A stretch of 64,000 bases of DNA from Cyanobium sp. NIES-981 (GTDB lineage: Bacteria > Cyanobacteriota > Cyanobacteriia > PCC-6307 > Cyanobiaceae), in the NCBI GenBank assembly GCA_945896675.1, contig CAMDEM010000012.1:1-64000 (forward strand), written 5' to 3'. Shown piece after piece: positions 1-64,000 of this stretch. The position numbers were made by a program, and so were the translations under genes. The notes beneath the pieces were generated by a model. The model searched no databases. It worked only from the letters and a program-made list of their open reading frames with translations, and was not told where the DNA came from. The stretch's first letter is position 1, and each line of letters opens with the position of its first letter.

Positions 1-71
1 TCGAGCAGGGCCGCCAACAACATGTTGCCCGCCAGGCCGGTGGGGCAATCGATCAGGGCCAGCTGGCTCAT
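1..71 (-). CDS. larC: LarC-like nickel-pincer cofactor protein, N-terminal fragment
   Basis: Only the first 23 codons are in the window; the gene runs off the left edge. They read MSQLALIDCPTGLAGNMLLA, which fits the LarC (DUF111) N-terminus, where a D-C-x-x-G-x-x-G-(D/N)-M pattern follows a short beta strand. LarC is a CTP-dependent nickel insertase that completes the nickel-pincer nucleotide of lactate racemase and related enzymes. The ATG lies 13 bp after the stop of the upstream peptidase-like gene, so the two are probably cotranscribed. The call rests on a short stretch only. Confidence 0.6.
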   Translation of the reverse strand, partial: MSQLALIDCPTGLAGNMLLAALL

Positions 72-84
72 GGCTTTGGGGGGC

Positions 85-711
85 TCATCGCCCTAGCCGG
101 GGGGCCGCCTGCAGCAACCGCTCCGCCTCGGCCTCCAGGTCGCTCTGGCGCTCTTTAAGCAGCGCGTCCACTTCCCGGCGGGCCCGGCGTTGCTCCCGTT
201 GGGCCAGCGCCACATCCAGTCCGGAAAGGCCCCACAGGCGGCCCAACAGGGCTCGATCGTCCATGCCCCCCACGCTCTCGCCGTAGATCAGCTGCTCTGC
301 GGCCATGCCGGCCTGCAGCACCCGGCTCCACCGGCGCAGGTCCTCCTCCGCCAGCTTGGCCTGGGCCGGTGCTTCGAGGGCCGTGCTGCCATTGGTGTTC
401 AGCCCCGCCCTCAAGCAAGCCAGGCTTCCCACCAACACAGCACCCATGGCCATGTTTTCGTGGCCCGCGATCAGAACATGGCCAGCTTCATGGATGGCAA
501 TGCGGCGCAGGCGTGCCTCGCCTCCGGGAAGAGCTTCCGCCAAAACGTGGCCCCCGCGGCCACCAAAACTCGCCGAATCGAGGGTCAATGCCCCGAGGGA
601 TAGGGCGACGGCCAGCACGATCCAGGCCGGGGAAATGCCGAGCACCGGTCCCACGATGGCGAGAAGGCTCACCACCAACACCGCCAGTCCTGCCCCCAGC
701 GGTTGCTTCAA
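85..711 (-). CDS. FtsH-like M41 zinc peptidase lacking the AAA domain
   Basis: A 208-aa protein with two hydrophobic helices (about residues 6-24 and 27-44) followed by a soluble domain carrying the zinc motif HEAGH at residues 74-78. A downstream G-G-M-D-D (about 148-152) could give the third, acidic zinc ligand as in FtsH. The AAA+ ATPase module that feeds substrates to real FtsH is absent, so this is a stand-alone M41-type membrane peptidase or a regulatory relative. It overlaps the upstream gene by 4 bp and is followed closely by larC. The fold is clear; substrate and activity are unknown. Confidence 0.7.
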   Translation of the reverse strand: MKQPLGAGLAVLVVSLLAIVGPVLGISPAWIVLAVALSLGALTLDSASFGGRGGHVLAEALPGGEARLRRIAIHEAGHVLIAGHENMAMGAVLVGSLACLRAGLNTNGSTALEAPAQAKLAEEDLRRWSRVLQAGMAAEQLIYGESVGGMDDRALLGRLWGLSGLDVALAQREQRRARREVDALLKERQSDLEAEAERLLQAAPRLGR

Positions 712-1496
712 AGGGAGGGGCGACTGACAGGACTGGGCCGGGAAGCGGCGGCATGGCCAGGCTTATTGCCCCGACCATCACGGGCGGGCTTGGCATCACG
801 ACCAGAACCGCCATCCCGGCCGGGCTTGGCATCGCGGCGGCCCTTACCTCCGCGGGTGCCGCGTTGGGCAACCGGACCAATCACCTCAAACGACTCGAGC
901 TGCAGGTGCTGGCCCTGGCGGCGCAGGTTGAGGGCGACGAAGTGGCGCAGATGCTCGAGGGGAACCTCGCCCTTGAGCTGGAGCTTGAAGGGCACGGGCC
1001 TGCTGCCATCAGGGCGGGGCTGCTGCCGCACTTTGACCACCAAATCTCCGGTCTCTGGCCGGGTGTAAATCAGCTCACCCCGCACGGAGACATAGTCGTC
1101 GCCCTCGGGCAGTTGATCGCTGGCTTCAGCCTTCTCTCCAGTGGGTTCGCCTTCTGCAAATTCCCCACTGGGCTCGGTTTCGGGGGGAACATCACTGGGT
1201 TCGGCTTCGGCCAGGGTGCTGGGCTCCCAGACCCCCACCATTTGGAGGTGAAGCCCTTCCTCTTCCTTGGACCGGGGGTACACCACCCAGAGATGGGGCT
1301 CTTCCAGGTTGAGGTGGCGGCGCATCAAGGTGAGCAAGCGCCCCAAGACCACAGCTTCAATCTGAACTCCGTCGGCTGTGCGAATCAACCCACGGGTGAG
1401 TTGCTCGGGATCGGACGGCACATAAACCCCACGCACCACGCCAATGGCCCGGTACTGCATCGGCTCGGTGACCGGTGAAATCGGATGGTGACGCAT
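708..1496 (-). CDS. Conserved cyanobacterial hypothetical protein with basic tail
   Basis: I do not recognise a characterised family. From ATG 1496 the protein is about 262 aa. It begins with a folded part (M-Q-Y-R-A-I-G-V-V-R-G region), has an acidic Glu/Pro-rich linker in the middle and a second folded part, and ends with a very basic tail of repeated G-R-D, A-K-P and G-G-K elements that suggests RNA or nucleic-acid binding. The reading frame stays open up to 1571, but that start would abut the divergent TPR gene; ATG 1496 or ATG 1460 is more likely. The 3' end overlaps the M41 peptidase gene by 4 bp (ATGA), so they form one operon. Confidence 0.55.
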   Translation of the reverse strand: MRHHPISPVTEPMQYRAIGVVRGVYVPSDPEQLTRGLIRTADGVQIEAVVLGRLLTLMRRHLNLEEPHLWVVYPRSKEEEGLHLQMVGVWEPSTLAEAEPSDVPPETEPSGEFAEGEPTGEKAEASDQLPEGDDYVSVRGELIYTRPETGDLVVKVRQQPRPDGSRPVPFKLQLKGEVPLEHLRHFVALNLRRQGQHLQLESFEVIGPVAQRGTRGGKGRRDAKPGRDGGSGRDAKPARDGRGNKPGHAAASRPSPVSRPSL

Positions 1497-1570
1497 AGAA
1501 CTGAGTGTAGGCGCCCCAATGCCAGTGGTAGCCGGGGCAAACTGGGTAGCCACAGCCATGGGCCTCGCCA

Positions 1571-2437
1571 ATGCCGCTTGCCCTTTCCCGCCCCAAGCTC
1601 TGGATTGGCCTGGCCGTGGCCAGCCTGGGCGGGGCCTGCTTGGCTGGGGGCTGGTGGCTGGGACATCTGCAAAGCGGTGGCCTGGCCACCGATCCCAAGC
1701 AACGGGCCCTGGAACGCCAGCTCGAAGGCCTGCAGCAACGCTCCGCCCAGGGAGGGGCCTCGGCGGCTGAGGAGCAACGGCTGCTGGAGCTGCTGATCGC
1801 CCTCAACCGCAAGGAGGAAGCCCTCATCCTCTCGGAGCGCCTGGCCGATCAACAACCCGAGCGACCGGCCCTGCGCCTGGTGCTGGCCGAATTACGACGG
1901 GGCCAAAACGATCGCAGCGGGGCTGAACGGGAGGTGCGCCAACTGCTCAACCAAAACCCCAGCAACATTCAAGCCCTGCAACTGATGGCCCTGTTGCAAG
2001 TGGAAAGCGGCAGAGGGGTCCTTGCCGTGAGCCAACTGCAGGCGGCCTTCGATCAAGCCAGCAAGCCGGCTCTTCAGTCAGAGCCCCCCGAATCACAGGC
2101 CCCCGCGCCAGAGGCCCTAGACATTGGCCTCCTGCTGGCCAACGTGCTCCAGCGCCAGGGCCAACCAGGCCAAGCCGAAGCCCTGCTCATCCGGCTGGCT
2201 GCCGCCTTCCCCAAGGACCAAACCCCAATCTTGGCAAGGGCCCTGCTCCTCCAGGAACGGGGAAACACCAAGGGCGCCCAGGCCGCCATCGCCCAGGCCA
2301 AGGCCCTCAAGCCCGGTCAGGAGAACCCTCGGCTCGATGCCATTGCCGCCGCTTGGGGCCTGGAATCGCTTAAGGGCCCTTCACCTGGGGGGAGCCGGTC
2401 CTCAAAGCCGGGGCCGGCGAAGAATCAAGGCCCTTGA
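1571..2437 (+). CDS. TPR-like membrane-anchored protein
   Basis: A 288-aa protein with one N-terminal transmembrane helix (about residues 10-30, Gly/Ala/Leu rich, ending W-W-L-G), then an all-helical region whose Ala/Leu/Gln pattern matches degenerate tetratricopeptide repeats (for example around 85-125 and 170-250). The layout resembles the C-terminal part of CcmI/CycH-type cytochrome c maturation proteins, but that resemblance is weak. A scaffolding role outside the cytoplasm is an inference. Its last 68 bp overlap the 3' end of the convergent gene at 2370-2732. Confidence 0.6.
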   Translation: MPLALSRPKLWIGLAVASLGGACLAGGWWLGHLQSGGLATDPKQRALERQLEGLQQRSAQGGASAAEEQRLLELLIALNRKEEALILSERLADQQPERPALRLVLAELRRGQNDRSGAEREVRQLLNQNPSNIQALQLMALLQVESGRGVLAVSQLQAAFDQASKPALQSEPPESQAPAPEALDIGLLLANVLQRQGQPGQAEALLIRLAAAFPKDQTPILARALLLQERGNTKGAQAAIAQAKALKPGQENPRLDAIAAAWGLESLKGPSPGGSRSSKPGPAKNQGP

Positions 2438-2732
2438 GGGCCGCATCCACGGCATCGGAGGGGGAGGTGGCGTCATCCATGGCACTGGATTTGCGCAACT
2501 TGTTCATCAGATCAATCGGATTGGCTGTGTTGAAGATCGAACCGCCATCCTGTTTTCCGTTGCCGTAATCGAGTTCTTTTTGGAGTTGGGGGTTCCCATA
2601 GCTCTGGCCAACCCCATCCGCCTGCTGGGCCAGGGCAGGGCTCAAGGCCGTGATCAAGGCGGTGCCGAAGCCCAGCGCCATACCCCCCAGCAATCGAAGC
2701 GTCCTAAGGGATTGGCGCGAAGCCATCTCCAT
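2370..2732 (-). CDS. Small secreted hypothetical protein
   Basis: About 120 aa from ATG 2732 (ATG 2726 also possible; the frame is open to a TTG at 2756). A basic N-terminus (S-R-Q-S-L-R) and a hydrophobic core end in A-L-A-Q, a good signal-peptidase I site, so the mature part is probably periplasmic or thylakoid-lumenal. The mature chain is about 80 aa, rich in Asn, Asp and Lys, with no cysteines and no motif I recognise. The 3' end overlaps the TPR gene antisense by 68 bp. Confidence 0.5.
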   Translation of the reverse strand: MEMASRQSLRTLRLLGGMALGFGTALITALSPALAQQADGVGQSYGNPQLQKELDYGNGKQDGGSIFNTANPIDLMNKLRKSSAMDDATSPSDAVDAALKGLDSSPAPALRTGSPQVKGP

Positions 2733-2796
2733 CACGTCACCGGCCCTACCTGACAACCGATGCTAGGGGCCCCTGAGACAAGCGGACCGCGGGCCC

Positions 2797-3624
2797 ATGC
2801 GCATCGCCACCTGGAACGTGAATTCGGTTCGCACCCGCCTTGATCAAGTGGTGGCCTGGCTGCAACAAGAGCTTCCCGAGGTGCTCTGCCTGCAGGAAAC
2901 CAAGGTGACCGATGAACTCTTTCCCCGGGCGGCCTTTGAAGCCCTGGGCTATCAGGTGGTCATCAGTGGGCAAAAGGCGTACAACGGCGTCGCCATGCTC
3001 AGCCTGCTGCCCCTCGACGACGTACAGATCGGCTTCGAGGCCCTGCTTCCCAGCGACCCAGAAGCCCCAGGCTTAAGCGAGCAAAAGCGGGTGATCAGTG
3101 CCCTCGTGGATGGGGTGCGGGTACTCAATCTCTATGTGCCTAATGGTTCCTCCTTGAGCTCGGAGAAGTACGCCTACAAACTCGAGTGGCTGGCCTGCCT
3201 CCAGCGCTACCTGGCTGTCCAGGAGACCCAGGGCGATCCCCTTTGCATGGTGGGCGACTTCAACATCGGCCCCGAAGACCGGGACCTACCCGACCCCAAG
3301 CGCCAAACCGGCGGGATCATGGCGAGTCAGGCCGAAAGGGAGGCGCTGCAACGGGTGGTCGGTGATCGGCTCAGCGATGTGTTCCGGGTGTTCGAAAGCG
3401 ATACCGGCCACTGGAGCTGGTGGGACTACCGCTCCGGCGCCTGGGACCGGGACAAGGGCTGGCGGATCGACCACATCTATCTGACCGACGACCTCCTGAG
3501 CTGTGCCACGGGCTGCCTGATCCACAAGGCCACCCGGGGCAACGAAAAACCCAGCGACCACGCCCCCGTGGTGGTGAATTTGGCCTGGTCCCTGGAGGAG
3601 GAGAGCGACGAGAACGGGGACTAG
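2797..3624 (+). CDS. xth: Exodeoxyribonuclease III
   Basis: A 275-aa member of the exonuclease III/AP-endonuclease family, the usual length. Hallmarks in order: T-W-N-V-N-S-V-R at the start, L-Q-E-T-K with the metal-binding Glu, Y-N-G-V-A, the catalytic D-F-N-I-G-P-E-D, W-W-D-Y-R-S near residue 209, and C-terminal S-D-H-A-P with the catalytic His. It cleaves at abasic sites and degrades 3' ends in base-excision repair. It stands alone on the plus strand after a 64-bp gap, and converges with glcD. Confidence 0.95.
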   Translation: MRIATWNVNSVRTRLDQVVAWLQQELPEVLCLQETKVTDELFPRAAFEALGYQVVISGQKAYNGVAMLSLLPLDDVQIGFEALLPSDPEAPGLSEQKRVISALVDGVRVLNLYVPNGSSLSSEKYAYKLEWLACLQRYLAVQETQGDPLCMVGDFNIGPEDRDLPDPKRQTGGIMASQAEREALQRVVGDRLSDVFRVFESDTGHWSWWDYRSGAWDRDKGWRIDHIYLTDDLLSCATGCLIHKATRGNEKPSDHAPVVVNLAWSLEEESDENGD

Positions 3625-3660
3625 GCCGGCAGGCGCTTGGCTAGGAGCAGTAGGAACTGA

Positions 3661-5133
3661 TCAAAACACCACGGCCTCTTCAGGCAGCTGGACCCCTGAA
3701 ACCTGGAGCTGGGTCATCCGCCTGGAGGACTCAGCGCAGGTGCGGGGGGTGGGGAAAATCTTGCCGGGATTGGCGAGGTTCCCAGGATCGAAGGCCCGGC
3801 GAACCAACTGCATGGTGGCTAGGTCGTCGGGAGTGAACATCCAATCGAGATAACAGCGCTTATCGGAACCCACCCCGTGCTCGCCGGTAATGCTGCCTCC
3901 AGCATCCACACACAGGCGCAGGATTTCGGCGCTGAGCTGCTTGACCCGCCCTTGGATTCCAGGCTCATCTGAGCGATACAGGATCAAGGGGTGGAGGTTG
4001 CCATCGCCCGCGTGGAACACATTGGCAACCGGCAAGCCATGGGCCTCGCTGAGTTGATCAATGGCGGCCAGTACCTGGGGCAGGGCACTGCGGGGCACCA
4101 CCCCATCCTGGAGGTAATAGCTGGGATAAAATCTGCCAAGGGCTGAGATGGCCGACTTGCGCCCCTTCCACAGCAGGGCCCGCTCGCTGGCATCCCAGGC
4201 CTGGCGAATGGTGCGGGCCCCAGCCTGGTGGCAGAGCTCCATGGAGAGGGTCACGGCCGCCTCCACCTCCCGTTCCTGGCCATCCAGCTCGATCAACAGC
4301 ACCGCCGCCGCATCGGCTGGGTATTCCTCGATGCCAAAGGAATCGTTGACGGCCTCAAGGCAATAGCGGTCCATCATTTCCATGCCTGCCGGCAAGACAC
4401 CGGCTGCCGTCACCAGCCGCACGGCATCTCCAGCCGCCTCCATGGAGGTGAAGTCAGCGAGGAGCACGGCCACGCTCTGGGGGCTGCGCAACAGGCGCAG
4501 GGTGATGGCGGTGGCGATGCCCAGGGTGCCTTCGCTGCCGATAAACGCCCCCCGCAGATCCAACTCCGGGGCCTCATCCAGCTCCCCACCCAGGGTCATC
4601 ACGCTGCCATCGGGGAGCACCACCTCCATGGCGAGCACGTGGTTACTGGTGACTCCATATTTGAGGCAGTGCACCCCGCCGGAGTTTTCGGCGATGTTGC
4701 CGCCGATGCTGCAGGCCACCTGGCTCGAGGGATCGGGGGCGTAATAAAACCCATCCCCCGCGACGGCTCGCGTCACCCAACTGTTGATCACCCCGGGTTG
4801 CACGGTGATGCGGCGATTCTCGAGATCCACCGCCAGCACCCTGCGCATGCGGCTGGTGGCAATCACGAGGGCTTCGGTTTCAGCCACAGCGCCCCCCGAG
4901 AGGCCCGTGCCACTGCCCCGGGCCACAAAGGGCACACCGCCCTGGTGACAGAGGCGGAGTACCGCCGCCACCTCTTCAGTGGTCTCGGGTAACACCACCA
5001 AAGGCGGTTGATGGCGCTCCAAGGTGAGGCCATCGCAGTCGTAGGCAAGCAACTCCTGGCGCGCAGCCACCACCGCCTTCGCCGGCAGGATCCGCCTCAG
5101 TTGGCGCTCGAGTTGGGGCCAATCGATGCTCAC
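3661..5133 (-). CDS. glcD: Glycolate oxidase/dehydrogenase FAD subunit GlcD
   Basis: 490 aa when started at the GTG at 5133 (V-S-I-D-W), the normal GlcD length. The frame is open further upstream, but that part lies opposite the hemL start and is not protein-like. The FAD-binding-4 domain is clear: P-L-V-V-L-P-E-T-T-E-E-V, then A-R-G-S-G-T-G-L-S-G-G at about 71-81. The C-terminal FAD-oxidase domain carries H-A-G-D-G-N-L-H-P and G-E-H-G-V-G. It oxidises glycolate (or D-lactate) to glyoxylate in photorespiration. No GlcE or GlcF partner is adjacent. Confidence 0.9.
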   Translation of the reverse strand: MSIDWPQLERQLRRILPAKAVVAARQELLAYDCDGLTLERHQPPLVVLPETTEEVAAVLRLCHQGGVPFVARGSGTGLSGGAVAETEALVIATSRMRRVLAVDLENRRITVQPGVINSWVTRAVAGDGFYYAPDPSSQVACSIGGNIAENSGGVHCLKYGVTSNHVLAMEVVLPDGSVMTLGGELDEAPELDLRGAFIGSEGTLGIATAITLRLLRSPQSVAVLLADFTSMEAAGDAVRLVTAAGVLPAGMEMMDRYCLEAVNDSFGIEEYPADAAAVLLIELDGQEREVEAAVTLSMELCHQAGARTIRQAWDASERALLWKGRKSAISALGRFYPSYYLQDGVVPRSALPQVLAAIDQLSEAHGLPVANVFHAGDGNLHPLILYRSDEPGIQGRVKQLSAEILRLCVDAGGSITGEHGVGSDKRCYLDWMFTPDDLATMQLVRRAFDPGNLANPGKIFPTPRTCAESSRRMTQLQVSGVQLPEEAVVF

Positions 5134-5261
5134 CCGTTCAAGGCCAGATCTTGATGGTTTGAACTTACTGAGGAAGCAATCCACCCCGTTCTGGGTCAAG
5201 ATGGGCGGCGGTCTTTTGTGCGGATGTCCCTTGGGGCGCCGCTGCCACCTCCGCTCCGACG

Positions 5262-6560
5262 TTGGCTGCTTCCTTGAACACCACCCGTTCCCAAGAACTC
5301 TTTCGTGCCGCCCAGACCCTGATGCCAGGGGGCGTGAGCTCACCGGTGCGGGCCTTCCGCTCGGTGGGGGGCCAGCCCCTGGTCTTTGACCGCGTCAAGG
5401 GTGCCTACGCCTGGGACGTGGATGGCAACCGTTTTATTGATTACATCGGTAGCTGGGGCCCCGCCATCTGCGGCCATGCCCACCCCGAGGTGCTCGCGGC
5501 CTTGCATGCGGCCATCGACAAGGGCACCAGCTTTGGCGCCCCCTGCGCCCTGGAAAACACCCTGGCCGAGATGGTGATTGAGGCCGTGCCCTCGGTCGAG
5601 ATGGTGCGCTTTGTCAACAGCGGCACCGAGGCCTGCATGTCGGTGCTGCGGCTGATGCGGGCCTTCACCGGCCGCGAAAAGATCATCAAGTTCGAAGGCT
5701 GCTACCACGGCCATGCGGACATGTTTTTGGTCAAAGCCGGCTCGGGTGTCGCCACCTTGGGCCTGCCCGATTCCCCCGGAGTTCCCAAGAGCACCGCCGC
5801 GAGCACCCTGACGGCGCCCTACAACGACCTCGAAGCGGTCAAACAACTCTTCGCCGACAACCCCGGGGAGATTGCCGGTGTGATTCTCGAGCCCGTGGTG
5901 GGCAACGCTGGCTTCATCACCCCTGAACCGGGCTTCCTGGAGGGAATCCGCGAAATCACCAAGGACAACGACGCCCTGCTGGTGTTCGACGAAGTGATGA
6001 CCGGCTTCCGCATCAGCTACGGCGGCGCCCAGGCCAAGTTTGGGATCACCCCCGATCTCACCACCATGGGCAAGGTGATCGGCGGCGGCTTACCGGTGGG
6101 GGCCTACGGCGGCCGCGCCGACATCATGGCGATGGTGGCTCCGGCGGGCCCCATGTATCAAGCGGGCACCCTCAGCGGCAACCCCCTCGCCATGACAGCT
6201 GGGATCAAAACCCTGGAGCTGCTGAAGCAACCCGGTACCTACGAGCGATTGGAAGCCATTACCCATCGCCTCGCCACTGGGATTGTGGAAGCAGCCAGGG
6301 CAGCTGGCCTACCTATCACGGGTGGTTCGGTTAGCGCCATGTTTGGTTTCTTCCTCTGCGAGGGCCCCGTTCGCAACTTCGAAGACGCCAAGGCCGCCGA
6401 CACCGTGCGCTTCGGCAAGCTGCATCGGGCCATGCTGGAACGGGGCGTTTATCTGGCCCCCAGTGCCTTTGAAGCGGGCTTCACCTCCCTGGCCCACAGC
6501 GACGACGACATCGACGCCACACTCACCGCCTTCCGCGAAAGCTTCGCCGCTGTCGCCTAA
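5262..6560 (+). CDS. hemL: Glutamate-1-semialdehyde 2,1-aminomutase
   Basis: A 432-aa PLP enzyme that converts glutamate-1-semialdehyde to 5-aminolevulinate, the committed tetrapyrrole precursor in the C5 route of cyanobacteria. Family marks: [13 protein letters not shown] near the N-terminus, N-S-G-T-E-A around 119-124, F-D-E-V-M-T-G-F-R around 242-250, and the Schiff-base lysine K271 in T-M-G-K-V-I-G-G-G. The start is TTG at 5262; no ATG fits, and the first in-frame Met (residue 21) is inside the conserved core. The next gene begins at the base after its stop codon. Confidence 0.96.
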
Positions 6561-7772
6561 ATGGCACCTCGTCGCTTGCAGCGCTTGGGCCCATGGCTGG
6601 CCCTCCTGGCCGCAGGGCTTGGGCTCACAGCCTGTAGCGACCCCAGCGCCAACCAACCCATCAACCTCGCCCAGGGGGTTCCAGTTGGGGCCGTGTTGGC
6701 GCTGACTGGCAACGCCAATGTCTATGGCCAGGACCAGCGCACAGGCCTCAACTTGGCCCTTGCCGCGATCAATGGCAGCGGCGGCATCAACGGCAAACCC
6801 ATGGCCCTGCGCCTGGAAGACGGCGGCAGCGACGAGCCCGCTGCCAACGCGGCCTTCACCCTGCAGATCAACCGTGGTGTGCTGGCCCTGGTTGGGCCCA
6901 CCCTCTCCCAGCAAGCCTTTTCGGCAGACCCCATCGCCCAACGGCGCGGGGTGCCGGTGGTGGCGCCATCGAACACCGCCACGGGCATTCCCCAGATCGG
7001 CCATTTCATCAGCCGAGTATCTGCCCAAAGCTCGGTGATTGCCCCCCTCTCGATTGGCAAGGCCCTGGCCCTCCAGCCCTCCATCAAGCGCGCCGCGGTG
7101 TTTTTCGCCCAAGACGACGCCTACAGCACCGCGGAAACGGTGATCTTCCAGAAAGCGCTCACCGCCAAGGGCCTCAAACCGGTCACGGTGCAGCGCACCC
7201 AGCTCAACGACCAAGACTTCCAAAACCAAATCACCGCCGCCCTGCAACAGAAGCCGGACCTGATCGTGTTGTCGCTCCAGGCCATGGATGGCGGCAACCT
7301 GATTCGCCAGCTGCGGGAGCTGGGCTACACGGGCATGATCGTGGTGGGCAATGGCATGAACACGCCAAACATTTACCCGATCTGCCAGCGCTACTGCGAC
7401 GGGATCCTGATCGCCCAGGCCTATAGCCCGGAATTAGCCACGCCAGCCAACCGCGCCTTCCTGAAGGCCTTCCAGGCCAATCAAGGCGGAGCAAGCGCCA
7501 CTCCTCCCCAGCTCACCGCCCAGGCTTTTACGGCCCTGCAGGTGGTGGGTGAAGCCCTCAAGCGCCTCGATGCCAAAACTCCCCTCACCACGCTCACCGT
7601 GGCCCAGGCCCGCACGGCCTTGATGGCTGAAATCCTCAAGGGCCAGTATCAAACACCCCTCGGAACGATCAACTTCACCCCTGAAGGCGAAGTGATCCAA
7701 AAGCAATTCTTTGTGGCCCAGGTCAAGATGAACCCCGATGGCAGGGCTGGGCGCTTTGCCCTGCTTCCGTAA
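6561..7772 (+). CDS. Branched-chain/neutral amino-acid ABC transporter binding lipoprotein (copy 1)
   Basis: A 403-aa type I periplasmic binding protein of the HAAT (LivJ/NatB-like) family. The signal sequence ends in the lipobox L-T-A-C (Cys about residue 25), so it should be lipid-anchored outside the inner membrane. The family pattern G-A-V-L-A-L-T-G and a D-G-G-S-D-E motif follow. It starts directly after the hemL stop and is the first of six importer genes. It is about as long as, and closely similar to, the next gene. Substrate cannot be read from sequence; neutral or branched-chain amino acids are the family norm. Confidence 0.88.
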   Translation: MAPRRLQRLGPWLALLAAGLGLTACSDPSANQPINLAQGVPVGAVLALTGNANVYGQDQRTGLNLALAAINGSGGINGKPMALRLEDGGSDEPAANAAFTLQINRGVLALVGPTLSQQAFSADPIAQRRGVPVVAPSNTATGIPQIGHFISRVSAQSSVIAPLSIGKALALQPSIKRAAVFFAQDDAYSTAETVIFQKALTAKGLKPVTVQRTQLNDQDFQNQITAALQQKPDLIVLSLQAMDGGNLIRQLRELGYTGMIVVGNGMNTPNIYPICQRYCDGILIAQAYSPELATPANRAFLKAFQANQGGASATPPQLTAQAFTALQVVGEALKRLDAKTPLTTLTVAQARTALMAEILKGQYQTPLGTINFTPEGEVIQKQFFVAQVKMNPDGRAGRFALLP

Positions 7773-9004
7773 TGGGACCCATGATCCGCCGTGCATTCAG
7801 CTGGAAGCCGCAGCTGGCGACATGGCAAAAAGCCTGGCTCAAAGGGCTGCTGATCGCCCTTCCTATGGCCGCAACAACGGCCTGCCAAGCACCCCAGTCC
7901 GAGGGCAGCAAAAAGTTTCCGATTGGGGCGGTGATTGCCCTGACGGGGAACTACAGCATCATTGGCCAAGACCAACGGATTGGCCTTGAGCTCGCCCAGC
8001 AGTTCTTCAGCAAGGGCGAACCCAAAACCGAACTCTTGATTGAGGATGGCGGCAGTGATGAACTCACGGCCACGAATGCCTTTCGCAGCCAGATTTCCCG
8101 CGGGGCGATTGCCCTCATTGGCCCCTCGAATTCCCAACAAGCCTTTGCCGCCGATCCGTTAGCCGATCGTGCAGGGGTTCCCGTCATTGCGGCCTCGAAT
8201 ACGGCCAATGGAATCCCGGAGATCGGGAACTTCATTTCCAGGGTTTCGGCGCCTGTTTCTTTGGTGGCCCCCCTATCCATTGCTGCAGCCATCAAGCTCA
8301 ACCCAGGGCTCAATCGCGCTGCAATTTTTTATACCCAAGACGACGCCTATAGCACCTCAGAATTCAAAAACTTTGAAATTGCCGCCCTCAAAAAACGCCT
8401 AAAGATCGTCACGGTGCAACGCACCAATAGCGGCGAGATGGATTTCCAAAAGCAGATCAACGACACCCTCCAACGCAAGCCCGAACTGATCGTGATTTCG
8501 GCTGGACCCAGTGATGGCGGCAACCTGGTTAGACAACTGCGCGAGCTTGGCTATGGCGGCCCCATCGTTGCCGGCAATGGCATGAATTCACCCAACATCT
8601 TTCCAGTTTGCCAGCGCTATTGCGACGGCCTGCTCATTGCCCAGGCCTACAGCCCTGAAATGTCTACGCCAATCAACAAAAGCTTCATTGATCTATACGA
8701 GCAGCGCAATCAGGGCGCCACTCCACCCCAATTCAGCGCCCAGGCCTTCACCGCCTATCAGGTGATCCACCAGGCTCTCCAAGCCCTGCAAGCCACATTG
8801 CCCAAGGGAACCACCCTCGCCTCCCTACCCCTCCAAGACCTGCGGCAGCGGTTGAACCGTCAGATCCTTTCAGGCACCTATGCCACCCCATTGGGCGCGA
8901 TTGGCTTCACGCCCAATGGGGAAATCAGACAAAACAACTTCTATGTGGCCCAGGTCAAGATGAATCCGGATGGCAGAACCGGGCGATTCCGGCTCTTGCC
9001 CTAG
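7772..9004 (+). CDS. Branched-chain/neutral amino-acid ABC transporter binding lipoprotein (copy 2)
   Basis: A 410-aa tandem paralogue of the preceding binding protein. They share long near-identical stretches such as Q-D-D-A-Y-S-T, L-R-Q-L-R-E-L-G-Y and C-Q-R-Y-C-D-G. The start ATG overlaps the previous stop by one base (TAATG); a second ATG lies at 7781. The signal sequence ends A-T-T-A-C, a weaker lipobox. Codons look more AT-rich (more ATT, AAA, TTT) than in copy 1 and in the permeases, which hints at a different history or relaxed codon selection. It may widen the substrate range of the shared permease. Confidence 0.88.
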   Translation: MGPMIRRAFSWKPQLATWQKAWLKGLLIALPMAATTACQAPQSEGSKKFPIGAVIALTGNYSIIGQDQRIGLELAQQFFSKGEPKTELLIEDGGSDELTATNAFRSQISRGAIALIGPSNSQQAFAADPLADRAGVPVIAASNTANGIPEIGNFISRVSAPVSLVAPLSIAAAIKLNPGLNRAAIFYTQDDAYSTSEFKNFEIAALKKRLKIVTVQRTNSGEMDFQKQINDTLQRKPELIVISAGPSDGGNLVRQLRELGYGGPIVAGNGMNSPNIFPVCQRYCDGLLIAQAYSPEMSTPINKSFIDLYEQRNQGATPPQFSAQAFTAYQVIHQALQALQATLPKGTTLASLPLQDLRQRLNRQILSGTYATPLGAIGFTPNGEIRQNNFYVAQVKMNPDGRTGRFRLLP

Positions 9005-9013
9005 CCGCCCCCC

Positions 9014-9946
9014 ATGGACGACCTCCTGCAAATCCTTCTCAACGGTCTCTCCGTGGGTGCGGTGTATGCCCTGTTTGCCCTCGGCTACACCCTGGTGTTC
9101 TCGGTGCTCGGGGTGATCAACTTCGCCCACGGGGCAATCTTCACCCTGGGTGCCTATTTCACCTATCTCCTCATTGGGGGCGGCGTGGGAAGCAATGGCC
9201 TGCTGGCCGGCTTCCAGCTGCCGGTGGCCCTGCCCTTCTGGCTCGCGCTGCCGATCGCCGGCCTGTTGTCCGGTGCCGTGGCGCTGGGGGTGGAAAGGGT
9301 GGCCTTTCGCCCCCTCCGCAAGCGCAACGCCGATCCCCTGTTGGCATTAATCACCAGCCTGGGGGCGGGGGTGATTTTGGTGAATCTGATTCAACTACTC
9401 ATGGGGGCCGAGAGTCATTCGATCCCCACGGGCAGCCTCGGCTCCCTACCGGCGGCCCTCTCCTTTGGCGGGGCCCGCATCCGCACGGTGCAGGTGCTGT
9501 TGCTGGCCGTCTCCACCGTGCTGGTTGGGCTGCTCACCGCCTGGATTGATGGCACCCGCAGCGGCAAAGGCCTACAGGCCGTTTCCGAAGACCCCGTCAC
9601 CGCCCAGTTGCTGGGGATCAACAGTGGCCAAATGATCCAAATCGCCTTCGGCCTAAGTGGTTTTTTGGCAGGCATCGCCGGCGGCCTGGTGGGCCTGAGC
9701 GTCAGCATCGCCGGGCCCTACTTCGGCATCGGCTATGGCATCAAGGGCCTGGGGGTGCTGGTGCTGGGGGGGCTCGGAAGTGTGCCTGGGGCCGTGCTGG
9801 GGGGCCTGATCATTGGGCTGGCTGAAGCCCTCGTGCCCTCGGACCTCTCGGGTTACAAGGATGCGGTGGCCTTTGGCTTTCTGTTCCTGATGCTGCTGGT
9901 GCGGCCCCAAGGGCTGCTGGGCAAACCCCTGCCCAACAAGGTGTAA
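9014..9946 (+). CDS. livH: ABC transporter permease, LivH family
   Basis: A 310-aa integral membrane protein with about eight hydrophobic helices. It has the LivH signature region G-L-S-V-G-A-V-Y-A-L-F-A-L-G-Y-T near the N-terminus and V-I-N-F-A-H-G just after it. The cytoplasmic coupling loop around D-P-V-T-A-Q-L-L-G-I-N resembles the E-A-A-like loop that contacts the ATPases. With LivM it forms the channel of the amino-acid importer. It starts 10 bp after the second binding protein and is followed by livM after 11 bp. Confidence 0.92.
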   Translation: MDDLLQILLNGLSVGAVYALFALGYTLVFSVLGVINFAHGAIFTLGAYFTYLLIGGGVGSNGLLAGFQLPVALPFWLALPIAGLLSGAVALGVERVAFRPLRKRNADPLLALITSLGAGVILVNLIQLLMGAESHSIPTGSLGSLPAALSFGGARIRTVQVLLLAVSTVLVGLLTAWIDGTRSGKGLQAVSEDPVTAQLLGINSGQMIQIAFGLSGFLAGIAGGLVGLSVSIAGPYFGIGYGIKGLGVLVLGGLGSVPGAVLGGLIIGLAEALVPSDLSGYKDAVAFGFLFLMLLVRPQGLLGKPLPNKV

Positions 9947-9957
9947 CCGGGAAGCCC

Positions 9958-10860
9958 ATGGACACCACCCTCCTCCAACAAATGCTGCTGGGAGCCCTCC
10001 TGGGCATTTCGGTGTATCTCCCCTTGCGCTGCGGCCAACTGTCCTTGGCCACCCCGGGCTTCTATGCGATCGGGGGCACCGTGGCCGCCCTGCTCTCCAC
10101 CCGAATCCCGGCCCTCGGCGGTGATGGGGTGAGCTACCCGATCAGCTCTGTGCTCTTGGAGATGGCTCTGGCAGCAATGGTTACGGGGATTTTGGCCCTT
10201 GGCATTGGCAAGGTGGTGTTGCGCCTGAGGGGCATCTACCTGGCCATCTCCACCATTGCCCTGGTGGAGATTCTGCGGGTGGTGAGCCTCAACCTCTCCT
10301 TCACCGGCGGTGCCATTGGCATCTTTGGCATTCCCCAGCCCTTTGCCAGCCCGGAGGGCTACGTGGGCTTCACCAGCCTGCTGCTGGCCGTGGTGTGTTG
10401 GCTCTGCGATCGGCTCGAGCGCACGCGGCCAGGGCTCGCCATGGCTGCCATCCGCGAGGACGAACTCGCCGCCGCCAGTCAAGGGATCAATACCGCCAAC
10501 ACCAAGCTGTTGGCGTTCGTGCTGAGTGCCCTGGTCGCTGGGGTCACCGGCGTGATCGCCGCCCACTTCCTCAACTCCTGGAACGCCCGCATGGGCAACT
10601 TCGATGCCAGCATCACCACCTTGGCGTTTGTGGTGTTTGGCGGCACCCGCACCTGGCTGGGCCCGGTGATTGGCGGCCTGGTGCTCACCGCCCTGCCGGA
10701 GCTGCTCCGGCCCGTGGGGGATCTCAGACTGATTGTCTATGGGCTGGTGATCTTGATGGGTCCGGTGCTGTTTCCCCAGGGAGTGATCACCCCGGAACGC
10801 CTCTCCCGGTGGAGCCGAATGCTGCGCCAACGCCTACGGCTCGAGGCCCCAACGCCATGA
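9958..10860 (+). CDS. livM: ABC transporter permease, LivM family
   Basis: A 300-aa polytopic membrane protein and LivH partner. The N-terminal Y-L-P-L-R-C-G-Q-L-S-L-A-T-P-G-F-Y-A-I-G pattern is characteristic of LivM, as is the coupling-loop sequence I-R-E-D-E-L-A-A-A-S-Q-G-I (about 164-176). It ends R-L-E-A-P-T-P, and its TGA overlaps the ATG of livG (ATGA), which indicates translational coupling. Confidence 0.92.
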   Translation: MDTTLLQQMLLGALLGISVYLPLRCGQLSLATPGFYAIGGTVAALLSTRIPALGGDGVSYPISSVLLEMALAAMVTGILALGIGKVVLRLRGIYLAISTIALVEILRVVSLNLSFTGGAIGIFGIPQPFASPEGYVGFTSLLLAVVCWLCDRLERTRPGLAMAAIREDELAAASQGINTANTKLLAFVLSALVAGVTGVIAAHFLNSWNARMGNFDASITTLAFVVFGGTRTWLGPVIGGLVLTALPELLRPVGDLRLIVYGLVILMGPVLFPQGVITPERLSRWSRMLRQRLRLEAPTP

Positions 10861-11627
10861 GCACACCCCTGCTGGCCGCCCACAACCTCAACCGGCAATT
10901 CGGCGGCTTGATGGCCGTCAATGACGTGAGCTTGCGGGTGCACCAGGGCGAAATCCTGGGCCTTCTTGGCCCCAATGGCGCCGGTAAAACCACCCTGTTC
11001 AACCTGATCTCCGGGGTCACCCCCGTCTCGACCGGCAGGATCGAGTGGCGGGGGGTTCCGATCACGGGCATGGCAAGCCATGCCGTAGCCGGCCTTGGCA
11101 TCGCCCGCACCTTTCAAAACCTGCGCCTGTTTCCCACGCTCAGCTGCCTCGACAACGTGATGGTGGGCCTGCATCGCCATGCCCGCCAAAAACGGCTGGC
11201 GGCCCTCTTCCAAACCCGGCCTTTTCACCAGAAGCAAGCCAAGCTGCACCAGGAAGCGCTGGCGCTGCTTGAGCTCTTTGGCATCGCCGATGCCGCCCAT
11301 CGCCCAGCCAATTCCCTCTCCTATGGCGATCGCCGGCGGCTGGAAATGGCCAGGGCCCTGGCCAACCGCCCTGAGCTGCTGCTCCTGGATGAACCGGCGG
11401 CTGGGATGAATCCCCACGAAAAAGACCAACTCTGCGAACTGATCCGCCAAATCCAGGCCCAGTTCCAGCTCACGGTTCTGATCATTGAGCACCACGTCCC
11501 CCTGATGATGCAGCTCTGCGACAGGTTGGTGGTGCTGAACTTCGGCAAAACCATTGCCGAAGGCCCACCGGAGCAGATCGCCAAGGATCCCGCCGTGATC
11601 GAGGCCTACCTCGGAGGAGCTGGATGA
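10857..11627 (+). CDS. livG: ABC transporter ATP-binding protein, LivG family
   Basis: 256 aa from ATG 10857; the frame extends further upstream inside livM, but that part is a shadow. Walker A is G-P-N-G-A-G-K-T-T at about 38-46, the signature region is N-S-L-S-Y-G-D-R-R-R-L-E, Walker B is L-L-L-L-D-E-P-A-A-G-M, and the switch His lies in I-I-E-H-H. The extended loop after Walker A (G-I-A-R-T-F-Q-N-L-R-L-F) is typical of LivG. It powers the importer together with LivF. It overlaps livM and livF by 4 bp each. Confidence 0.94.
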   Translation: MSTPLLAAHNLNRQFGGLMAVNDVSLRVHQGEILGLLGPNGAGKTTLFNLISGVTPVSTGRIEWRGVPITGMASHAVAGLGIARTFQNLRLFPTLSCLDNVMVGLHRHARQKRLAALFQTRPFHQKQAKLHQEALALLELFGIADAAHRPANSLSYGDRRRLEMARALANRPELLLLDEPAAGMNPHEKDQLCELIRQIQAQFQLTVLIIEHHVPLMMQLCDRLVVLNFGKTIAEGPPEQIAKDPAVIEAYLGGAG

Positions 11628-12355
11628 GCGTGTCCCCTCCAGCGGCTCCCCTACTCGAGTTCCGGGATCTGGTCGTGCGCTACGGCAGCATCACCGCCCT
11701 CCAGGGCATCAACATCGCGGTGCACACCGGTGAACTCGTTGCCCTTTTGGGCTCCAACGGAGCCGGCAAAAGCACAACCCTGCGCGCCGCCTCCCGGCTC
11801 TTGCCCCTCGCCCAAGGTTCCATCCGTTGGCATGGGGGCGACCTGGGCCGGGTCAGCACCGAGCGCACCGTGAAGCTGGGCCTCAGCCATTGCCCCGAAG
11901 GACGGCGGGTGCTGGGCCGGCAAAGCGTGAAAGACAACCTGGAACTGGGCGCTTGGCTGCGCAAGGACCGCGCCGGCATCAAGGCTGATATCGACCGTTG
12001 CTACGGCCTGTTCCCGCGGCTGGCAGAACGGCGCAACCAATTAGCGGGCTCCCTCTCGGGAGGGGAGCAGCAAATGCTGGCCATTGCCCGCTCCTTGATG
12101 GCCAGGCCCACCCTCCTGATGCTGGATGAACCCAGCCTGGGTTTGGCCCCCAAGTTGGTGGCCGAAGTGATGACCACCCTGCGCCAGCTCAACCAGGACG
12201 GTCTCACCATCCTGCTGGTCGAGCAAAACGCCAACGCCGCCCTGGCCATTGCCCACCGCGCCTATGTGCTGGAGGCGGGCCGCATCAGCCTGGAAGGCAG
12301 CGCCCAGGACCTGCGCAGCAACGACAAGCTCCGCGCCTCCTACTTGGGTGCCTAA
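11624..12355 (+). CDS. livF: ABC transporter ATP-binding protein, LivF family
   Basis: 243 aa. Walker A G-S-N-G-A-G-K-S-T lies at about 43-51, the signature is L-S-G-G-E-Q-Q-M-L-A, Walker B is L-M-L-D-E-P-S-L-G-L-A, and the switch region is L-V-E-Q-N, as in LivF/UrtE proteins. It is the last gene of the importer operon and starts with a 4-bp overlap with livG. A stem-loop (12363-12387) follows directly and probably ends the transcript. Confidence 0.94.
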   Translation: MSVSPPAAPLLEFRDLVVRYGSITALQGINIAVHTGELVALLGSNGAGKSTTLRAASRLLPLAQGSIRWHGGDLGRVSTERTVKLGLSHCPEGRRVLGRQSVKDNLELGAWLRKDRAGIKADIDRCYGLFPRLAERRNQLAGSLSGGEQQMLAIARSLMARPTLLMLDEPSLGLAPKLVAEVMTTLRQLNQDGLTILLVEQNANAALAIAHRAYVLEAGRISLEGSAQDLRSNDKLRASYLGA

Positions 12356-12362
12356 CGGGGGC

Positions 12363-12387
12363 TGAAGCGGCCTAAAGCCGAGCTTCA
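12363..12387. terminator. Stem-loop between livF and the Nif11 gene, probable bidirectional terminator
   Basis: TGAAGC (12363-12368) pairs with GCTTCA (12382-12387). Inside it GGC pairs with GCC around the loop CTAAA, leaving a two-base bulge. The hairpin sits between the convergent livF and Nif11 genes and includes the latter's stop codon. There is no long U-run, so factor-independent termination is only likely, not certain. Confidence 0.45.
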
Positions 12388-12639
12388 ATCCTTATCGGTA
12401 GCACCAAAGGCGTGCATCAGGGCATCACCCCAGCTGTTGATGCCTTCGAGCTCATGGTCCTTGGCCGTGCCCAAGGCCTTGGCATGTTCCTTGAGCAACA
12501 CGGTTTTATCCAGCACGTGGCCGTGGGACTCAGCGATGGTGAGGATGTCGTCCACACCGGCCGCCGCATGCACCTTGCTACGCAGGGCTTCGTCGCCAGC
12601 AATTTTGGAAACAAAGGCCTGAATCGAAGCAACAGACAT
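12385..12639 (-). CDS. Nif11-domain small protein
   Basis: 84 aa. The N-terminal half fits the Nif11 domain (I-Q-A-F-V-S-K-I-A-G-D-E-A-L-R-S-K-V, then D-D-I-L-T-I-A-E-S-H-G). This domain is the leader of many cyanobacterial RiPP precursors but also occurs alone. An E-L-E-G leader-like element (about 63-66) is followed by I-N-S-W-G-D-A-L rather than a Gly-Gly cleavage site, and there is no Cys/Ser/Thr-rich core. It is therefore probably a stand-alone Nif11 protein of unknown function. It is monocistronic and divergent from the NDH-2 gene. Confidence 0.75.
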   Translation of the reverse strand: MSVASIQAFVSKIAGDEALRSKVHAAAGVDDILTIAESHGHVLDKTVLLKEHAKALGTAKDHELEGINSWGDALMHAFGATDKD

Positions 12640-12759
12640 GGGGTGAGCCAGGAATGGAGACGTCTACTCATAGCAGGGTCACGGTTTGCCATCACAGAGC
12701 CGTAGCCCAAAGACAACCCAAGCAAAGCTGCATAACCTGAGCCCACTGCCTCCTGAGCC

Positions 12760-14166
12760 ATGGCCCGCGAACGCTTCTTCCTGGAGCTCGATCCACCGGA
12801 GGCAACCCTGAAGGCCCTCCCCCATGTGGTGATTGTGGGCGGTGGTTTTGCCGGTTTGAAGGCCTGCCATGCGCTGATCGGCAAACCCGTACGCGTCACC
12901 CTGATCGACAAGCGCAACTTCAACCTGTTCCAGCCCTTGCTCTACCAAGTGGCATCTGGACTGGTCTCCCAGGGAGATGTGGCCTCTCCCCTGCGGCAGA
13001 TGGTCGGCCAGGCACCCAATGTGCAAGTGCTCCTGGGCGAAGTGCAGGGGATCGACGCCACGGCGAAGGAGGTCGTGTTCAACGAGCGTCGCTACCGCTA
13101 CGACCACCTGATCCTGGCCGCCGGATCGGGGAGCAGCTATTTCGGCCATGAGGAATGGCGGGCCCTGGCACCGCCGATGAAAATCCTGGAACACGCCGAT
13201 GAAATCCGGCGCCGGGTCCTTTCCGCCCTCGAGGAAGCCGAACAAACCCCCGATCCAGCCAAGCGCCTCTTCCTTCAATCGGTAGTAGTGGTTGGTGGCG
13301 GGCCCACGGGATGCGAACTGGCGGGATCCCTCAATGAACTCATGCGCCACAGCCTGGAGCGGGATTTCAAACAGTTGGATCCCAAGCAATGCAAGGTCAC
13401 GTTGGTGGATCCGGGCGATCGGGTGTTGCGCGCCATGGATCCGGCCATCTCCAAGGCGGCCCAGAACTATTTCGACAAAGCCGGTGTTCAGCTCCTGCTC
13501 GGGGGCCGGGTGCAGCAAATCACCGAAGGCCAGCTGGTGGTGACCACGGCTGATGGCAACCACACCTTGGAGGCCGCAACGATCTGCTGGACAGCGGGGG
13601 TTAGGGCCTCCCACCTGGGCAAGGTGTTGGGCGATGCCACCGGCTGCCCGGTGGACAAGGGCGGACGGGTGATCGTGGAACCGGATTTTTCCATCCAGGG
13701 CCATCCCGAAATTCGCGTCATTGGCGACCTTTGCTCCTACAGCCACACCGCCGATGGCAAACCCCTCCCTGGCATGGCGGGTCCCGCCGTGCAAATGGGC
13801 GGTTGGGTGGCCGCCGACATCGTCGCCAACCTCCAAGGGGAACCCCACAAAAGCTTTAGCTGGTTCGATTTCGGCAGCATGGCCGTGCTTGGTCCGTTGC
13901 ATGCCGTCGCCGACTTCCGGGGCCTACGGGTCTCGGGTGCCGTGGGCTGGCTGCTCTGGGGACTCGCACACCTCGCCTTCATGCCAGCGAACGAAAACCG
14001 CATCAGCCTGCTCTCAAAATGGCTCTGGGCCATCGCTACCCGGGAGCGGGCATCGATGCTGATCACCGGCCATCCCAACCAACATCTGGACGTGGATGTG
14101 GGCCTAGTTCCAGTCGAAGCCCCAGCCCCAGAACCCACGCAAGCGTCAGCCACGATTGCGGGATGA
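12760..14166 (+). CDS. Type II NADH dehydrogenase (NDH-2) family
   Basis: A 468-aa two-dinucleotide-binding-domain flavoprotein. The FAD site is V-I-V-G-G-G-F-A-G-L-K-A at about 26-37, followed by the NDH-2 pattern L-I-D-K-R-N-F-N-L-F-Q-P-L-L-Y-Q-V-A. The NAD(P)H site is V-V-V-G-G-G-P-T-G-C-E-L around 170-181, with the second FAD contact at V-I-G-D-L. A C-terminal amphipathic or hydrophobic segment probably binds the membrane. It passes electrons from NAD(P)H to quinone without pumping protons; cyanobacterial NDH-2s may also sense redox state. No partner gene is adjacent. Confidence 0.88.
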   Translation: MARERFFLELDPPEATLKALPHVVIVGGGFAGLKACHALIGKPVRVTLIDKRNFNLFQPLLYQVASGLVSQGDVASPLRQMVGQAPNVQVLLGEVQGIDATAKEVVFNERRYRYDHLILAAGSGSSYFGHEEWRALAPPMKILEHADEIRRRVLSALEEAEQTPDPAKRLFLQSVVVVGGGPTGCELAGSLNELMRHSLERDFKQLDPKQCKVTLVDPGDRVLRAMDPAISKAAQNYFDKAGVQLLLGGRVQQITEGQLVVTTADGNHTLEAATICWTAGVRASHLGKVLGDATGCPVDKGGRVIVEPDFSIQGHPEIRVIGDLCSYSHTADGKPLPGMAGPAVQMGGWVAADIVANLQGEPHKSFSWFDFGSMAVLGPLHAVADFRGLRVSGAVGWLLWGLAHLAFMPANENRISLLSKWLWAIATRERASMLITGHPNQHLDVDVGLVPVEAPAPEPTQASATIAG

Positions 14167-14170
14167 GGCG

Positions 14171-14932
14171 TTAATCGCCATCGGTGGGATTCTGATCCTG
14201 TTGATTTTCACTTTGGATCGTATAGCGACTAATCAAAAGACCCATCACCAAGGCCAAATAGAGGGGGCCAGAAATACTAAGGGCCACGCTAGCCATTTGG
14301 GCCGTAGGGGTCGTTGGCACAATGTCGCCATAGCCAACTGTTGTCAGACTGACAAAGGCAAAGTAATAAATTCTCGACAGATCCAACATCCAGGTTGAAA
14401 CATCGGACGGATTGGCGGCGAATACCTGCAATGCCAAAGATTGGTGATCCCGAACCGTACTCACAAAACTCCCAGGTGCCACCGTTTCCAGCACGGAAAA
14501 AAACAAGCCCCCGGTAATACCCAACAGCAGGTATCCCGCCACTGCGCCGGAAATCACCTTTGCACTTATCACCTTTTCGCACGACAGGCAATACAAGAGT
14601 CTCTTGAGGCTCCAGAACACAAACATGGCAATCAGACCCAAAACAGGCACGCCACTGGTGAAACGCCAGTTCACCGAACTCAGCAACCACAGCAACTGGA
14701 AGCTAAAGGCGGCAAGTCCAATCAGGCGGTAGGAATTGTCATACCAGTGACGCTTGTGTTGACGCGGGCGCAATGGCCTCCCCAGCTCAATGGTGAGCAT
14801 CAAGATGAGGACTTCAGAACAGAAAACCGAGATTCGGCGAACTGGATAGGGGAAGGCAATCAGCACCATCACCCCGAGCGACAACAGGAACAGATGGCCG
14901 TAAAACCGATGGCGTCGTTGCAGGGTCGCCAT
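14171..14932 (-). CDS. Potassium-channel-like membrane protein with intact selectivity filter
   Basis: 253 aa with several hydrophobic helices and, near the C-terminus, the ion-channel pore motif T-T-V-G-Y-G-D (about residues 197-203) between two helices (Ion_trans_2 type). It should form a tetrameric K+-selective pore. The start overlaps the stop of the upstream paralogue by one base (TAATG), so the two are cotranscribed and could co-assemble. Base composition looks lower in GC than the flanks. It converges with the NDH-2 gene with only 4 bp between stops. Confidence 0.85.
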   Translation of the reverse strand: MATLQRRHRFYGHLFLLSLGVMVLIAFPYPVRRISVFCSEVLILMLTIELGRPLRPRQHKRHWYDNSYRLIGLAAFSFQLLWLLSSVNWRFTSGVPVLGLIAMFVFWSLKRLLYCLSCEKVISAKVISGAVAGYLLLGITGGLFFSVLETVAPGSFVSTVRDHQSLALQVFAANPSDVSTWMLDLSRIYYFAFVSLTTVGYGDIVPTTPTAQMASVALSISGPLYLALVMGLLISRYTIQSENQQDQNPTDGD

Positions 14933-15645
14933 TAGGCACTTCGGCGGTGATAGCGACCCAGAATTAAAGCAATCAAGATCGCCACATAGAGCTGGCCCAA
15001 GATGGTGATCACCGTGGTCACCACTTGGCCGGCCACGTTACTGGTTTCGAGGACGGTGGTTCCCACGGTGGTGAGCATCGTGAAGGAAGCGGCCATCAGG
15101 GCCGGGGCCACCGCCAAATCAATGGAATTGCCAGCCTGAACAAGGGGCAAAGAAGCCAGCACGAAGGCCGAGGGCTGGACGGCCCAAAGGGCCGTCAACA
15201 GCAACCCACCAGCCAAGCCGATCAGCAGATAGCCCGAGGCGGCACCGAGCACCACCGAAACAGTCACATAGGGTTCTCGAACCAAGGTTTTGACCTTGCG
15301 GAACACCCCAACCGAAAGAAAGAGCAACCACGCAAACACATGGGGGACGGTCAGCATTCGCCCCATGTGCGGAGCTTGGATGAGGGCCCCATGCCAGAGA
15401 ATTTCCAGGCCAATGGCCAAAGCCCCCAGCCCAAAGATCAACGGCCGGGTTTGACGGAGGGGCGAATAGCGGCTCACGAACACGATGAGCACCAGCGCCA
15501 GCAGCACCAGCATCACCGACAACAACCAGGGATGCCCTTGGGCCAGGGGCAACAGAAGGAGCAGGAGCACCTCCGTTGCCAAGGTGATCTGATAGCCCCG
15601 GTGGCGATGGCGTAACCGCCCAATCTGTTCTGGCGTGAACCGCAC
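14932..15645 (-). CDS. Ion-channel paralogue with degenerate selectivity filter
   Basis: 237 aa from GTG 15645. Same topology as the downstream channel, and the pore position aligns (F-T-M-L-T-T-V-G-T-T-V-L-E-T, about 188-201). The essential G-Y-G-D is replaced by G-T-T-V, so K+ selectivity of the usual kind is not expected. R-R-H-R-like basic residues occupy the N-terminus and Y-H-R-R-S-A the C-terminus. It could be a modulatory subunit for the adjacent intact channel; this is inference from adjacency and the lost filter. Confidence 0.75.
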   Translation of the reverse strand: MRFTPEQIGRLRHRHRGYQITLATEVLLLLLLPLAQGHPWLLSVMLVLLALVLIVFVSRYSPLRQTRPLIFGLGALAIGLEILWHGALIQAPHMGRMLTVPHVFAWLLFLSVGVFRKVKTLVREPYVTVSVVLGAASGYLLIGLAGGLLLTALWAVQPSAFVLASLPLVQAGNSIDLAVAPALMAASFTMLTTVGTTVLETSNVAGQVVTTVITILGQLYVAILIALILGRYHRRSA

Positions 15646-15651
15646 CGATAC

Positions 15652-16458
15652 CTAAAGGCCAGGGCTGCTTTGCATGATGCCACCATCGGCGAAGATCGAG
15701 GTGGCGGTGATATAGCTGGCAGCATCACTTGCCAAGAAGCCCACCACCTTGGCGATCTCCTCGGGTTGGGCCATACGCCCCATCGGGATGGCCGCATTCA
15801 GCTTGGCCAGCAGCTCAGGGTTGTTCATGGTCGAGTCGTTGATTGGGGTGGCCACCGCTCCTGGCCCCACGTTCACGATCGTCACGCCCTTGGAAGCCAG
15901 CTCCACGCCAGCCGTACGGGTCAACATCCGTACACCACCTTTGGCGACGCAATAGGGCGTGTTGTTGGGCATCGGCCAATCCTCATGCACCGATGAAATA
16001 TTGATGATCCGGCCGCCGCTGCCCTGGGCAATCATCTGCTTGGCGGCGTATTGGGTGGCAAAGAAGACACCCCGTAGATTGACGTTCAAGACCTTGTCGA
16101 AGTCATCGGGTGTGGTGTCCAGAATCGACGTGCGCGTCTCGATGCCGGCATTGTTCACCATGATATCGAGCCTGCCGTATTTGCTGACAGCGGTATCAAC
16201 AAGCCGCTGGAGGTCTTCCAGCTTGCCCACGTCAGCCTGCACCCCAAAGCTCGAACCGCCATAGGCACCAATCTCCTCCTCCAGGGCCTCGGTGGCCTCG
16301 GGATGGGAGCGGTAGTCGATCACCACCTTGGCCCCCAGCTCGGCCAAATACTCGACGATGGATTTACCAATTCCGCTGTTCCCACCGGTCACGATGGCAA
16401 CCTTGCCTTGGAGCAGCGTGGAGAGAGCCTTATTGGCAAGGGGGTTGGTGCTGGTCAT
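15652..16458 (-). CDS. SDR oxidoreductase, glucose 1-dehydrogenase-like
   Basis: 268 aa from ATG 16458; the frame continues upstream across the divergent promoter region, but that part is not protein-like. Classical SDR features: T-G-G-N-S-G-I-G for NAD(P), N-N-A-G near residue 105, catalytic Ser in I-N-I-S-S-V-H-E, Y-C-V-A-K (YxxxK), and a C-terminal I-F-A-D-G-G. The segment S-S-V-H-E plus G-P-G-A-V-A-T-P-I-N matches Bacillus-type glucose 1-dehydrogenase, which makes glucono-lactone. The divergent operon encodes an SMP-30 lactonase that could act on that product. Substrate is inferred. Confidence 0.85.
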   Translation of the reverse strand: MTSTNPLANKALSTLLQGKVAIVTGGNSGIGKSIVEYLAELGAKVVIDYRSHPEATEALEEEIGAYGGSSFGVQADVGKLEDLQRLVDTAVSKYGRLDIMVNNAGIETRTSILDTTPDDFDKVLNVNLRGVFFATQYAAKQMIAQGSGGRIINISSVHEDWPMPNNTPYCVAKGGVRMLTRTAGVELASKGVTIVNVGPGAVATPINDSTMNNPELLAKLNAAIPMGRMAQPEEIAKVVGFLASDAASYITATSIFADGGIMQSSPGL

Positions 16459-16620
16459 GGCGTTAGCCCAAGAATGGCTTGTTTCGCCAAACCTAAGGCG
16501 ATTAAGCCAATCCAGTATCAGGTTGCAACAGCTACAGCCTGGAAACCCTGACATAGCCCTGCGATGACACTTCTGCGGGCTTTGCCTACGTTTAATAGAG
16601 ACCCCTAGCAGCCCCCGCCC

Positions 16621-17025
16621 ATGGCTTCCGGTGACATCCGCCGAGCGATCCATAGCGATCGCTTCCCCAAGCCTGTTGCCTCCTACAGCCAAGGATTTCA
16701 AAAGGGCAACACCCTCTTCATCACAGGACAGCTTCCTGTTGATCCCGAAACCAATCTGAAGGTTGGCGATGGGGACATCACAATTGAATCGCAGCAGGTG
16801 ATGCGCAACATGCAGGCCGTGCTCGAAGAGGCAGGCTTTGCTTTTAAAGATGTGGTGAGCGCCACCGTCTACCTCACCGACATCAACAAGCTCGACACCT
16901 TCGATGTCGTTTGGCAGGAGTACTTCCCCGATCCCCAGGCCTACCCCTCCCGGGCTGTTGTGGAGGTGGCGGCCCTGGTTCTTGGCATCCAACTCGAGAT
17001 CTCAGCCATCGCCATCAAGGATTGA
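16621..17025 (+). CDS. ridA: RidA/YjgF family reactive imine deaminase
   Basis: 134 aa, slightly longer than the usual 125-130. It has P-V-A-S-Y-S-Q-G-F near the N-terminus, G-Q-L-P-V-D-P-E in the middle, and the key Arg in Y-P-S-R-A-V-V-E-V with the Glu of Q-L-E-I-S near the C-terminus. Proteins with this Arg hydrolyse 2-aminoacrylate-type imines formed by PLP enzymes. It is the first gene of a six-gene plus-strand run. A 162-bp spacer separates it from the divergent SDR and should hold both promoters; a TTTAAT about 30 bp upstream could be a -10 element, but I see no clear -35. Confidence 0.9.
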   Translation: MASGDIRRAIHSDRFPKPVASYSQGFQKGNTLFITGQLPVDPETNLKVGDGDITIESQQVMRNMQAVLEEAGFAFKDVVSATVYLTDINKLDTFDVVWQEYFPDPQAYPSRAVVEVAALVLGIQLEISAIAIKD

Positions 17026-17034
17026 ACCCCAGCC

Positions 17035-17496
17035 ATGACAGACCCCTTCAGCCTTGCGCCCCAACCTGAGTGGTATTGGCATCTCTGGACCGATGAGCAG
17101 GGCATCAGCCGGCAGCAGAAGTGCTCGATCAGCTCCTTCAGCCTGGGACAGCTGGGCCCCGGAGATTCACCGCAGTTTTCACGCAACCTGCTGGATCAGG
17201 GCAATGCCTTTGTGACCTACCTCCCGGTCGGCTGGACTGCGGACTGGCATGAGAACCACATCCCCAAATGGATCTACGTGCTTCGAGGATCCTGGTCGGT
17301 GGAAAGCATGGATGGCCACAAGGTCGTCATCAATGCCGGCGAATATTCCTTCGGAGCCGATCAAGACTGCATCACAACCCCGGATGGCAAAAGGGGGCAT
17401 CTCTCAGCCCAAGTTGGCGATGAAACCAATGTGCAGCTGATTATTCAACGCAACGACGATGCCTGGCGGGGTGTCAAACCGGGCTTTTTTAGCTGA
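17035..17496 (+). CDS. Cupin-domain protein
   Basis: 153 aa. The central part fits a single small beta-barrel cupin: a metal-ligand-like D-W-H-E-N-H followed by I-Y-V-L-R-G-S-W and a later G-E-Y-S-F-G. The classic third and fourth ligand positions are not obvious, so metal binding is uncertain. Ligand or substrate is unknown. It lies 9 bp after ridA and 21 bp before the SMP-30 gene, so it belongs to this metabolic operon; sugar-derived acids would be a reasonable guess. Confidence 0.7.
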   Translation: MTDPFSLAPQPEWYWHLWTDEQGISRQQKCSISSFSLGQLGPGDSPQFSRNLLDQGNAFVTYLPVGWTADWHENHIPKWIYVLRGSWSVESMDGHKVVINAGEYSFGADQDCITTPDGKRGHLSAQVGDETNVQLIIQRNDDAWRGVKPGFFS

Positions 17497-17517
17497 GTTC
17501 AATCACCAACCGCATCC

Positions 17518-18444
17518 ATGGCGACCCAAACACTCCTCCCCCCTGGCACCGAAAGCTACGACCCCCGTTTTGACAGCCTGATCCTGTTCAACGCTGAATT
17601 GGAGCTTCTCGCCGACGGCTTTCGCTGGCTGGAGGGCCCGGTTTGGTTTGGCGATCACCAGTGCCTGCTGTTCAACGACCTGCCCAACAACCGCACCCTG
17701 CGCTGGAGTGAGCGCCATGGGGTTTCCGTCTTCCGGGAAACCTCCGACTACGGCAATGGCCAGACCCGGGACCACCAGGGACGCCTGATCACCTGCCATC
17801 ACCGCAGCCGCTGCCTAACCCGTGGGGAACACGACGGGATCACCACAACCCTGGTGAGTCAGGCCGACGGCAAACCGCTCAACGCACCCAACGACGTGGT
17901 GGTTAAGAGCGACGGCAGTATCTGGTTTAGCGATCCGCTCTATGGATTGATCAATGACTACGAAGGTGGTCGCCAACTGTCCGAACAGCCTGCGGCCCTC
18001 TATCGCCTCGATCCGGCTACCGGGGAATTGAACCGGATGGCCTCCGATTTCGACGGCCCCAATGGCCTGGCCTTTTCGCCGGATGAGCGCAAGCTCTATG
18101 TGGCTGAGTCTGGAGCGCCGGGCGCGCTGGAGCCCCGGCAATACATCCGCGTGTTTGATGTCAGTGAGGATGGCTGCTCCCTCTCCGGCGGTGGGATTTT
18201 CCACAAAATCACACCGGGCTGGGCCGATGGCTTCCGGGTGGATGAGCATGGCAATCTCTGGTGCGGCGCCGGCGATGGCGTGCACTGCATCGCTCCCGAT
18301 GGCACCCTGCTGGGCAAGGTGCTCGTACCGAAGCGCGTCTCCAATCTTTGTTTCGGAGACCGATTCCACAGCCGTCTGTTCATCTGCGCCTCCTCATCCC
18401 TCTACGCGCTGTTTACCAACACCCGCGGAATTCAGCGCCCCTAA
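17518..18444 (+). CDS. SMP-30/gluconolactonase family lactonase
   Basis: A 308-aa six-bladed beta-propeller of the gluconolactonase/luciferin-regenerating family. The metal and catalytic positions are present: Glu in W-L-E-G-P-V-W, Asn in N-A-P-N-D-V-V, Asn in G-P-N-G-L-A-F, and Asp in W-A-D-G-F-R-V. It would hydrolyse glucono-1,5-lactone or another sugar lactone. There is no signal peptide, so it is cytoplasmic. It shares a divergent regulatory region with the glucose-dehydrogenase-like SDR through its operon, which supports a glucose to gluconate route. Confidence 0.88.
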   Translation: MATQTLLPPGTESYDPRFDSLILFNAELELLADGFRWLEGPVWFGDHQCLLFNDLPNNRTLRWSERHGVSVFRETSDYGNGQTRDHQGRLITCHHRSRCLTRGEHDGITTTLVSQADGKPLNAPNDVVVKSDGSIWFSDPLYGLINDYEGGRQLSEQPAALYRLDPATGELNRMASDFDGPNGLAFSPDERKLYVAESGAPGALEPRQYIRVFDVSEDGCSLSGGGIFHKITPGWADGFRVDEHGNLWCGAGDGVHCIAPDGTLLGKVLVPKRVSNLCFGDRFHSRLFICASSSLYALFTNTRGIQRP

Positions 18445-18497
18445 AACAGCGTTCCTCCCGGCCAATCCATCTCTTCCCCACCAACCTCCTGAACGCC

Positions 18498-18755
18498 ATG
18501 GCCAATCCCCAACTGGAAACCTTCCTTGCCAAGGCCAAGGCCGACCCCGAGCTTCTCCAACGGCTGCAGGCCTGCGCCAACCTCGATGCGCTCGCCGCCC
18601 TAGGCAGCGAGCTTGGCCATCAGTTCAGCGGTGTCGATCTGGTGCGCCATCAGGCTGAGGCCACGCTGCGTCTGGGCGAGGAGGATCTGGCCGCCGCCGC
18701 CGCCGGGGTGGAACTCCAGGGGCACCTCTGGTTGATGCGCATCGTCTGGGCATGA
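18498..18755 (+). CDS. Nif11-domain small protein inside metabolic operon
   Basis: 85 aa from ATG 18498; the same frame is open back to 18261, but that is inside the SMP-30 gene. It has a clear Nif11 signature: L-E-T-F-L-A-K-A-K-A-D-P-E-L-L-Q-R-L, then A-N-L-D-A-L-A-A-L-G-S-E-L-G-H-Q-F. It ends E-E-D-L-A-A-A-A-A-G-V-E-L, which resembles a RiPP leader boundary, but the remaining ~15 residues (ending M-R-I-V-W-A) have no Cys, Ser or Thr to modify. A product peptide is thus unlikely; a carrier or regulator role in the operon is possible. Confidence 0.75.
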   Translation: MANPQLETFLAKAKADPELLQRLQACANLDALAALGSELGHQFSGVDLVRHQAEATLRLGEEDLAAAAAGVELQGHLWLMRIVWA

Positions 18756-18762
18756 GCACGCC

Positions 18763-19179
18763 ATGCGCTTGATTTCCCAACTCGAACTCGCTGACTGTCG
18801 GGCGATCTTGGCAGCCGCCCACGCCGAAGCCGCCCAGCGCCATGCCGTGGTGAGCGTGGCCATCGTGGATGGCGGCGGCCACCCCCTCCTGCTCGAACGG
18901 GGTGATGGGGCCAGTCCCGCCAGTGCGGCGGCAGCCCTGGCCAAAGCCCGCATGGCCGCCCTCAACGCCAAGTCCACCGAGGCGATGGAGGCGGCGATCA
19001 ATGGGGAGCGACCTGGCCTGATCCAGCTCGCTGGAGCCCTTGATGGGCCCGCCGTTGCGATGGCAGGGGGGGTGCCGCTACTCCATCAAGGGGTCTGTCT
19101 CGGTGCCATCGGCATTTCCGGCATGACTCCAGAAGTGGACACCGCCATTGCCACCGCTGGGGCAGCAGCCCTACCTTGA
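18763..19179 (+). CDS. GlcG/HbpS-like (DUF336) protein
   Basis: 138 aa covering one complete DUF336 domain: V-V-S-V-A-I-V-D-G-G-G-H-P-L-L-L-E-R near 28-45, A-K-A-R-M-A-A-L-N, and the C-terminal G-A-I-G-I-S-G. Relatives bind haem or small acids (HbpS) or sit in glycolate and PduO operons; their biochemistry is poorly known. There is no signal peptide, so it is cytoplasmic here, unlike secreted HbpS. It starts 7 bp after the Nif11 gene and abuts the VOC gene. Confidence 0.82.
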   Translation: MRLISQLELADCRAILAAAHAEAAQRHAVVSVAIVDGGGHPLLLERGDGASPASAAAALAKARMAALNAKSTEAMEAAINGERPGLIQLAGALDGPAVAMAGGVPLLHQGVCLGAIGISGMTPEVDTAIATAGAAALP

Positions 19180-19190
19180 ACCCTCCAGCC

Positions 19191-20165
19191 ATGGCTAATC
19201 CCCACATCGACACCATCGGCTTCACCACAGCTGATGGGGAAGCCAGTGCCAGCTTCTTCACCGAGTGCCTTGGCTTTCAACGCGCCGGAGCATCCCGGAT
19301 TGTCGATGGCGGTCCCTACGGCGACCTGGTAGGCCTTCCCGGCGCCCGTTTCAAGCTGTTGCGTCTGACGATCGGCGCGGAAGTGCTGGAGCTCACCGAG
19401 ATTCTGGATCCGGGCCCCGGAGCCCGGCCAGGCAGACCCATAGCGGCCGACTCGCAAAGCACAGACCGCTGGTTCCAGCACATCTGCCTGGTGGTCAACG
19501 GCATGGATGACGCCTTGGCTGGCCTGCAGCTCGCCTTCAAGGCCGGCACGATCACCCCGATCTCCTCGGCGCCCCAGCGCCTACCGGACTGGAACACCGC
19601 CGCCGCAGGCATCGTCGCCTACAAATTGCACGATCCAGAGGGCCATCCCCTAGAACTCCTGCAATTCCCCCTAGACAAAGGCGAGGCCCGTTGGCATGGA
19701 GATGCTCCTGGACCGGTCCTGGGCATCGACCACAGCGCCATCGGCATCGCCGACACCGCCGCCAGCTGCCGTTTCTACCGAGAGCTGCTGGGCCTGGCCG
19801 CCGGTGGTGACGGCGTCAACTCCGGGCCGGAGCAGGATGGCCTCGATGGCATCACGGGCAGCAGGGTTCACATCACCGGCCATCGCTGCCCTACGGGCGC
19901 CGGCGTCGAGTGCCTCGACTACCGCGAACCCCCAGGCGGACGCCCCATGGCCCCTGACCAGGGCATCCAGGATCTGGCCCATTGGCAGTTGCGCCTGCGG
20001 GTCGCCAACCTTGATGAGATCAGGGCAAAGGCCCAAACCTATGGCGGGACATTGATCTCCCCGGGGATTGTCGAACTGGGCGACCAGGCCAAGTTGATCG
20101 GGTCCCGCCGGGCCCTGCAGCTGGCCGATCCCGATGGCCACCGGCTTCAGGTGCTGGAGGCCTAG
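19191..20165 (+). CDS. Two-domain VOC (glyoxalase/dioxygenase fold) protein
   Basis: 324 aa from ATG 19191; a TTG at 19176 overlapping the previous stop is an alternative. It has two VOC half-modules: I-D-T-I-G-F-T-T-A-D with F-F-T-E-C-L-G-F at residues 4-30, and L-G-I-D-H-S-A-I-G-I with F-Y-R-E-L-L-G near 175-200. E-G-H-P-L-E-L-L-Q and D-G-H-R-L-Q-V-L close the first and second domains and carry the usual metal-ligand Glu/His region. The reaction is unknown. It is last in the ridA operon, and its stop codon lies in a short duplicated sequence (20159-20204). Confidence 0.82.
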   Translation: MANPHIDTIGFTTADGEASASFFTECLGFQRAGASRIVDGGPYGDLVGLPGARFKLLRLTIGAEVLELTEILDPGPGARPGRPIAADSQSTDRWFQHICLVVNGMDDALAGLQLAFKAGTITPISSAPQRLPDWNTAAAGIVAYKLHDPEGHPLELLQFPLDKGEARWHGDAPGPVLGIDHSAIGIADTAASCRFYRELLGLAAGGDGVNSGPEQDGLDGITGSRVHITGHRCPTGAGVECLDYREPPGGRPMAPDQGIQDLAHWQLRLRVANLDEIRAKAQTYGGTLISPGIVELGDQAKLIGSRRALQLADPDGHRLQVLEA

Positions 20166-20204
20166 TTCCCGGGCCCGGGGCCTAGTTCACGGGCGCAGGC
20201 CTAG
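20159..20204. repeat. Short direct repeat spanning the VOC stop codon
   Basis: A 16-bp unit GGCCTAGTTC(C/A)CGGGC occurs at 20159-20174 and 20179-20194, with one mismatch and a 20-bp period. A third partial copy (GGCCTAG) at 20198-20204 holds the stop codon of the convergent glgX. The first copy includes the stop of the VOC gene. It looks like a local slippage or duplication event in the 35-bp convergent spacer. Confidence 0.7.
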
Positions 20205-22375
20205 GCAGGGGCTGGGGGGAGCTCCACCATCAACACCCGGATGGAGCGGGGACCCACTTCAACCTCGCTCCCCAGGAGAGCGGGCCCCGATCCCCAGGGC
20301 GAGATGTCATCGGGGCCTGGGCTGGAGGTGTCAATCCAGTGGCGCCACGGCCGATCACCGGCGTCGGGCTGGGGCACCCCAAAGCAGAGGGGTTGCCACC
20401 AGGCATTCACCATGGCGTGCAAGCGGTAGCGACGGGAAATGCTGGTCAGCGAGACCGCAAACGAGCGCGACTCCTCGCCCCAATCGGGCTGGTTGGGCAC
20501 CACCCCATGCCAGCTGACGGCGTTATGGCCCAGGAGCTCGGTGAGGGTGAACGACTGATGGTCCACCACCACATCCCGGCGCATCCGAAAGGCAATCAGC
20601 TCTCTCACAAACCGGCGCAGGTCTGTCGCTGTATCCAATTGATTCCAATCGAACCAGCTCAGGGCCGTGTCTTGGCAATAGGCGTTGTTATTTCCCATCT
20701 GGGTGCGTCCCACCTCATCGCCCATGCCCAGCATGGGCGTACCCAAGGAGAGAATGAGCAGGGTGAAAAAGTTGCGGCGCTGCCTGAGGCGTAGGGCCAA
20801 AATCTCAGCATCATCGGTTGCACCTTCGTTGCCACAATTCCAACTGGCGTTGTCATCGCTGCCATCCCGGTTGGCTTCACCATTGGCCCCGTTGTGCTTG
20901 CCGTTGTAGGCGACCACATCTGCAAGGGTGAAGCCGTCATGGCAGGTGATGAAATTGATGCTGACCTCGGCGGCACGGTTTTCATAGCCATAAATATCTG
21001 GACTGCCAATCAAGCGCTGGGCCACCTTGTCCGCCATGCCTGGATCACCTTTGAGGAAATGGCGCACGTCATCGCGAAAACGGCCATTCCATTCCTGCCA
21101 GTTATCCGCAACGAAACTGCCCACCTGGTACAGACCGGCGGCATCCCAAGCCTCAGCAATCAACTTGGTTCCCGCCAAGACAGGGTCGGTATCGATATCC
21201 CAAAGGATTGGTGGCGATGGTGACGGCTCCCCTGTCTCATCACGGGAGAGCACGGAAGCCAGATCAAAGCGGAAACCATCCACGTGCATGTGCTCCACCC
21301 AGTAGCGCAAACTGTGGCGAATCATTCGCCTAACCACAGGATTATTTGCATTCAAGGTATTAAAGCAACCCGTATAATCAGCGTAGGTACTCTGATCCTC
21401 TCCCAACAGATAATAATCGGAATTAGCAATGCCGCGATAGCAAAAAGAAGGGCCATCAGCATTACCCTCGGCCGTGTGGTTAAACACCACATCAAGGATC
21501 ACCTCAAGGCCGGCCCGATGCAGGGCCTTCACCAGATCTCGAAATTCATCGAGGGGGCCCATTGGATCAGGACGAGCGCTGTAACCGTGATGGGGCACAA
21601 AAAAGGAAATGGGTTGGTAGCCCCAGTAATTCGGCCTGCCCCCCGGTGCATCCAAGGGATCAAACTGAAACACCGGTAGCAGTTCCACCGCCGTAACCCC
21701 TAAATCCTTGAGGTAGGGAATTTTCTCGATTAGCCCTCCGTAGGTACCGGCCTTTTGCGGCGTCACACCGGAGCTTGGATCGGCGGTGAAGCCGCGCACA
21801 TGCAGCTCATAAATCACCGTGTCCCGGCTGGGGCGCCTGAGCGGTTGATCCCCTTCCCAGTCGTAAGCGCTGGGATCAACCACCACGCTCCTCATGGCCA
21901 CCGCGCTGGGCTGACTCGGCTCACGCCGATAGCCCTCGGGCATCACCAGGGCCAGGCCATAGGGATCCAAGAGCAAATTATTGGAATCGAAGCGCAGCCC
22001 TTTGGATGGATCCCAGGGGCCATGCACGCGATAGCCATACACCTGGCCTGGGCTCAGTCCAGCTACAAAACAGTGCCAATAGTGGTAGGTGCAGTAGGTC
22101 TCCCCCTCAAGCACCAACACCCGGAAAGGCTCTGGGGATGATGGGCTCTCAAACAGGCACAACTCCACCTTGGTGGCGTCCCTGGCATAAAGACTGAAGT
22201 TGACCCCACCCGGCAGGGGGGTTGCCCCCAGGGGCGCACTTGATCCTGGAGACAAGGCAAGTTGGGGCACAGGTGCAACGCGCCCCAGGGCGCAGCGCGG
22301 GCTAACCAATGATGGCGCAAATAAGCCGAGTCCCGGTAACTTGGGGTCACAGCTTGTTGCCGGTCTTGTGGACAT
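20201..22375 (-). CDS. glgX: Glycogen debranching enzyme (isoamylase type, GH13)
   Basis: About 724 aa from ATG 22375; the frame stays open to 22621, but upstream sequence overlaps the divergent DoxX gene. An N-terminal CBM48-type domain (P-L-P-G-G-V-N-F-S-L-Y-A) precedes a GH13 barrel with D-V-V-F-N-H-T-A-E-G, the nucleophile Asp in G-F-R-F-D-L-A, the acid Glu in I-A-E-A-W-D, and the transition-state region C-H-D-G-F. The G-D-E-V-G-R-T-Q-x-G-N-N-N-A-Y-C pattern is typical of GlgX. It hydrolyses alpha-1,6 branches of trimmed glycogen. The middle part appears less GC-rich than the surrounding genes. Confidence 0.93.
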   Translation of the reverse strand: MSTRPATSCDPKLPGLGLFAPSLVSPRCALGRVAPVPQLALSPGSSAPLGATPLPGGVNFSLYARDATKVELCLFESPSSPEPFRVLVLEGETYCTYHYWHCFVAGLSPGQVYGYRVHGPWDPSKGLRFDSNNLLLDPYGLALVMPEGYRREPSQPSAVAMRSVVVDPSAYDWEGDQPLRRPSRDTVIYELHVRGFTADPSSGVTPQKAGTYGGLIEKIPYLKDLGVTAVELLPVFQFDPLDAPGGRPNYWGYQPISFFVPHHGYSARPDPMGPLDEFRDLVKALHRAGLEVILDVVFNHTAEGNADGPSFCYRGIANSDYYLLGEDQSTYADYTGCFNTLNANNPVVRRMIRHSLRYWVEHMHVDGFRFDLASVLSRDETGEPSPSPPILWDIDTDPVLAGTKLIAEAWDAAGLYQVGSFVADNWQEWNGRFRDDVRHFLKGDPGMADKVAQRLIGSPDIYGYENRAAEVSINFITCHDGFTLADVVAYNGKHNGANGEANRDGSDDNASWNCGNEGATDDAEILALRLRQRRNFFTLLILSLGTPMLGMGDEVGRTQMGNNNAYCQDTALSWFDWNQLDTATDLRRFVRELIAFRMRRDVVVDHQSFTLTELLGHNAVSWHGVVPNQPDWGEESRSFAVSLTSISRRYRLHAMVNAWWQPLCFGVPQPDAGDRPWRHWIDTSSPGPDDISPWGSGPALLGSEVEVGPRSIRVLMVELPPAPA

Positions 22376-22433
22376 CACCGTTGTGGAGCTGTTGGTACCA
22401 ACGGCACAAACAGACCTGGCCGAAGGGACCCTG

Positions 22434-22865
22434 ATGGTCTTAAGGGTCTTCACGGGGATCTGCTTTATCCGCCACGGCTGGCCCAAGCTGCGCAACCTCA
22501 AAACCTGGGCTACGGCGATGAAAACGCCCCAGTGGCTCTGTTTCCTCTCCGCCTTTTCGATGTGGGGAGCTGGCATCGTGCTGATCCCTGGGCTGCTCAC
22601 ACCGCTGGCGGCCCTAGCCATCCTGGTCTCGATGGCCTACGCGATGGTGCTCGAGATCGCTGCTGGATTTCCCTTCATTGGCCCCGATCCCTATCAAATT
22701 CCCGCTGGGGATTACGCCGGCCCCATGGGTGTGGGCGACCCGCCCAGCTGGGAGAAAGCAGCGATGTATGTGGTGATGTGCCTGGTGCTAGCCACCTGTG
22801 GGGGCGGCCTTTTTTCCCTCGACAATCTGATCATTGCCGACATCCTGAAAGCACTGGTCGGCTGA
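22434..22865 (+). CDS. DoxX family membrane protein
   Basis: About 143 aa from ATG 22434, which has GAAGGGA a suitable distance upstream. GTGs at 22383 or 22368 would add residues that also look coding, so the start is open. There are four hydrophobic helices and the DoxX pattern L-R-V-F-T-G-I-C-F-I-R-H-G-W-P-K-L near the N-terminus. DoxX proteins are quinol-linked or redox-associated membrane proteins of mostly unknown mechanism. It heads a plus-strand run with two small membrane proteins and TolC, divergent from glgX by about 58 bp. Confidence 0.82.
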   Translation: MVLRVFTGICFIRHGWPKLRNLKTWATAMKTPQWLCFLSAFSMWGAGIVLIPGLLTPLAALAILVSMAYAMVLEIAAGFPFIGPDPYQIPAGDYAGPMGVGDPPSWEKAAMYVVMCLVLATCGGGLFSLDNLIIADILKALVG

Positions 22866-22871
22866 GCTGGC

Positions 22872-23129
22872 ATGCCGCAAGCAATGCCCCGCTTCTTTTT
22901 GGGCTGGGTTTATGGCCCATGGGCAGCTTCGGCGGTAGTCAATTTGGCCGCGCTGCGCCTCCTGATTGCCGACGACTTCAGCTTGCACGCCCATGGATGG
23001 AGCCTGTTTGGCAGCGGAGCGATCTGCTTTTCGATTGGCTGCGTCAGCAAGGTGTCCTGGGAGCTAGCCAAAATCAATCGCAACCTTCCCCGGGAGCGTC
23101 AAATCGTTGAACACATGGTTCTGCATTAA
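22872..23129 (+). CDS. Small membrane protein, tandem paralogue A
   Basis: 85 aa with two hydrophobic segments (about 7-30 and 42-60). I do not recognise a named family. It shares with the next gene the block F-G-x-x-A-I-C-F-S-I-G-C (about 46-57), a leucine/basic stretch before it and a charged C-terminal tail, so the two are tandem paralogues. It starts 6 bp after the DoxX gene. The conserved Cys pair could matter for folding or metal binding. Confidence 0.6.
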   Translation: MPQAMPRFFLGWVYGPWAASAVVNLAALRLLIADDFSLHAHGWSLFGSGAICFSIGCVSKVSWELAKINRNLPRERQIVEHMVLH

Positions 23130-23138
23130 CGAGGGGCG

Positions 23139-23393
23139 ATGGGAAGTAAGCGCCTGATCACCATCATTACCCTGCCCTGGATTGCCGCAGCCTTGGTGTT
23201 GCTGCTGGTCACCAAATTGCGAGACGACGCCCTCCGCTGGCATTGGGGACTGTTTGGCAATGCCGCCATTTGCTTTTCGATTGGTTGCCTAGCCCGAACC
23301 AGCGTGCTGCTGCACGACAAGGTCCAGGCGGAAAAGAAAGCTGACTCCGCCCTTGCGGCCCAAGCCAACGGACCAACCCCCTCCCGCCCATGA
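23139..23393 (+). CDS. Small membrane protein, tandem paralogue B
   Basis: 84 aa, a paralogue of the preceding gene. One hydrophobic helix lies at about 6-24 (I-T-I-I-T-L-P-W-I-A-A) and a second at 40-55 containing A-I-C-F-S-I-G-C, followed by an Ala/Lys-rich polar tail. Function is unknown. Its stop overlaps the start of the tolC-like gene (ATGA), so translation is coupled to it. This suggests an accessory role at the efflux machinery, which is inferred from context only. Confidence 0.6.
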   Translation: MGSKRLITIITLPWIAAALVLLLVTKLRDDALRWHWGLFGNAAICFSIGCLARTSVLLHDKVQAEKKADSALAAQANGPTPSRP

Positions 23394-25120
23394 CCGCAAG
23401 GGCGCGGCAGTCGGCATGGATTGCCTTAGCCGCCGCCCTGGGCCTGGTGTTCCCCAGCCCCAGGAACTCGTGGGCAGAGACCCTTCCCAAACCCTCAACC
23501 TCCCTGCTGCGCAGCCTGGATCGCTTCGAGAAGGATTTGCAGCTCCTGGATCAGACCCTGCCTACCCCGGCCCCTGGCCCCGCCCAAGCCAAAGGGTCTG
23601 CTGGGGTTCTGGCCAGCCTCGAGCCGCCTGCGCCTGGAGCCATACCCAGCAGCATCGAAGCCGTCAGGATTCAGCGCAGGGTTCGCCTCAGCCTGCCCAT
23701 GGCCCTGGAGGTAGCCGTTCGCAACGACCCCGAGCTGGCGGAGCAGGTGGCAGCGGTGCGGGAGCGCCAGGGCTGGCTGACCTCGGTGCGGGGGCGCTTC
23801 TGGCCCGAACTCTCCCTGCTGGCGGGAAGTGGCTATAGCCAAAGGCGCACCGACAGCACCGCCTGGCAGGGCAACGAAGGCATCTACCCAGCTGGCTCCC
23901 CATTCCTGGTGAGAACAGGAGGCTGGAACCAAATCCAACAAAACCTCCAGGTCACCACCGCTGGCTTGGGGCTCAATTGGGAGCTGGTGAGTTTTGAACG
24001 CAATGCAGCCTTGGCCGAATCCAAAGACGAACTCAAGGCCTCCCAACAGCGCTATGCCAACCGGCTACGCCAACTGCAACTCGACGTCAGCCTGGCCTAC
24101 TACGGGCTTCAGTTGGCCGAGCAACTGACGCGGGTCCGGCAGGCCGTCGTCAACAACGACGCGATCGTGAGGGGGGAAGTTTCGGCCCTGAAGCGCTCGG
24201 GATTGGTTCCCAGGCTGGATTTGCTCCGGGCCGATGCGGCCCTGCAACAAAGCAATTACCGGCTTGAGCAAGCTGATGCCCTGCGGCTGAGTCGCCAACG
24301 CCAAATCAGCAACCTGATCAACGTCCCCTTTGATGTCACCGTCACCGCGTCTGAGGCGGTGACGGTGCAGCCACCATGGCCCTTGGATCTGCAGCAAACC
24401 CTGATCCAGGGCTTTGCCCAAAATCCCCAAATGCTGGCCCTGCAGGCGGCCCGGGATGCGCTGATCAACCAGGCCAATCGGCGGGCGGCAGAGTTGCTGC
24501 CCAGCCTGAGGCTGTTTGCCCAGGCGGGCTACGGAGAGGTGATCTCCGATGAACCGCTCATCAACCTGAATGGCTGCTGTGGTGCCACCCACATCCCCGC
24601 GCTCTACAGCCAAAGCGCCGACTGGGCAGCAGGCCTGCAATTTCGCTGGCGTTTATTCGACGGCGGGGTCACCAGCGGGGCCGCATCGGCCAGCCGGGCC
24701 GCAGCAGAACGCACCGTGCAAGCCCTGGCCCGGGAGCGCAATGGCATCCGCCAACGGATGGAAGCCGCCTTCTTCGACCACCGCGCGGCCCTGCGCCAAA
24801 TCGTGGCCTCCCGGTCGTCCTACGCGGCAGCACGGGAAGCCTTTCGCGATGTGCGGGCCCGCTACCAACTCGGCCTCGCCGATTACACCGATGTGAGCCA
24901 AACCATTCAGCTGCTCACCCAAACGATGGAAAGTGTGGCCGAATCCATCACCCTCGCCAACGTGAGCTACGCCCAGCTGCTGCGGGAATTGATCACGGTG
25001 CCGAATCAACCGGGGGCTCCGGTGAACCTTCCCCTGGTGCTGCCCCAACCGGCGCCAATGCTGCCAAGCGCTGCCGGCGCCGCACCATCCAGGCCCAACT
25101 CCGCCAGAACAGCAGGCTAA
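23390..25120 (+). CDS. TolC family outer-membrane efflux protein
   Basis: 576 aa. A signal-peptide-like N-terminus (A-W-I-A-L-A-A-A-L-G-L-V-F) and a ~70-aa Pro-rich linker precede two OEP repeats of long coiled-coil helices and short strands. The first starts around L-S-L-P-M-A-L-E-V-A-V-R-N-D-P-E-L-A and the second around L-D-L-Q-Q-T-L-I-Q-G-F-A. It would form a trimeric channel-tunnel in the outer membrane. Its last 128 bp overlap antisense with a small membrane protein gene downstream of an HlyD-type adaptor, a plausible partner on the opposite strand. Confidence 0.88.
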   Translation: MTARARQSAWIALAAALGLVFPSPRNSWAETLPKPSTSLLRSLDRFEKDLQLLDQTLPTPAPGPAQAKGSAGVLASLEPPAPGAIPSSIEAVRIQRRVRLSLPMALEVAVRNDPELAEQVAAVRERQGWLTSVRGRFWPELSLLAGSGYSQRRTDSTAWQGNEGIYPAGSPFLVRTGGWNQIQQNLQVTTAGLGLNWELVSFERNAALAESKDELKASQQRYANRLRQLQLDVSLAYYGLQLAEQLTRVRQAVVNNDAIVRGEVSALKRSGLVPRLDLLRADAALQQSNYRLEQADALRLSRQRQISNLINVPFDVTVTASEAVTVQPPWPLDLQQTLIQGFAQNPQMLALQAARDALINQANRRAAELLPSLRLFAQAGYGEVISDEPLINLNGCCGATHIPALYSQSADWAAGLQFRWRLFDGGVTSGAASASRAAAERTVQALARERNGIRQRMEAAFFDHRAALRQIVASRSSYAAAREAFRDVRARYQLGLADYTDVSQTIQLLTQTMESVAESITLANVSYAQLLRELITVPNQPGAPVNLPLVLPQPAPMLPSAAGAAPSRPNSARTAG

Positions 25121-25259
25121 GCAACACCAAAAACCAAAACCAAACCTCGGGGGCATTGGCATGGAGCAGCACCACCAACAGGCTGGCTTCAATCACTAGC
25201 AAGGGAAGCTCAGAGCGCAACGGCCCATGGACAGCGGCCCAGCGAGATCTGGCTGTCAT
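24993..25259 (-). CDS. Small two-helix membrane protein next to HlyD
   Basis: 88 aa from ATG 25259, which overlaps the stop of the HlyD gene (ATGA). A basic N-terminus is followed by a hydrophobic hairpin (L-L-V-I-E-A-S-L-L-V-V-L-L and W-F-W-F-L-V-L-L-S-L-L-F-W) and an R-R-R-Q-R stretch, then a Pro-rich tail. No family recognised. It is the last gene of the long minus-strand run from the cox operon, and the 3' half is antisense to the end of the TolC gene. Confidence 0.5.
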   Translation of the reverse strand: MTARSRWAAVHGPLRSELPLLVIEASLLVVLLHANAPEVWFWFLVLLSLLFWRSWAWMVRRRQRLAALAPVGAAPGEGSPEPPVDSAP

Positions 25260-26584
25260 GGCAGCGTTCCCCTTTGGCGGGTTTGGGGGCGATCTTGGCC
25301 TTCCTGGGCCCCATTGCGGTAAGAGCCCGTCAGCTCCCGCAGCACGGGCAGTACATAGCTGATGGGTGTTCGCCATTCCACATAGCCATGGGCCTTGAGG
25401 GTGAGGCCCTCGCGGATCGGGAAGACACTGCTACCCCGAGACAAGGTCCATCGGTAGCCATCAAAGCTGCGGGATCCACGGGCCAGGGCAATGTCGGCTC
25501 GCATCACCGGCCCGCCCTTCACCAAGGCTTCTGCCAGCTGGGGATTGCCCATGGTGGTGTCCACATCCTCACGGGTTGCCGGCAGCAGGCTCACCCGTTG
25601 CACCTGGCCGAGCAGTCCCCCGAAACGGCCCCGTTCATTCCAATCCGGCACCACCTCCATCGGCAAGCCGATGGGTAAACGCCGGGCATCGGCAGGGGGG
25701 AAATAGGCCACGGCAAAGAGGGTGTCGCCGAGCTTTCCGCCCAGGGTTCCCAAGCGCTGGCCGGGCTTCACCGTTTGGCCCCGCACCACCTGGAGATCGA
25801 GGATTTGCCCAGGACGATCCGCCAGCAGGGTTCCTTCGTAGCCCAATCGGGCCTTGGTCACCTTGATCTGGCGACGGGTGTCGTCAATGCGGTACTGGCG
25901 CCTTTGCTGCTCGGTATCGATCTCCAGCTTCACTTTCTCGAAGGCATCCACCACTTCCTTCTCGCGAATGCGCAGGTTTTCGATGGCCACATCGAGCTGG
26001 GTGGCCCGATCTTCCGTCGCAACCACTTCCTCCGAGAGGGGGGCCACCACGTCGCGGCGGGCAAGCAAGCGGAAGTCGGCAACCTTTTGGTTGTAGGTGC
26101 GGCGCAGCCGGCCTAAGCGCAGGCGTTCGCTCTGCAACTTCGCCAACGACGTGTCCCGAACCCGGCGTGCGGACTCCAGTCGCACCCCATCCCGCTGGTT
26201 GAGATTGGCATTGATGCCAATCAACTGAAGCAAATCATGCTCCTGGCGCCGCAACTCCTGATCCAAGGTGGGCAAATACATCGTGATCAAGGGTTGGCCC
26301 TTGCTCACCGTTTGCCCCACCTTGACCGCGATCGAGAGGATCTGGCCCTCAGCGCGGGCATCAATCACCCGGGATCCCCCCGGCACAATCATCACGCCGC
26401 GACCAACAACCTCGGTGGGCACGGGCCAGAACAACACCCACCCCCCCGTCAGCACACCCAAGGTTCCCAGGGCCAGGAGCACCTGCCCCTCGGGATCCTT
26501 CGATTGGCGCTGCAGCCAGGATTGGAAGCGCTGCAATCCAGCCCTTGATCGATCAGTCAACGATTGCAGGGAGCCTTCCCGCAT
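25256..26584 (-). CDS. HlyD-type membrane-fusion protein, NHLM bacteriocin-secretion-like
   Basis: 442 aa from ATG 26584, overlapping the previous stop by one base. One transmembrane helix (about 37-55) follows a cytoplasmic N-terminus. The split lipoyl/barrel-sandwich domain begins V-I-D-A-R-A-E-G-Q-I-L-S-I-A-V-K-V-G-Q-T-V-S-K-G-like around residue 80, has a long coiled coil in the middle, and returns at L-Q-V-V-R-G-Q-T-V-K-P-G. The arrangement resembles adaptors of Nif11/nitrile-hydratase-leader microcin export systems. No peptidase-ABC transporter is nearby, so the exporter must be elsewhere or the role differs. Confidence 0.8.
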   Translation of the reverse strand: MREGSLQSLTDRSRAGLQRFQSWLQRQSKDPEGQVLLALGTLGVLTGGWVLFWPVPTEVVGRGVMIVPGGSRVIDARAEGQILSIAVKVGQTVSKGQPLITMYLPTLDQELRRQEHDLLQLIGINANLNQRDGVRLESARRVRDTSLAKLQSERLRLGRLRRTYNQKVADFRLLARRDVVAPLSEEVVATEDRATQLDVAIENLRIREKEVVDAFEKVKLEIDTEQQRRQYRIDDTRRQIKVTKARLGYEGTLLADRPGQILDLQVVRGQTVKPGQRLGTLGGKLGDTLFAVAYFPPADARRLPIGLPMEVVPDWNERGRFGGLLGQVQRVSLLPATREDVDTTMGNPQLAEALVKGGPVMRADIALARGSRSFDGYRWTLSRGSSVFPIREGLTLKAHGYVEWRTPISYVLPVLRELTGSYRNGAQEGQDRPQTRQRGTLP

Positions 26585-28224
26585 CAACGTCCAAATCGCT
26601 CCAGGAGATGGTCACCAACCCGCAGGGCATTGGCGATCGCGGTCAGGGAGGGATTCACGGCACCAATGGTGGGCATGAAGCTGGTATCCACCACATAGAG
26701 ATTGTCCAGTTCATGGGTCTTGCAGTGGATATCAAGAACGGATGTGGCCGGATCAGTACCAAAACGACACGTGCCAGCCTGGTGACCCACAGCCGCAATC
26801 GACATCTCACTCTTGATGTAGAACTGGCGCTCCACCAAGTGGTTTTTCAGGTAGAGCTGATCCAGCAGCCCCGTCAGCCTGCCGTACAAATGCTGGGCCG
26901 CTGATTGGTTGTTAGGGGTGTAATTGAGGTTGATCTGGCCCTCCTGATTGACCGTCACCCGATTCTCAGCGGCCGGTAAATCTTCCGATGAGATCCAGAA
27001 GTCCAGGGCATGCTCGGCGATCTTGTCCATCGACCATCCCGGCATCAGAAAGGTTTCCAATGGGGCATAGCCCTTCATGATGGTGCCATTGGTCTTACCC
27101 GTCATCTGAATATTGCCCATCGGATAGTCGAAGTCGGCATCTCCGAGGTACCAATCGTTGATGGTGATTGTTTTCTGGAACACCGTGGTGTTGGGCTCAT
27201 GGGCCAGGGCCACCATCGCCTTGCTGTTGTGATACATGTAATTGCGCCCCACCTGATCGGAGCCATTGGCCAAGCCCTTGGGGTGCTGATCATTGGCAGA
27301 CATCAACAACAGCCGGGCACTATTGGCGGCACCGCAGCTCACCACAACCACATCACCGCTGACGGTCATGGGTAGGCCGTCGCGCTCTAGTTGAACAGCC
27401 TTGACCGTGCGGCCACTGGCATCGGTGAGCAGCCGTGACACATGGGCCCGGGTCAGCAAGCTCACGTTGTTCGCAGCCAGGGCCGGACGCATGCCAAGCA
27501 CATCGGCATCACTCTTGGCATGGACCAAACAAGGGAAGCCATCACAGCAATTGCACTTGCGACAGCGGCTAAAGGCCATGTTGGTTTCATCCAACATCAC
27601 CCCAGTAGGGGCATGGAAAGGATGCAAGCCAGCGCTGCGTAGATCGTCTACCAGCTTTTGGATTCTTGGCTCGTGGGCAATCGGAGGATGGGGGTACGGG
27701 CCTTGGCAGGGGGGCTCGGTGGGATCTTCTCCCCGTTGACCATGGACGTGATACATCTCCTCAGCCCGCTGGTAAAAGGGCTCAAAATCGCTATACCGCA
27801 AGGGCCAGGCCGGGGAGATGCCATCAAAATGGACAAGCTCCTCAAAATCTTGCTGGCGGAGCCGGAAGTGGGCAGCGCCGTACATCTTGGTGGCACCACC
27901 GACAAAGTAGTGACTGCCAGGCTGAAAAGGTTTGTTGTGTTTATCGAACCAGGTGTCTTTGGAGACATAGCGGCCCTTTTGGAACACTTCTTCCGCATCC
28001 CAATTCTGGGGTTCCTGGGGCAACCAATCCCCCCGTTCCAACACCAAAACCTTGAGACCAGAAGCGGCCAAGTGGCGGGCCAAGGTGCCCCCACCGGCAC
28101 CACTGCCCACAATCACAATGTCAAAATGGGCCCCATCCGACACCTCAAGCTGGGCACCTTGGGGTAGGGGCGAGATCGCCAATGACGGACCTGGAATTTC
28201 AACGAAGGGGTGTGAAAGAGCCAT
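26584..28224 (-). CDS. GMC family oxidoreductase, catalytic residues intact
   Basis: 546 aa. The FAD Rossmann motif is V-G-S-G-A-G-G-G-T-L at about 36-45. The C-terminal active-site strand is V-G-H-Q-A-G-T-C-R-F-G with the catalytic His at about 481, and the second member of the pair is Asn at about 524 (A-V-N-P-S-L-T). An unusual C-R-K-C-N-C-C-D-G-F-P-C cluster near residue 220 could bind metal or form disulphides. It has no Tat or Sec signal. GMC enzymes of this branch oxidise sugars, sugar acids or alcohols with quinone or cytochrome acceptors. It is encoded 19 bp after the glycosidase gene. Confidence 0.88.
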   Translation of the reverse strand: MALSHPFVEIPGPSLAISPLPQGAQLEVSDGAHFDIVIVGSGAGGGTLARHLAASGLKVLVLERGDWLPQEPQNWDAEEVFQKGRYVSKDTWFDKHNKPFQPGSHYFVGGATKMYGAAHFRLRQQDFEELVHFDGISPAWPLRYSDFEPFYQRAEEMYHVHGQRGEDPTEPPCQGPYPHPPIAHEPRIQKLVDDLRSAGLHPFHAPTGVMLDETNMAFSRCRKCNCCDGFPCLVHAKSDADVLGMRPALAANNVSLLTRAHVSRLLTDASGRTVKAVQLERDGLPMTVSGDVVVVSCGAANSARLLLMSANDQHPKGLANGSDQVGRNYMYHNSKAMVALAHEPNTTVFQKTITINDWYLGDADFDYPMGNIQMTGKTNGTIMKGYAPLETFLMPGWSMDKIAEHALDFWISSEDLPAAENRVTVNQEGQINLNYTPNNQSAAQHLYGRLTGLLDQLYLKNHLVERQFYIKSEMSIAAVGHQAGTCRFGTDPATSVLDIHCKTHELDNLYVVDTSFMPTIGAVNPSLTAIANALRVGDHLLERFGR

Positions 28225-28243
28225 GGGAACGAAGGAGGAATCG

Positions 28244-30970
28244 TTAGCCGGAGGGATAACGGCTGAGCTGGTTAATCATCTTGGCCGTCATGGCACTCCA
28301 GCCCGTCTGGTGGGAAGCCCCCACACCACTACCATTATCACCGTGAAAATATTCGTTGAACAGGATTAAATCCTTCCAGTTGGGGTCATTCTGAAACAGA
28401 TCCACTTGGCCATTGAAGGCGCGGCGACCCTCACCATCCCGGCGGAAGATGCCAACCAAGCGCTCTTCTAGCAGCAGGGAAGCCTCCCAGAGGTTGACCC
28501 AATGGCCCGAACCGGTTGGGAATTCCACCTTGAAGCTGTCACCAAAGAAGTGGGAATACTTCTGTAGCGACTCGATCAACAGGAAGTTGATGGGCATCCA
28601 TACGGGACCGCGCCAATTAGAATTACCGCCAAACATGGCAACGGGGCTGTCGGCAGGGCTGTAGGCCAAGGTTTCATGGTCGACCCCCTCGGTATAGCTA
28701 TAGGGATTCGATTCATACACCTTGGAAAGCCCTCTAATTCCATAGGGAGAGAGGAACTCCTCCTCATCAAACAAGCGCTGGCAAATGCGCCTTAACCTGT
28801 CTTCAGGAACCAGGGTGAAAAGGATTCGATCATCGTGCCAGCGGCCCAGATTATGCTCAAGCCATGTGGGCGTGGTGCGCTCATGCACAAACCACTTCAT
28901 GTTGCTTAGAATATCAAGTACCGGCAGACGGTCAACGGTTTCCCGATCAAAACTTGAAACAGCCAACAGGGGAATCAATCCAGAAAGCGAACGGGTACGC
29001 AGATAATCACAACTACCATCTGGCCGCTTGATCACATCGTAATAGAAGCCATCATCATCATCCCAACTCAAGTAGCCCCGGGTTGCAGACGTATTGAGAG
29101 TAATCGCAAGCTGGGTAAAATCACAAACAAAACGCTCACAAATATCGACATACTCAGGCTCCTCCCGACTCAATTCAACTGCAATATTCAGCAGATTCAA
29201 GCTAAGGGAAGCCATCCAGGCGGTGCCATCACACTGCTCAATGTGGCTGCCATCGGCAAGGGGGAAACGGCGATCAAAGACGGCAATATTATCGAGGCCA
29301 AGGAAGCCTCCCTCAAAGACATTGTCGCCTGAGCGATCATTGCGATTCGCCCACCAGCCGTATTCAAGCAGTAATTTGCGCAGGGACGATCGCAGAAAGG
29401 CTTGATCGGCAACTCCAGATTGCTTGCGATCGATCTGATAGATCCGCATCGCCGCCCAGGCCCCAATCGGCGGGTTGGGATCGGAAAGCGCCCATTCATA
29501 GGCTGGGGTCTGGGCACTCGGAGAGGTGAAGTGTGGCGATCGCAGCAGCATGCATTGCTCCTTCGCCGTGGCTGGATCGATCACGGCAAAAGCCACCGCG
29601 TGGAACATCAAATCCCACTGGCAAAAGTAGGGGTACTCCCACGAATCCGGCATCGAAATGATGTTGTGGGCATGGAGACGACTCCAGAGGGCCGTATCGG
29701 TTTGCCAGCGATTACTCGGAGGAGGGGGCTGGGTTGGGTCCCCCTCCAGCCAACGCAGCACACTCCAGCCGTAGTACTTCTTGCACCACAGCAAACCGGC
29801 CAAGGCCGTGGAATGGATCAGGCGATCATCTGCCGTGAGGCCTGGCAGAAGATGCTCTTGGAAAGCATGCCAATCGGCCTCCCGCTCCACAAAAATCCCA
29901 TCGAAGCCAGCACCAAACGGTTCAACCGCTGGCCCATCAGCCGTTGGGCTATCAGCTGCTTGGGGGCGCAGACGCAGCTGCACGCACCATTCTTCGCCAG
30001 GGGCCAGATCCCTCTGCAGCAAACGGGCCGCCTTGGTGCCAAATCGAGCCGGATTGATGGCACCCGCCTCTCCGTCCACCACATACCGATGGAAACCATC
30101 CTTCTGGAAGGGGGTGGGGTTGGGCTGGTGATACAGACGATCCAGGTTGGTTTCGTTGTCGGTAAACAGCCAATCGCCCTGCTCCCGGCAGTGCAATGCA
30201 TAGGCCTCCAAATGGGCCAAGGCTGGAATCGCCACAGCATCCTTTGACACCCCCTCATTTGAGACAGCCATGGGCTGGCATGTCTGGCCTGGATAACCCC
30301 AGGACCAGGTATTCCGCATCCAAATCGTGGGCAACAACGTGATTGGCGCTGTTGCCGGCCCCCGATTCACAACCCTGATCTGAATCAGGATGTCGGTGGG
30401 TGATGCCTTGGCATATTCAATAACAACATCGAAGTAGCGATTGTCGTCAAAGATGCCGGTATCAACAAGCTCGTATTCAGGCTGGTCCCGGCCGCGACGT
30501 CCATTTTCATCGACCAAGTGCTGGTAGGGAAATTCAGCCTGGGGGTACTTGTAGAGCCCCCGCATAAAGCTGTGGGTCGGGGTATTCGCCTGATGAAAGT
30601 AGTAGTCCTTGATATCTTCGCCATGGTTCCCCTCAGGGTTTCCCAGGCCAAAGGGACGTTCCTTCAGGATCGGATCAACGCCATTCCAAAGGGCCACGGA
30701 AAAGCAGAGGCGGCACTGGTCATCACACAGACCAAGCAGGCCGTCCTCCCCCCAGCGATAGGCCCGCGAGCGGGCATGGTCATGGGGAAAGGAGGTCCAG
30801 GCATTGCCATCGGCGGAGTAGTCCTCCCGCACCGTGCCCCACTGGCGCTCGGGCAAGTAACTGCCCCAGAGAGCCCAGGGTTGGGTCTCGCTATCACGCT
30901 CGAGAAGCCGTTGAACTTCGGCAAGTTGGCTGTTCATGACAGGGCCGCCGGAATCGGGGGTGCTGGTCAT
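28244..30970 (-). CDS. GH63-like (MGH1-type) glucosidase
   Basis: 908 aa. The N-terminal half is beta-rich (W-G-S-Y-L-P-E-R-Q-W-G, E-D-Y-S-A-D-G-N-A-W) and the C-terminal half is an (alpha/alpha)6 barrel with W-D-L-M-F-H-A-V-A-F, S-N-W-R-G-P-V-W-M-P-x-N and F-N-E-Y-F-H-G-D-N-G. This is the layout of GH63/mannosylglycerate-hydrolase-like enzymes, which cleave alpha-glucosides or glucosyl/mannosylglycerate. No signal peptide. It sits between two GMC oxidoreductase genes (ATGA overlap with the upstream one), so its product may feed them. Base composition looks less GC-rich than the housekeeping part of the window. Confidence 0.88.
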   Translation of the reverse strand: MTSTPDSGGPVMNSQLAEVQRLLERDSETQPWALWGSYLPERQWGTVREDYSADGNAWTSFPHDHARSRAYRWGEDGLLGLCDDQCRLCFSVALWNGVDPILKERPFGLGNPEGNHGEDIKDYYFHQANTPTHSFMRGLYKYPQAEFPYQHLVDENGRRGRDQPEYELVDTGIFDDNRYFDVVIEYAKASPTDILIQIRVVNRGPATAPITLLPTIWMRNTWSWGYPGQTCQPMAVSNEGVSKDAVAIPALAHLEAYALHCREQGDWLFTDNETNLDRLYHQPNPTPFQKDGFHRYVVDGEAGAINPARFGTKAARLLQRDLAPGEEWCVQLRLRPQAADSPTADGPAVEPFGAGFDGIFVEREADWHAFQEHLLPGLTADDRLIHSTALAGLLWCKKYYGWSVLRWLEGDPTQPPPPSNRWQTDTALWSRLHAHNIISMPDSWEYPYFCQWDLMFHAVAFAVIDPATAKEQCMLLRSPHFTSPSAQTPAYEWALSDPNPPIGAWAAMRIYQIDRKQSGVADQAFLRSSLRKLLLEYGWWANRNDRSGDNVFEGGFLGLDNIAVFDRRFPLADGSHIEQCDGTAWMASLSLNLLNIAVELSREEPEYVDICERFVCDFTQLAITLNTSATRGYLSWDDDDGFYYDVIKRPDGSCDYLRTRSLSGLIPLLAVSSFDRETVDRLPVLDILSNMKWFVHERTTPTWLEHNLGRWHDDRILFTLVPEDRLRRICQRLFDEEEFLSPYGIRGLSKVYESNPYSYTEGVDHETLAYSPADSPVAMFGGNSNWRGPVWMPINFLLIESLQKYSHFFGDSFKVEFPTGSGHWVNLWEASLLLEERLVGIFRRDGEGRRAFNGQVDLFQNDPNWKDLILFNEYFHGDNGSGVGASHQTGWSAMTAKMINQLSRYPSG

Positions 30971-32487
30971 CGAATCAACGCCTTGAGTTCAGCTGCGATA
31001 CGGAGGGCATTGGCAATCACCGTGAGGCCTGGGCCCACCGCCGGGCAACTGGGGAACATACTGGCATCGGCAATCGTGAGATTGGCCACCTCATGGCTGC
31101 GGCCCTTGAGGTCCACTACTGACGTGGCTGGATTCACGCCCATCCGACAGGTTCCACAGGCATAACCCACCACCGAAAGGGGCGCCTCTCCCCGGGGATG
31201 GGTGGGGGCTGTTTTCACCACATGGGTGAGGGGGTCAGCCTCCACCTCCTTGAGGGTGTCAACCCAGCGATAGACCAACCGGTCATGGGCTTCGCGGTTG
31301 TTGTGAAGGTAATTCACCTGAATGCGATCACCCCGCAGGGATACCCGGTTGTGGCGATCGGGCAACACCGGGCTCAGGGCCCACCAACTCACCGAGCGGG
31401 CAGCCAACTGCTCAAGGCCCATGTTGGGCAGCAATTTGGTCACCAAGGAGAGCACCGGTGGGGATTCGGAAAACAGGGCGTCCTGGAGAACCCCTCCACC
31501 GGTCTGGAGGGTTCCCAGGGGGAAGGACACGTTTTTGTCGCCCCAGAGGAAATCACTCACCCCAAGACTGCGCGGATAACGGCCGGAATTGGGCTCGGCC
31601 GCCAACTGCAAGATCGAGGTGAGCTGGGGATTCATCAGGTTGCGGCCCACCTGATCGGAACCATTGGACAAACCCCGGGGATGGTGATCGGTGGCTGAAC
31701 GCAGCAGAATCGCAGCGGTGTTGATGGCCCCGGCGGCCAGCACCACATGGTGGGCCATAAACAGCCAGTTTTGACCGGCCACGTTGGCTTCCACGCCGCG
31801 CACCTCGGTGCCGGATGGGTTGACATGCAGCCGGGTCACCTCGGTGCCGGTGCGGACCGTGATGGTGCCCTTGGGCTCGAGGGCCCGATCAACACCAAAC
31901 AATTCAGCATCGCCAGAGGGATCCACCGGCGATTGCGACCAGCTCAAGGGGAGGTCGTAGGGATGGGTGCCATGGCGTTGCAGAGCCAAGCGAAGCTCCT
32001 CCATGAAGGGCTCAATCGGCTTGGGAGCCAGGCCATAGTCCCCCTGGCGGTTGGGCTCGGTGGGATCAACACCAGAGCGTCCATGGACGCGATAGCGATC
32101 CTCGGCCTGGGTATACCAAGGGGCCATCTCCCCATAACCCAATCCCCAGGCAGGAGCATGGGCCTCCTGCAGGGCAAGGCCTTCGAACTCTTGTTCGCGC
32201 ATGCGTTCCAGCACGCCGCCCCAGATCTTGGTATTGCCGCCAAGGGCGTACAGGGTCTGGGGGGAGAACGGATCACCGTCCGTGCCAAACCACTGTTCTT
32301 TGGGGTGGTAACGGTCCTTGCGGAACAGACCCACGTCGGCCACGTTTTGCTCTTCGATGGGGAGCTGGACCCCCCGCTCGAGCACAAGCACCTTGAGGCC
32401 GGAGCCGGCCAGGTCGCCAGCCAAGGTGCCCCCAGCGGCCCCCGTTCCCACCACAATGATGTCGTAGGTGATGTCATCAATGATCAT
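30967..32487 (-). CDS. GMC-type flavoprotein with lost catalytic pair
   Basis: 506 aa with a good FAD motif (V-G-T-G-A-A-G-G-T-L, residues 13-22) and overall similarity to the other GMC protein. However, the catalytic His position reads V-G-Y-A-C-G-T-C-R-M-G (Tyr at about 442), and the partner Asn/His is Gly at about 485 (A-V-G-P-G-L-T). It lacks the Cys cluster of its paralogue. It probably still binds FAD but may not oxidise alcohols in the standard way; a partner subunit or altered chemistry is possible. It lies 48 bp after cox subunit III, in the same run. Confidence 0.82.
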   Translation of the reverse strand: MIIDDITYDIIVVGTGAAGGTLAGDLAGSGLKVLVLERGVQLPIEEQNVADVGLFRKDRYHPKEQWFGTDGDPFSPQTLYALGGNTKIWGGVLERMREQEFEGLALQEAHAPAWGLGYGEMAPWYTQAEDRYRVHGRSGVDPTEPNRQGDYGLAPKPIEPFMEELRLALQRHGTHPYDLPLSWSQSPVDPSGDAELFGVDRALEPKGTITVRTGTEVTRLHVNPSGTEVRGVEANVAGQNWLFMAHHVVLAAGAINTAAILLRSATDHHPRGLSNGSDQVGRNLMNPQLTSILQLAAEPNSGRYPRSLGVSDFLWGDKNVSFPLGTLQTGGGVLQDALFSESPPVLSLVTKLLPNMGLEQLAARSVSWWALSPVLPDRHNRVSLRGDRIQVNYLHNNREAHDRLVYRWVDTLKEVEADPLTHVVKTAPTHPRGEAPLSVVGYACGTCRMGVNPATSVVDLKGRSHEVANLTIADASMFPSCPAVGPGLTVIANALRIAAELKALIR

Positions 32488-32535
32488 CGTTGAGCTCCTG
32501 AAATCGTGGGGTGATGCATGGTGATAGGCCTCCAG

Positions 32536-33114
32536 TTATTGCCAGACATAAATCAGCAGGAACAGGATGATCCAGATCACATCCACGAAGTGCCAGAACA
32601 GCGAGGTGGCCTCGACGCCCTGCTCCCCACCGACGTAATTGCCAGGAATAAAGGACTTCACCAACATCAAGCCCATGAGACCAATACCAGTCGCCACATG
32701 CAGACCGTGGAAGCCGGTGAGGAGGTAGAAGGTACCTCCAAAGGTGCCTGAGGTGAAGCCAAACTGCAGGCCACTCCATTCCACATATTGGCCATAGAGG
32801 AAGTAGGCACCCATGGCCATACTCAACAGCCAAAACCCTCGGAAGAGGGCCATATTCTCTTTGGCCTTAAAGCGCTCAGCCAAATAGATGGTGCCGCTGC
32901 TAGAAACCAGCACAATGGTATTGATCAGGGGCGCATGAACCTCTAACCCTTGAACTCCCGAGGGCAGCCAATTAAGAGCGGAGGTTTTGAGTAGGGCATA
33001 GCCGCTAAAAAATGCCAAAAAGATGACACTTTCCGAGCAAAGGAAAATGATGAAGCCGGTGAGATTGTGGCTCTGATGGCCGTGCTCTTGACTGGGGGGA
33101 TTGGAGAGGGTCAT
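32536..33114 (-). CDS. ctaE: Cytochrome c oxidase-type subunit III (ARTO)
   Basis: 192 aa with five transmembrane helices, the short form of subunit III found in cyanobacterial and other small heme-copper oxidases. The end carries H-F-V-D-V-I-W-I-I-L-F-L-L-I-Y-V-W and an earlier E-S-V-I-F-L-A-F-F helix, both typical. It stabilises subunit I and may help proton uptake. The order ctaC-ctaD-ctaE is standard, with only 3 bp between ctaD and ctaE. Confidence 0.94.
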   Translation of the reverse strand: MTLSNPPSQEHGHQSHNLTGFIIFLCSESVIFLAFFSGYALLKTSALNWLPSGVQGLEVHAPLINTIVLVSSSGTIYLAERFKAKENMALFRGFWLLSMAMGAYFLYGQYVEWSGLQFGFTSGTFGGTFYLLTGFHGLHVATGIGLMGLMLVKSFIPGNYVGGEQGVEATSLFWHFVDVIWIILFLLIYVWQ

Positions 33115-33117
33115 GGA

Positions 33118-34788
33118 TCAGGCCTCCTGCAGGGCTTGCTCATAGGACTGCTGGTTTTCCACCAGGGGCAGGCCGGTTCCATAGCCATAGGGACGGGCAA
33201 TCACCGTGGGGACATTCTCACCAAAGTTGTCCTCGGCGGGAGGTGAAGGCAACAGCCACTCCAAGCCAATGGCATTCCACGGGTTGGCGGGGGCTTTCTC
33301 GCCCCGCACCCAGGAACTCAGCATGTTGAGCAAAAAGGGGATGATCGAAACCCCGAGCAAAAAGGCCCCCAAACTGGCGAGCACATTCCAGAAGGCAAAT
33401 TCCGGGTCATAGGAGGAGACGCGCCTGGGCATGCCCATCAACCCCAAGGGGTGCATGGGCAGGAAGTTGAGGTTGGCACCCACAAAGGTGAGGAGGAAGT
33501 GCACCTTGCCCAAGCCCTCGTAGGGCATCCGGCCCGTGAACTTGGGGAACCAGTGGTAGATGGCTGCAAAGATGCCCATCACGGCGGCCCCGTAGATCAC
33601 ATAGTGGAAGTGGCCAACCACAAAATAGGTGTTACTGACGTGAATATCAACAGGCACGGTGGCCAACATGATGCCAGTGACGCCGGCAAAAACAAAATTA
33701 AACAAGCCGCCAAGACAGAAAAGCATCGGCGTGGTGAGCCTCAATTTGCCCCGCCAGATGGTGCCAAGCCAAGCGAACACCTTCACGCCGGTTGGCACCG
33801 CAATCAGCATGGTGCTGAACATGAAGAAGTTGCGCATCCACTGGGCTACGCCACTGGGAAAAATATGGTGAACCCAAACAACCAAACCCAAGCCAACAAT
33901 CAGGAAGGAGGCGACAGCCACATAGACATAGCCAAACAATGGCTTGCGGGAATAGACAGGGAAAAGTTCTGAGAAAATGCCAAAGACCGGCAGAATGATC
34001 ACATAGACGGCCGGGTGGGAATAGAACCAGAAAAAGTGTTGGTAGAGCACCGGGTCACCACCACCTTCAGGCTCGTAAAAACTGGTGCCAAAGGTGAGAT
34101 CCATCAACAGCATCACCGCCCCTCCGGTGAGGGCAGGCAGGCCAATCAACTGCAGGCTCTGGGCAGCCAAAGCTGTCCAACAGAAGATCGGCATGCGAAA
34201 GAAGCCCATGCCTGGGGCACGCATGCGCAGGATCGTGGTGACGAAATTCACCGCGCCCATGATCGACGACACCCCCGAGAGGGCCACAGCCGTGAGCCAT
34301 AAACCCTGGCCATTGACGAAATGGCCGAGGGGGTTCTGAATACTCACCGGCGGATAGGACCACCAACCGGAATAGGCAGGTCCTCCCGGCACAAAGAAGC
34401 TGGCAATCAACAGGGTGCCAAAAATAGGCACCAACCAAAACGCCACGGCATTCAACCGCGGGAACGCCATATCCGGTGCACCAATCATGGTGGGGATCAA
34501 CAGGTTGTTGAGCCCATTCAGCACCGGGAAGATGAAGAGGAACAACATGATCGTTCCGTGCATCGTGTAAATGCCGTTGTACACGGTGCGATCCACCAAA
34601 TCGGCCTCCGGCGTGATCAATTCACCCCGGATGATCATGGCCAGCAGGCCACCAATCATGAAATAGAAAAACGCCAGCACGATGTACTGAATACCAATCA
34701 CCTTGGCATCGGTGTTGAACGTGAAATAGCGTCTCCAGGAGCCTTCTTCTGGGTGGGCGTAATTCGGGGGGAAGCTGGCGGAAGTCAT
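33118..34788 (-). CDS. ctaD: Heme-copper oxidase subunit I, A2 type (ARTO)
   Basis: 556 aa, twelve helices. Haem and CuB ligands are visible: H77 (T-M-H-G-T), H258 in the helix VI motif F-Y-S-H-P-A-V-Y, the H-H pair in V-H-H-I-F, and V-G-H-F-H-Y near the C-terminus. The active-site Tyr is Y262. Helix VI reads Y-S-H-P rather than G-H-P-E-V, the A2-type variant in which a Tyr-Ser pair replaces the D-channel Glu. It reduces O2 to water in cytoplasmic or thylakoid membranes; with the CuA-less subunit II, a quinol or unusual donor is likely. Confidence 0.95.
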   Translation of the reverse strand: MTSASFPPNYAHPEEGSWRRYFTFNTDAKVIGIQYIVLAFFYFMIGGLLAMIIRGELITPEADLVDRTVYNGIYTMHGTIMLFLFIFPVLNGLNNLLIPTMIGAPDMAFPRLNAVAFWLVPIFGTLLIASFFVPGGPAYSGWWSYPPVSIQNPLGHFVNGQGLWLTAVALSGVSSIMGAVNFVTTILRMRAPGMGFFRMPIFCWTALAAQSLQLIGLPALTGGAVMLLMDLTFGTSFYEPEGGGDPVLYQHFFWFYSHPAVYVIILPVFGIFSELFPVYSRKPLFGYVYVAVASFLIVGLGLVVWVHHIFPSGVAQWMRNFFMFSTMLIAVPTGVKVFAWLGTIWRGKLRLTTPMLFCLGGLFNFVFAGVTGIMLATVPVDIHVSNTYFVVGHFHYVIYGAAVMGIFAAIYHWFPKFTGRMPYEGLGKVHFLLTFVGANLNFLPMHPLGLMGMPRRVSSYDPEFAFWNVLASLGAFLLGVSIIPFLLNMLSSWVRGEKAPANPWNAIGLEWLLPSPPAEDNFGENVPTVIARPYGYGTGLPLVENQQSYEQALQEA

Positions 34789-34793
34789 GGGGA

Positions 34794-35732
34794 TCAGGCG
34801 TCGTGGGGCAGGGTGTTAGATCCGGGAACATTGACTTGGGGAGGAGGTGCCGGCACCACCGTTGCCCAGCCAGGACTCTTCAATTTTTTGCGATCTTCGT
34901 ATTGCTGTACGGCGTCACTGATTCCCGCCTGGAGGGGCTGGGAAGCTGACTGCTTGAGCCATTGCTGGTAGGTGTCCAAACTCTCCACAACCACATCAGC
35001 TTGATTGGCTGCAAACCAGGTTCCGCTGAACTGGGAATCCCGCAAACGATACCGACCTTCCCGGGTGGGGGTGAGGTTGAAATTGATCGCCCGTCCAGGG
35101 ATCACATCCTGCTTCAGGCGGAAGGCCGGGATATAAAAGCCATGGATCACATCTTCAGATACCAATCGGAAGGTGACCGGCTGATCAACAGCCAGATGGA
35201 GCTCAGTAGACGAAACCTTGGCGCCGGGATAGCGGAACTCCCAGGACCACTGCCTGGCAACCACCTCGATCTGCTCGGCTGGCAGCCGGTCGCCGGGATA
35301 CCCCCCCTGGTCTTCGGCGGGCTGGGCCAGATGGATGTGCTCCATCGGACCCACTGAGCCCAGGGTCTCTCCCACCCGCATCGCATAGACAGCAATCCCC
35401 ATCACAATGACCAGGGGGATCACGGTCCAAATCACCTCCAACTTTGTATTGCCCTCAATGGGCACGGCATCGCTCTCGTCGTACTTATCGGCGCGATGCA
35501 TCACGATCACCCAAAGCATCACCGCCGAAACCCCGCCAAAGACAAAGGTGCCTAGGGCCGTTTCAAAGCTGAACAGTCCATCAACCAAGGGCGCTGCGGT
35601 GGACGCCTGCACCGGCAGCCAGTGGTAGGCCTGCTGGCCCATCCACCAACTCAGGGCGATGAGAGCGCCAACGGCGAGGGCCAAGCCCACCACGGCAGGC
35701 AACTTGACACTGGATGGCGGGGCGTTGGTCAT
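34794..35732 (-). CDS. ctaC: Oxidase subunit II lacking the CuA site (ARTO)
   Basis: 312 aa with two N-terminal helices and a periplasmic cupredoxin domain. The His before the CuA loop (D-V-I-H-G-F) is present, but the loop normally reading C-S-E-x-C-G-x-x-H-x-x-M is D232-S-Q-F-S236-G-T-W-F240-A-A-N243, so both Cys, the His and the Met are replaced at exact spacing. CuA cannot form and cytochrome c is unlikely to be the direct donor. This is the known mark of the cyanobacterial alternative respiratory terminal oxidase. The start overlaps the DUF2231 gene stop by 4 bp. Confidence 0.94.
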   Translation of the reverse strand: MTNAPPSSVKLPAVVGLALAVGALIALSWWMGQQAYHWLPVQASTAAPLVDGLFSFETALGTFVFGGVSAVMLWVIVMHRADKYDESDAVPIEGNTKLEVIWTVIPLVIVMGIAVYAMRVGETLGSVGPMEHIHLAQPAEDQGGYPGDRLPAEQIEVVARQWSWEFRYPGAKVSSTELHLAVDQPVTFRLVSEDVIHGFYIPAFRLKQDVIPGRAINFNLTPTREGRYRLRDSQFSGTWFAANQADVVVESLDTYQQWLKQSASQPLQAGISDAVQQYEDRKKLKSPGWATVVPAPPPQVNVPGSNTLPHDA

Positions 35733-36367
35733 GGCAAGGCCACCTTGAGGTCAGCGCCGGCAGCCAAGAGCTGGTCGGCAGCGATATGCACACCGAACTC
35801 CCCTGCTAATTCAGCGCCCAGGGTGCCATGCAAACCAATGATCAGAAACATGGCCAAGCCCACCAACAAATAGAGCCACTGCACCTGGCGACCCATGTCT
35901 TTGCGCCAAAGAAAGCGCTGGTAGCCACGCCAAACGGTCATGGCCACAATCACCAGCAGGATCACCACCCCCCCAACCCCATGCCACAGCATGGTTTCCA
36001 TGCTGTGGAGGCCGATCGCGCTGGTTACCCCGGGCAAGGGGACGGCCAACAACATCTCAAAAAAACCTGCCGCCACGGTGAAAAACGTGACGCCGCAGCA
36101 AGCCAGCAGGTTGTACCAACCCACATCGTGGAATCCCTGGCGGGTCACCGGCAGGGCCAGAAAGCGAAAGACTCGCTTTTCCAGGGGATAAAGGGCACCG
36201 GCAATATCAAAGGCAATCGCGATCACAAACAACCCAATGGTGAAGTGCACCAGATTGGGGTGGATCGGCAGGCTGTAGGGGAGGCCATTGGATCCCAGCT
36301 CAGGGGCAAGCTGCTGGATCGGCGATTGACCGGGGAGGAATTGAAGACTCATCAGATGAAGACCCAT
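35729..36367 (-). CDS. DUF2231 membrane protein, oxidase-associated (second)
   Basis: About 212 aa from ATG 36367, which overlaps the upstream stop by one base; a later ATG (S-L-Q-F) is possible. About four to five helices with conserved His at I-H-P-N-L-V-H-F, L-H-S-M-E-T-M-L-W-H and L-H-G-T-L-G. Such intramembrane His pairs could ligate haem b, but this is not shown. It is encoded directly before ctaC. As far as I recall, DUF2231 genes accompany this oxidase type in other cyanobacteria. A role in electron delivery or assembly is inferred. Confidence 0.75.
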   Translation of the reverse strand: MGLHLMSLQFLPGQSPIQQLAPELGSNGLPYSLPIHPNLVHFTIGLFVIAIAFDIAGALYPLEKRVFRFLALPVTRQGFHDVGWYNLLACCGVTFFTVAAGFFEMLLAVPLPGVTSAIGLHSMETMLWHGVGGVVILLVIVAMTVWRGYQRFLWRKDMGRQVQWLYLLVGLAMFLIIGLHGTLGAELAGEFGVHIAADQLLAAGADLKVALP

Positions 36368-36864
36368 CAGACCAGGCCCGCTCGCATGGCTTCCACCACC
36401 TTCACGGTGTGGAGTCCGTACACCCAAATCAACTGATTTCCCAAGGTGACTTGGACCACAATCAGGGCGCTAAGCAAGCCACCTGCCCCCAAAAAGGGCA
36501 AGGGCAATTGCTTGGGATCTTTGCTGCGAATCACATAGCGCCAAGCCGACATGGCCGAAAGAATTCCAGCCAAAGACCAGCCAATCGTGCTGTGCAAATT
36601 GAGGATATCGCTAGAGGCTCCGTAGGGATTGGCCAAGCCAGCTTCGACTTGGCCAAAAATAATCGCCACGAAAATTGCCGCCGTCGCAAACAGCAAATTC
36701 CAAAAGCTCACTTCGAACAGGGCTGGCTTCCTGGCAAAGATTCCAATGCAATCAAAAACGAACGTGATCAGCCCCATGGCAATCACAAAGTGCACAACGA
36801 TTGGATGGATGGTATCCATCCAAGGGAGGTTGTGATCGTTGAGCGGCGGAAGCAGCTCAAACAT
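36367..36864 (-). CDS. DUF2231 membrane protein, oxidase-associated (first)
   Basis: About 165 aa from ATG 36864 (M-F-E-L-L-P-P-L-N-D-H); the frame is open to 36939, but the extra residues are unlike a protein N-terminus. Four helices with I-H-P-I-V-V-H-F near residue 20, L-H-S-T-I-G-W near 90 and G-L-H-T-V-K near the end, the same His pattern as the next gene, so the two are paralogues. It heads the minus-strand run that continues through the oxidase to the HlyD gene. Confidence 0.75.
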   Translation of the reverse strand: MFELLPPLNDHNLPWMDTIHPIVVHFVIAMGLITFVFDCIGIFARKPALFEVSFWNLLFATAAIFVAIIFGQVEAGLANPYGASSDILNLHSTIGWSLAGILSAMSAWRYVIRSKDPKQLPLPFLGAGGLLSALIVVQVTLGNQLIWVYGLHTVKVVEAMRAGLV

Positions 36865-36948
36865 TGGTTCGTATCGAAACGTGTAATGACTATGGCGAGG
36901 GGGCACCGTTCCGGCAACCACCGTGATCCTTTGCCACATTTGTCGTGA

Positions 36949-36977
36949 GGCTTTGCAGATAAAGCCCCCACTGCAAA
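36949..36977. promoter_or_regulatory. Overlapping inverted repeats in the divergent region before the oxidase operon
   Basis: GGCTTT (36949-36954) pairs with AAAGCC (36961-36966) around a 6-bp loop. TTTGCAG (36952-36958) pairs with CTGCAAA (36971-36977) around a 12-bp loop. Both stems are perfect and cannot form together. They lie between the divergent DUF2231 and HdeD-like genes, where promoters are expected; an operator or a switchable leader is possible. Confidence 0.4.
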
Positions 36978-36986
36978 ACCTCTAAG

Positions 36987-37526
36987 GTGGAGCTTCGATG
37001 CCCTGGATTGTTGTCTGCTCCTGCCTCCCCAGCCCTGCGCTGGCTAACCGCCGCTTTGCTGTTCGCCGGGGCGGGCTTGTCGATTGTGCTGCCGTTTGTG
37101 TCGGCAACCCTGCTCACCATCGCCATCGGAGCGGTGGCTGTTGTGGCAGGCATCTCCCAAGTGCTGCGGCTTAGCGGCGAAGCCGATACCAAGGGCAAAA
37201 TCTTCCGCCTTCTTTCCGGCTTGCTCTACGTGGGTGGCGGCATCTGGGTCTTGGCCTTCCCCATCGACAGCGAAGTGAGCCTGACTTTGTTTGTGGGTTT
37301 CCTACTCGCCTTTGAAGGGGTGATGGAATTGGCCGCCGCCGCCACCAACCAGGGGCCTGCCCGGGGCTTGGTGTTGGTGGATGGGGTGGTCACCGCCATC
37401 TTGGGGGGCATGTTGATCGCCGAATGGCCCAGCGACAGCATCTGGGCGATTGGCATGCTGTTTGGCATCGGCTTGGCTTTTTCAGCCATCAACATGCTCA
37501 CCGCGCCGAACCAAGCTGCGGCCTAG
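36987..37526 (+). CDS. HdeD-like (DUF308) membrane protein
   Basis: 179 aa from GTG 36987; TTG codons at about 37009-37014 are alternatives. Six short hydrophobic helices in three pairs with frequent Gly (A-L-L-F-A-G-A-G-L, L-L-Y-V-G-G-G-I-W, A-I-L-G-G-M-L-I), the DUF308 repeat pattern found in HdeD, which protects some bacteria against acid stress. Function in cyanobacteria is unknown. It is transcribed away from the oxidase operon and converges on the gamma-glutamyltransferase gene with 5 bp between stops. Confidence 0.82.
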   Translation: MELRCPGLLSAPASPALRWLTAALLFAGAGLSIVLPFVSATLLTIAIGAVAVVAGISQVLRLSGEADTKGKIFRLLSGLLYVGGGIWVLAFPIDSEVSLTLFVGFLLAFEGVMELAAAATNQGPARGLVLVDGVVTAILGGMLIAEWPSDSIWAIGMLFGIGLAFSAINMLTAPNQAAA

Positions 37527-37531
37527 GCCGT

Positions 37532-39439
37532 CTACTCCCCCGCCGCCCCGGCATCGCGGCGGCGGGGGTCGGCATAGCCGTAACTTCCTGCTGGCAGGCC
37601 CCTGGGCCCTTGCAAGGACTCGGCGCTATTCGCTGATCCCATGGCAGGCCCCTTGACGAGGCTGTGGCCCATGGCTTCCAGAAGCTTGATGGTGTCGGGG
37701 CTCAGGCCCTGTTCGATCAACACCTGGTCGGGCCAGAGTTGGCTGTGGAACCTCGGTGCCGCGACAGCTGAGGCCAAGTTCAAGCCGTGCACCATGCGGT
37801 TGAGCAGCACCTGCAACACGGTGGTGATGATCCGGCTTCCCCCCGGGCTCCCCGTCGCAAACCAGGGGGTGCCATCGGCGCGGAACACCAGGGTGGGGGT
37901 CATCGAACTGAGGGGCCGGCGCCCGGGGGCGATGGCATTGGCCGTGCCCTGCACCAAGCCATAGGCATTGGCAGAACCCGGCTGGGCTGAGAAGTCGTCC
38001 ATTTCATTGTTGAGCAGAAAGCCCGCACCAGGCACGCTCACCCCGTTGCCGTAGGCGAAGTTGAGCGTGGTGGTGGTGGCCACCATTCCGCCTTGGCGAT
38101 CCACCACCGATAGATGGGTGGTGTTGGTGCCCTCCGGCAGGGCCACTTTGGAAGCTTCCAGCTCCGCGGCAGGTCGGTGGCGGGCCGCTGCGATCGATTG
38201 GCGCAACTGGTTCGCATAGCTGCGACTCAGCAGGCCCTGGATCGGGATCGCCACCTGATCCGGATCCCCCAGCCAGCGGTTGCGGTCGCGATAGGCCAGG
38301 TTCATCGCCTCCACCATCCGATGAATCGTGGCGGCACTGTTCAACCCCGAGGCCTCCAAATCCAAGGGCTCCAGGATGTGCAGCAGCTGCAGCAGGGTCA
38401 CACCACCGCCACTGGGGGGCGGCATGGTGATCACCGGATAGCCCCGAAAGCTGCTGGTCAAGGGCCGCACCAACTGGGCGCGATAGCCATCCAAATCAGC
38501 TTGGCGAATCAATCCGCCCCGTTGCTGCATCAACCGCACCAAGGCATCCGCCGTTACCCCTTGGTAGAAGCCCCTGTCGCCCTGCTGGGCCACCCGGCGC
38601 AGCGTGGCAGCCAACAGGGGCTGGCGCAAAATCTCACCGGGCTGGTAGGGCAAGCGAGACGGCTTGAAAAAGATGCGGCGCGACTGGGGGTCGGCTTGGA
38701 GCAAAGCAGAGGCCTGTTGCAGAGACTCACTGAGTTCCTTGCCCACCGGAAACCCTTGCTCGGCCAGGCGGATGGCCGGTGCCATCACCTGCAACAGGCT
38801 TAGGCGCCCATAGCAGCGCTGGCTCAACACCAAACCGGCGGGGGTACCAGGAACCCCGCTGCTCAACAGGCTGCGGGTGGCCCGTTGGCGATCGACCTTG
38901 CCCTCAGCGTTGAGAAACATGCCAGGAGTAGCCGCCAAGGGGGCCTTTTCCCGGAAGTTGATGGCGATGGCATGGCCGCGGCCCAGGGCAAGCTCGGGAT
39001 TCGTCCCTTGGTTTGTGGGTTTGTTGGGGGCCAGATTGCGGGGGTCCAAGAAACAGCCCCGGCCCTTGGCGGGCGATGTCCCCGGCAGCCAGGCCACCAG
39101 GAAACCGCCACCGCCCAAATTTCCAGCCTGGGGAAGGGTGACAGCCAGGACAAAGGAGGTGGCCACCGCCGCGTCCACCGCATTGCCACCGCTGCGCAGG
39201 ATCTGGGCTCCCACCGACGACGCGATCGCCTCCTGGCTGGCCACCATCCCCCGGGCCGACAACACCGGGTGAAAGCGCTGGCCCGCCTCCTGGAGCACAT
39301 TTGGGGCAGCTGGTCTGCCTGGCGCTACCTGCTGCGCGCCCTGGGTCTGGGCCCGCACCGGTGCCTGAACCGCGCCCAGGCCCAGGGCCACCACGCAAGG
39401 CACCACGTAGGGCAGCACGTAAGGCACCAGAGCGGCCAT
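37532..39439 (-). CDS. ggt: Gamma-glutamyltransferase (glutathione hydrolase)
   Basis: About 635 aa from ATG 39439 (the frame is open into the yajQ gene). The signal peptide ends A-P-V-R-A-Q, so the enzyme is periplasmic. The autoprocessing and nucleophile Thr lies in N-T-T-H-L-S-V-V-D (about residue 430), and the small subunit carries P-S-G-G-G-V and N-N-E-M-D-D-F. The large subunit opens with G-M-V-A-S-Q-E-A-I-A-S and G-G-N-A-V-D-A-A-V-A. It cleaves glutathione and transfers the glutamyl group. It is 16 bp downstream of yajQ. Confidence 0.93.
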   Translation of the reverse strand: MAALVPYVLPYVVPCVVALGLGAVQAPVRAQTQGAQQVAPGRPAAPNVLQEAGQRFHPVLSARGMVASQEAIASSVGAQILRSGGNAVDAAVATSFVLAVTLPQAGNLGGGGFLVAWLPGTSPAKGRGCFLDPRNLAPNKPTNQGTNPELALGRGHAIAINFREKAPLAATPGMFLNAEGKVDRQRATRSLLSSGVPGTPAGLVLSQRCYGRLSLLQVMAPAIRLAEQGFPVGKELSESLQQASALLQADPQSRRIFFKPSRLPYQPGEILRQPLLAATLRRVAQQGDRGFYQGVTADALVRLMQQRGGLIRQADLDGYRAQLVRPLTSSFRGYPVITMPPPSGGGVTLLQLLHILEPLDLEASGLNSAATIHRMVEAMNLAYRDRNRWLGDPDQVAIPIQGLLSRSYANQLRQSIAAARHRPAAELEASKVALPEGTNTTHLSVVDRQGGMVATTTTLNFAYGNGVSVPGAGFLLNNEMDDFSAQPGSANAYGLVQGTANAIAPGRRPLSSMTPTLVFRADGTPWFATGSPGGSRIITTVLQVLLNRMVHGLNLASAVAAPRFHSQLWPDQVLIEQGLSPDTIKLLEAMGHSLVKGPAMGSANSAESLQGPRGLPAGSYGYADPRRRDAGAAGE

Positions 39440-39455
39440 CAGAACGCCGCCTTGC

Positions 39456-39947
39456 TTACCGGTAGTTTTCAAATTGGAGGGGCACGTCAACGTCTTGCTC
39501 CTTGAGCAACTGGATGGCCTGCTGAAGGTCATCTTTGTTCTTGCCGGTGACGCGCAGGCTTTCGCCCTGGATCGCCACGGTCACTTTTTTGAGCTCGTCG
39601 CGCACCGTCTTACTGAGCTTCTTGGCCAGCTCCTGGGAGAGGCCTTTGCGCAGCTTCACCACTTGCTTGACCTTGTTGCCGCCCACAGCTTCTGGGGTTT
39701 GGAAATCGAAGATTTTGAGCGAGAGGTTGCGCTTGGTGGCCTTCTGGCGCAGCACATCTTCCACGGCCTGGAGCGTCATGTCGCTGGCGGTGGTGATGGT
39801 GAGACTGGTCTCCTCGAGGTCGATCTCGGTGCCGGAATCCTTGAGGTCGAAGCGCTGGCCCACATCCCGGCGCACTTGATCCAGGGTGTTCACCAATTCC
39901 TGGCGATCGAAATCGCTCACCACATCGAAGGAATAGGTGTCGGCCAT
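39456..39947 (-). CDS. yajQ: YajQ family nucleotide-binding protein
   Basis: 163 aa from ATG 39947 (M-A-D-T-Y-S-F-D-V-V-S-D-F-D), the usual length and N-terminus of YajQ. The whole chain is two ferredoxin-like domains with R-F-D-L-K-D-S-G-T and R-V-T-G-K-N-K-D-D-L-Q as family blocks. Some YajQ proteins bind cyclic di-GMP and control transcription, others bind RNA; which applies here is unknown. It is followed by ggt on the same strand and divergent from the MAPEG gene by 59 bp. Confidence 0.93.
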   Translation of the reverse strand: MADTYSFDVVSDFDRQELVNTLDQVRRDVGQRFDLKDSGTEIDLEETSLTITTASDMTLQAVEDVLRQKATKRNLSLKIFDFQTPEAVGGNKVKQVVKLRKGLSQELAKKLSKTVRDELKKVTVAIQGESLRVTGKNKDDLQQAIQLLKEQDVDVPLQFENYR

Positions 39948-40006
39948 GGCACACGCGAACGGGATTGGGGCCACCCTAGAAAAGGATCCTCAAAACTCCC
40001 ACCCCG

Positions 40007-40432
40007 ATGAGCCAAGCCGCCACCCTTGCCCCCTATGCCTGGTCCTTGGTGCTTGCCGGCGCCGTGGTGGTGCTGAGTGTGGTGCCCCTGGGAGCGGGAC
40101 GCTCCAAAGCCGACTTCACCATGGCTGACATGGCCGCCCCGCGGGCCATGTTCGATCGGCTTCCAGCCTGGGGGAAGCGGGCCAGCTGGGCCCACCAAAA
40201 CAGCTTTGAAGCCTTCACCTTGCATGCACCGGCTTGCCTGCTTTGCCTGATTGCAGGGCCCACGGCGCCGGTCGCCATCGCCGCCGCCTGGCTGCATCCG
40301 CTCCTGCGGCTGGTGTATGTGGGCGCCTATGTGGGCAATGTGCCGCCACTACGTGGCATGACTTGGGCGGCCGGCCTGCTGTGCACGGGGCTGCTCTACG
40401 TGGAAGGGCTGAAGGCTGTTCTCGCTCCGTAG
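40007..40432 (+). CDS. MAPEG family membrane protein
   Basis: 141 aa with four hydrophobic helices. The MAPEG pattern is present: a Pro-Arg-Ala region with D-R-L-P-A-W-G-K-R-A-S-W-A-H-Q-N-S-F-E, equivalent to the conserved R-A-x-x-N-x-x-E signature, then A-W-L-H-P-L-L-R-L-V-Y-V. MAPEG enzymes use glutathione in lipid or xenobiotic metabolism. It lies next to ggt and yajQ on the other strand. The last codons and stop fall in a 26-bp tandem duplication (40412-40474). Confidence 0.82.
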   Translation: MSQAATLAPYAWSLVLAGAVVVLSVVPLGAGRSKADFTMADMAAPRAMFDRLPAWGKRASWAHQNSFEAFTLHAPACLLCLIAGPTAPVAIAAAWLHPLLRLVYVGAYVGNVPPLRGMTWAAGLLCTGLLYVEGLKAVLAP

Positions 40433-40474
40433 GGCTCAAGGCTGTTCTCGCTCCGTAGGGCTCAAGGCTGTTCT
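40412..40474. repeat. 26-bp tandem repeat across the MAPEG stop codon
   Basis: Two perfect 26-bp units (40412-40437, 40438-40463), starting AAGGCTGTTCTCGCTCC, are followed by 11 matching bases of a third (40464-40474). The first unit encodes the protein's last residues and its TAG stop. 26 is not a multiple of three, so the copy is out of frame and does not extend the protein. Confidence 0.9.
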
Positions 40475-40506
40475 GGCCCCCTGAGCTAATCGCCTGAGCT
40501 GGCCAC

Positions 40507-41019
40507 TCAGTCAAAGAACATCAAGGTGACCACCTTGCCCATGTCTTCGGCCAGCCTGCAGCTGGCCAAGAGGGTTTCGCTGTCGTGGAAAGCGAAGCAA
40601 ATCAACTGGTCACAGCGGGTAATGATCTCTTGGTTGCAGAGGCTGCTGGCCATCGGCAAGGGCAGTTCATCGTGCTCGGGCTTTTCCACCAGATGCAGCA
40701 CCCGCTCCAGCAGCTCGCGGGATTCACCCGGCTGATGGTCCAGGCTCTGGGGCAGCAAGACGGTGAGGCGGCTGGAATCAATTTCCAACACGCTGCGGAT
40801 CACCGCAGCATTGACCCCCTGGGCCCCGGAGGTGATCAGGTTGTGGCCTTCCTGGGCCAGGGAGCGGGCCACCAATTCGACCAGGTGAACAGCCACCACA
40901 GGCAGGTGGCGACTGCCCAGGATTGCAATGCGCCGCTTGCCCCTGTCTTGGAGCATGGCCAATTCTTGGGCCAGGGTATCGATCCGATCGATCGCTGGAA
41001 AATCAAGGGATCGAGTCAC
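40507..41019 (-). CDS. DprA/LOG-like Rossmann-fold nucleotide-binding protein
   Basis: 170 aa. A Rossmann-like core with R-I-A-I-L-G-S-R-H-L-P near 29-39 and I-T-S-G-A-Q-G-V-N near 62-70 resembles the core of DprA (DNA-processing protein, natural transformation) but lacks its flanking SAM and winged-helix domains. C-terminal segment R-C-D-Q-L-I-C-F-A. Function is uncertain: nucleotide binding is likely, DNA recombination less so. A cyanobacterial family annotated as 'DNA recombination-mediator protein A' fits. It follows the Pta-like gene on the same strand with 36 bp between them. Confidence 0.65.
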   Translation of the reverse strand: MTRSLDFPAIDRIDTLAQELAMLQDRGKRRIAILGSRHLPVVAVHLVELVARSLAQEGHNLITSGAQGVNAAVIRSVLEIDSSRLTVLLPQSLDHQPGESRELLERVLHLVEKPEHDELPLPMASSLCNQEIITRCDQLICFAFHDSETLLASCRLAEDMGKVVTLMFFD

Positions 41020-41055
41020 CGACAGCCCGCAGCCTGTCCAGTGAAATTAGCAGCG

Positions 41056-42159
41056 TTACCCAGCGATCGCGGGGAGCTGCAGTTGGGTGAGCAGGGGGCT
41101 GAAATCGCAATGCTCTTCCACCAGCCGGACGGCATAGGTGGCCTTCACCGCCTCATGGAGGCGCACATGGCCAAAAGCCTTCTCAATCACTTCCACCGTG
41201 GTCAGGGTGTCGTGCTCCACCTTGAGCAACGGAACCTCCAATTCTTCGGCCCGGTTGAGCAGTTGGGTGAGCGGATCTCCCGCCCCCGTGAGGATCAGGC
41301 ACTGGGTGGACGCCTCCAGGGCAGCCAGCTGGATATCGGTGCGATCGGCACCGGTGACTACGGCCATATTGCGGCGGCGGCGGAAAAACTCCATGGCCGA
41401 ATTGACATTCATGGCGCCAATCGAGAGGGTTTCCACCAGCAGATCGAGACGATCCCGGCAGCAGAGCACCTGGGCATCAAGCCGCCGGGCCAGCTCCTCC
41501 ACCGTGACGCTGCGCAGCAGGGGACTGCGGGGCATCACCCCCAACACCGCTAGTCCGAGCCGCTCGATGGCAGGCACCACCTCCGTTCGGAGTAGGGGCA
41601 CCTCCTCTGGGGTCACCGCATTCAGCACCACGCCGGCCAAGCGGTGGCCGAGCTGGGCCTTGGCCGCGAGCAGCGAATCGATACTGCAACTGTCGTTCCA
41701 AGGATGGACAAGCACCACCGGGGCATCGAGACCCTCGGCCAGCTGAACAAGGCTCAATCCATAGAGCAGACCTTCGTGGAGACTGCCGGCAGCCTCGAGC
41801 AACGCCACCCCTTCGGGGGCCGCCGCCAGCTGCTCACGCAAGGCATCAAAGCCAGGCCCTGGCCCCACATCAGAGGCCAGCAAGCGGGCGTGGGCCGTTT
41901 CGGGTGCGAGCACCTGCAGGGAAGGAATCAACTGGCTATCGGCCAGGCCCAGGGTCTGGCCGACGAAGCGCACATCGGCATCAATTACGGCCCCGCCCCT
42001 GTCCCCAGCCGCGTCAGCGGGGTTCTGCAGGGTTGTGGCTAACGGCTTGCCAAACAAGACCTTGACGCCCTGCCGGCCCAAAAGACGGGCCAAACCCAAG
42101 ACCACGGCCGACTTACCGCTGAAGGGCTCGCAGGATCCAATCAGCAAGGTAGAAGCCAT
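41056..42159 (-). CDS. BioD/Pta N-terminal-like protein with DRTGG domain
   Basis: 367 aa. The N-terminal dethiobiotin-synthetase-like P-loop domain reads I-G-S-C-E-P-F-S-G-K-S-A-V-V at about 7-20. A DRTGG domain lies in the C-terminal half, with M-A-V-V-T-G-A-D-R-T-D-I-Q near residue 265. The same two domains form the regulatory N-terminus of long phosphotransacetylases, but the catalytic Pta domain is missing, so the common label 'phosphotransacetylase family' overstates it. It may bind a nucleotide or CoA ligand. Role unknown. Confidence 0.75.
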   Translation of the reverse strand: MASTLLIGSCEPFSGKSAVVLGLARLLGRQGVKVLFGKPLATTLQNPADAAGDRGGAVIDADVRFVGQTLGLADSQLIPSLQVLAPETAHARLLASDVGPGPGFDALREQLAAAPEGVALLEAAGSLHEGLLYGLSLVQLAEGLDAPVVLVHPWNDSCSIDSLLAAKAQLGHRLAGVVLNAVTPEEVPLLRTEVVPAIERLGLAVLGVMPRSPLLRSVTVEELARRLDAQVLCCRDRLDLLVETLSIGAMNVNSAMEFFRRRRNMAVVTGADRTDIQLAALEASTQCLILTGAGDPLTQLLNRAEELEVPLLKVEHDTLTTVEVIEKAFGHVRLHEAVKATYAVRLVEEHCDFSPLLTQLQLPAIAG

Positions 42160-42194
42160 GAATCAACCGTGCCAAGGACCCTTGGCTAGCCAAT

Positions 42195-42497
42195 TTAGGC
42201 CTCCCCAGCCATGGGCTGGCCCAAGAGCAACCAGCGCCAAAACGCCTGGGGAAGATCATCGCCCTCGCTTTGAACCAGCCAGAGCACCAGCTGGTGGGCC
42301 GGCAGGGAAAAGCGATAGCCCAACTCCGGCAGCGCGGGGAACAGCAACTGGCAGCGAAGCATCTCCAGCGGCGCCGATTCCCCCTGCCACTCCAGGCGAT
42401 AGGGGTGACTCCTGCCGCCCTCGAGCTGGCGGGCTCCCTGCCACGACCCCTGGGCCAAGGAGCCCAGGGCCTGGAGCAGCTCGCTTTGCTTGGCCAT
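42195..42497 (-). CDS. Small conserved cyanobacterial hypothetical protein
   Basis: About 100 aa from ATG 42497 (M-A-K-Q-S-E-L-L-Q-A-L-G); the frame is open to 42614. A compact mixed fold is suggested by P-Y-R-L-E-W-Q-G-E-S-A-P, L-P-E-L-G-Y-R-F-S-L-P and an aromatic C-terminal helix (F-W-R-W-L-L-L-G). No recognised family and no transmembrane helix. It is 35 bp upstream of the Pta-like gene on the same strand, so cotranscription is likely. Confidence 0.55.
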   Translation of the reverse strand: MAKQSELLQALGSLAQGSWQGARQLEGGRSHPYRLEWQGESAPLEMLRCQLLFPALPELGYRFSLPAHQLVLWLVQSEGDDLPQAFWRWLLLGQPMAGEA

Positions 42498-42671
42498 CCC
42501 GCCGCAATAGGGGGCAAACAGGGGCACCAGGGGAGCCATGCCTGCTGGAGCCTTGCCTGGGGCAGCCGTGTCAAAAGCGGTGCTACCTAGGGGGGATAAA
42601 CCCGTCACAACCATCGAATCGGGAGGCCTGATCCATGCTGACGTCTTGGCCGAGGTTTGCCATCACCAGCC

Positions 42672-43445
42672 ATGACCGCGCTTACCCAACCACCAGGGGC
42701 TCCCGAAGGAGCCATCCCAGGGCCTATCACCGTGGCCATCACCGGAGCCAGTGGAGCCCTAGGGCAAGCCCTGCTCCAGGCCTGGCATCGCCGCGGCGCC
42801 CAGCTAATTGCCATCTCCAGCCGGGATCAGCCCTTGATCCTGCGCGACCCAGATGGGGCGACCATTCCCCTGCGCCAGGTGCGCTGGCAGACAGGCCAGG
42901 AGGCCGCCCTCGCCGCTGAACTGGCTGGGGTGGATGTGTTGGTGCTCAACCATGGCATCAATTCCCACCAGGCCCGCAGCCAGGAGGCCACCGCCACGGC
43001 CCTCGAGGTGAATGCCCTGAGCAGCTGGCGGCTGGCAGAATTGTTTGCCCAGCAGGCGGCCGGGCGCCAAAGGCAAGGGGCTCCAGAGCTTTGGTTCAAC
43101 ACCTCGGAGGCGGAAATCCAACCGGCCATCAGTCCGCTCTACGAAATCAGTAAACGGCTGCTGGGCCAACTCATCAGCCTGCGCTCCCTGGATTGGGCCT
43201 CAGGGGAGCGGCCGATTCGGGTGCGGCGGCTGGTGCTGGGCCCCTTCCGCTCAGAGCTCAATCCCATCGGCTTGATGGGGGCCGGCTTTGTGGCCAACCA
43301 GGTGCTCACCCAGGCCCATTGGGGCTGCAACCTGATCATCGTGACCCCAAACCCGCTCACCTATGTGCTGATGCCCCTCACCACCCTGGGGCGCTGGTTG
43401 TACTGCTCCCTGACTACCAAGCCGTCAACCAAGACCAGCCCTTAA
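42672..43445 (+). CDS. SDR family NAD(P)-binding protein
   Basis: 257 aa from ATG 42672; a TTG five codons earlier is less likely. T-G-A-S-G-A-L-G-Q-A is the cofactor motif at about 25-34, and L-N-H-G-I-N replaces the usual N-N-A-G. A Tyr-Lys pair appears as Y-E-I-S-K with N-T-S-E before it, so the active site is probably retained. It ends with a hydrophobic segment (L-T-Y-V-L-M-P-L-T-T-L-G-R-W-L-Y) that could touch the membrane. Substrate unknown. It converges with map; the spacer holds hairpin-forming repeats. Confidence 0.75.
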   Translation: MTALTQPPGAPEGAIPGPITVAITGASGALGQALLQAWHRRGAQLIAISSRDQPLILRDPDGATIPLRQVRWQTGQEAALAAELAGVDVLVLNHGINSHQARSQEATATALEVNALSSWRLAELFAQQAAGRQRQGAPELWFNTSEAEIQPAISPLYEISKRLLGQLISLRSLDWASGERPIRVRRLVLGPFRSELNPIGLMGAGFVANQVLTQAHWGCNLIIVTPNPLTYVLMPLTTLGRWLYCSLTTKPSTKTSP

Positions 43446-43451
43446 AAGTGG

Positions 43452-43502
43452 CGGGAGTTAAAAATCCCGAAGTTCAAAAATCGCGAGATCTAAAAATCTC
43501 GA
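43452..43502. repeat. Three degenerate ~15-bp repeats with hairpins between SDR and map genes
   Basis: GTTAAAAATCCCGA (43457-43470), GTTCAAAAATCGCGA (43472-43486) and ATCTAAAAATCTCGA (43488-43502) repeat at 15-16 bp. The flanks also make stems CGGGA/TCCCG (43452-43456 with 43465-43469) and CGAGAT/ATCTCG (43484-43489 with 43496-43501). The array lies between two converging genes and includes the map stop codon, so a terminator role is possible. Confidence 0.6.
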
Positions 43503-44356
43503 TCGGTCAGGATTTCACAACCATCGCTGGTCACGGCAATGGTGTGCTCCCATTGGGCCGACAGGGTCCCGTCGGTCGTGACCACGGTCCAGCGATCCTT
43601 GAGGGTGCGGCAGGCCTTGCTGCCGGCATTGAGGATCGGTTCCACCGCCAGGGTCATCCCGGCCCGCAGGGTCATGTTGGGCAGATCCCGGGTTCGGAAG
43701 TTGAACACGGAGGGTTCTTCGTGCAGGTTCCGGCCCACCCCATGGCCCGTGTAGTCCTCCACCACGGCATAGCCATGGGCCTCCACGTGGTCTTGAACGG
43801 CGCCGGCAATATCGAGCAGGGTGTTGCCAGCCTTGATTTGGGCGAGCCCCTTCATCAGGGATTCCTGGGCCACCCGGGTGAGTCGCTGGGCATCGTCCGT
43901 GGCCCCTTCCCCAACGCAGAGGCTGACGCAGCTATCGCCGTGGTAGCCATCGAAATAGGCCCCGGTATCCACCTTCAACAGGTCGCCGGCATGGATCACC
44001 CGCTTGCTGCTGGGGATGCCATGCACGACTTCGTCGTTAATGCTGGCGCAAATGCTGGCCGGGAATCCGTGATAGCCCTTGAAGCTGGGGGTCGCGCCCA
44101 TCTCGCGGATGCGCTTTTCGGCGTGGCGATCGAGGTCGCCGGTGGTCATGCCAGGGGCCGCCAACTCCATGATTTCCCGCAGCACGGTGGCCACAATGCG
44201 GCTGGCTTTGCGCATCGTTTCCAACTCGCGGGCCGATTTGATCTCTACGCCCCTACGGCCTTTCTGGATCCTGGGACCGGTTTCGATCACCCCTGAACTG
44301 CTCCCTTGGGGCTTAGCCCCTTTGGTACTGGCCAGAAGGTCGGCGAAAAGATTCAT
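43490..44356 (-). CDS. map: Methionine aminopeptidase, type I
   Basis: 288 aa from ATG 44356 (M-N-L-F-A-D-L-L). The ~40-aa N-terminal extension before the core is polar, without zinc-finger cysteines. The five metal ligands are visible: Asp in K-V-D-T-G-A, Asp in Y-H-G-D-S-C, His in G-H-G-V-G-R, Glu in A-V-E-P-I and Glu in W-E-H-T-I. Removes the initiator Met from nascent chains in the cytoplasm. The frame is open upstream to 44566, but that overlaps the divergent gene and is not conserved-looking. Confidence 0.95.
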   Translation of the reverse strand: MNLFADLLASTKGAKPQGSSSGVIETGPRIQKGRRGVEIKSARELETMRKASRIVATVLREIMELAAPGMTTGDLDRHAEKRIREMGATPSFKGYHGFPASICASINDEVVHGIPSSKRVIHAGDLLKVDTGAYFDGYHGDSCVSLCVGEGATDDAQRLTRVAQESLMKGLAQIKAGNTLLDIAGAVQDHVEAHGYAVVEDYTGHGVGRNLHEEPSVFNFRTRDLPNMTLRAGMTLAVEPILNAGSKACRTLKDRWTVVTTDGTLSAQWEHTIAVTSDGCEILTDRDF

Positions 44357-44477
44357 GCAAACGCCAGGGCAAAGAAGCTGTCCAGCCAACCTGGTTTTGC
44401 GCCAGGCTGGATTTCCATAGAGATTCAAGCTACCAACAGGCAGCTCCCTGTGGGGCGCAGGTAAACCCATCGGGACC

Positions 44478-44804
44478 ATGGCCCCTTCCATCTCCCAGCG
44501 CCTGCGGCAAGCCCACGCGGTGATCGCCCCGGTTGTGCTCCTCCCCCTAGCCCTCACCGTGACCACTGGCGTGGGCTATCGGGTGCTTCGCGATTGGGCC
44601 GGCCTAGGGCGGGATCAGGCCCACATTTTGATGGTTTTGCACGAGGGCGAGTGGCTCAAGCAGTGGGTGGGTCCCCAGGGCGAAACCCTCTACGTGCTGG
44701 CCAATGGGGCAGGCCTGGCCTGGATGCTGATCACCGGAGCCGCCATGGCCATCCAGCGCCTGCGCCTCCAGCTGAATCGGGGGGAAGGGAGGGCTGACAC
44801 CTGA
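44478..44804 (+). CDS. Small membrane protein, PepSY-like
   Basis: 108 aa with two transmembrane helices (about 15-32 and 78-95) around a short loop containing H-E-G-E-W-L-K and G-P-Q-G-E-T-L-Y-V. The layout (helix, H-x-G loop, helix) resembles small PepSY-associated membrane proteins common in cyanobacteria, but I cannot confirm the family. It lies 41 bp before rplS on the same strand. Confidence 0.5.
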
Positions 44805-44845
44805 GCCGGTACACTGGTGGTTTGGTCAGGCGTAGCGGAGCTGAG

Positions 44846-45337
44846 ATGGCATCGGATTCAAAGGACATGACAGCAGAAGACGTCAACGAAGAGCAGGTGA
44901 GCGCAACCTCTGAGGCCCCTGCCGCAACTGCGGTCCAGGAGAAGCCCGCCAAGGTCGCCGCAGGCGTCACCACCGGCAAGCTCAGCGCCTACGAGTTGAT
45001 TCGCTCCTTCGAAGCCGAGCAGCTCAAGAGCGACCTGCCCGAGATTTATGTGGGTGACACGGTCAAAGTCGGTGTGCGCATCCGTGAAGGCAGCAAGGAG
45101 CGGGTGCAGCCCTACGAGGGCGTGGTGATTGCCAAGCGCCACGGCGGTCTCAACGAGACCATCACCGTGCGCCGCATCTTCCAAGGCATCGGTGTGGAGC
45201 GGGTTTTCATGCTCCACAGCCCCCAGGTTGCCTCCGTGAAAGTGGAGCGCCGCGGTAAGGTGCGTAGGGCGAAGCTTTTCTATCTGCGTGATCGGGTGGG
45301 TAAAGCCACTCGAGTCAAGCAACGCTTCGACCGCTGA
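44846..45337 (+). CDS. rplS: 50S ribosomal protein L19
   Basis: 163 aa from ATG 44846. The core ([10 protein letters not shown] onward, with [14 protein letters not shown] and the C-terminal [12 protein letters not shown]) is standard L19 at the 30S-50S interface. The first ~50 residues are an acidic, Ala/Glu-rich extension absent from most bacterial L19s but seen in cyanobacterial relatives. A second ATG at 44867 could also serve. It is followed by two tRNA genes and gltX on the same strand. Confidence 0.96.
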
Positions 45338-45386
45338 GGATCTTTCTCAACAGATCTTCCCTCTCGTTTACGGGGGCGTCGGCATT

Positions 45387-45459
45387 GCGCCGTTAGTTCA
45401 GTTGGTAGAACGCAGGTCTCCAAAACCTGATGTCGGGGGTTCAAGTCCTCCACGGCGCG
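45387..45459 (+). tRNA. trnW: tRNA-Trp (CCA)
   Basis: A 73-nt cloverleaf. Acceptor stem GCGCCGT pairs with ACGGCGC, discriminator G. The anticodon stem CAGGT/ACCTG holds the loop CTCCAAA, anticodon CCA, and the T-arm is GGGGG-TTCAAGT-CCTCC. The 3' CCA is not encoded. Confidence 0.97.
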
Positions 45460-45495
45460 TTCGATGTCCCCACTTGCAGTTTCGTGGTTCCGAAC

Positions 45496-45684
45496 ATGGA
45501 GTTGGATCTACAACCCGGCGATGTGGTCAAGGTGCTCGAATCAGCCGCTCTTGGCTGGGTTCGTGCCCGTGTCATCCGGGTTAAATCCGGTGGCCGTGTG
45601 GTTGTTCAAAGTGATCAAGGTCGTGAATTCACGGCCAGAGGCAATCAAGTTCGCTTGATTGAACCGGCAGGCTTCCGTCCCTAG
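45496..45684 (+). CDS. Small conserved protein between two tRNA genes
   Basis: 62 aa from ATG 45496. The chain (L-Q-P-G-D-V-V-K-V-L-E-S, W-V-R-A-R-V-I-R-V-K-S-G-G-R-V-V-V) has the strand pattern of an SH3/KOW-like barrel, a fold often seen in translation or transcription proteins. No further motif. Located 37 bp after tRNA-Trp and 169 bp before tRNA-Asp, next to rplS and gltX, so a translation-related role is a reasonable guess only. Confidence 0.65.
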   Translation: MELDLQPGDVVKVLESAALGWVRARVIRVKSGGRVVVQSDQGREFTARGNQVRLIEPAGFRP

Positions 45685-45852
45685 GGTCAAGCCATCCGTT
45701 CGACGGTTCCAACGGCTCCAATCGGTTGACGATGGGACCTTCGATCACGGATACTCTTTAAGTCGCATCAGCGACAGCCTGAGTTCGCGATTCCCTCAAA
45801 TCGCGAAACCTTGTCCAGCTGCTTCTTGGAGCAGCCTGGAAATTCAAAGTCT

Positions 45853-45926
45853 GGGACTGTAGTTCAACCGGTTAGAGCACCGCCCTGTCACGGCGGAAGT
45901 TGCGGGTTCGAATCCCGTCAGTCCCG
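45853..45926 (+). tRNA. trnD: tRNA-Asp (GTC)
   Basis: A 74-nt cloverleaf. Acceptor GGGACTG pairs with CAGTCCC, discriminator G. The anticodon arm CCGCC-CTGTCAC-GGCGG holds anticodon GTC, and the T-arm is GCGGG-TTCGAAT-CCCGT. The 3' CCA is not encoded. Confidence 0.97.
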
Positions 45927-45961
45927 TTTCATTTCATCCCTTCAACTTGGAGGGTTCCTTG

Positions 45962-47428
45962 GTGGGCGCAGCGCAAACGGGTTGTTCGGCCGTCCGCGTT
46001 CGCCTGGCGCCAAGCCCCACGGGCACCCTGCACATCGGCACGGCCCGAACGGCAGTCTTCAACTGGCTGTTTGCCCGCCACCAGGGCGGCAAGTTTTTGT
46101 TGCGGATCGAAGATACCGATCGGGAGCGCTCCAAGCCCGAATACACCGACAACATCCTCGAGGGCCTGCGGTGGCTTGGCCTCGATTGGGATGAAGAGCC
46201 CGTCATCCAAAGCGCCCGCATCGACATCCACCGGGAAGCCATCCAAGGGCTCCTGGATTCAGGCCATGCCTACCGCTGCTTTGCCACGGAAGCCGAACTC
46301 ACCGCCATGCGGGAGCTCCAGGCCGCCACCAAACAGGCCCCGCGCTACGACAACCGCCACCGCAACCTCACCCCTGAGCAGCAAGCCGCCTTCATCGCCG
46401 AAGGCCGGGAGGCCACGGTGCGCTTCCGCATCGACGATGGCGCCACCATCACCTGGAACGACCTGGTCCGCGGCCCCATGCGCTGGGCTGGCGCCGACCT
46501 GGGCGGCGACATGGTGATCGCCAGGCGGGCCCCCGCCGATCAAATCGGTGATCCGCTCTACAACCTGGTGGTGGTCATTGATGACGCCGCCATGGCCATC
46601 ACCCATGTGATCCGCGGCGAAGACCACATCGCCAATACGGCCAAGCAATTGCTGCTTTACGCGGCCCTGGGCGACGAGGTGCCCGTGTTTGCCCACACCC
46701 CCCTGATCCTCAACCAGGAGGGCAAAAAGCTCTCCAAGCGCGATGGGGTGACGTCCATCGGCGACTTCCAAGCCATGGGCTATGCGGCCGAGGCCCTGGC
46801 CAACTACATGACCCTGCTGGGTTGGTCGCCGCCGGAGGGCATGGACGAGCGCTTCACCCTCGAGCAAGCCGCGGCCGTCTTTGGCTTCGAGCGGGTGAAC
46901 AAGGCAGGGGCCCGATTCGATTGGGACAAGCTCAATTGGCTAAACGGCCAGGTGCTCCACGGGCAGGGGCCCGCGGCGTTGCGCGACCAACTGCAACCCC
47001 TGTGGACCGCCAAAGGTTGGGGTGGAACGGCTCCCAATCCCATGCACGCCGATGGGGCTTGGCAGGCGGATCTCTGCGAGCTGATTGGCCCATCCCTCAC
47101 CCTGCTGGCCGATGGGGTAGCCCAGGCCGAACCCTTCTTCACCTGCCCGCCCCTCAACGAAGCGGCCCAGGCCCAAGTGGTGAGCGACGGTGCCCAACCA
47201 GCCTTGGCAGCTTTGCTGTCGAAGCTCAACGATGGGCCCCTCGACTCCGATCAAGCCCAGGCGCTACTGGGCGAAGCAGCCACGGACGCCGGTGTCAAAA
47301 AGGGCGTGATCATGAAGAGCCTGCGCGCCGCCCTGCTGGGCAGCCTCCAGGGCCCCGACCTACTCGCCACCTGGTTGCTCCTGCACCGCAGTGGCGAGGA
47401 CAGGGCCCGCATCCAGCGCAGCCTCTAG
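45962..47428 (+). CDS. gltX: Glutamyl-tRNA synthetase
   Basis: 488 aa from GTG 45962, chosen because GGAGGG ends 7 bases upstream; TTGs at 45947 and 45959 are alternatives. Class I synthetase marks: [11 protein letters not shown] near the start (HIGH-type) and K-L-S-K-R-D-G (KMSKS-type) around residue 255. It charges tRNA-Glu, which also supplies the glutamate activated for the HemA/HemL tetrapyrrole route. The last 69 bp overlap antisense with the convergent antiporter gene. Confidence 0.96.
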
Positions 47429-48622
47429 GGACGCTCCCTCTAGCGGCTCCGGCTGCACCAGCCCCAGGCCCTTGGCCAGGGCGGGGGCGGTGAAGCCCTG
47501 AATGCCCACGGTGAGCAGGATGGTGAGGAACACCAATCCCTTCAAGGCCCCGGCACCGGCAATGCCAGCCTCCTGGAGCTGGATGGCAAACAGGCTGGCC
47601 ACCGCTGCGGTGACGATGCCGCGGGGGGCAATCCAGCTGAGCATCAACTTGTCGCGCCAACCCAGGGAGGGCAGACCAATGCCGCCCACCTGGATGACGA
47701 TCCAACGGAAGACCATCAAGGCCAAGACACAGGCCACCCCACCCCAACCCAAGGGGCTCAGCTCACCCCAGGACAGATCCGCTGCCAGCAGGGGAAACAG
47801 CACGGTGATGGCCAACTGGGCCAACTGACTAATCAGCTCATCGAGCTGGCTGGCCTCCGCATCGAGCCGCAAACCCACCACCACCCCGGCACTCACCGCC
47901 GCCGGCAACCCCGCCTCTGGCAACAGGGCCTGGGCCCCACTCACCAGCAAAAACAGCATCCCCAGGCTGAGCTGCAGCTTGAGGCCGTCGGACTTGGGGG
48001 GCAGGCGCTTGAGCACCTCCACCAGCAACCAACCCCCCAGGGCGCCGATCGCCACGCCGCCGCCGAGCCGCAACGCCAACAGGGCTGCCACGTCCTGCCA
48101 GCTATCGAGATCCCCCAAGGCCAGTTGCAGCAGCAGCAGGGCCAGCACGGCACCCGCCGGCTCCAGGATCAGGCCTTCCGCCTCCAGCAGTCGCCCCAAG
48201 CCTGGAATCAGGCGCATCTGCTGCACCATCGGCGTTACCACCGTGGGCCCAGTGGCCAGGGCAATCGCCCCAAACACCCAGGCCAAGGGCCAGGGCAACC
48301 CGGCCAAGTGATGGGCAAACAAAGCCCCACCCACCAAACCGAGCACACCCCGCACCAACACCAACTGCACCACCGCCCGCTGGAGGTCGCGGCCGGCAAG
48401 GCGCAAATTCAGGCCGCCATCAAACAACACCAAGCTCACCAGCAAACCCACCAAGGGCTCCAGCCCCCGGCCCAGGGTTTCTGGCTGCACCAAATCCAAG
48501 CCAGCCCGGCCAACAAACAACCCGGTGGCCAGCAAGAGCACCACGGCAGGCAAGCTGGTGAGCCGTGCCACCAACTGGGCCAAGGCACCGGCGAAAAACG
48601 CCTCTCCCCAAAGCAATTCCAT
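47360..48622 (-). CDS. Cation:proton antiporter (CPA1-type)
   Basis: About 420 aa from ATG 48622 ([10 protein letters not shown]); the frame is open to 48670. Around 12 helices. Family blocks: [28 protein letters not shown] and [13 protein letters not shown], as in Na+/H+ exchangers of the NhaP branch. A membrane-embedded Asp-Asp or Asn-Asp pair is not obvious. It probably exports Na+ or K+ for protons. The 3' end overlaps gltX by 69 bp. Confidence 0.88.
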
Positions 48623-48626
48623 CAGG

Positions 48627-48884
48627 TCAATCGTCGAGGGAGCCGTAGAGGGGTTCGACCCGGATGCCAATCACAGCACTCGGACGCACGACCAAATACT
48701 CTCCCTCAAGATCGCCCATCGGCACATTTACAAAGGTGTCTGAGGCGGGAGATGACGACGAAGCCGCGGTCAGAACCCCGCCGTACCACTGCTGGAAGGC
48801 TTCCAGGGTTTTGAAGTGGGCGATTTCGCTCTGCCCACCACTGAGATGCAGGTGCACGGCGTAGCGCCGGGGGGTGCGGGCCAT
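48627..48884 (-). CDS. Small conserved cyanobacterial hypothetical protein
   Basis: 85 aa (M-A-R-T-P-R-R-Y-A-V-H-L-H-L-S-G-G). Predicted mixed alpha/beta, with H-F-K-T-L-E-A-F-Q-Q-W-Y and E-G-E-Y-L-V-V-R-P-S-A-V-I-G-I-R-V-E-P. No transmembrane helix and no recognised family. It begins divergent from polA and lies 4 bp before the antiporter start, so these two are probably cotranscribed. Confidence 0.6.
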   Translation of the reverse strand: MARTPRRYAVHLHLSGGQSEIAHFKTLEAFQQWYGGVLTAASSSSPASDTFVNVPMGDLEGEYLVVRPSAVIGIRVEPLYGSLDD

Positions 48885-49021
48885 GGCAGGGGTTGGCCCA
48901 GGGGGCCTTTGCTCCCCTCAGGATGCCGGATCAGGCAACGCAGTTCACGCAAGAGCGGCTCGCCCAACCTGCTCTGGCAGGCTGGGCGCACTCCAATTAA
49001 TCCAGGGCCGAAGGGCTTGCC

Positions 49022-52000
49022 ATGCCAGGACAAAAGCCCTTGCTGCTACTGGTTGACGGCCATTCCCTCGCCTTTCGGAGTTTTTACGCCTTTTCCAAAG
49101 GCGGTGAAGGGGGCCTGAGCACCAAGGAGGGCGTACCCACTTCGGTTACCTATGGCTTTCTCAAAGCCCTGCTCGACAACTGCAAGGGCCTAGCCCCCCA
49201 AGGGGTGGTGATTGCCTTTGATACGGCAGAGCCCACCTTCCGGCACGTGGCCGACGAGGCCTACAAGGCCCACCGCGACACAGCCCCCGAGCACTTCTTT
49301 GCCGACCTCGCCAACCTGCAAACCATCCTCGAAGACTCCCTCGACATTCCCCTCTGCATGGCGCCGGGCTACGAGGCCGATGACGTGCTCGGGACCCTGG
49401 CCAACAGGGCTGCCAACCAGGGCTGGCGGGTGCGGATCCTCTCCGGTGACCGGGATCTGTTCCAGCTGGTCGACGACCACCGCGACATCTCCGTGCTCTA
49501 CATGGGGGGTGGTCCCTATGCGAAAAACAGCGGTCCCACGGACATTCGCCGCGACGGGGTGATCGCCAAGCTCGGCGTCACCCCGGAGGAGGTGGTCGAC
49601 CTCAAGGCGCTGACGGGCGATTCCTCCGACAACATCCCCGGCGTCAAGGGCGTGGGCCCCAAAACCGCCATCAGCCTGCTCCAATCCTTCGAACACGTGG
49701 ATGGCATCTATGCCGCCCTCGATGGCCTTGATGGCCCCAAGGCCAGCAACGGCCCCCTCAAAGGGGCCCTGATCGAGAAGCTGCGGGCCGACAAGGAGAA
49801 CGCCTATCGCTCCCGGATGTTGGCCGAGATCCTGATCGACATCCCCCTCCCCAGGGAGCCACGGCTGGAGCTGGGTGCGGTCAAAGCCGAAGCCCTCGCC
49901 GGAAACCTCGAGGAGCTGGAGCTCTTCAGCCTGGTGCGCCAGGTACCCAACTTCGCCACGATTTTCTCCAGCCAGCCCCCGGATCTTTCGGAGCTCGAAG
50001 CGGCCCAGGCAACCAAAGCTTCTGCAGCCTCGAGCCCAATCCCTGCCGATCCACCAGCTGCCAATCCACCAGCCACCAATTCCCCAGGGACTGATTCCCC
50101 AGGGACTGATTCGGCAGCCACCCATCCCGCCGCAGCTCAACCGAGCCTTGAGCCCCAGCTGATCAGCAGCACCGCTGAGCTCGAGGTCCTGGTGGGGCGG
50201 TTGATGGCTGCCAGCGATGCCGCCCATCCCATCGCCCTCGACACCGAAACCACCGATCTCAACCCGTTCAAAGCTGAGCTGGTGGGGATGGGTTTCTGCT
50301 GGGGGCCAGGGCCATCGGATCTGGCCTATCTGCCGATTGGCCACCACCCCCCCATGGCCGCGGATCTGCTCAGTGCGGCCCCCGCCGCCCCGCCCCAACT
50401 TCCCTTGGCTGCGGTGGTGAGTGCCCTGGCCCCCTGGCTGACCTGCCCAGACCACCCCAAAAGCCTGCAAAACGCCAAGTACGACCGGTTGATCCTGTTG
50501 CGCCATGGCCTGGCCCTCGGCGGCGTGGTGATGGACACCCTGCTTGCCGATTACCTGCGCGATGCCAACGCCAAACACGGCCTTGACGCCATGGCAGAAC
50601 GCAACTTTGGTTTTACCCCCACCAGCTTCAGCGACCTTGTGGCCAAGGGTGCCAACTTCGCCTCGGTGCCGATCGAGGTTGCGGCCCTCTATTGCGGCAT
50701 GGACGTGCACCTCACCTGGAGGCTCAGCCAGCTGTTGGGCCAGCAACTCCAGGACCTCGGCGAAGCCTTGACGCCGCTGCTGCGGGAGGTGGAGTTGCCG
50801 CTGGAGCCCGTGCTGGCAGCCATGGAAGCCACCGGCATCCGCATCGACATCGCCTACCTCCAGGAGCTCTCGGCCGAGTTGCTCGCCACCCTCACCACCC
50901 TGGAAGCCCAGGCCAAGGAGGCCGCCGGCAGCGATTTCAACCTGGCCTCCCCCAAGCAACTGGGCGAATTGCTGTTCGACACCCTGGGGCTGGATCGCAA
51001 AAAATCGCGCAAAACCAAAACGGGCTGGAGCACCGATGCCGCCGTGCTCGAGAAGCTGGAGGCCGATCACCCGGTGGTGCCCCTGGTGCTGGAGCACCGC
51101 ACCCTGAGCAAATTAAAGAGCACCTATGTGGATGCCCTACCCGCCCTGGTGGAACCCGAAACGGGGCGGGTGCACACCGATTTCAACCAGGCTGTTACCG
51201 CCACCGGCCGGCTCTCCAGCAGCAACCCAAACCTGCAAAACATCCCGATTCGCACGGTATTTTCCCGCCGGATTCGCAAAGCCTTTTTGCCCCAAGAGGG
51301 TTGGCACCTGATCAGCGCCGACTACTCCCAAATCGAGCTGCGCATCCTCACCCACCTCTCGGGGGAGGAGGTGCTCGAGAACGCCTACCAACAGGGAGAC
51401 GATGTGCATGCCCTCACCGCCCGCTTGCTGCTGGAAAAAGAGGACATCACTCCCGAAGAGCGGCGGCTGGGCAAGACGATCAATTTCGGTGTGATCTACG
51501 GCATGGGTGCCCAGCGCTTTGCCCGCGAAACCGGCGTGAGCCAGGCCCAGGCCAAGGAGTTTTTAAGCAAGTACAAGCAGCGCTACCCCAAGGTGTTTGC
51601 CTTCCTGGAGCTGCAAGAACGGCTGGCCCTCAGCCAGGGCTATGTGGAGACGATCCTGGGCAGGCGGCGGCCCTTTCCCTTTGATCCCAATGGTTTGGGT
51701 CGCCTCCGGGGCAAAGATCCCCTCGCGATCGACCTGGAGGTAGCCCGCCGGGGCGGCATGGAGGCCCAGCAACTGCGCGCCGCGGCCAACGCCCCCATCC
51801 AGGGTTCCTCGGCCGACATCATCAAGGTGGCCATGGTGCAGTTGCACCACAAGCTGGAAAGCACCGGCCTGGCCGCCAGGCTGCTGCTCCAGGTGCACGA
51901 CGAACTGGTGCTCGAAGCCGCCCCCGAGGCCCTGGATGCGGTGGTCACCCTGACCCGTGAAACCATGGAAAACGCCGTCAAACTCTCGGTGCCTCTTGTG

Positions 52001-52042
52001 GTGGAAACCGGGGTGGGCCCGAACTGGATGGAAGCGAAATGA
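49022..52042 (+). CDS. polA: DNA polymerase I
   Basis: 1006 aa, full three-domain enzyme. The 5'-nuclease domain starts [13 protein letters not shown]. The 3'-5' exonuclease looks active: Exo I A-L-D-T-E-T-T-D, Exo II N-A-K-Y-D, Exo III Y-C-G-M-D. Polymerase motifs A (D-Y-S-Q-I-E-L-R), B ([13 protein letters not shown]) and C (V-H-D-E-L) are complete. Residues about 335-382 form a Pro/Ala/Ser/Thr linker absent from E. coli Pol I, with a 15-bp duplication. Acts in repair and Okazaki fragment processing. Its stop overlaps the cysS start (ATGA). Confidence 0.97.
50079..50108 (+). repeat. 15-bp in-frame tandem repeat in the polA linker
   Basis: ATTCCCCAGGGACTG occurs twice in direct tandem (50079-50093, 50094-50108). 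It encodes a repeated S-P-G-T-D in the low-complexity linker between the 5'-nuclease and proofreading domains. As it is in frame it only lengthens the spacer. Confidence 0.9.
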
Positions 52043-53511
52043 CAGCAGCCCCCATGGCCCTTCAGCTCACCAACACCCTCACCCGCCGCACCGAAACCTT
52101 CGTGCCGCTGGAACCCGGCAAGGTGAGCATCTATTGCTGCGGGGTAACGGTCTACGACCTCTGCCACCTGGGCCATGCCCGCAGCTACATCGCCTGGGAC
52201 GTGCTGCGCCGCCACCTGATCTGGAGTGGCTACCAGGTGACGTTCGTGCAGAACTACACCGACATCGATGACAAGATCCTGGGCCGCGCCGCCGCGGAAG
52301 GCAGCTCCATGGAGGCGGTGAGTGAGCGCAATATCCAGGCCTTCGTGGCCGACATGGCGTCGCTGAATATTCTTCCGGCCGATCGCATGCCCCGGGCCAC
52401 CCAAAGCCTGGATGGGATTCGCGCCTTGATCAGCGAGCTGGAAGCCAAAGGCGCCGCCTACTCCGCCGATGGGGATGTTTATTTCGCCGTGATGAAGCAC
52501 GCCGGCTACGGCAAACTTTCCGGCCGCGATCTCGCCGAACAGCAGTCCAACGCCGATGGTCGGGTCGCCGATGTCGAAGAGGCGCGCAAACAGCACCCCT
52601 TTGATTTCGCCCTCTGGAAAGGAGCCAAGCCCGGCGAACCCAGCTTCCCCTCCCCCTGGGGTGCGGGCCGGCCTGGCTGGCACATCGAATGTTCCGCCAT
52701 GGTGCGCGCCGAACTTGGCGACACCATCGACATCCACCTGGGCGGCGCCGACCTGATCTTTCCCCACCACGAGAACGAAATCGCCCAATCGGAAGCGGCC
52801 AGCGGCCACGAGCTCGCCCGCTACTGGCTGCACAACGGCATGGTGAATGTGGGCGGCCAGAAGATGAGCAAGTCGCTCGGCAACTTCACCACGATCCGGG
52901 CCCTGGTGGAGAGCGGTGTTTCAGCCATGACCCTGCGGCTGTTCGTGCTTCAGGCCCACTACCGCAAACCCCTCGATTTCACCCCCGAGGCCCTCGACGC
53001 CGCGGCCACCGGCTGGAAGGGGCTCAACGCCGCCCTCCAGTTGACGGCTGCCCCCGGCCCGGCCCGCCAGGCCGGGGACTTCCCTTGGGCCGATGCCCGC
53101 AGCCGTTTTACGGCGGCCCTCAACGACGACCTCAACACCTCCGCCGCCCTGGCGGTGTTGTTTGAACTGGCCAAGCCCCTGCGCGCTTTGGCCAACCGCA
53201 TCGAGCGGGGCGATCCAGCCGCCGAAGCCGAGGCCCAGCAAAGCGAGCTCGTCGCCCGCGGCGAACTATTACAGGAACTCGCCGGGGTGCTGGGGCTGAA
53301 AATTGAAACGGAACCAGCCAATGCAGACGCCGGAGCCAACGGAGATCCCGGAGCGGGCGACGCTGAGATTCAGGCCCAGATCGAAGCCCGGCTTGCCGCC
53401 AAGGCCGCCAAAAACTTCCAGGAGGCCGACCGCATCCGCGACGCACTCAAGGCCCAAGGCATCGAACTGATCGACAAGGGCGGCGGACTCACCGACTGGA
53501 TTCGGGCTTAA
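52039..53511 (+). CDS. cysS: Cysteinyl-tRNA synthetase
   Basis: 490 aa. Zinc and HIGH region [15 protein letters not shown] at about 35-49, then K-M-S-K-S-L-G-N-F near residue 275, and the H-E-N-E-I zinc ligands before it. The C-terminal DALR domain and an Ala/Gly/Asp-rich insert around 430-445 follow. Charges tRNA-Cys with cysteine. The start ATG overlaps the polA stop by 4 bp; another in-frame ATG lies four codons on. Confidence 0.97.
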
Positions 53512-53531
53512 TCAACTGGATGCCCATCCAA

Positions 53532-53786
53532 TCAATCGTCCGTTGGGGTCGGCGGTGCCTGCTTGCCTTTCATCATCCCCTCGATTTTGCGGATCCGCTC
53601 CAGGGTGGTTTGCCACACCTCGAGCTGAAAGGCCCGATCCTTGGCCCCCGAAGCCACCGCCTGGCGGCAATCGCCCACCAGGGCATCGAGGTCCTGGCCC
53701 TGCTCAAAGGCATCCCAAAGCTCCCGCTCGAGCTTGGCCCGTTCGATGAAATTCCAGCGCTGCAGAAAACCGGGCAGATCAGCCAT
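53532..53786 (-). CDS. Small conserved helical hypothetical protein
   Basis: 84 aa from ATG 53786 ([13 protein letters not shown]); the frame is open upstream but only as a shadow of the RluA gene. Mostly helical and charged (E-R-A-K-L-E-R-E-L-W-D-A-F, L-E-R-I-R-K-I-E-G), ending in a Thr/Pro tail. Unrecognised family. It overlaps the 3' end of the RluA gene by 8 bp, so it is cotranscribed. Confidence 0.6.
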   Translation of the reverse strand: MADLPGFLQRWNFIERAKLERELWDAFEQGQDLDALVGDCRQAVASGAKDRAFQLEVWQTTLERIRKIEGMMKGKQAPPTPTDD

Positions 53787-54486
53787 GGGTTGGCAGGACC
53801 GAACTCGGCCCATCGGGGTGGTCCCATGGTGCCGGGCAGCGCAGCCGCAGGGGCTTGCCCGTGGCCGGATGGCGAAACCGCAGGCCCCAGGCATGCAGTC
53901 GCAGGCGATCGGCCCCTGGTGCCAGCCCTTCTGCCACACCTGGCGTAGACCCGTAGATCGGATCCCCCAGGATCGGATGGCCGATCTGCTCGAGATGCAC
54001 CCGCAATTGGTGGGAGCGGCCAGTGCGGGGCACGAGCAACAGCCGGGCGATCGGCCGGCCCTGGCCATCCCAACGCCGCTGCAGCACCCGCCAATGGGTG
54101 ATGGCTGGCTTGCCGCCTTGGTCCACGGGCAGCGGGCCATAGCGGGGCGGCCGGGTGCCGATCCGGGCCAGGGGCCTATCGATCAGGCCGCCCTGGGCCC
54201 TGGGGTGACCGGCCACCTCGGCCCCATAGGCCTTGTGGATCGCGCGGGCCGCAAACAGGCCACTGAGCTGGCGGTGGACCAGTGGGGTGAAGGCCAGCAG
54301 CAGCAGGCCCGAGGTGTCGCGATCGAGCCGGTGCACCAGGCGCAACTCCGGCCAGCGCTGCTGGACCCGGGTGATGAGGGAATCAGCCAAATCCGGCCCC
54401 AAACCGGGTTGGCTCAAGAGCCCAGAGGGCTTGTCAAAGGCCGCCAAATAGGGGTCTAAGTACAGAAGTCGGGGTTCCAGATCCAC
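53779..54486 (-). CDS. RluA family pseudouridine synthase
   Basis: 235 aa without the S4 domain. The catalytic Asp lies in [13 protein letters not shown] (around residue 55), and D-K-P-S-G-L-L near the start and [10 protein letters not shown] are RluA motifs. It converts a uridine in rRNA or tRNA to pseudouridine; which site cannot be told (short RluA-type enzymes include TruC- and RluA-like). It is followed by an overlapping small gene and is divergent from dxr by 65 bp. Confidence 0.9.
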
Positions 54487-54551
54487 AGGGCCAATCCAGC
54501 GGGCAGGGGCGATGGGAAACTGGAGCGCCGAAACCTACAGGGGCCCCAGCC

Positions 54552-55787
54552 GTGAAAGCCATCAGCGTGCTGGGATCCACCGGTTCAATCGGCACCCAAA
54601 CCCTCGAGATCGTGGAGGATTTCCCCGATCGCTTCAAGGTGGTGGCCCTCACGGCGGGGCGCAACATCGAGCTCCTGATTCAGCAAATCCAGCGCCACGC
54701 CCCCGAGGTGGTGGCCCTGGCCGATGCCGAGCTGGTGGCCAGCCTGAAGGCCCGGCTCAACGCCCTCGAGCCCAGCAAGCGCCCGGCCAAACTGCCCGAA
54801 ATCCTGGGCGGCCCGGACGGCATCTGCGTGGTGGCGGCCTGGCCCAGCGCCGATCTGGTGGTGACCGGGATCGTCGGATGCGCCGGCCTGCTGCCCACCC
54901 TGGCTGCGGTGCGCGCCGGCAAGGATCTGGCCCTGGCCAACAAGGAAACCCTGATCGCCGCTGGCCCGGTGGTGTTGCCGGAATTGGCCAAGAGCGGTTC
55001 GCGCCTGTTGCCAGCCGATTCCGAACACTCGGCCATCTTCCAGTGCCTGCAGGGCACGCCCTGGGCCGACACCGCCCGCCTCTCCACGGGCATTCCCACC
55101 CCGGGGCTTCGCCGCATCCAGCTCACCGCCTCGGGCGGCGCCTTCCGCGATTGGGACGCGGCGGATCTCGTGAAGGCCACCGTGGCCGATGCCACCAGCC
55201 ATCCCAACTGGAGCATGGGCAAAAAGATCACGGTGGATAGCGCCAGCCTGATGAACAAGGGGCTTGAAGTGATCGAAGCCCACTACCTCTTCGGCCTGGA
55301 TTACGACCACATCGAGATCGTGATCCACCCCCAATCGATCATCCATTCAATGGTGGAGTTGGCCGATTCCTCGGTGCTGGCCCAGCTGGGATGGCCCGAC
55401 ATGAAGCTGCCGATCTTGTATTGCATGAGCTGGCCGGAGCGGCTGGAAACCCCTTGGCGCCGCTTGGATCTCACCGAAGTGGGCCAACTCAGCTTCCGCA
55501 AGCCAGACCCCAGCAAATACCCCTGCATGCAACTGGCCTACGCGGCCGGCCGCTCTGGCGGCACCATGCCAGCGGTGATGAACGCCGCCAACGAGCAGGC
55601 CGTGGCCCTCTTCCTCGAGGAACAGGTGCATTTCCTCGATATCCCCAGGCTGATCGAACGGGTGTGTGATCGCCACCGGGTTGATCTCACCAGCAACCCC
55701 TCCCTGGACGACGTGCTCGCCATCGACACCTGGGCCCGTCAGGCGGTGCAGGAAGCTGCAGCCCGAACAGTGGGATCACCCGTGTGA
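54552..55787 (+). CDS. dxr: 1-deoxy-D-xylulose 5-phosphate reductoisomerase
   Basis: 411 aa. The NADPH site G-S-T-G-S-I-G-T-Q at about 7-15, L-A-N-K-E-T-L near 130, metal and substrate region [10 protein letters not shown] near 155, [10 protein letters not shown] and V-I-H-P-Q-S identify DXR. It catalyses the first committed step of the MEP isoprenoid route that feeds chlorophyll and carotenoid side chains. The stop overlaps the GTG of the ferredoxin-like gene. Confidence 0.97.
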
Positions 55788-56137
55788 AGAACGCCGGTGT
55801 GATCGCCCATCACCTGCTGCTCTGCGCCACCCCCAGCAAGGCCCTCTGCTGCCCCGATCCCAGCCTTGGCCTGGCCAGCTGGGAGACCCTGAAGCGCCTG
55901 GTGCGGGAGCTAGGCCTCGAAAAACCCGATCGCCCAGCCGGTGTGGTGCTGCGCACCAAGGCCGACTGCCTGCGCATCTGCGCGGCGGGCCCGGTGCTGC
56001 TGATCTGGCCGCAGGGAATTGTCTATGGCGGCGTTACGGCGGAGCGGATCGAGCGAATCGTGCACGAGCACGTGATTGGCGGCCATCCGATCGAGCCCTG
56101 GATCGTGCAACGGCAGCCGTTTCAAGGTTTTTCCTAA
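55784..56137 (+). CDS. Thioredoxin-like [2Fe-2S] ferredoxin
   Basis: 117 aa starting at GTG 55784, overlapping dxr by 4 bp. Cys at positions 14, 22 or 23, 62 and 66 match the C-x(n)-C...C-x3-C pattern of the small thioredoxin-fold 2Fe-2S proteins (as in the NuoE C-terminal domain), followed by A-A-G-P. It probably transfers electrons. Its tight coupling to dxr is interesting because the later MEP enzymes IspG and IspH need reduced iron-sulphur donors, though no direct link can be seen. Confidence 0.85.
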
Positions 56138-56148
56138 CCACCAGCGCC

Positions 56149-57234
56149 TTAGGCCACCAGAGCGCTGAGCCACTGGACAGCCACTGCATCACTCCAGGAG
56201 CCCAGCGGCCCATCCCCCACCCCGTGGAAACCGTTGTGACCGCCCTTGGCTGGGATGCAAACCTCCAGGCCCCTTTGGTTCACCCCATTCACCCCACTCA
56301 CCCCTGAATTCAGCCCTGACACGAGCTGGTGGAGGGCATCCACGGGCACCCAGGGGTCGTCGGCGGCATGCACCAGCAACAGCGGAGCCCGGGAGGGCGA
56401 TTGGTCGTTGAGCAGGCTGGCCAGCGGACTGGCTCCGGCGTAGTAGTGATCCACCGAGTGATAGCCCCAGCGGGGCGCGGTGATCGCCGCATCGAAGGCG
56501 CGAATCGTTGTTGGCCCGCCCCCCAGCAGCAAGGCCTGGCGCTCCTGGCCGCTCACGCCAAAGGGATCGGCGAGGGTTTGGACCACCAGGCGCTTTAGCA
56601 ACCAGCGCTGGTAGACCCAATTGCGGGGCCGCCCAATGGCCTGGGAGCAGGCCGCGAGATCGAGGGGGCTGCTCGCCGTGACCAGGCCATCGAGGGCCTG
56701 GGGTTGCTCGCGCAACGCGTTGAGCAGCATCGTGCCCCCCAGCGACAGACCCACCCCAAAAAGCGGCAGGGATCCGGCCATGGCCCGCGCCTTCGCCACC
56801 ACCGGCAGCAAATCGGCATTGCAACTGGCCGCATAGGTGCCGGCCGCCAGGGCCCGGCCTGGTCCGGCGCCCCGCAAATTGAGGCGCAGCACGGCAAAAC
56901 CGGCCCGTTGCAGGCACAGGCCTTGGCGGCGCACCCCCTCCCGGGCACTGCTGCCGCCCAGCCCATGCACCACCAGTACCAGGCCCTTCGCCGGGCCGGT
57001 GGTGGGCGGATCATGCAGCGCTAAGAGGCGCCCACCCCGCCCTTGCCCCGCCCCAGGACCCGGCCCCGCCCCAAGCCCAGGCCCCGTAGAGACCGGCTCG
57101 AGATCAATGGTGATCGGTTCGCCCCGATCGGCGGGCAGGGGCAGCGGACGGATGGTGTCCCGCAGGGTTTGTAGATCGGGCCCAAGCCAGGGCCAGCGCT
57201 CCTGAAACGAGGCCGCAGATCGCACCATCGCCAT
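56149..57234 (-). CDS. Alpha/beta hydrolase, YheT-like
   Basis: About 361 aa from ATG 57234; ATG 57228 is also possible and a GTG at 57267 less so. V-L-V-V-H-G-L-G-G-S-S gives the oxyanion region, G-V-G-L-S-L-G-G-T is the nucleophile elbow (Ser), and H-A-A-D-D-P-W-V-P and K-G-G-H-N-G-F-H give the Asp and His of the triad. The R-L-N-L-R-G-A-G-P pattern is typical of the YheT/EMB8 group. A Gly/Pro stretch near residue 80 is unusual. Substrate unknown, esterase likely. Confidence 0.85.
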   Translation of the reverse strand: MAMVRSAASFQERWPWLGPDLQTLRDTIRPLPLPADRGEPITIDLEPVSTGPGLGAGPGPGAGQGRGGRLLALHDPPTTGPAKGLVLVVHGLGGSSAREGVRRQGLCLQRAGFAVLRLNLRGAGPGRALAAGTYAASCNADLLPVVAKARAMAGSLPLFGVGLSLGGTMLLNALREQPQALDGLVTASSPLDLAACSQAIGRPRNWVYQRWLLKRLVVQTLADPFGVSGQERQALLLGGGPTTIRAFDAAITAPRWGYHSVDHYYAGASPLASLLNDQSPSRAPLLLVHAADDPWVPVDALHQLVSGLNSGVSGVNGVNQRGLEVCIPAKGGHNGFHGVGDGPLGSWSDAVAVQWLSALVA

Positions 57235-57290
57235 CGATTCAAACCCCCTAGCCAGCCACCTTCGCACCCCTGGCTGGTCACAATGGAGTG

Positions 57291-58757
57291 ATGGCTCCCC
57301 CCTCCTTTGACCTCGGCTTGGGTGTAGCCAAGCGCCAGGCGTTGCCGGCGCTGCGGTTGCAACCCAGGCAGTGGCAGAGCCAATTGGTCCAGCTGTTGCG
57401 GGCGCGCCTGGGCCAGCAAGTCGCAGATGTGTTGATCCACGCCGGCCCAGGGGCCGGCAAAACCCTGGGGGCCCTGTTCAGCTTCCACAAGCTGCACCAG
57501 GAACAGCGGTTGGATCGCTTTGTGGTGTTCTGCCACCGCAGCTCGATTGCCAACCAATGGCACCAGGCCGCCGAGCGCCTCGGCCTGCGCCTGCTCCCCT
57601 GGGATCCGGAGCTGGGGCTTGGGGCCCTCCCCAAAAACAACGACTGGCACGGCCTACTGCTCAGTTACCAGAGCGCGGGCCGCCATCGCCAACGGCTGCA
57701 GCAGGAACTGCCCAAGGCAAGGATTGGCCGCTGGATGGCCATTGCCGATGAGGTGCACCACCTGGGCTTGGACCCCGACGAGCCGGAAGCCGCGGCCTGG
57801 GGCCATGCCTTCAGCCACCTCACCGCAGGTGCCCTGCTGCGCCTAGGCCTCACCGGCACCCCGTTTAGGGCCGACAACCTGGCCTTTTGTGCCGCCAGAC
57901 GGGTGAAGGTGCGCGAAGGCCAGCAGATCATTGAACGCATCGCCCCCGACCTGAGCGTCGAACCACGCCAGCTGATTGCCGCAGGGGATGTGCGCCCCCT
58001 CGAATTTCGCTTCCAGGACGGCTGGGTGGAACATGGCCGCCGCCAAGAACCGGGCGACACCGAAACCTCCCCCCTCTCAGCGGAGAGCCGGGAAAGCTGG
58101 CGCTCCCGCAACCTGCGCCGGGCGATTCGCCTCGGCGACAGCAGCAGCATCGCCCTACGGCTTCTGCTCAATGCCAGGCGGCGGCTTGAACGGGTTCGCA
58201 GCGTCCATCCCGAGGCTGGCGGACTGGTGATCGCCCGGGACATCGCCCATGCCCGCCAACTCACGGCCCTGCTCGCCGAAGAGGGTGATCGGGTGCAACT
58301 GGTGCACTCCCAAGATCCCGATGCCGCCAACCGGCTGATGGCCTTTCAAGCGGGTGAGGGCGATTGGCTGGTGAGCATCGACATGTGCTCCGAGGGCTTC
58401 GACGCACCGCGCCTGCGGGTGGTGGCCTACCTCACCACCGTGGTGACCCGCAGTCGTTTTGTTCAAGCGATCACCCGAGCCGTGCGCATGGACAGCACCC
58501 GCTCCTCGATCGAAGCGATCCCCAGGGACGCCTCCTACGTCTTTGCACCGGCCGACCCCCTGCTGATCAGCTACGCCCGCAGCTGGTCCCTGAGCGAGCC
58601 CTACCTGGTGAGGCCCAAGGTGGTTGCCGCCGATACGGCCCTTGGTGGAGCGGGGGGAGCCAGCGGCCTTCCCCTGGAAGCGATCCAAGAACAACTCGGC
58701 GCCGTGATCCGAATGGGTGGGCCTGAATTACCTGCATTCCCGCGGCAGATTGCATAA
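57291..58757 (+). CDS. DEAD/DEAH-type superfamily 2 helicase
   Basis: 488 aa from ATG 57291 (a GTG directly before it is the alternative). Walker A G-P-G-A-G-K-T-L-G lies at about 51-59, Walker B I-A-D-E-V-H-H near 153, motif III-like L-T-G-T-P, and motif VI Q-A-I-T-R-A-V-R-M near the C-terminal domain. The layout fits compact SF2 ATPases of the restriction-helicase (Res III) group without a nuclease domain. No neighbouring methylase or nuclease is seen, so a defence role is not supported; DNA repair or RNA work is open. Confidence 0.85.
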   Translation: MAPPSFDLGLGVAKRQALPALRLQPRQWQSQLVQLLRARLGQQVADVLIHAGPGAGKTLGALFSFHKLHQEQRLDRFVVFCHRSSIANQWHQAAERLGLRLLPWDPELGLGALPKNNDWHGLLLSYQSAGRHRQRLQQELPKARIGRWMAIADEVHHLGLDPDEPEAAAWGHAFSHLTAGALLRLGLTGTPFRADNLAFCAARRVKVREGQQIIERIAPDLSVEPRQLIAAGDVRPLEFRFQDGWVEHGRRQEPGDTETSPLSAESRESWRSRNLRRAIRLGDSSSIALRLLLNARRRLERVRSVHPEAGGLVIARDIAHARQLTALLAEEGDRVQLVHSQDPDAANRLMAFQAGEGDWLVSIDMCSEGFDAPRLRVVAYLTTVVTRSRFVQAITRAVRMDSTRSSIEAIPRDASYVFAPADPLLISYARSWSLSEPYLVRPKVVAADTALGGAGGASGLPLEAIQEQLGAVIRMGGPELPAFPRQIA

Positions 58758-58884
58758 CTTTTCACTGCGGATTGCAGCAATTCCAGCAATCACAGTGCCG
58801 CAAATTTGCGACGTTGTGTCAACCGATACCCTCACACGGCCAACGGCCAGGCAGCGTGGTCCCAACCCAGGGGGACACGGACAG

Positions 58885-59121
58885 ATGGATGCTTCCGTCG
58901 AACGCCGACTCACCGTTGCTGTCAGCTGGGCCCTCGCCCGCGCAGCCACCCTCGACACCCTCGAGCATTTCGAGGAAAGCTATGCCCTTAACGAAGAGTT
59001 TCGGGAGTGGCTGGTGTGCCTTGAGGAACGCCCTGACCTCCTCGAAGCCACCGTGCTGATGGTGCCCACAAATCTGAGACGTAGCTCCAGGGTTGAAGGC
59101 GACGGTCTCCTGGAAATCTGA
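58885..59121 (+). CDS. Small conserved cyanobacterial hypothetical protein
   Basis: 78 aa from ATG 58885 (M-D-A-S-V-E-R-R-L-T-V-A-V-S-W); the frame is open back to 58717 inside the helicase. Helical and acidic (L-D-T-L-E-H-F-E-E-S-Y, F-R-E-W-L-V-C-L-E-E-R-P), one Cys, no membrane segment. Family not recognised. It lies 127 bp after the helicase gene and 184 bp before NTRC. Confidence 0.55.
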   Translation: MDASVERRLTVAVSWALARAATLDTLEHFEESYALNEEFREWLVCLEERPDLLEATVLMVPTNLRRSSRVEGDGLLEI

Positions 59122-59204
59122 AGCCCCAAGACATCCAATCAGCCAGGACTTCAAGCTGGCCAGGATTTAGGTCAAATCCGAACTAAACCGAAAGAAAATC
59201 TAAA

Positions 59205-59249
59205 TAAACTCCGAATTAAATCCCGGTTAAGTCCAAATTAAAGCCGAAT
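59205..59249. repeat. Four degenerate 11-bp tandem repeats upstream of NTRC
   Basis: TAAACTCCGAAT (12 bp), TAAATCCCGGT, TAAGTCCAAAT and TAAAGCCGAAT follow each other without gaps, so AT-rich tracts recur near the helical period. Related TAAACC and CAAATCC elements precede them from about 59170. The array lies 57 bp before the NTRC start in a locally AT-rich patch. It could bend DNA or bind a regulator. Confidence 0.7.
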
Positions 59250-59305
59250 CGCCAAAGGTCGAAGCCGCTCCCCTAGACTCAACTCATACTCAATCCGCTT
59301 AAGCC

Positions 59306-60703
59306 GTGAGCGCAGGTCGTCCCGCCGTTGAAAACCTTGTCATCGTTGGCTCCGGCCCCGCGGGGTACACCGCGGCCATCTACGCCGCCAGGGCCAACCT
59401 CAACCCCCTGCTGATCACCGGATTCCAGGACGGCGGCATCCCTGGCGGTCAACTGATGACCACCACCGACGTGGAGAACTTCCCCGGCTTTCCAGACGGG
59501 GTGCTGGGGCCAGTCCTGATGGACAAGATGAAGGCCCAGGCCGTGCGCTGGGGGAGCCACCTGGTGGAAGCCGATGCCGATGGCATCGACCTTTCGGTTC
59601 GACCCTTTCGGATCCAGGCCGACGGAGAAACCTTCCACGCCCAAGCCGTTATCATCGCCACCGGCGCCAGTGCCAACCGGCTGAACCTGCCAAGCGAGCA
59701 GCGGTTCTGGAGCCGGGGCATCAGTGCCTGCGCCATCTGCGATGGCGCCACGCCCCAATTTCGAGGCGAGGAATTAGCGGTGGTGGGGGGCGGAGACTCC
59801 GCCTGCGAAGAGGCCGTGTATCTCACCAAGTACGGCAGCCGGGTACACCTGATCGTGCGGGGCAGCCGCTTGCGGGCCAGTGGCGCCATGGCCGACCGAG
59901 TGCTGGCCAACCAGAACATCACCGTGCATTGGAACCGCCAACTGGTGGATGTGTCAGGAGACGACTGGCTTGCCGGCCTCAGCCTGCGCGACACCACCGG
60001 CCCCGAAGCGGCTGAGGCCACCGAAACCCTCAGCGTGCGGGGGCTTTTCTACGCGATTGGCCACACCCCCAACACCCACCTCGTGCAAGGCCAGCTCGAG
60101 CTCGATTCCCTCGGCTACGTGGTGACCAAGCCCGGCAGGCCCGAAACCAGCCAGGAGGGGGTCTATGCCGCTGGCGACGTGGCCGATTCCGAATGGCGCC
60201 AAGGGGTCACGGCGGCCGGTAGCGGTTGCCAAGCCGCCCTGGCGGCCGAACGCTGGCTCAGCCACCACGACCTGGCTGTCACCGTGAGCCACAACCCGGT
60301 GGACCCCAAGCCCAGCGGCGAACCCGTGGCCACGGCCGAAAGTGACGCCGAGAATTTCGAGGCCGATGGCCTCTGGCAGAAGGGCAGCTATGCCCTCCGC
60401 AAGCTGTATCACGACAGCCCAAGGCCCGTCTTGGTGGTGTACACCTCACCCAGCTGCGGCCCCTGCCACGTGCTGAAGCCCCAGCTGAAGCGGATCCTGG
60501 ATGAATTGGGCGGTGCCTCCCAGGGGGTGGAGATCAACATCGAAGCCGATCCCGAGATTGCCCAGCAGGCGGGTGTCACAGGCACACCCACGGTTCAGCT
60601 GTTCTTCCAAAAAGAACTCAAGCAGACCTTCCGCGGCGTCAAACAACGCAGCGAATTCAAAACAGCCATTGAAGCCCTACTGAATCCAAGCCTGCTGGAC
60701 TGA
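59306..60703 (+). CDS. ntrC (NTRC): NADPH-thioredoxin reductase C (TrxR-thioredoxin fusion)
   Basis: 465 aa from GTG 59306. The TrxB part has the FAD site V-G-S-G-P-A-G-Y at about 14-21, the redox pair C-A-I-C (Cys142/Cys145) and N-A-D-P-H site G-G-G-D-S-A-C. A ~25-aa linker leads to a C-terminal thioredoxin domain with C-G-P-C (Cys384/Cys387) and G-T-P-T. This fusion reduces 2-Cys peroxiredoxin and tunes tetrapyrrole and starch enzymes with NADPH in cyanobacteria and chloroplasts. The symbol must not be confused with the nitrogen regulator NtrC. Confidence 0.94.
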   Translation: MSAGRPAVENLVIVGSGPAGYTAAIYAARANLNPLLITGFQDGGIPGGQLMTTTDVENFPGFPDGVLGPVLMDKMKAQAVRWGSHLVEADADGIDLSVRPFRIQADGETFHAQAVIIATGASANRLNLPSEQRFWSRGISACAICDGATPQFRGEELAVVGGGDSACEEAVYLTKYGSRVHLIVRGSRLRASGAMADRVLANQNITVHWNRQLVDVSGDDWLAGLSLRDTTGPEAAEATETLSVRGLFYAIGHTPNTHLVQGQLELDSLGYVVTKPGRPETSQEGVYAAGDVADSEWRQGVTAAGSGCQAALAAERWLSHHDLAVTVSHNPVDPKPSGEPVATAESDAENFEADGLWQKGSYALRKLYHDSPRPVLVVYTSPSCGPCHVLKPQLKRILDELGGASQGVEINIEADPEIAQQAGVTGTPTVQLFFQKELKQTFRGVKQRSEFKTAIEALLNPSLLD

Positions 60704-60707
60704 AGCC

Positions 60708-60974
60708 TTAGCGGCGGCGCGGACCACCCGGGCGGTTGCCGCCTGGGCGAGGACCGGCTGCTGCGTTGCGTTCCCGGTAGGTGATGCGACCGCGGGTGAG
60801 GTCGTAGGGGCTGATCTCCACAAGAACCTTGTCGCCGGCCAGGAGTTTGATTCGAAACTTGGTGAGCTTGCCGGCTGCGCGGCACAGGCACTGGTGACCG
60901 GCTGGCTGCTCCAGGGTGACCAGGTAAAACCCGTTCCCCTGCTCCTTTTCGATCACACCGGAAGTCTCAATCAT
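60708..60974 (-). CDS. infA: Translation initiation factor IF-1-like protein
   Basis: 88 aa; the first ~70 residues form an S1/OB fold with I-E-T-S-G-V-I-E-K-E-Q-G-N-G-F-Y and V-E-I-S-P-Y-D-L-T-R-G-R-I-T-Y-R, the IF-1 C-terminal signature. The remaining ~18 residues are a Gly/Pro/Arg tail not usual in IF-1. Start M-I-E-T rather than the common M-A-K-E/D suggests this may be a second, divergent IF-1-like copy rather than the ribosomal-operon infA. It binds the 30S A site in initiation. Confidence 0.82.
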   Translation of the reverse strand: MIETSGVIEKEQGNGFYLVTLEQPAGHQCLCRAAGKLTKFRIKLLAGDKVLVEISPYDLTRGRITYRERNAAAGPRPGGNRPGGPRRR

Positions 60975-61084
60975 GCAGCTGGGCGCTCAGAAGGATCAAT
61001 CGCTCCTCCCACCCTAATTGCCGCCCGCCGGGGGATAGGGTCGCAGCGTTGGTCCCCGGACCGCGCCCCCCAGCCATCCAACCC

Positions 61085-61171
61085 ATGATCCTCCCTCCGA
61101 TTGCCTTGGATCTGGGACTGCTGCTCATCTCAATCGGAGCGGTCAACCTTTGGAAAGCCCGCAAATCCTGA
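61085..61171 (+). CDS. Possible 28-aa single-helix membrane peptide
   Basis: A short frame, M-I-L-P-P-I-A-L-D-L-G-L-L-L-I-S-I-G-A-V ending W-K-A-R-K-S, with one clear transmembrane helix and a basic C-terminus (positive inside). It resembles the small single-helix subunits of photosynthetic complexes in size, but I cannot match it to petL, petN, psb or psa peptides. It ends 9 bp before the likely start of the pseudouridine synthase and is in the same frame. Coding status is unproven. Confidence 0.35.
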   Translation: MILPPIALDLGLLLISIGAVNLWKARKS

Positions 61172-61180
61172 AGAGGGCCC

Positions 61181-61861
61181 CTGACCACCCTGCTCTTCCA
61201 CAAGCCCTACGGGGTGCTGAGCCAGTTCACGCCGGAAGCGGGCAGCCGCTGGCGATGCCTGGCTGATTTCATCACAGTTCCAGAGGTCTATGCGGCCGGC
61301 CGCCTGGATGCCGACAGCGAAGGGCTGCTGCTACTCACCAGCAACGGCAGGTTGCAACAAAGGCTCACCGAACCAGGTTTTGGTCATTGGCGCCGCTATT
61401 GGGCCCAGGTTGAAGGCGACGCGGCCAGCCAGCCCCAGGCCATCCGGCAACTCGAAACCGGCTTGCTGATCCAGGGGCAACCCACCCTGGCGGCCCAAGC
61501 CTGCGTGATTGGCGACCCCCAGCTTCCTGAAAGGGATCCACCGATACGCCAGAGGGCATCGATTCCCACCAGCTGGCTTCAGATCGCGCTGCGGGAAGGC
61601 CGCAACCGGCAAGTGCGGCGCATGACAGCTGCTGTGGGGCTACCGACCCTTCGGCTGGTGCGGGTCGCGATGGATTTGATGGATGGTGAAGAGCCCCTCA
61701 ACCTCGATGGCCTCAGCTCGGGCTGCTGGCGCTCCGTCAACGACAACGAAGAGCAGCGGCTCCTACGGCTTTTGCAGAAGCCCCAGTCCCCCCAAGCCTC
61801 CCCTGGGCGGGGTGGCCTGGCCGGCGGCGGGAAATCAGGCCGCAGGGGCGGTGGCGGATAG
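61181..61861 (+). CDS. RsuA/RluE-type pseudouridine synthase with non-canonical start
   Basis: About 226 aa. Conserved L-L-F-H-K-P-Y-G-V-L-S-Q-F begins upstream of the first canonical codon, GTG 61214, and the in-frame stop at 61169-61171 leaves only CTG 61181 (or a neighbour) as start; AGAGGG lies just upstream. The catalytic Asp is in A-G-R-L-D-A-D-S-E-G-L-L-L-L, and G-R-N-R-Q-V-R-R-M-T is the C-terminal family motif. It modifies 23S or 16S rRNA (RluE-like by the Y-G-V-L-S-Q-F-T start). A Gly/Arg-rich tail closes the chain. Confidence 0.85.
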   Translation: MTTLLFHKPYGVLSQFTPEAGSRWRCLADFITVPEVYAAGRLDADSEGLLLLTSNGRLQQRLTEPGFGHWRRYWAQVEGDAASQPQAIRQLETGLLIQGQPTLAAQACVIGDPQLPERDPPIRQRASIPTSWLQIALREGRNRQVRRMTAAVGLPTLRLVRVAMDLMDGEEPLNLDGLSSGCWRSVNDNEEQRLLRLLQKPQSPQASPGRGGLAGGGKSGRRGGGG

Positions 61862-61867
61862 GGGGGC

Positions 61868-62083
61868 TTAGCCCACGACGTCTTTGAGCTCCCTAACGGT
61901 CTGCAGCTGGCCGTAGTAGTAGTTCGCCCGGGAACGCCGGTCGGGATCCTCCAGGCTGTCGAGGGCATCAAAGCCCAGGCTTTGCCAGAGCTCATGGCCG
62001 CAGGCCCGGTTGAGCTCATCGACCGCCTCGCTCTCGAGATTGGCCAAGCGGCGCTGCAGGTTTTTGATCTGGGCCACCGACAT
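61868..62083 (-). CDS. Small conserved helical hypothetical protein
   Basis: 71 aa, M-S-V-A-Q-I-K-N-L-Q-R-R-L-A-N-L-E-S-E-A-V. Nearly all helix: a coiled-coil-like first third, G-H-E-L-W-Q-S-L-G-F-D-A-L-D-S-L, and R-A-N-Y-Y-Y-G-Q-L near the C-terminus. It has no known domain and no membrane segment. It converges with the pseudouridine synthase gene, 6 bp between stops, and lies 77 bp downstream of ycf39 on the same strand. Confidence 0.6.
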   Translation of the reverse strand: MSVAQIKNLQRRLANLESEAVDELNRACGHELWQSLGFDALDSLEDPDRRSRANYYYGQLQTVRELKDVVG

Positions 62084-62160
62084 CGCCGAACACGCGCACT
62101 GCAGAGATAGTACAGACGCACTGATGGATTGACCAGGGCCAGCCAGGTCTCAAGCAGGGC

Positions 62161-63123
62161 TCAGAAGGGCAATTTCTTCTTGGCGTCCTTGTCGAGGTCA
62201 GCCTCCATCTCGCGCAGGCGCTTGAGGATCGTGTCGTAGTACTCCTTGAGATAGGACTCCAGGCCCGTTGTTTCAGCGGGATCCAGGCCAAAGGCGGCGT
62301 AGCTCTCCTCCATGGGCGCATCCAGCCTCTTCCCGCTTCCCGTCACCGCATCGAAGCTGAGGCGTTCGGCCACATTGAGGCTGGCCTCGAAAAAGCTGGT
62401 CACCCCCCGCATGGCCTGAATCAGGACCGGCGGCACCCGAAACACCCGGGCATCCTTGCCCGTAGAGCGCTCGCAGAGCTGGGTGATTTCGCTTGTGGTC
62501 CAGGCCCTTGGGCCCACGACCGGAAACGCCTGGCGGCTGGTGGCGGGATGGTCGAGGGCGGCCACCGCAAAGCGGGCCACATCCTGGGTGTTCATGTAAG
62601 CAATCGGCGTCGGTGCCCCGCTCACCCACACGGTCTGGCTTTCCAACACTGGAATCGCAAACTGGCTGATCAGGCCCTGCATGAAGGCCACACCCCGCAG
62701 GATCGTGAAGTCGAAATCGGAAGCCTGCAGCCACTGTTCCGTACAGGCCTTGATATGCATCAACGGCACCTCCGGATAGGTCTCGGCATCGAGGAGGGAA
62801 TGAAACACCAACCGCTTCACCCCAGCCTTCTGGCAGGCCGCAAACAGGTTTTGCTTCCCGGTCCAATCGATCTCGTAGGCACTGCCTGGGTCCGTGGCCC
62901 GGGCCGTCGCCGCATCAATCACCGCCTCTTGCCCCTCAAGGGCGTAATCCAAACTTTCTGGCTCGAGTAGGTCACCGCGGGTGAGTTCGCAGCCCCATTC
63001 CTGCAAAAACGCCGCCTTGCGGGGCGAACGCACCACACAACGCACCTGATGGCCCGCGTCCAGAGCTCGCCTAGCGATCTGACGGCCGAGGGTGCCAGTG
63101 CCACCAACTACCAGAACCTGCAT
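62161..63123 (-). CDS. ycf39: Ycf39-like NAD(P)-binding PSII assembly protein
   Basis: 320 aa atypical SDR. V-V-G-G-T-G-T-L-G-R-Q-I-A is the Rossmann motif at about 5-17, followed by C-V-V-R-S-P-R-K-A-A-F-L and W-G-C-E-L-T-R-G-D-L, the Ycf39/HCF244 pattern. The usual SDR Tyr-Lys pair is absent, as in that family. Ycf39 with high-light-inducible proteins helps deliver chlorophyll to new D1 in PSII assembly. A cyanobacterial label is supported by the adjacent petM on the same strand, 55 bp upstream. Confidence 0.9.
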   Translation of the reverse strand: MQVLVVGGTGTLGRQIARRALDAGHQVRCVVRSPRKAAFLQEWGCELTRGDLLEPESLDYALEGQEAVIDAATARATDPGSAYEIDWTGKQNLFAACQKAGVKRLVFHSLLDAETYPEVPLMHIKACTEQWLQASDFDFTILRGVAFMQGLISQFAIPVLESQTVWVSGAPTPIAYMNTQDVARFAVAALDHPATSRQAFPVVGPRAWTTSEITQLCERSTGKDARVFRVPPVLIQAMRGVTSFFEASLNVAERLSFDAVTGSGKRLDAPMEESYAAFGLDPAETTGLESYLKEYYDTILKRLREMEADLDKDAKKKLPF

Positions 63124-63178
63124 CCACCCTGCTCAAGCGGGGCTGAGCCTAGGGGGGCGCCAGGGGCTGAAGCGAGCC

Positions 63179-63280
63179 TTAGTCGTTGTCGGCAAATTTG
63201 AGCAGCAGGGCGCCGCCGGCAAGACCCACGGGGATCAGCACCCAAAAGATGGCAGCGATGCCGAAGATTTCAGAGGCCAT
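63179..63280 (-). CDS. petM: Cytochrome b6-f complex subunit PetM (subunit VII)
   Basis: 33 aa, [20 protein letters not shown] and then A-G-G-A-L-L-L-K-F: an almost standard PetM with one transmembrane helix. It is a small structural subunit at the edge of the b6-f dimer, which moves electrons between plastoquinol and plastocyanin or cytochrome c6. The gene is upstream of ycf39 and 32 bp after the trm1-like gene on the same strand. Confidence 0.96.
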
Positions 63281-63312
63281 GGGCTGGCACCAGAGGGGCG
63301 GTTACTGGTTCC

Positions 63313-64000
63313 TTATCTAGCAGTTGCAGTGGCCCTTGCGGCCAAGTCCCGGGCGGTTTGCAAGATCTGCGGCCATGGCGCATCGCTGCGCAGCTGCCCC
63401 GCCATCACCCCACTGGGCCAGGCCTGGGCCCCCTGGGACCGCAACGCCTCCACCAACAGATCCAGCCGGGGTGGGCCTTGCTTGAGCCGGCGGGCCAGGT
63501 CGGCCGTCGGCCAACAGCGGGCTGGCGCCCCTGGATCGGCGGCCAAAGCCGCCAGCAACTTCAAGGCGACACGACCCACTTCTGGCTCCATCGCCAGGGC
63601 GGCCATCTGGTCCAACAGCCCCGGCTCCTGGAGCGGACCAATCCAAAGGGGGCCGCTAATCGCCAAGGGCGAGGGCTCACCAGCGGCCTCACCCGTGCCC
63701 CTACAGCAGGGCTGCCATTGCCTTAACCGCAGCAGGCTCTGGACCTGTTGATCACCGCAGCGGTGACAGAGGGCCACCAAGCCGAGTTGCTCTTCTTCCC
63801 TACTGGCGCAGAGACGCACCACCCGGACGGCCGTGCGAAAGGTGCGCCCCTCGCTATAGCTGAACAGGGGTTCGATGCCCCGGCCCATGGCCCAGGCCGC
63901 CCGCGCCACGGCCCCCAGCTGCAACCGCAGGGCCAGCTCCCAGCTAGCCGGATGGGCCCGGGCCGCCGCCCCCCAATGGCGAATGGCGGCGGATCTGTCG
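63313..64000 (-). CDS. trm1: tRNA dimethylguanosine methyltransferase Trm1, C-terminal part
   Basis: The 5' part of the gene is beyond the right edge. About 228 codons are visible. The stretch G-I-E-P-L-F-S-Y-S-E-G-R-T-F-R-T-A-V-R-V near the start of the visible part and the L-C-H-R-C-G...C-C-R zinc-ribbon-like cysteines fit the C-terminal domain of Trm1, which makes N2,N2-dimethylguanosine at tRNA position 26. Trm1 is mostly archaeal and eukaryotic but is known in cyanobacteria and Aquifex. The methyltransferase domain itself is not in the window. Confidence 0.75.
   Translation of the reverse strand, partial: DRSAAIRHWGAAARAHPASWELALRLQLGAVARAAWAMGRGIEPLFSYSEGRTFRTAVRVVRLCASREEEQLGLVALCHRCGDQQVQSLLRLRQWQPCCRGTGEAAGEPSPLAISGPLWIGPLQEPGLLDQMAALAMEPEVGRVALKLLAALAADPGAPARCWPTADLARRLKQGPPRLDLLVEALRSQGAQAWPSGVMAGQLRSDAPWPQILQTARDLAARATATAR

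Follow-up and report, generated by a model that had tools for sequence, protein, structure and literature searches.

Many cyanobacteria have the alternative respiratory oxidase ARTO, whose role in the living cell is ill defined. The type-1 form (ARTO/Qox), described in the ARTO passages of PMC6616624 for Anabaena (alr2729-alr2730-coxB3-coxA3-coxC3), is considered a plastoquinol oxidase whose subunit II lacks CuA and whose genes are preceded by two ORFs; a GMC gene is mentioned neither in these passages nor in the ARTO passages of PMC10119275. Picocyanobacterial ctaC2-D2-E2 is of the same type. The catalytic subunits of FAD-dependent glucose and fructose dehydrogenases (6a2u and 7w2j) are the best PDB relatives of the two GMC-family proteins considered here (E 3e-38 for GMC1, 1e-17 for GMC2), and the membrane-bound enzymes have an Fe-S cluster in the catalytic subunit and, in addition, a small subunit and a cytochrome c. 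The GH63 enzymes alpha-glucosidase I and YgjK on the one hand, and the mannosylglycerate and glucosylglycerate hydrolases on the other, are the described counterparts of the glycoside hydrolase. Glucosylglycerate hydrolase has one barrel and a cap domain in about 450 aa, and the crystal model of MhGgH ends near residue 446 according to the passages on this enzyme in PMC6608630.

The locus compared here with these systems lies in a 64,000-nt stretch of Cyanobium sp. NIES-981 (assembly GCA_945896675.1, contig CAMDEM010000012.1; genome completeness 88.5%), referred to as the window. It consists of two conserved modules that are joined, with gene linkage above chance: module A, an oxidase operon followed by the gene for GMC2, and module B, the sugar genes GH63-GMC1-SDR with SMP-30, a two-domain VOC protein, a cupin and a DoxX protein. 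The minus-strand genes from DUF2231a to HlyD are separated by eight gaps of -34, -4, 5, 3, 48, -4, 19 and -4 bp, and a 127-aa ORF (24993-25376, minus strand) ends this run after HlyD. A preliminary description read the region as a carbohydrate-oxidation block with its own terminal oxidase. The genes it named (SDR, SMP-30, GlgX, GH63, two GMC, oxidase and two DUF2231) are all present where it placed them, and the association of sugar genes with a CuA-less oxidase is a conserved neighbourhood, the contiguous order recurring in six further picocyanobacterial genomes. The overall reading is thus supported in part; a sugar-oxidizing role of the second GMC protein, the membership of GlgX and glucosylglycerate as substrate are the parts that were not supported.

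By gene content and order (DUF2231a-DUF2231b-ctaC-ctaD-ctaE-GMC2), module A is a type-1 ARTO/Qox operon without CuA, extended by a gene for a GMC flavoprotein homologue. The two ORFs before the oxidase genes and the CuA-less subunit II are shared with the described type-1 systems, and alr2729 and alr2730 are presumably DUF2231 proteins as well. The window differs in adding a degenerate GMC gene right behind ctaE, followed, in this lineage, by GH63-GMC1. The first gene of the operon encodes the membrane protein DUF2231a (36367-36939, minus strand; Pfam PF09990, 121.3 bits), in which His45, His50, His116 and His177 are identical in all 61 aligned sequences. DUF2231b (35729-36400, with an ORF extending to 36427, minus strand; PF09990, 130.4 bits) likewise has four invariant histidines, His56, His61, His149 and His214 in the numbering of the 232-aa ORF (62/62 sequences). 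Of 60 loci retrieved for this gene, 58 carry CtaC behind it, one of these (L130) being a fragment. CtaC (34794-35732, minus strand; Pfam COX2 and COX2_TM) is a subunit II without the Cys ligands of CuA, which were found in none of the 61 sequences covering the site (window included; 62 aligned). CtaD, subunit I (33118-34788, minus strand; Pfam COX1, 504 bits), carries a YSHPAV motif of which YSHP is kept in 60 of 61 sequences, and CtaE, subunit III (32536-33114, minus strand; Pfam COX3, 99 bits), completes the oxidase.

GMC2 (30967-32487, minus strand), encoded directly after ctaE, was detected as a single copy per genome in 24 of 244 cyanobacterial genomes (E ≤ 1e-100). All 24 also encode DUF2231b (Fisher 2e-17, with genomes counted as independent of kinship), and 35 of the 59 genomes with DUF2231b have no GMC2. 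The two genes lie 3.7-5.5 kb apart in 23 of the 24 genomes; in the remaining one (G195), the contig starts with ctaD-ctaE, 10 bp ahead of GMC2. The preliminary description took both GMC flavoproteins for sugar enzymes of the quinone-reducing type. Among 28 GMC2 sequences, however, the catalytic Asn is kept in none and the catalytic His in five (Tyr and Gly stand at the His/Asn sites in the window), and the Cys-rich segment of GMC1 is missing from all 28. A tree of 73 sequences separates GMC1 from GMC2 by a branch with 100/100 support. GMC2 is therefore probably not a sugar oxidase. Since its catalytic residues are lost and it stands behind the oxidase even in genomes without GH63 and GMC1 (e.g. 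G205, G189 and G225), GMC2 belongs to the oxidase, most likely as an accessory or electron-transfer subunit that keeps the FAD-site residues. As a protein that is never found away from this oxidase (24/24 copies, 244 genomes) and has lost its catalytic residues, it offers a direct, testable lead on ARTO. A further proposal, tentative and in our judgement rather doubtful, casts GMC2 as a flavin subunit of type-1 ARTO that has escaped notice. In this view a former sugar oxidase would now be docked on the quinol oxidase together with both four-His DUF2231 proteins and would take up electrons from GMC1, NAD(P)H or a metal couple as soluble donors; the complex would then be a substrate:oxygen oxidoreductase instead of a plain quinol oxidase.

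A flavoprotein homologue without alcohol-oxidation residues, next to two proteins with four invariant histidines each, also resembles a reductase. The oxidase, GMC2 and the DUF2231 pair may accordingly act mainly as a plasma-membrane metal-reductase/oxidase that reduces Fe(III) before uptake, the sugar genes sharing the locus or supplying reductant unspecifically. The ARTO passages of PMC10119275 fit this alternative in that Synechocystis with inactivated ctaD2/ctaE2 reportedly reduces and takes up Fe(III) less well, and that low-Fe Prochlorococcus have ctaC2-D2-E2. It leaves unexplained, however, why GMC1, SDR or SMP-30 is joined to quinol oxidases at several loci, including a cytochrome bd in L229, and a fold search with the predicted DUF2231b model, which has four long helices and modest confidence (mean pLDDT 67), gave no match at E ≤ 0.001. 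We consider this explanation unlikely.

In module B, GMC1 (26584-28224, minus strand) is a GMC dehydrogenase-like protein with His481/Asn524 and a C-x2-C-x2-C-x4-C motif at residues 221-232. The FAD motif, the catalytic His and the second His/Asn expected of a catalytic GMC oxidoreductase are present in all 46 GMC1 sequences; His and Asn are both kept throughout (46/46) and are in register with those of the solved glucose and fructose dehydrogenases (6a2u, 7w2j). The first, second and fourth Cys of the motif are likewise invariant (46/46 each), and the third is Cys in 42 sequences and Phe in four. In the solved enzymes a Cys-rich segment occupies roughly the corresponding position, with the spacing C-C-x4-C-x3-C instead of that of GMC1. 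No Pfam family of the small subunit or the cytochrome c of the membrane-bound dehydrogenases was found among the 23 window proteins scanned.

The neighbouring gene (28244-30970, minus strand) encodes a GH63-type alpha-glucosidase-like hydrolase of 908 aa. It has both the profile and the fold of the family: Glyco_hydro_63 scores 33.2 (cut-off 22.4) and MGH1-like_GH 72 (cut-off 27), and the predicted model matches Chaetomium glucosidase (E 8.5e-19) and YgjK (E 6e-14), although the protein is only 11-13% identical to alpha-glucosidase I and YgjK. Asp581 and Glu873, candidates for the catalytic Asp/Glu pair of the family, are invariant in 35/35 aligned sequences. Glucosylglycerate, one of the substrates suggested previously, is not favoured: the MGH1-like domain (72 bits) is the likeness to mannosylglycerate/glucosylglycerate hydrolases, none of which is among the 50 fold matches listed for the model, and the 908-aa protein, with a model resembling the longer processing alpha-glucosidase I and YgjK, departs from the single-barrel architecture of MhGgH.

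The SDR (15652-16458, minus strand) was taken to start at the ATG from which the protein of G175 aligns across all 268 aa. It is glucose-1-dehydrogenase-like and its activity is predicted: it passes the NCBIfam 'glucose 1-dehydrogenase' subfamily model NF005559 (230.7, cut-off 215) and does not reach the narrower model NF006493 (250.2, cut-off 420). Of the 15 SDR matches outside the window's family with E ≤ 1e-70, 14 have GH63 or GMC1 no more than 10 kb away (expected 0.18); with the threshold at E ≤ 1e-55 the count is 19 of 36. Different genes can fill the SDR position: the L037 and L151 proteins share only 39% identity with the window SDR and are placed in another clade of the tree. For the SMP-30/gluconolactonase-like lactonase (17518-18444, plus strand; Pfam SGL, 151 bits), the best four of 13 matches outside the window's family are within 10 kb of GMC1 and the other nine are not near it, and no match at E ≤ 1e-25 was found in G175, a genome with the contiguous block.

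The contiguous order oxidase-GMC2-GH63-GMC1 is found in seven picocyanobacterial genomes, i.e. the window and L031, L032, L164, L165, L166 and L170. In G221 both modules lie inside about 20 kb in a different order, and in L167 GH63 and an SDR are about 5 kb or less from the oxidase. Parts of the joined set occur in distant cyanobacteria (L037, L035, L126 and L151+L244): L126 encodes DUF2231ab, CtaCDE, NDH-2, VOC, DoxX, SMP-30, an SDR and GMC1, and L151+L244 has CuA-less CtaCDE with sugar genes, with no DUF2231 found in L244. Module B extends to other phyla, among them a single Limisphaerales MAG (L229) with GH63-GMC1-MFS-SDR-CydA-CydB, and the trees suggest that it was gained laterally. Outside the window's family (f1), eight of 23 GMC1 copies are within 8 kb of GH63 (expected 0.10). 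GH63 lies within 8 kb of DUF2231b in two of 29 cases, both in family f11 (expected 0.11, p 0.006), and GMC1 lies near DUF2231b in one of 20 cases within 8 kb and two of 20 within 15 kb (expected 0.15, p 0.01); none of eight GMC2 copies was near GH63. At 62 of 73 non-picocyanobacterial GH63 loci, many with short flanks, GMC1 was not seen. Modules A and B are thus mostly apart outside the window's family, and their separation in most genomes sampled speaks against the whole set of the preliminary description as a unit.

These neighbourhoods also bear on a role in storage or stress recovery, in which the cluster would break down a compatible solute or glycogen and the oxidases and oxidoreductases would be co-regulated with no common electron path. 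MIP-type aquaporins and debranching-type enzymes (both assigned by inspection, with Pfam confirmation for two related proteins), together with a glycine-zipper protein, at other GH63 and GMC1 loci agree with such a role, as does GlgX in the window, L165 and L159. GH63 is nevertheless accompanied by SDR and GMC1 more often than by debranching enzymes, and in other families the oxidase recurs adjoining GMC1, SMP-30 or VOC, which makes this role improbable. Chance co-location of unrelated modules in a small genome agrees with the separation of A and B in most genomes and is very unlikely, given the order kept in seven picocyanobacterial genomes, the proximity in G221 and L167 and the partial joining in other families.

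We give an even chance to the reading that the joined modules represent a type-1 ARTO with accessory GMC2 and an intracellular sugar-oxidation set that feeds it via plastoquinone. What can be read from the sequences themselves is gene content, linkage, the lack of CuA Cys, and that GMC1 has kept the catalytic residues which GMC2 has lost; the position of the sugar genes behind the oxidase operon suggests a dedicated sugar-to-oxygen route, with GMC2 as a possible extra oxidase part. Inside the cell, GH63 would act on an alpha-glucoside and release glucose or a sugar like it. The sugar would then be oxidized by SDR (NAD(P)) and by the Cys-rich GMC1, which would carry FAD, SMP-30 would open the lactone, and intermediates further down the path may be substrates of the VOC and cupin proteins. 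GMC1 could pass its electrons straight to plastoquinone, and those of NAD(P)H could reach it by way of NDH-2; ARTO would then transfer them to oxygen. A functional link gains in likelihood from the fact that GH63, GMC1 and an SDR adjoin not only a heme-copper quinol oxidase but, in one MAG, also cytochrome bd. With the sugar module as a concrete electron source, some picocyanobacteria may have a dedicated chain for burning internal sugar.

An NDH-2-like gene (type-II NADH dehydrogenase-like; 12760-14166, plus strand), beyond the limits set in the preliminary description, extends the block. Its product scores 162 bits with Pfam Pyr_redox_2 and 21.8 bits with NDH2_C, under the gathering score of 27.7; members of its protein cluster recur at 24 of 134 loci, and the gene is also present in L164, L166 and L170. 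GlgX (20201-22621, minus strand; TIGR02100, 677.5, cut-off 640.9), previously counted as part of the set, is probably an interloper: besides the window it occurs in L165, the only such picocyanobacterial locus of those compared, and in L159, and the sequence retrieved for L032 and L166 lacks it. The HlyD-type adaptor (25256-26587, minus strand; TIGR03794, 171.9, cut-off 156.2) and TolC are not general members of the block either; both are common to L164 and L170, and the sequence retrieved for L032 and L166 has neither.

The region holds several further genes that the preliminary description does not name. The two-domain VOC (glyoxalase-fold) protein (19176-20165, plus strand) recurs beside GMC1, and the small cupin-like protein (17035-17496, plus strand; Cupin_2, 22.8 bits, under the gathering score of 27.2) is found in five loci, window included. 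The window encodes SMP-30, VOC, cupin and DoxX on the strand opposite to the oxidase, and they therefore do not form a single transcript with it. A RidA-family protein (16621-17025, plus strand) is also encoded in L166 and an HbpS-like protein (18763-19179, plus strand) in L165, L166 and L168. The DoxX-like membrane protein (22434-22865, plus strand; Pfam DoxX, 44.8 bits for the longer ORF 22200-22865) recurs beside GMC1/SMP-30 in five loci besides the window.

Two modules make up the block. Module A, DUF2231a-DUF2231b-ctaC-ctaD-ctaE-GMC2, combines a CuA-less type-1 ARTO/Qox operon with a degenerate GMC flavoprotein homologue (GMC2), and module B is a sugar set of GH63, a catalytic-type GMC protein (GMC1) and an SDR, accompanied by SMP-30, a two-domain VOC protein, a cupin and DoxX. 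The window is part of a 67.9-kb contig; the cyanobacterial assembly to which this contig belongs totals 1.97 Mb and is 88.5% complete. All genes named in the preliminary description were found in the window. On the minus strand, DUF2231a, DUF2231b, ctaC, ctaD, ctaE, GMC2, GH63, GMC1 and an HlyD-type gene are arranged in this order, the successive gaps measuring -34, -4, 5, 3, 48, -4, 19 and -4 bp; this spacing is compatible with a single transcript across 36.9-25.0 kb. With regard to such a possible transcript, promoter-like sites were at chance level (6 versus 4.9 expected), and all but one of the 23 terminator-like sites (against 14.6 expected) fell within genes. Beyond the HlyD-type gene lie DoxX (+), GlgX (-), the VOC, HbpS-like, SMP-30, cupin and RidA genes (+) and SDR (-), followed by a pair of channel-like membrane genes (-) and, at 12760-14166 (+), an NDH-2-like gene located outside the originally delimited block (15652-36864).

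The oxidase of module A is a good fit to the known type-1 ARTO. None of the 61 CtaC sequences that cover the site carries the CuA cysteines, and 60 of 61 CtaD sequences display YSHP, which we take to be the A2-type motif. A second CtaD, 54% identical, is encoded elsewhere in the window's genome. There are 68 DUF2231b copies outside the window, and the analysis covered the loci of 64 (60 fetched directly and four within GH63 loci, with those of G233, G080, G093 and G076 omitted); CtaC follows DUF2231b in 58 of the 60 direct loci (L130 being a fragment), and GMC2 follows CtaE in 20 of them. A corresponding Anabaena operon, alr2729-alr2730-coxB3-coxA3-coxC3, with a CuA-less subunit II and plastoquinol as electron source, is described in the review PMC6616624. 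DUF2231a and DUF2231b (35729-36939, -) each retain four invariant histidines, in 61 and 62 aligned sequences, respectively. Judged by helix positions in a structural model (mean pLDDT 67), these may be located on one membrane face, where they could possibly form a site for a metal, heme or quinone. DUF2231 as a recognizable cytochrome was rejected, as no fold in the search with DUF2231b matched at E ≤ 0.001 (best E 0.86).

GMC2 is tied to this oxidase. The sample comprised 244 cyanobacterial genomes, including 24 from the window's family f1. A GMC2 query against it retrieved a single copy from each of 24 genomes (E ≤ 1e-100). In 23 of these the gene is located 3.7-5.5 kb from DUF2231b, and in the 24th (L163) the contig starts with ctaD-ctaE, directly followed by GMC2. 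This genome search and its DUF2231b distances form the independent test of the linkage, because the GMC1 and GMC2 labels used in the tree and the residue counts were assigned by locus and best match. With these labels, a tree built from 73 of the 75 sequences (two of < 480 aa were omitted) resolves GMC1 and GMC2 as two groups divided by a branch of 100/100 support. Residues were counted in 74 of the 75. The catalytic His and Asn, which align with those of solved glucose and fructose dehydrogenases, are kept in all 46 GMC1 sequences, as is a Cys motif in which Phe replaces the third Cys in L037, L126, L151 and L159. The Asn is found in none of the 28 GMC2 sequences and the His in five (the branch of L099, L102, L111, L119 and L121), and the Cys segment is absent from all 28. 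Residues of the FAD-binding part (such as the GxGxxG region and the Glu after it) are kept in both groups. The earlier proposal that both GMC proteins oxidize sugars consequently does not extend to GMC2, which fails the catalytic-residue test; in the simplest reading of its residues, GMC2 would be a putative flavoprotein that has taken on another role at the oxidase. Our literature search covered titles and abstract openings, with most subscription journals outside its scope, and returned no GMC or DUF2231 gene joined with ARTO. PMC4734447 mentions a group of GMC oxidoreductases that occurs in Prochlorococcus and in marine Synechococcus and may or may not be GMC2. The ARTO system itself is known, and a seemingly catalytically retired GMC partner was not found described in the literature covered.

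Linkage of the block genes is real. The linkage table covers 59 of 67 GH63 rows (eight short fragments were omitted), and loci were fetched for all long GH63 copies outside the window except G016 (57 of 58). Among genomes outside f1 with both genes, at least eight of 23 GMC1 copies, drawn from the best five or six candidates per genome, lie within 8 kb of GH63 (0.10 expected under random placement with kinship ignored) and at least nine within 15 kb, the distance and E-value limits having been picked after the hits were seen. The window SDR has at least 36 hits outside f1 (E ≤ 1e-55, best 10 per genome). At least 19 of them are encoded no more than 10 kb from GH63 or GMC1, and the 15 best hits contribute 14 of these. 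For SMP-30, a GMC1 gene within 10 kb is seen for the best four of 13 hits outside f1 and for none of the other nine. An NDH-2-like ORF cluster recurs in 24 of 134 loci and in 15 of 60 DUF2231b loci (raw counts without a genome-wide expectation), as do clusters for VOC (12 of 134), DoxX (5), cupin (5), a glycine-zipper protein (4), a Rieske-ferredoxin reductase (4) and, both named by eye, a MIP-type aquaporin (9) and a debranching-type enzyme (5). The glycine-zipper protein (~120 aa) adjoins the GMC1 subclade with the third motif Cys replaced by Phe (L126, L037, L151, L159), and the reductase adjoins GMC1 in L126, L159, L161 and L162.

Module B also occurs in other phyla. GMC1, VOC and GH63 lie within ~11 kb in Terriglobia (L179), a proteobacterial MAG (L181), Nitrospira (L182), an acidobacterial MAG (L222) and Opitutia (L240), and GMC1 and GH63 are similarly close in Rokubacteria (L194). 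GMC1 is present in 11 of 73 non-picocyanobacterial GH63 loci (four cyanobacterial, seven from other phyla) and was not seen in the other 62, many with short flanks. Limisphaerales L229 has the order GH63-GMC1-MFS-SDR-CydA-CydB, and CydA was not found in any of the other loci fetched, counting from L031.

Across the sample, GH63 was found in 48 of 244 genomes (E ≤ 1e-3), GMC1 in at least 22 (E ≤ 1e-80) and DUF2231b in 59 (E ≤ 1e-15); within f1, DUF2231b occurs in eight of 24 genomes, all eight with GMC2. The contiguous set DUF2231ab-CtaCDE-GMC2-GH63-GMC1 is present in the window and six other picocyanobacterial loci: L031, L032, and L164, L165, L166 and L170 (the records behind these last four include Synechococcus sp. 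CCY 0621 and HJ21-Hayes). GH63 and GMC1 together are found in at least four of the 24 f1 genomes. The most complete locus, L166, continues after GMC1 with DoxX, VOC, HbpS, SMP-30, cupin, RidA, SDR, one channel-like gene and NDH-2, and is without GlgX, HlyD and TolC. G221 has the two modules next to each other in a different arrangement, with GH63-GMC1-SDR-SMP-30 at 1.238-1.245 Mb and the oxidase and GMC2 at 1.250-1.256 Mb. L167 has GH63 and SDR ~5 kb in front of DUF2231ab-CtaCDE, with GMC1 not seen in that stretch. In the other sampled member of the window's genus (G239), GH63, GMC1, DUF2231b and GMC2 were all unmatched at the sample limits.

Outside f1, linkage between the modules is weaker. 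GH63 is within 8 kb of DUF2231b in two of 29 cases and GMC1 within 15 kb of it in two of 20 (0.11 and 0.15 expected, again under random placement), and GMC2 is near GH63 in none of eight. Outside f1, the two modules mostly lie apart; scattering in relatives had been named beforehand as an argument against the block. Mixed sets exist in G203 (L037: VOC, NDH-2, SDR, GH63, DUF2231ab, CtaCDE, GMC1), G129 (L035: NDH-2, CtaCDE, DUF2231ab, GH63, cupin, VOC), G125 (L126: CtaCDE, DUF2231ab, NDH-2, VOC, DoxX, SMP-30, SDR, GMC1) and G060 (L244 and L151: CuA-less CtaCDE, cupin, SMP-30, VOC, DoxX, SDR, a GDE/MGH1-like hydrolase, GMC1), the L244 stretch having CtaCDE without DUF2231. In L037 and L151, the SDR is from a different clade than the window SDR. 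Since L037, L126, L151 and L159 all carry one GMC1 subclade, their joinings may represent one event, and independent joinings are few.

In midpoint-rooted trees, picocyanobacterial GMC1 is sister to L229 (100/99), this pair joins other phyla (92/85), and the window SDR groups with L229 (100/100; L229 being a long branch). Some f1 genomes without GH63 and GMC1 nevertheless have GMC2 (L088-L091). We infer that module B was probably gained by lateral transfer and settled behind A.

The observations comprise gene content, linkage and residue patterns only; a sugar-to-oxygen chain in some picocyanobacteria appears plausible, and the A-B linkage is worth a bench test. GH63 would free glucose from an alpha-glucoside, the SDR would yield NAD(P)H and a lactone that SMP-30 would open, and GMC1, using FAD and perhaps an Fe-S site, would oxidize the same sugar or one that follows it. 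Plastoquinone would be reduced by NDH-2 and GMC1 and reoxidized by ARTO. As no signal peptide was seen by eye in the sugar enzymes, this sugar oxidation would be cytosolic. The GH63 model (pTM 0.87) matches processing alpha-glucosidases in fold, and a glucosylglycerate hydrolase was rejected, as neither size nor fold agrees with one. A second GH63 gene of genome G000 (G000:C15:4025-6649, L069) is 46% identical, and the 15.3 kb around it gave no match to other block genes.

GlgX, HlyD, TolC and a 127-aa ORF were rejected as core parts, as only some close relatives have them; GlgX had initially been counted as a block member. The HlyD-type adaptor, encoded with the 127-aa ORF at 24993-26587 (-), scores above the cut-off of the NHLP bacteriocin-export model. 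Both occur together with the TolC-like gene (23390-25120, +) in L164 as well, and L170 has adaptor and TolC-like gene together, the small ORF having no hit there. Of the two adjacent channel-like genes (14171-15645, -), the first contains the potassium-filter sequence TVGYGD (Pfam Ion_trans_2); the second has a degenerate TTVGTT, gave no Pfam match and is kept next to SDR in L032 and L166. At 6561-12355 (+), two periplasmic-binding proteins, two permeases and two ATPases were recognized by eye in a run that resembles an ABC importer for branched-chain amino acids or of the urea type.
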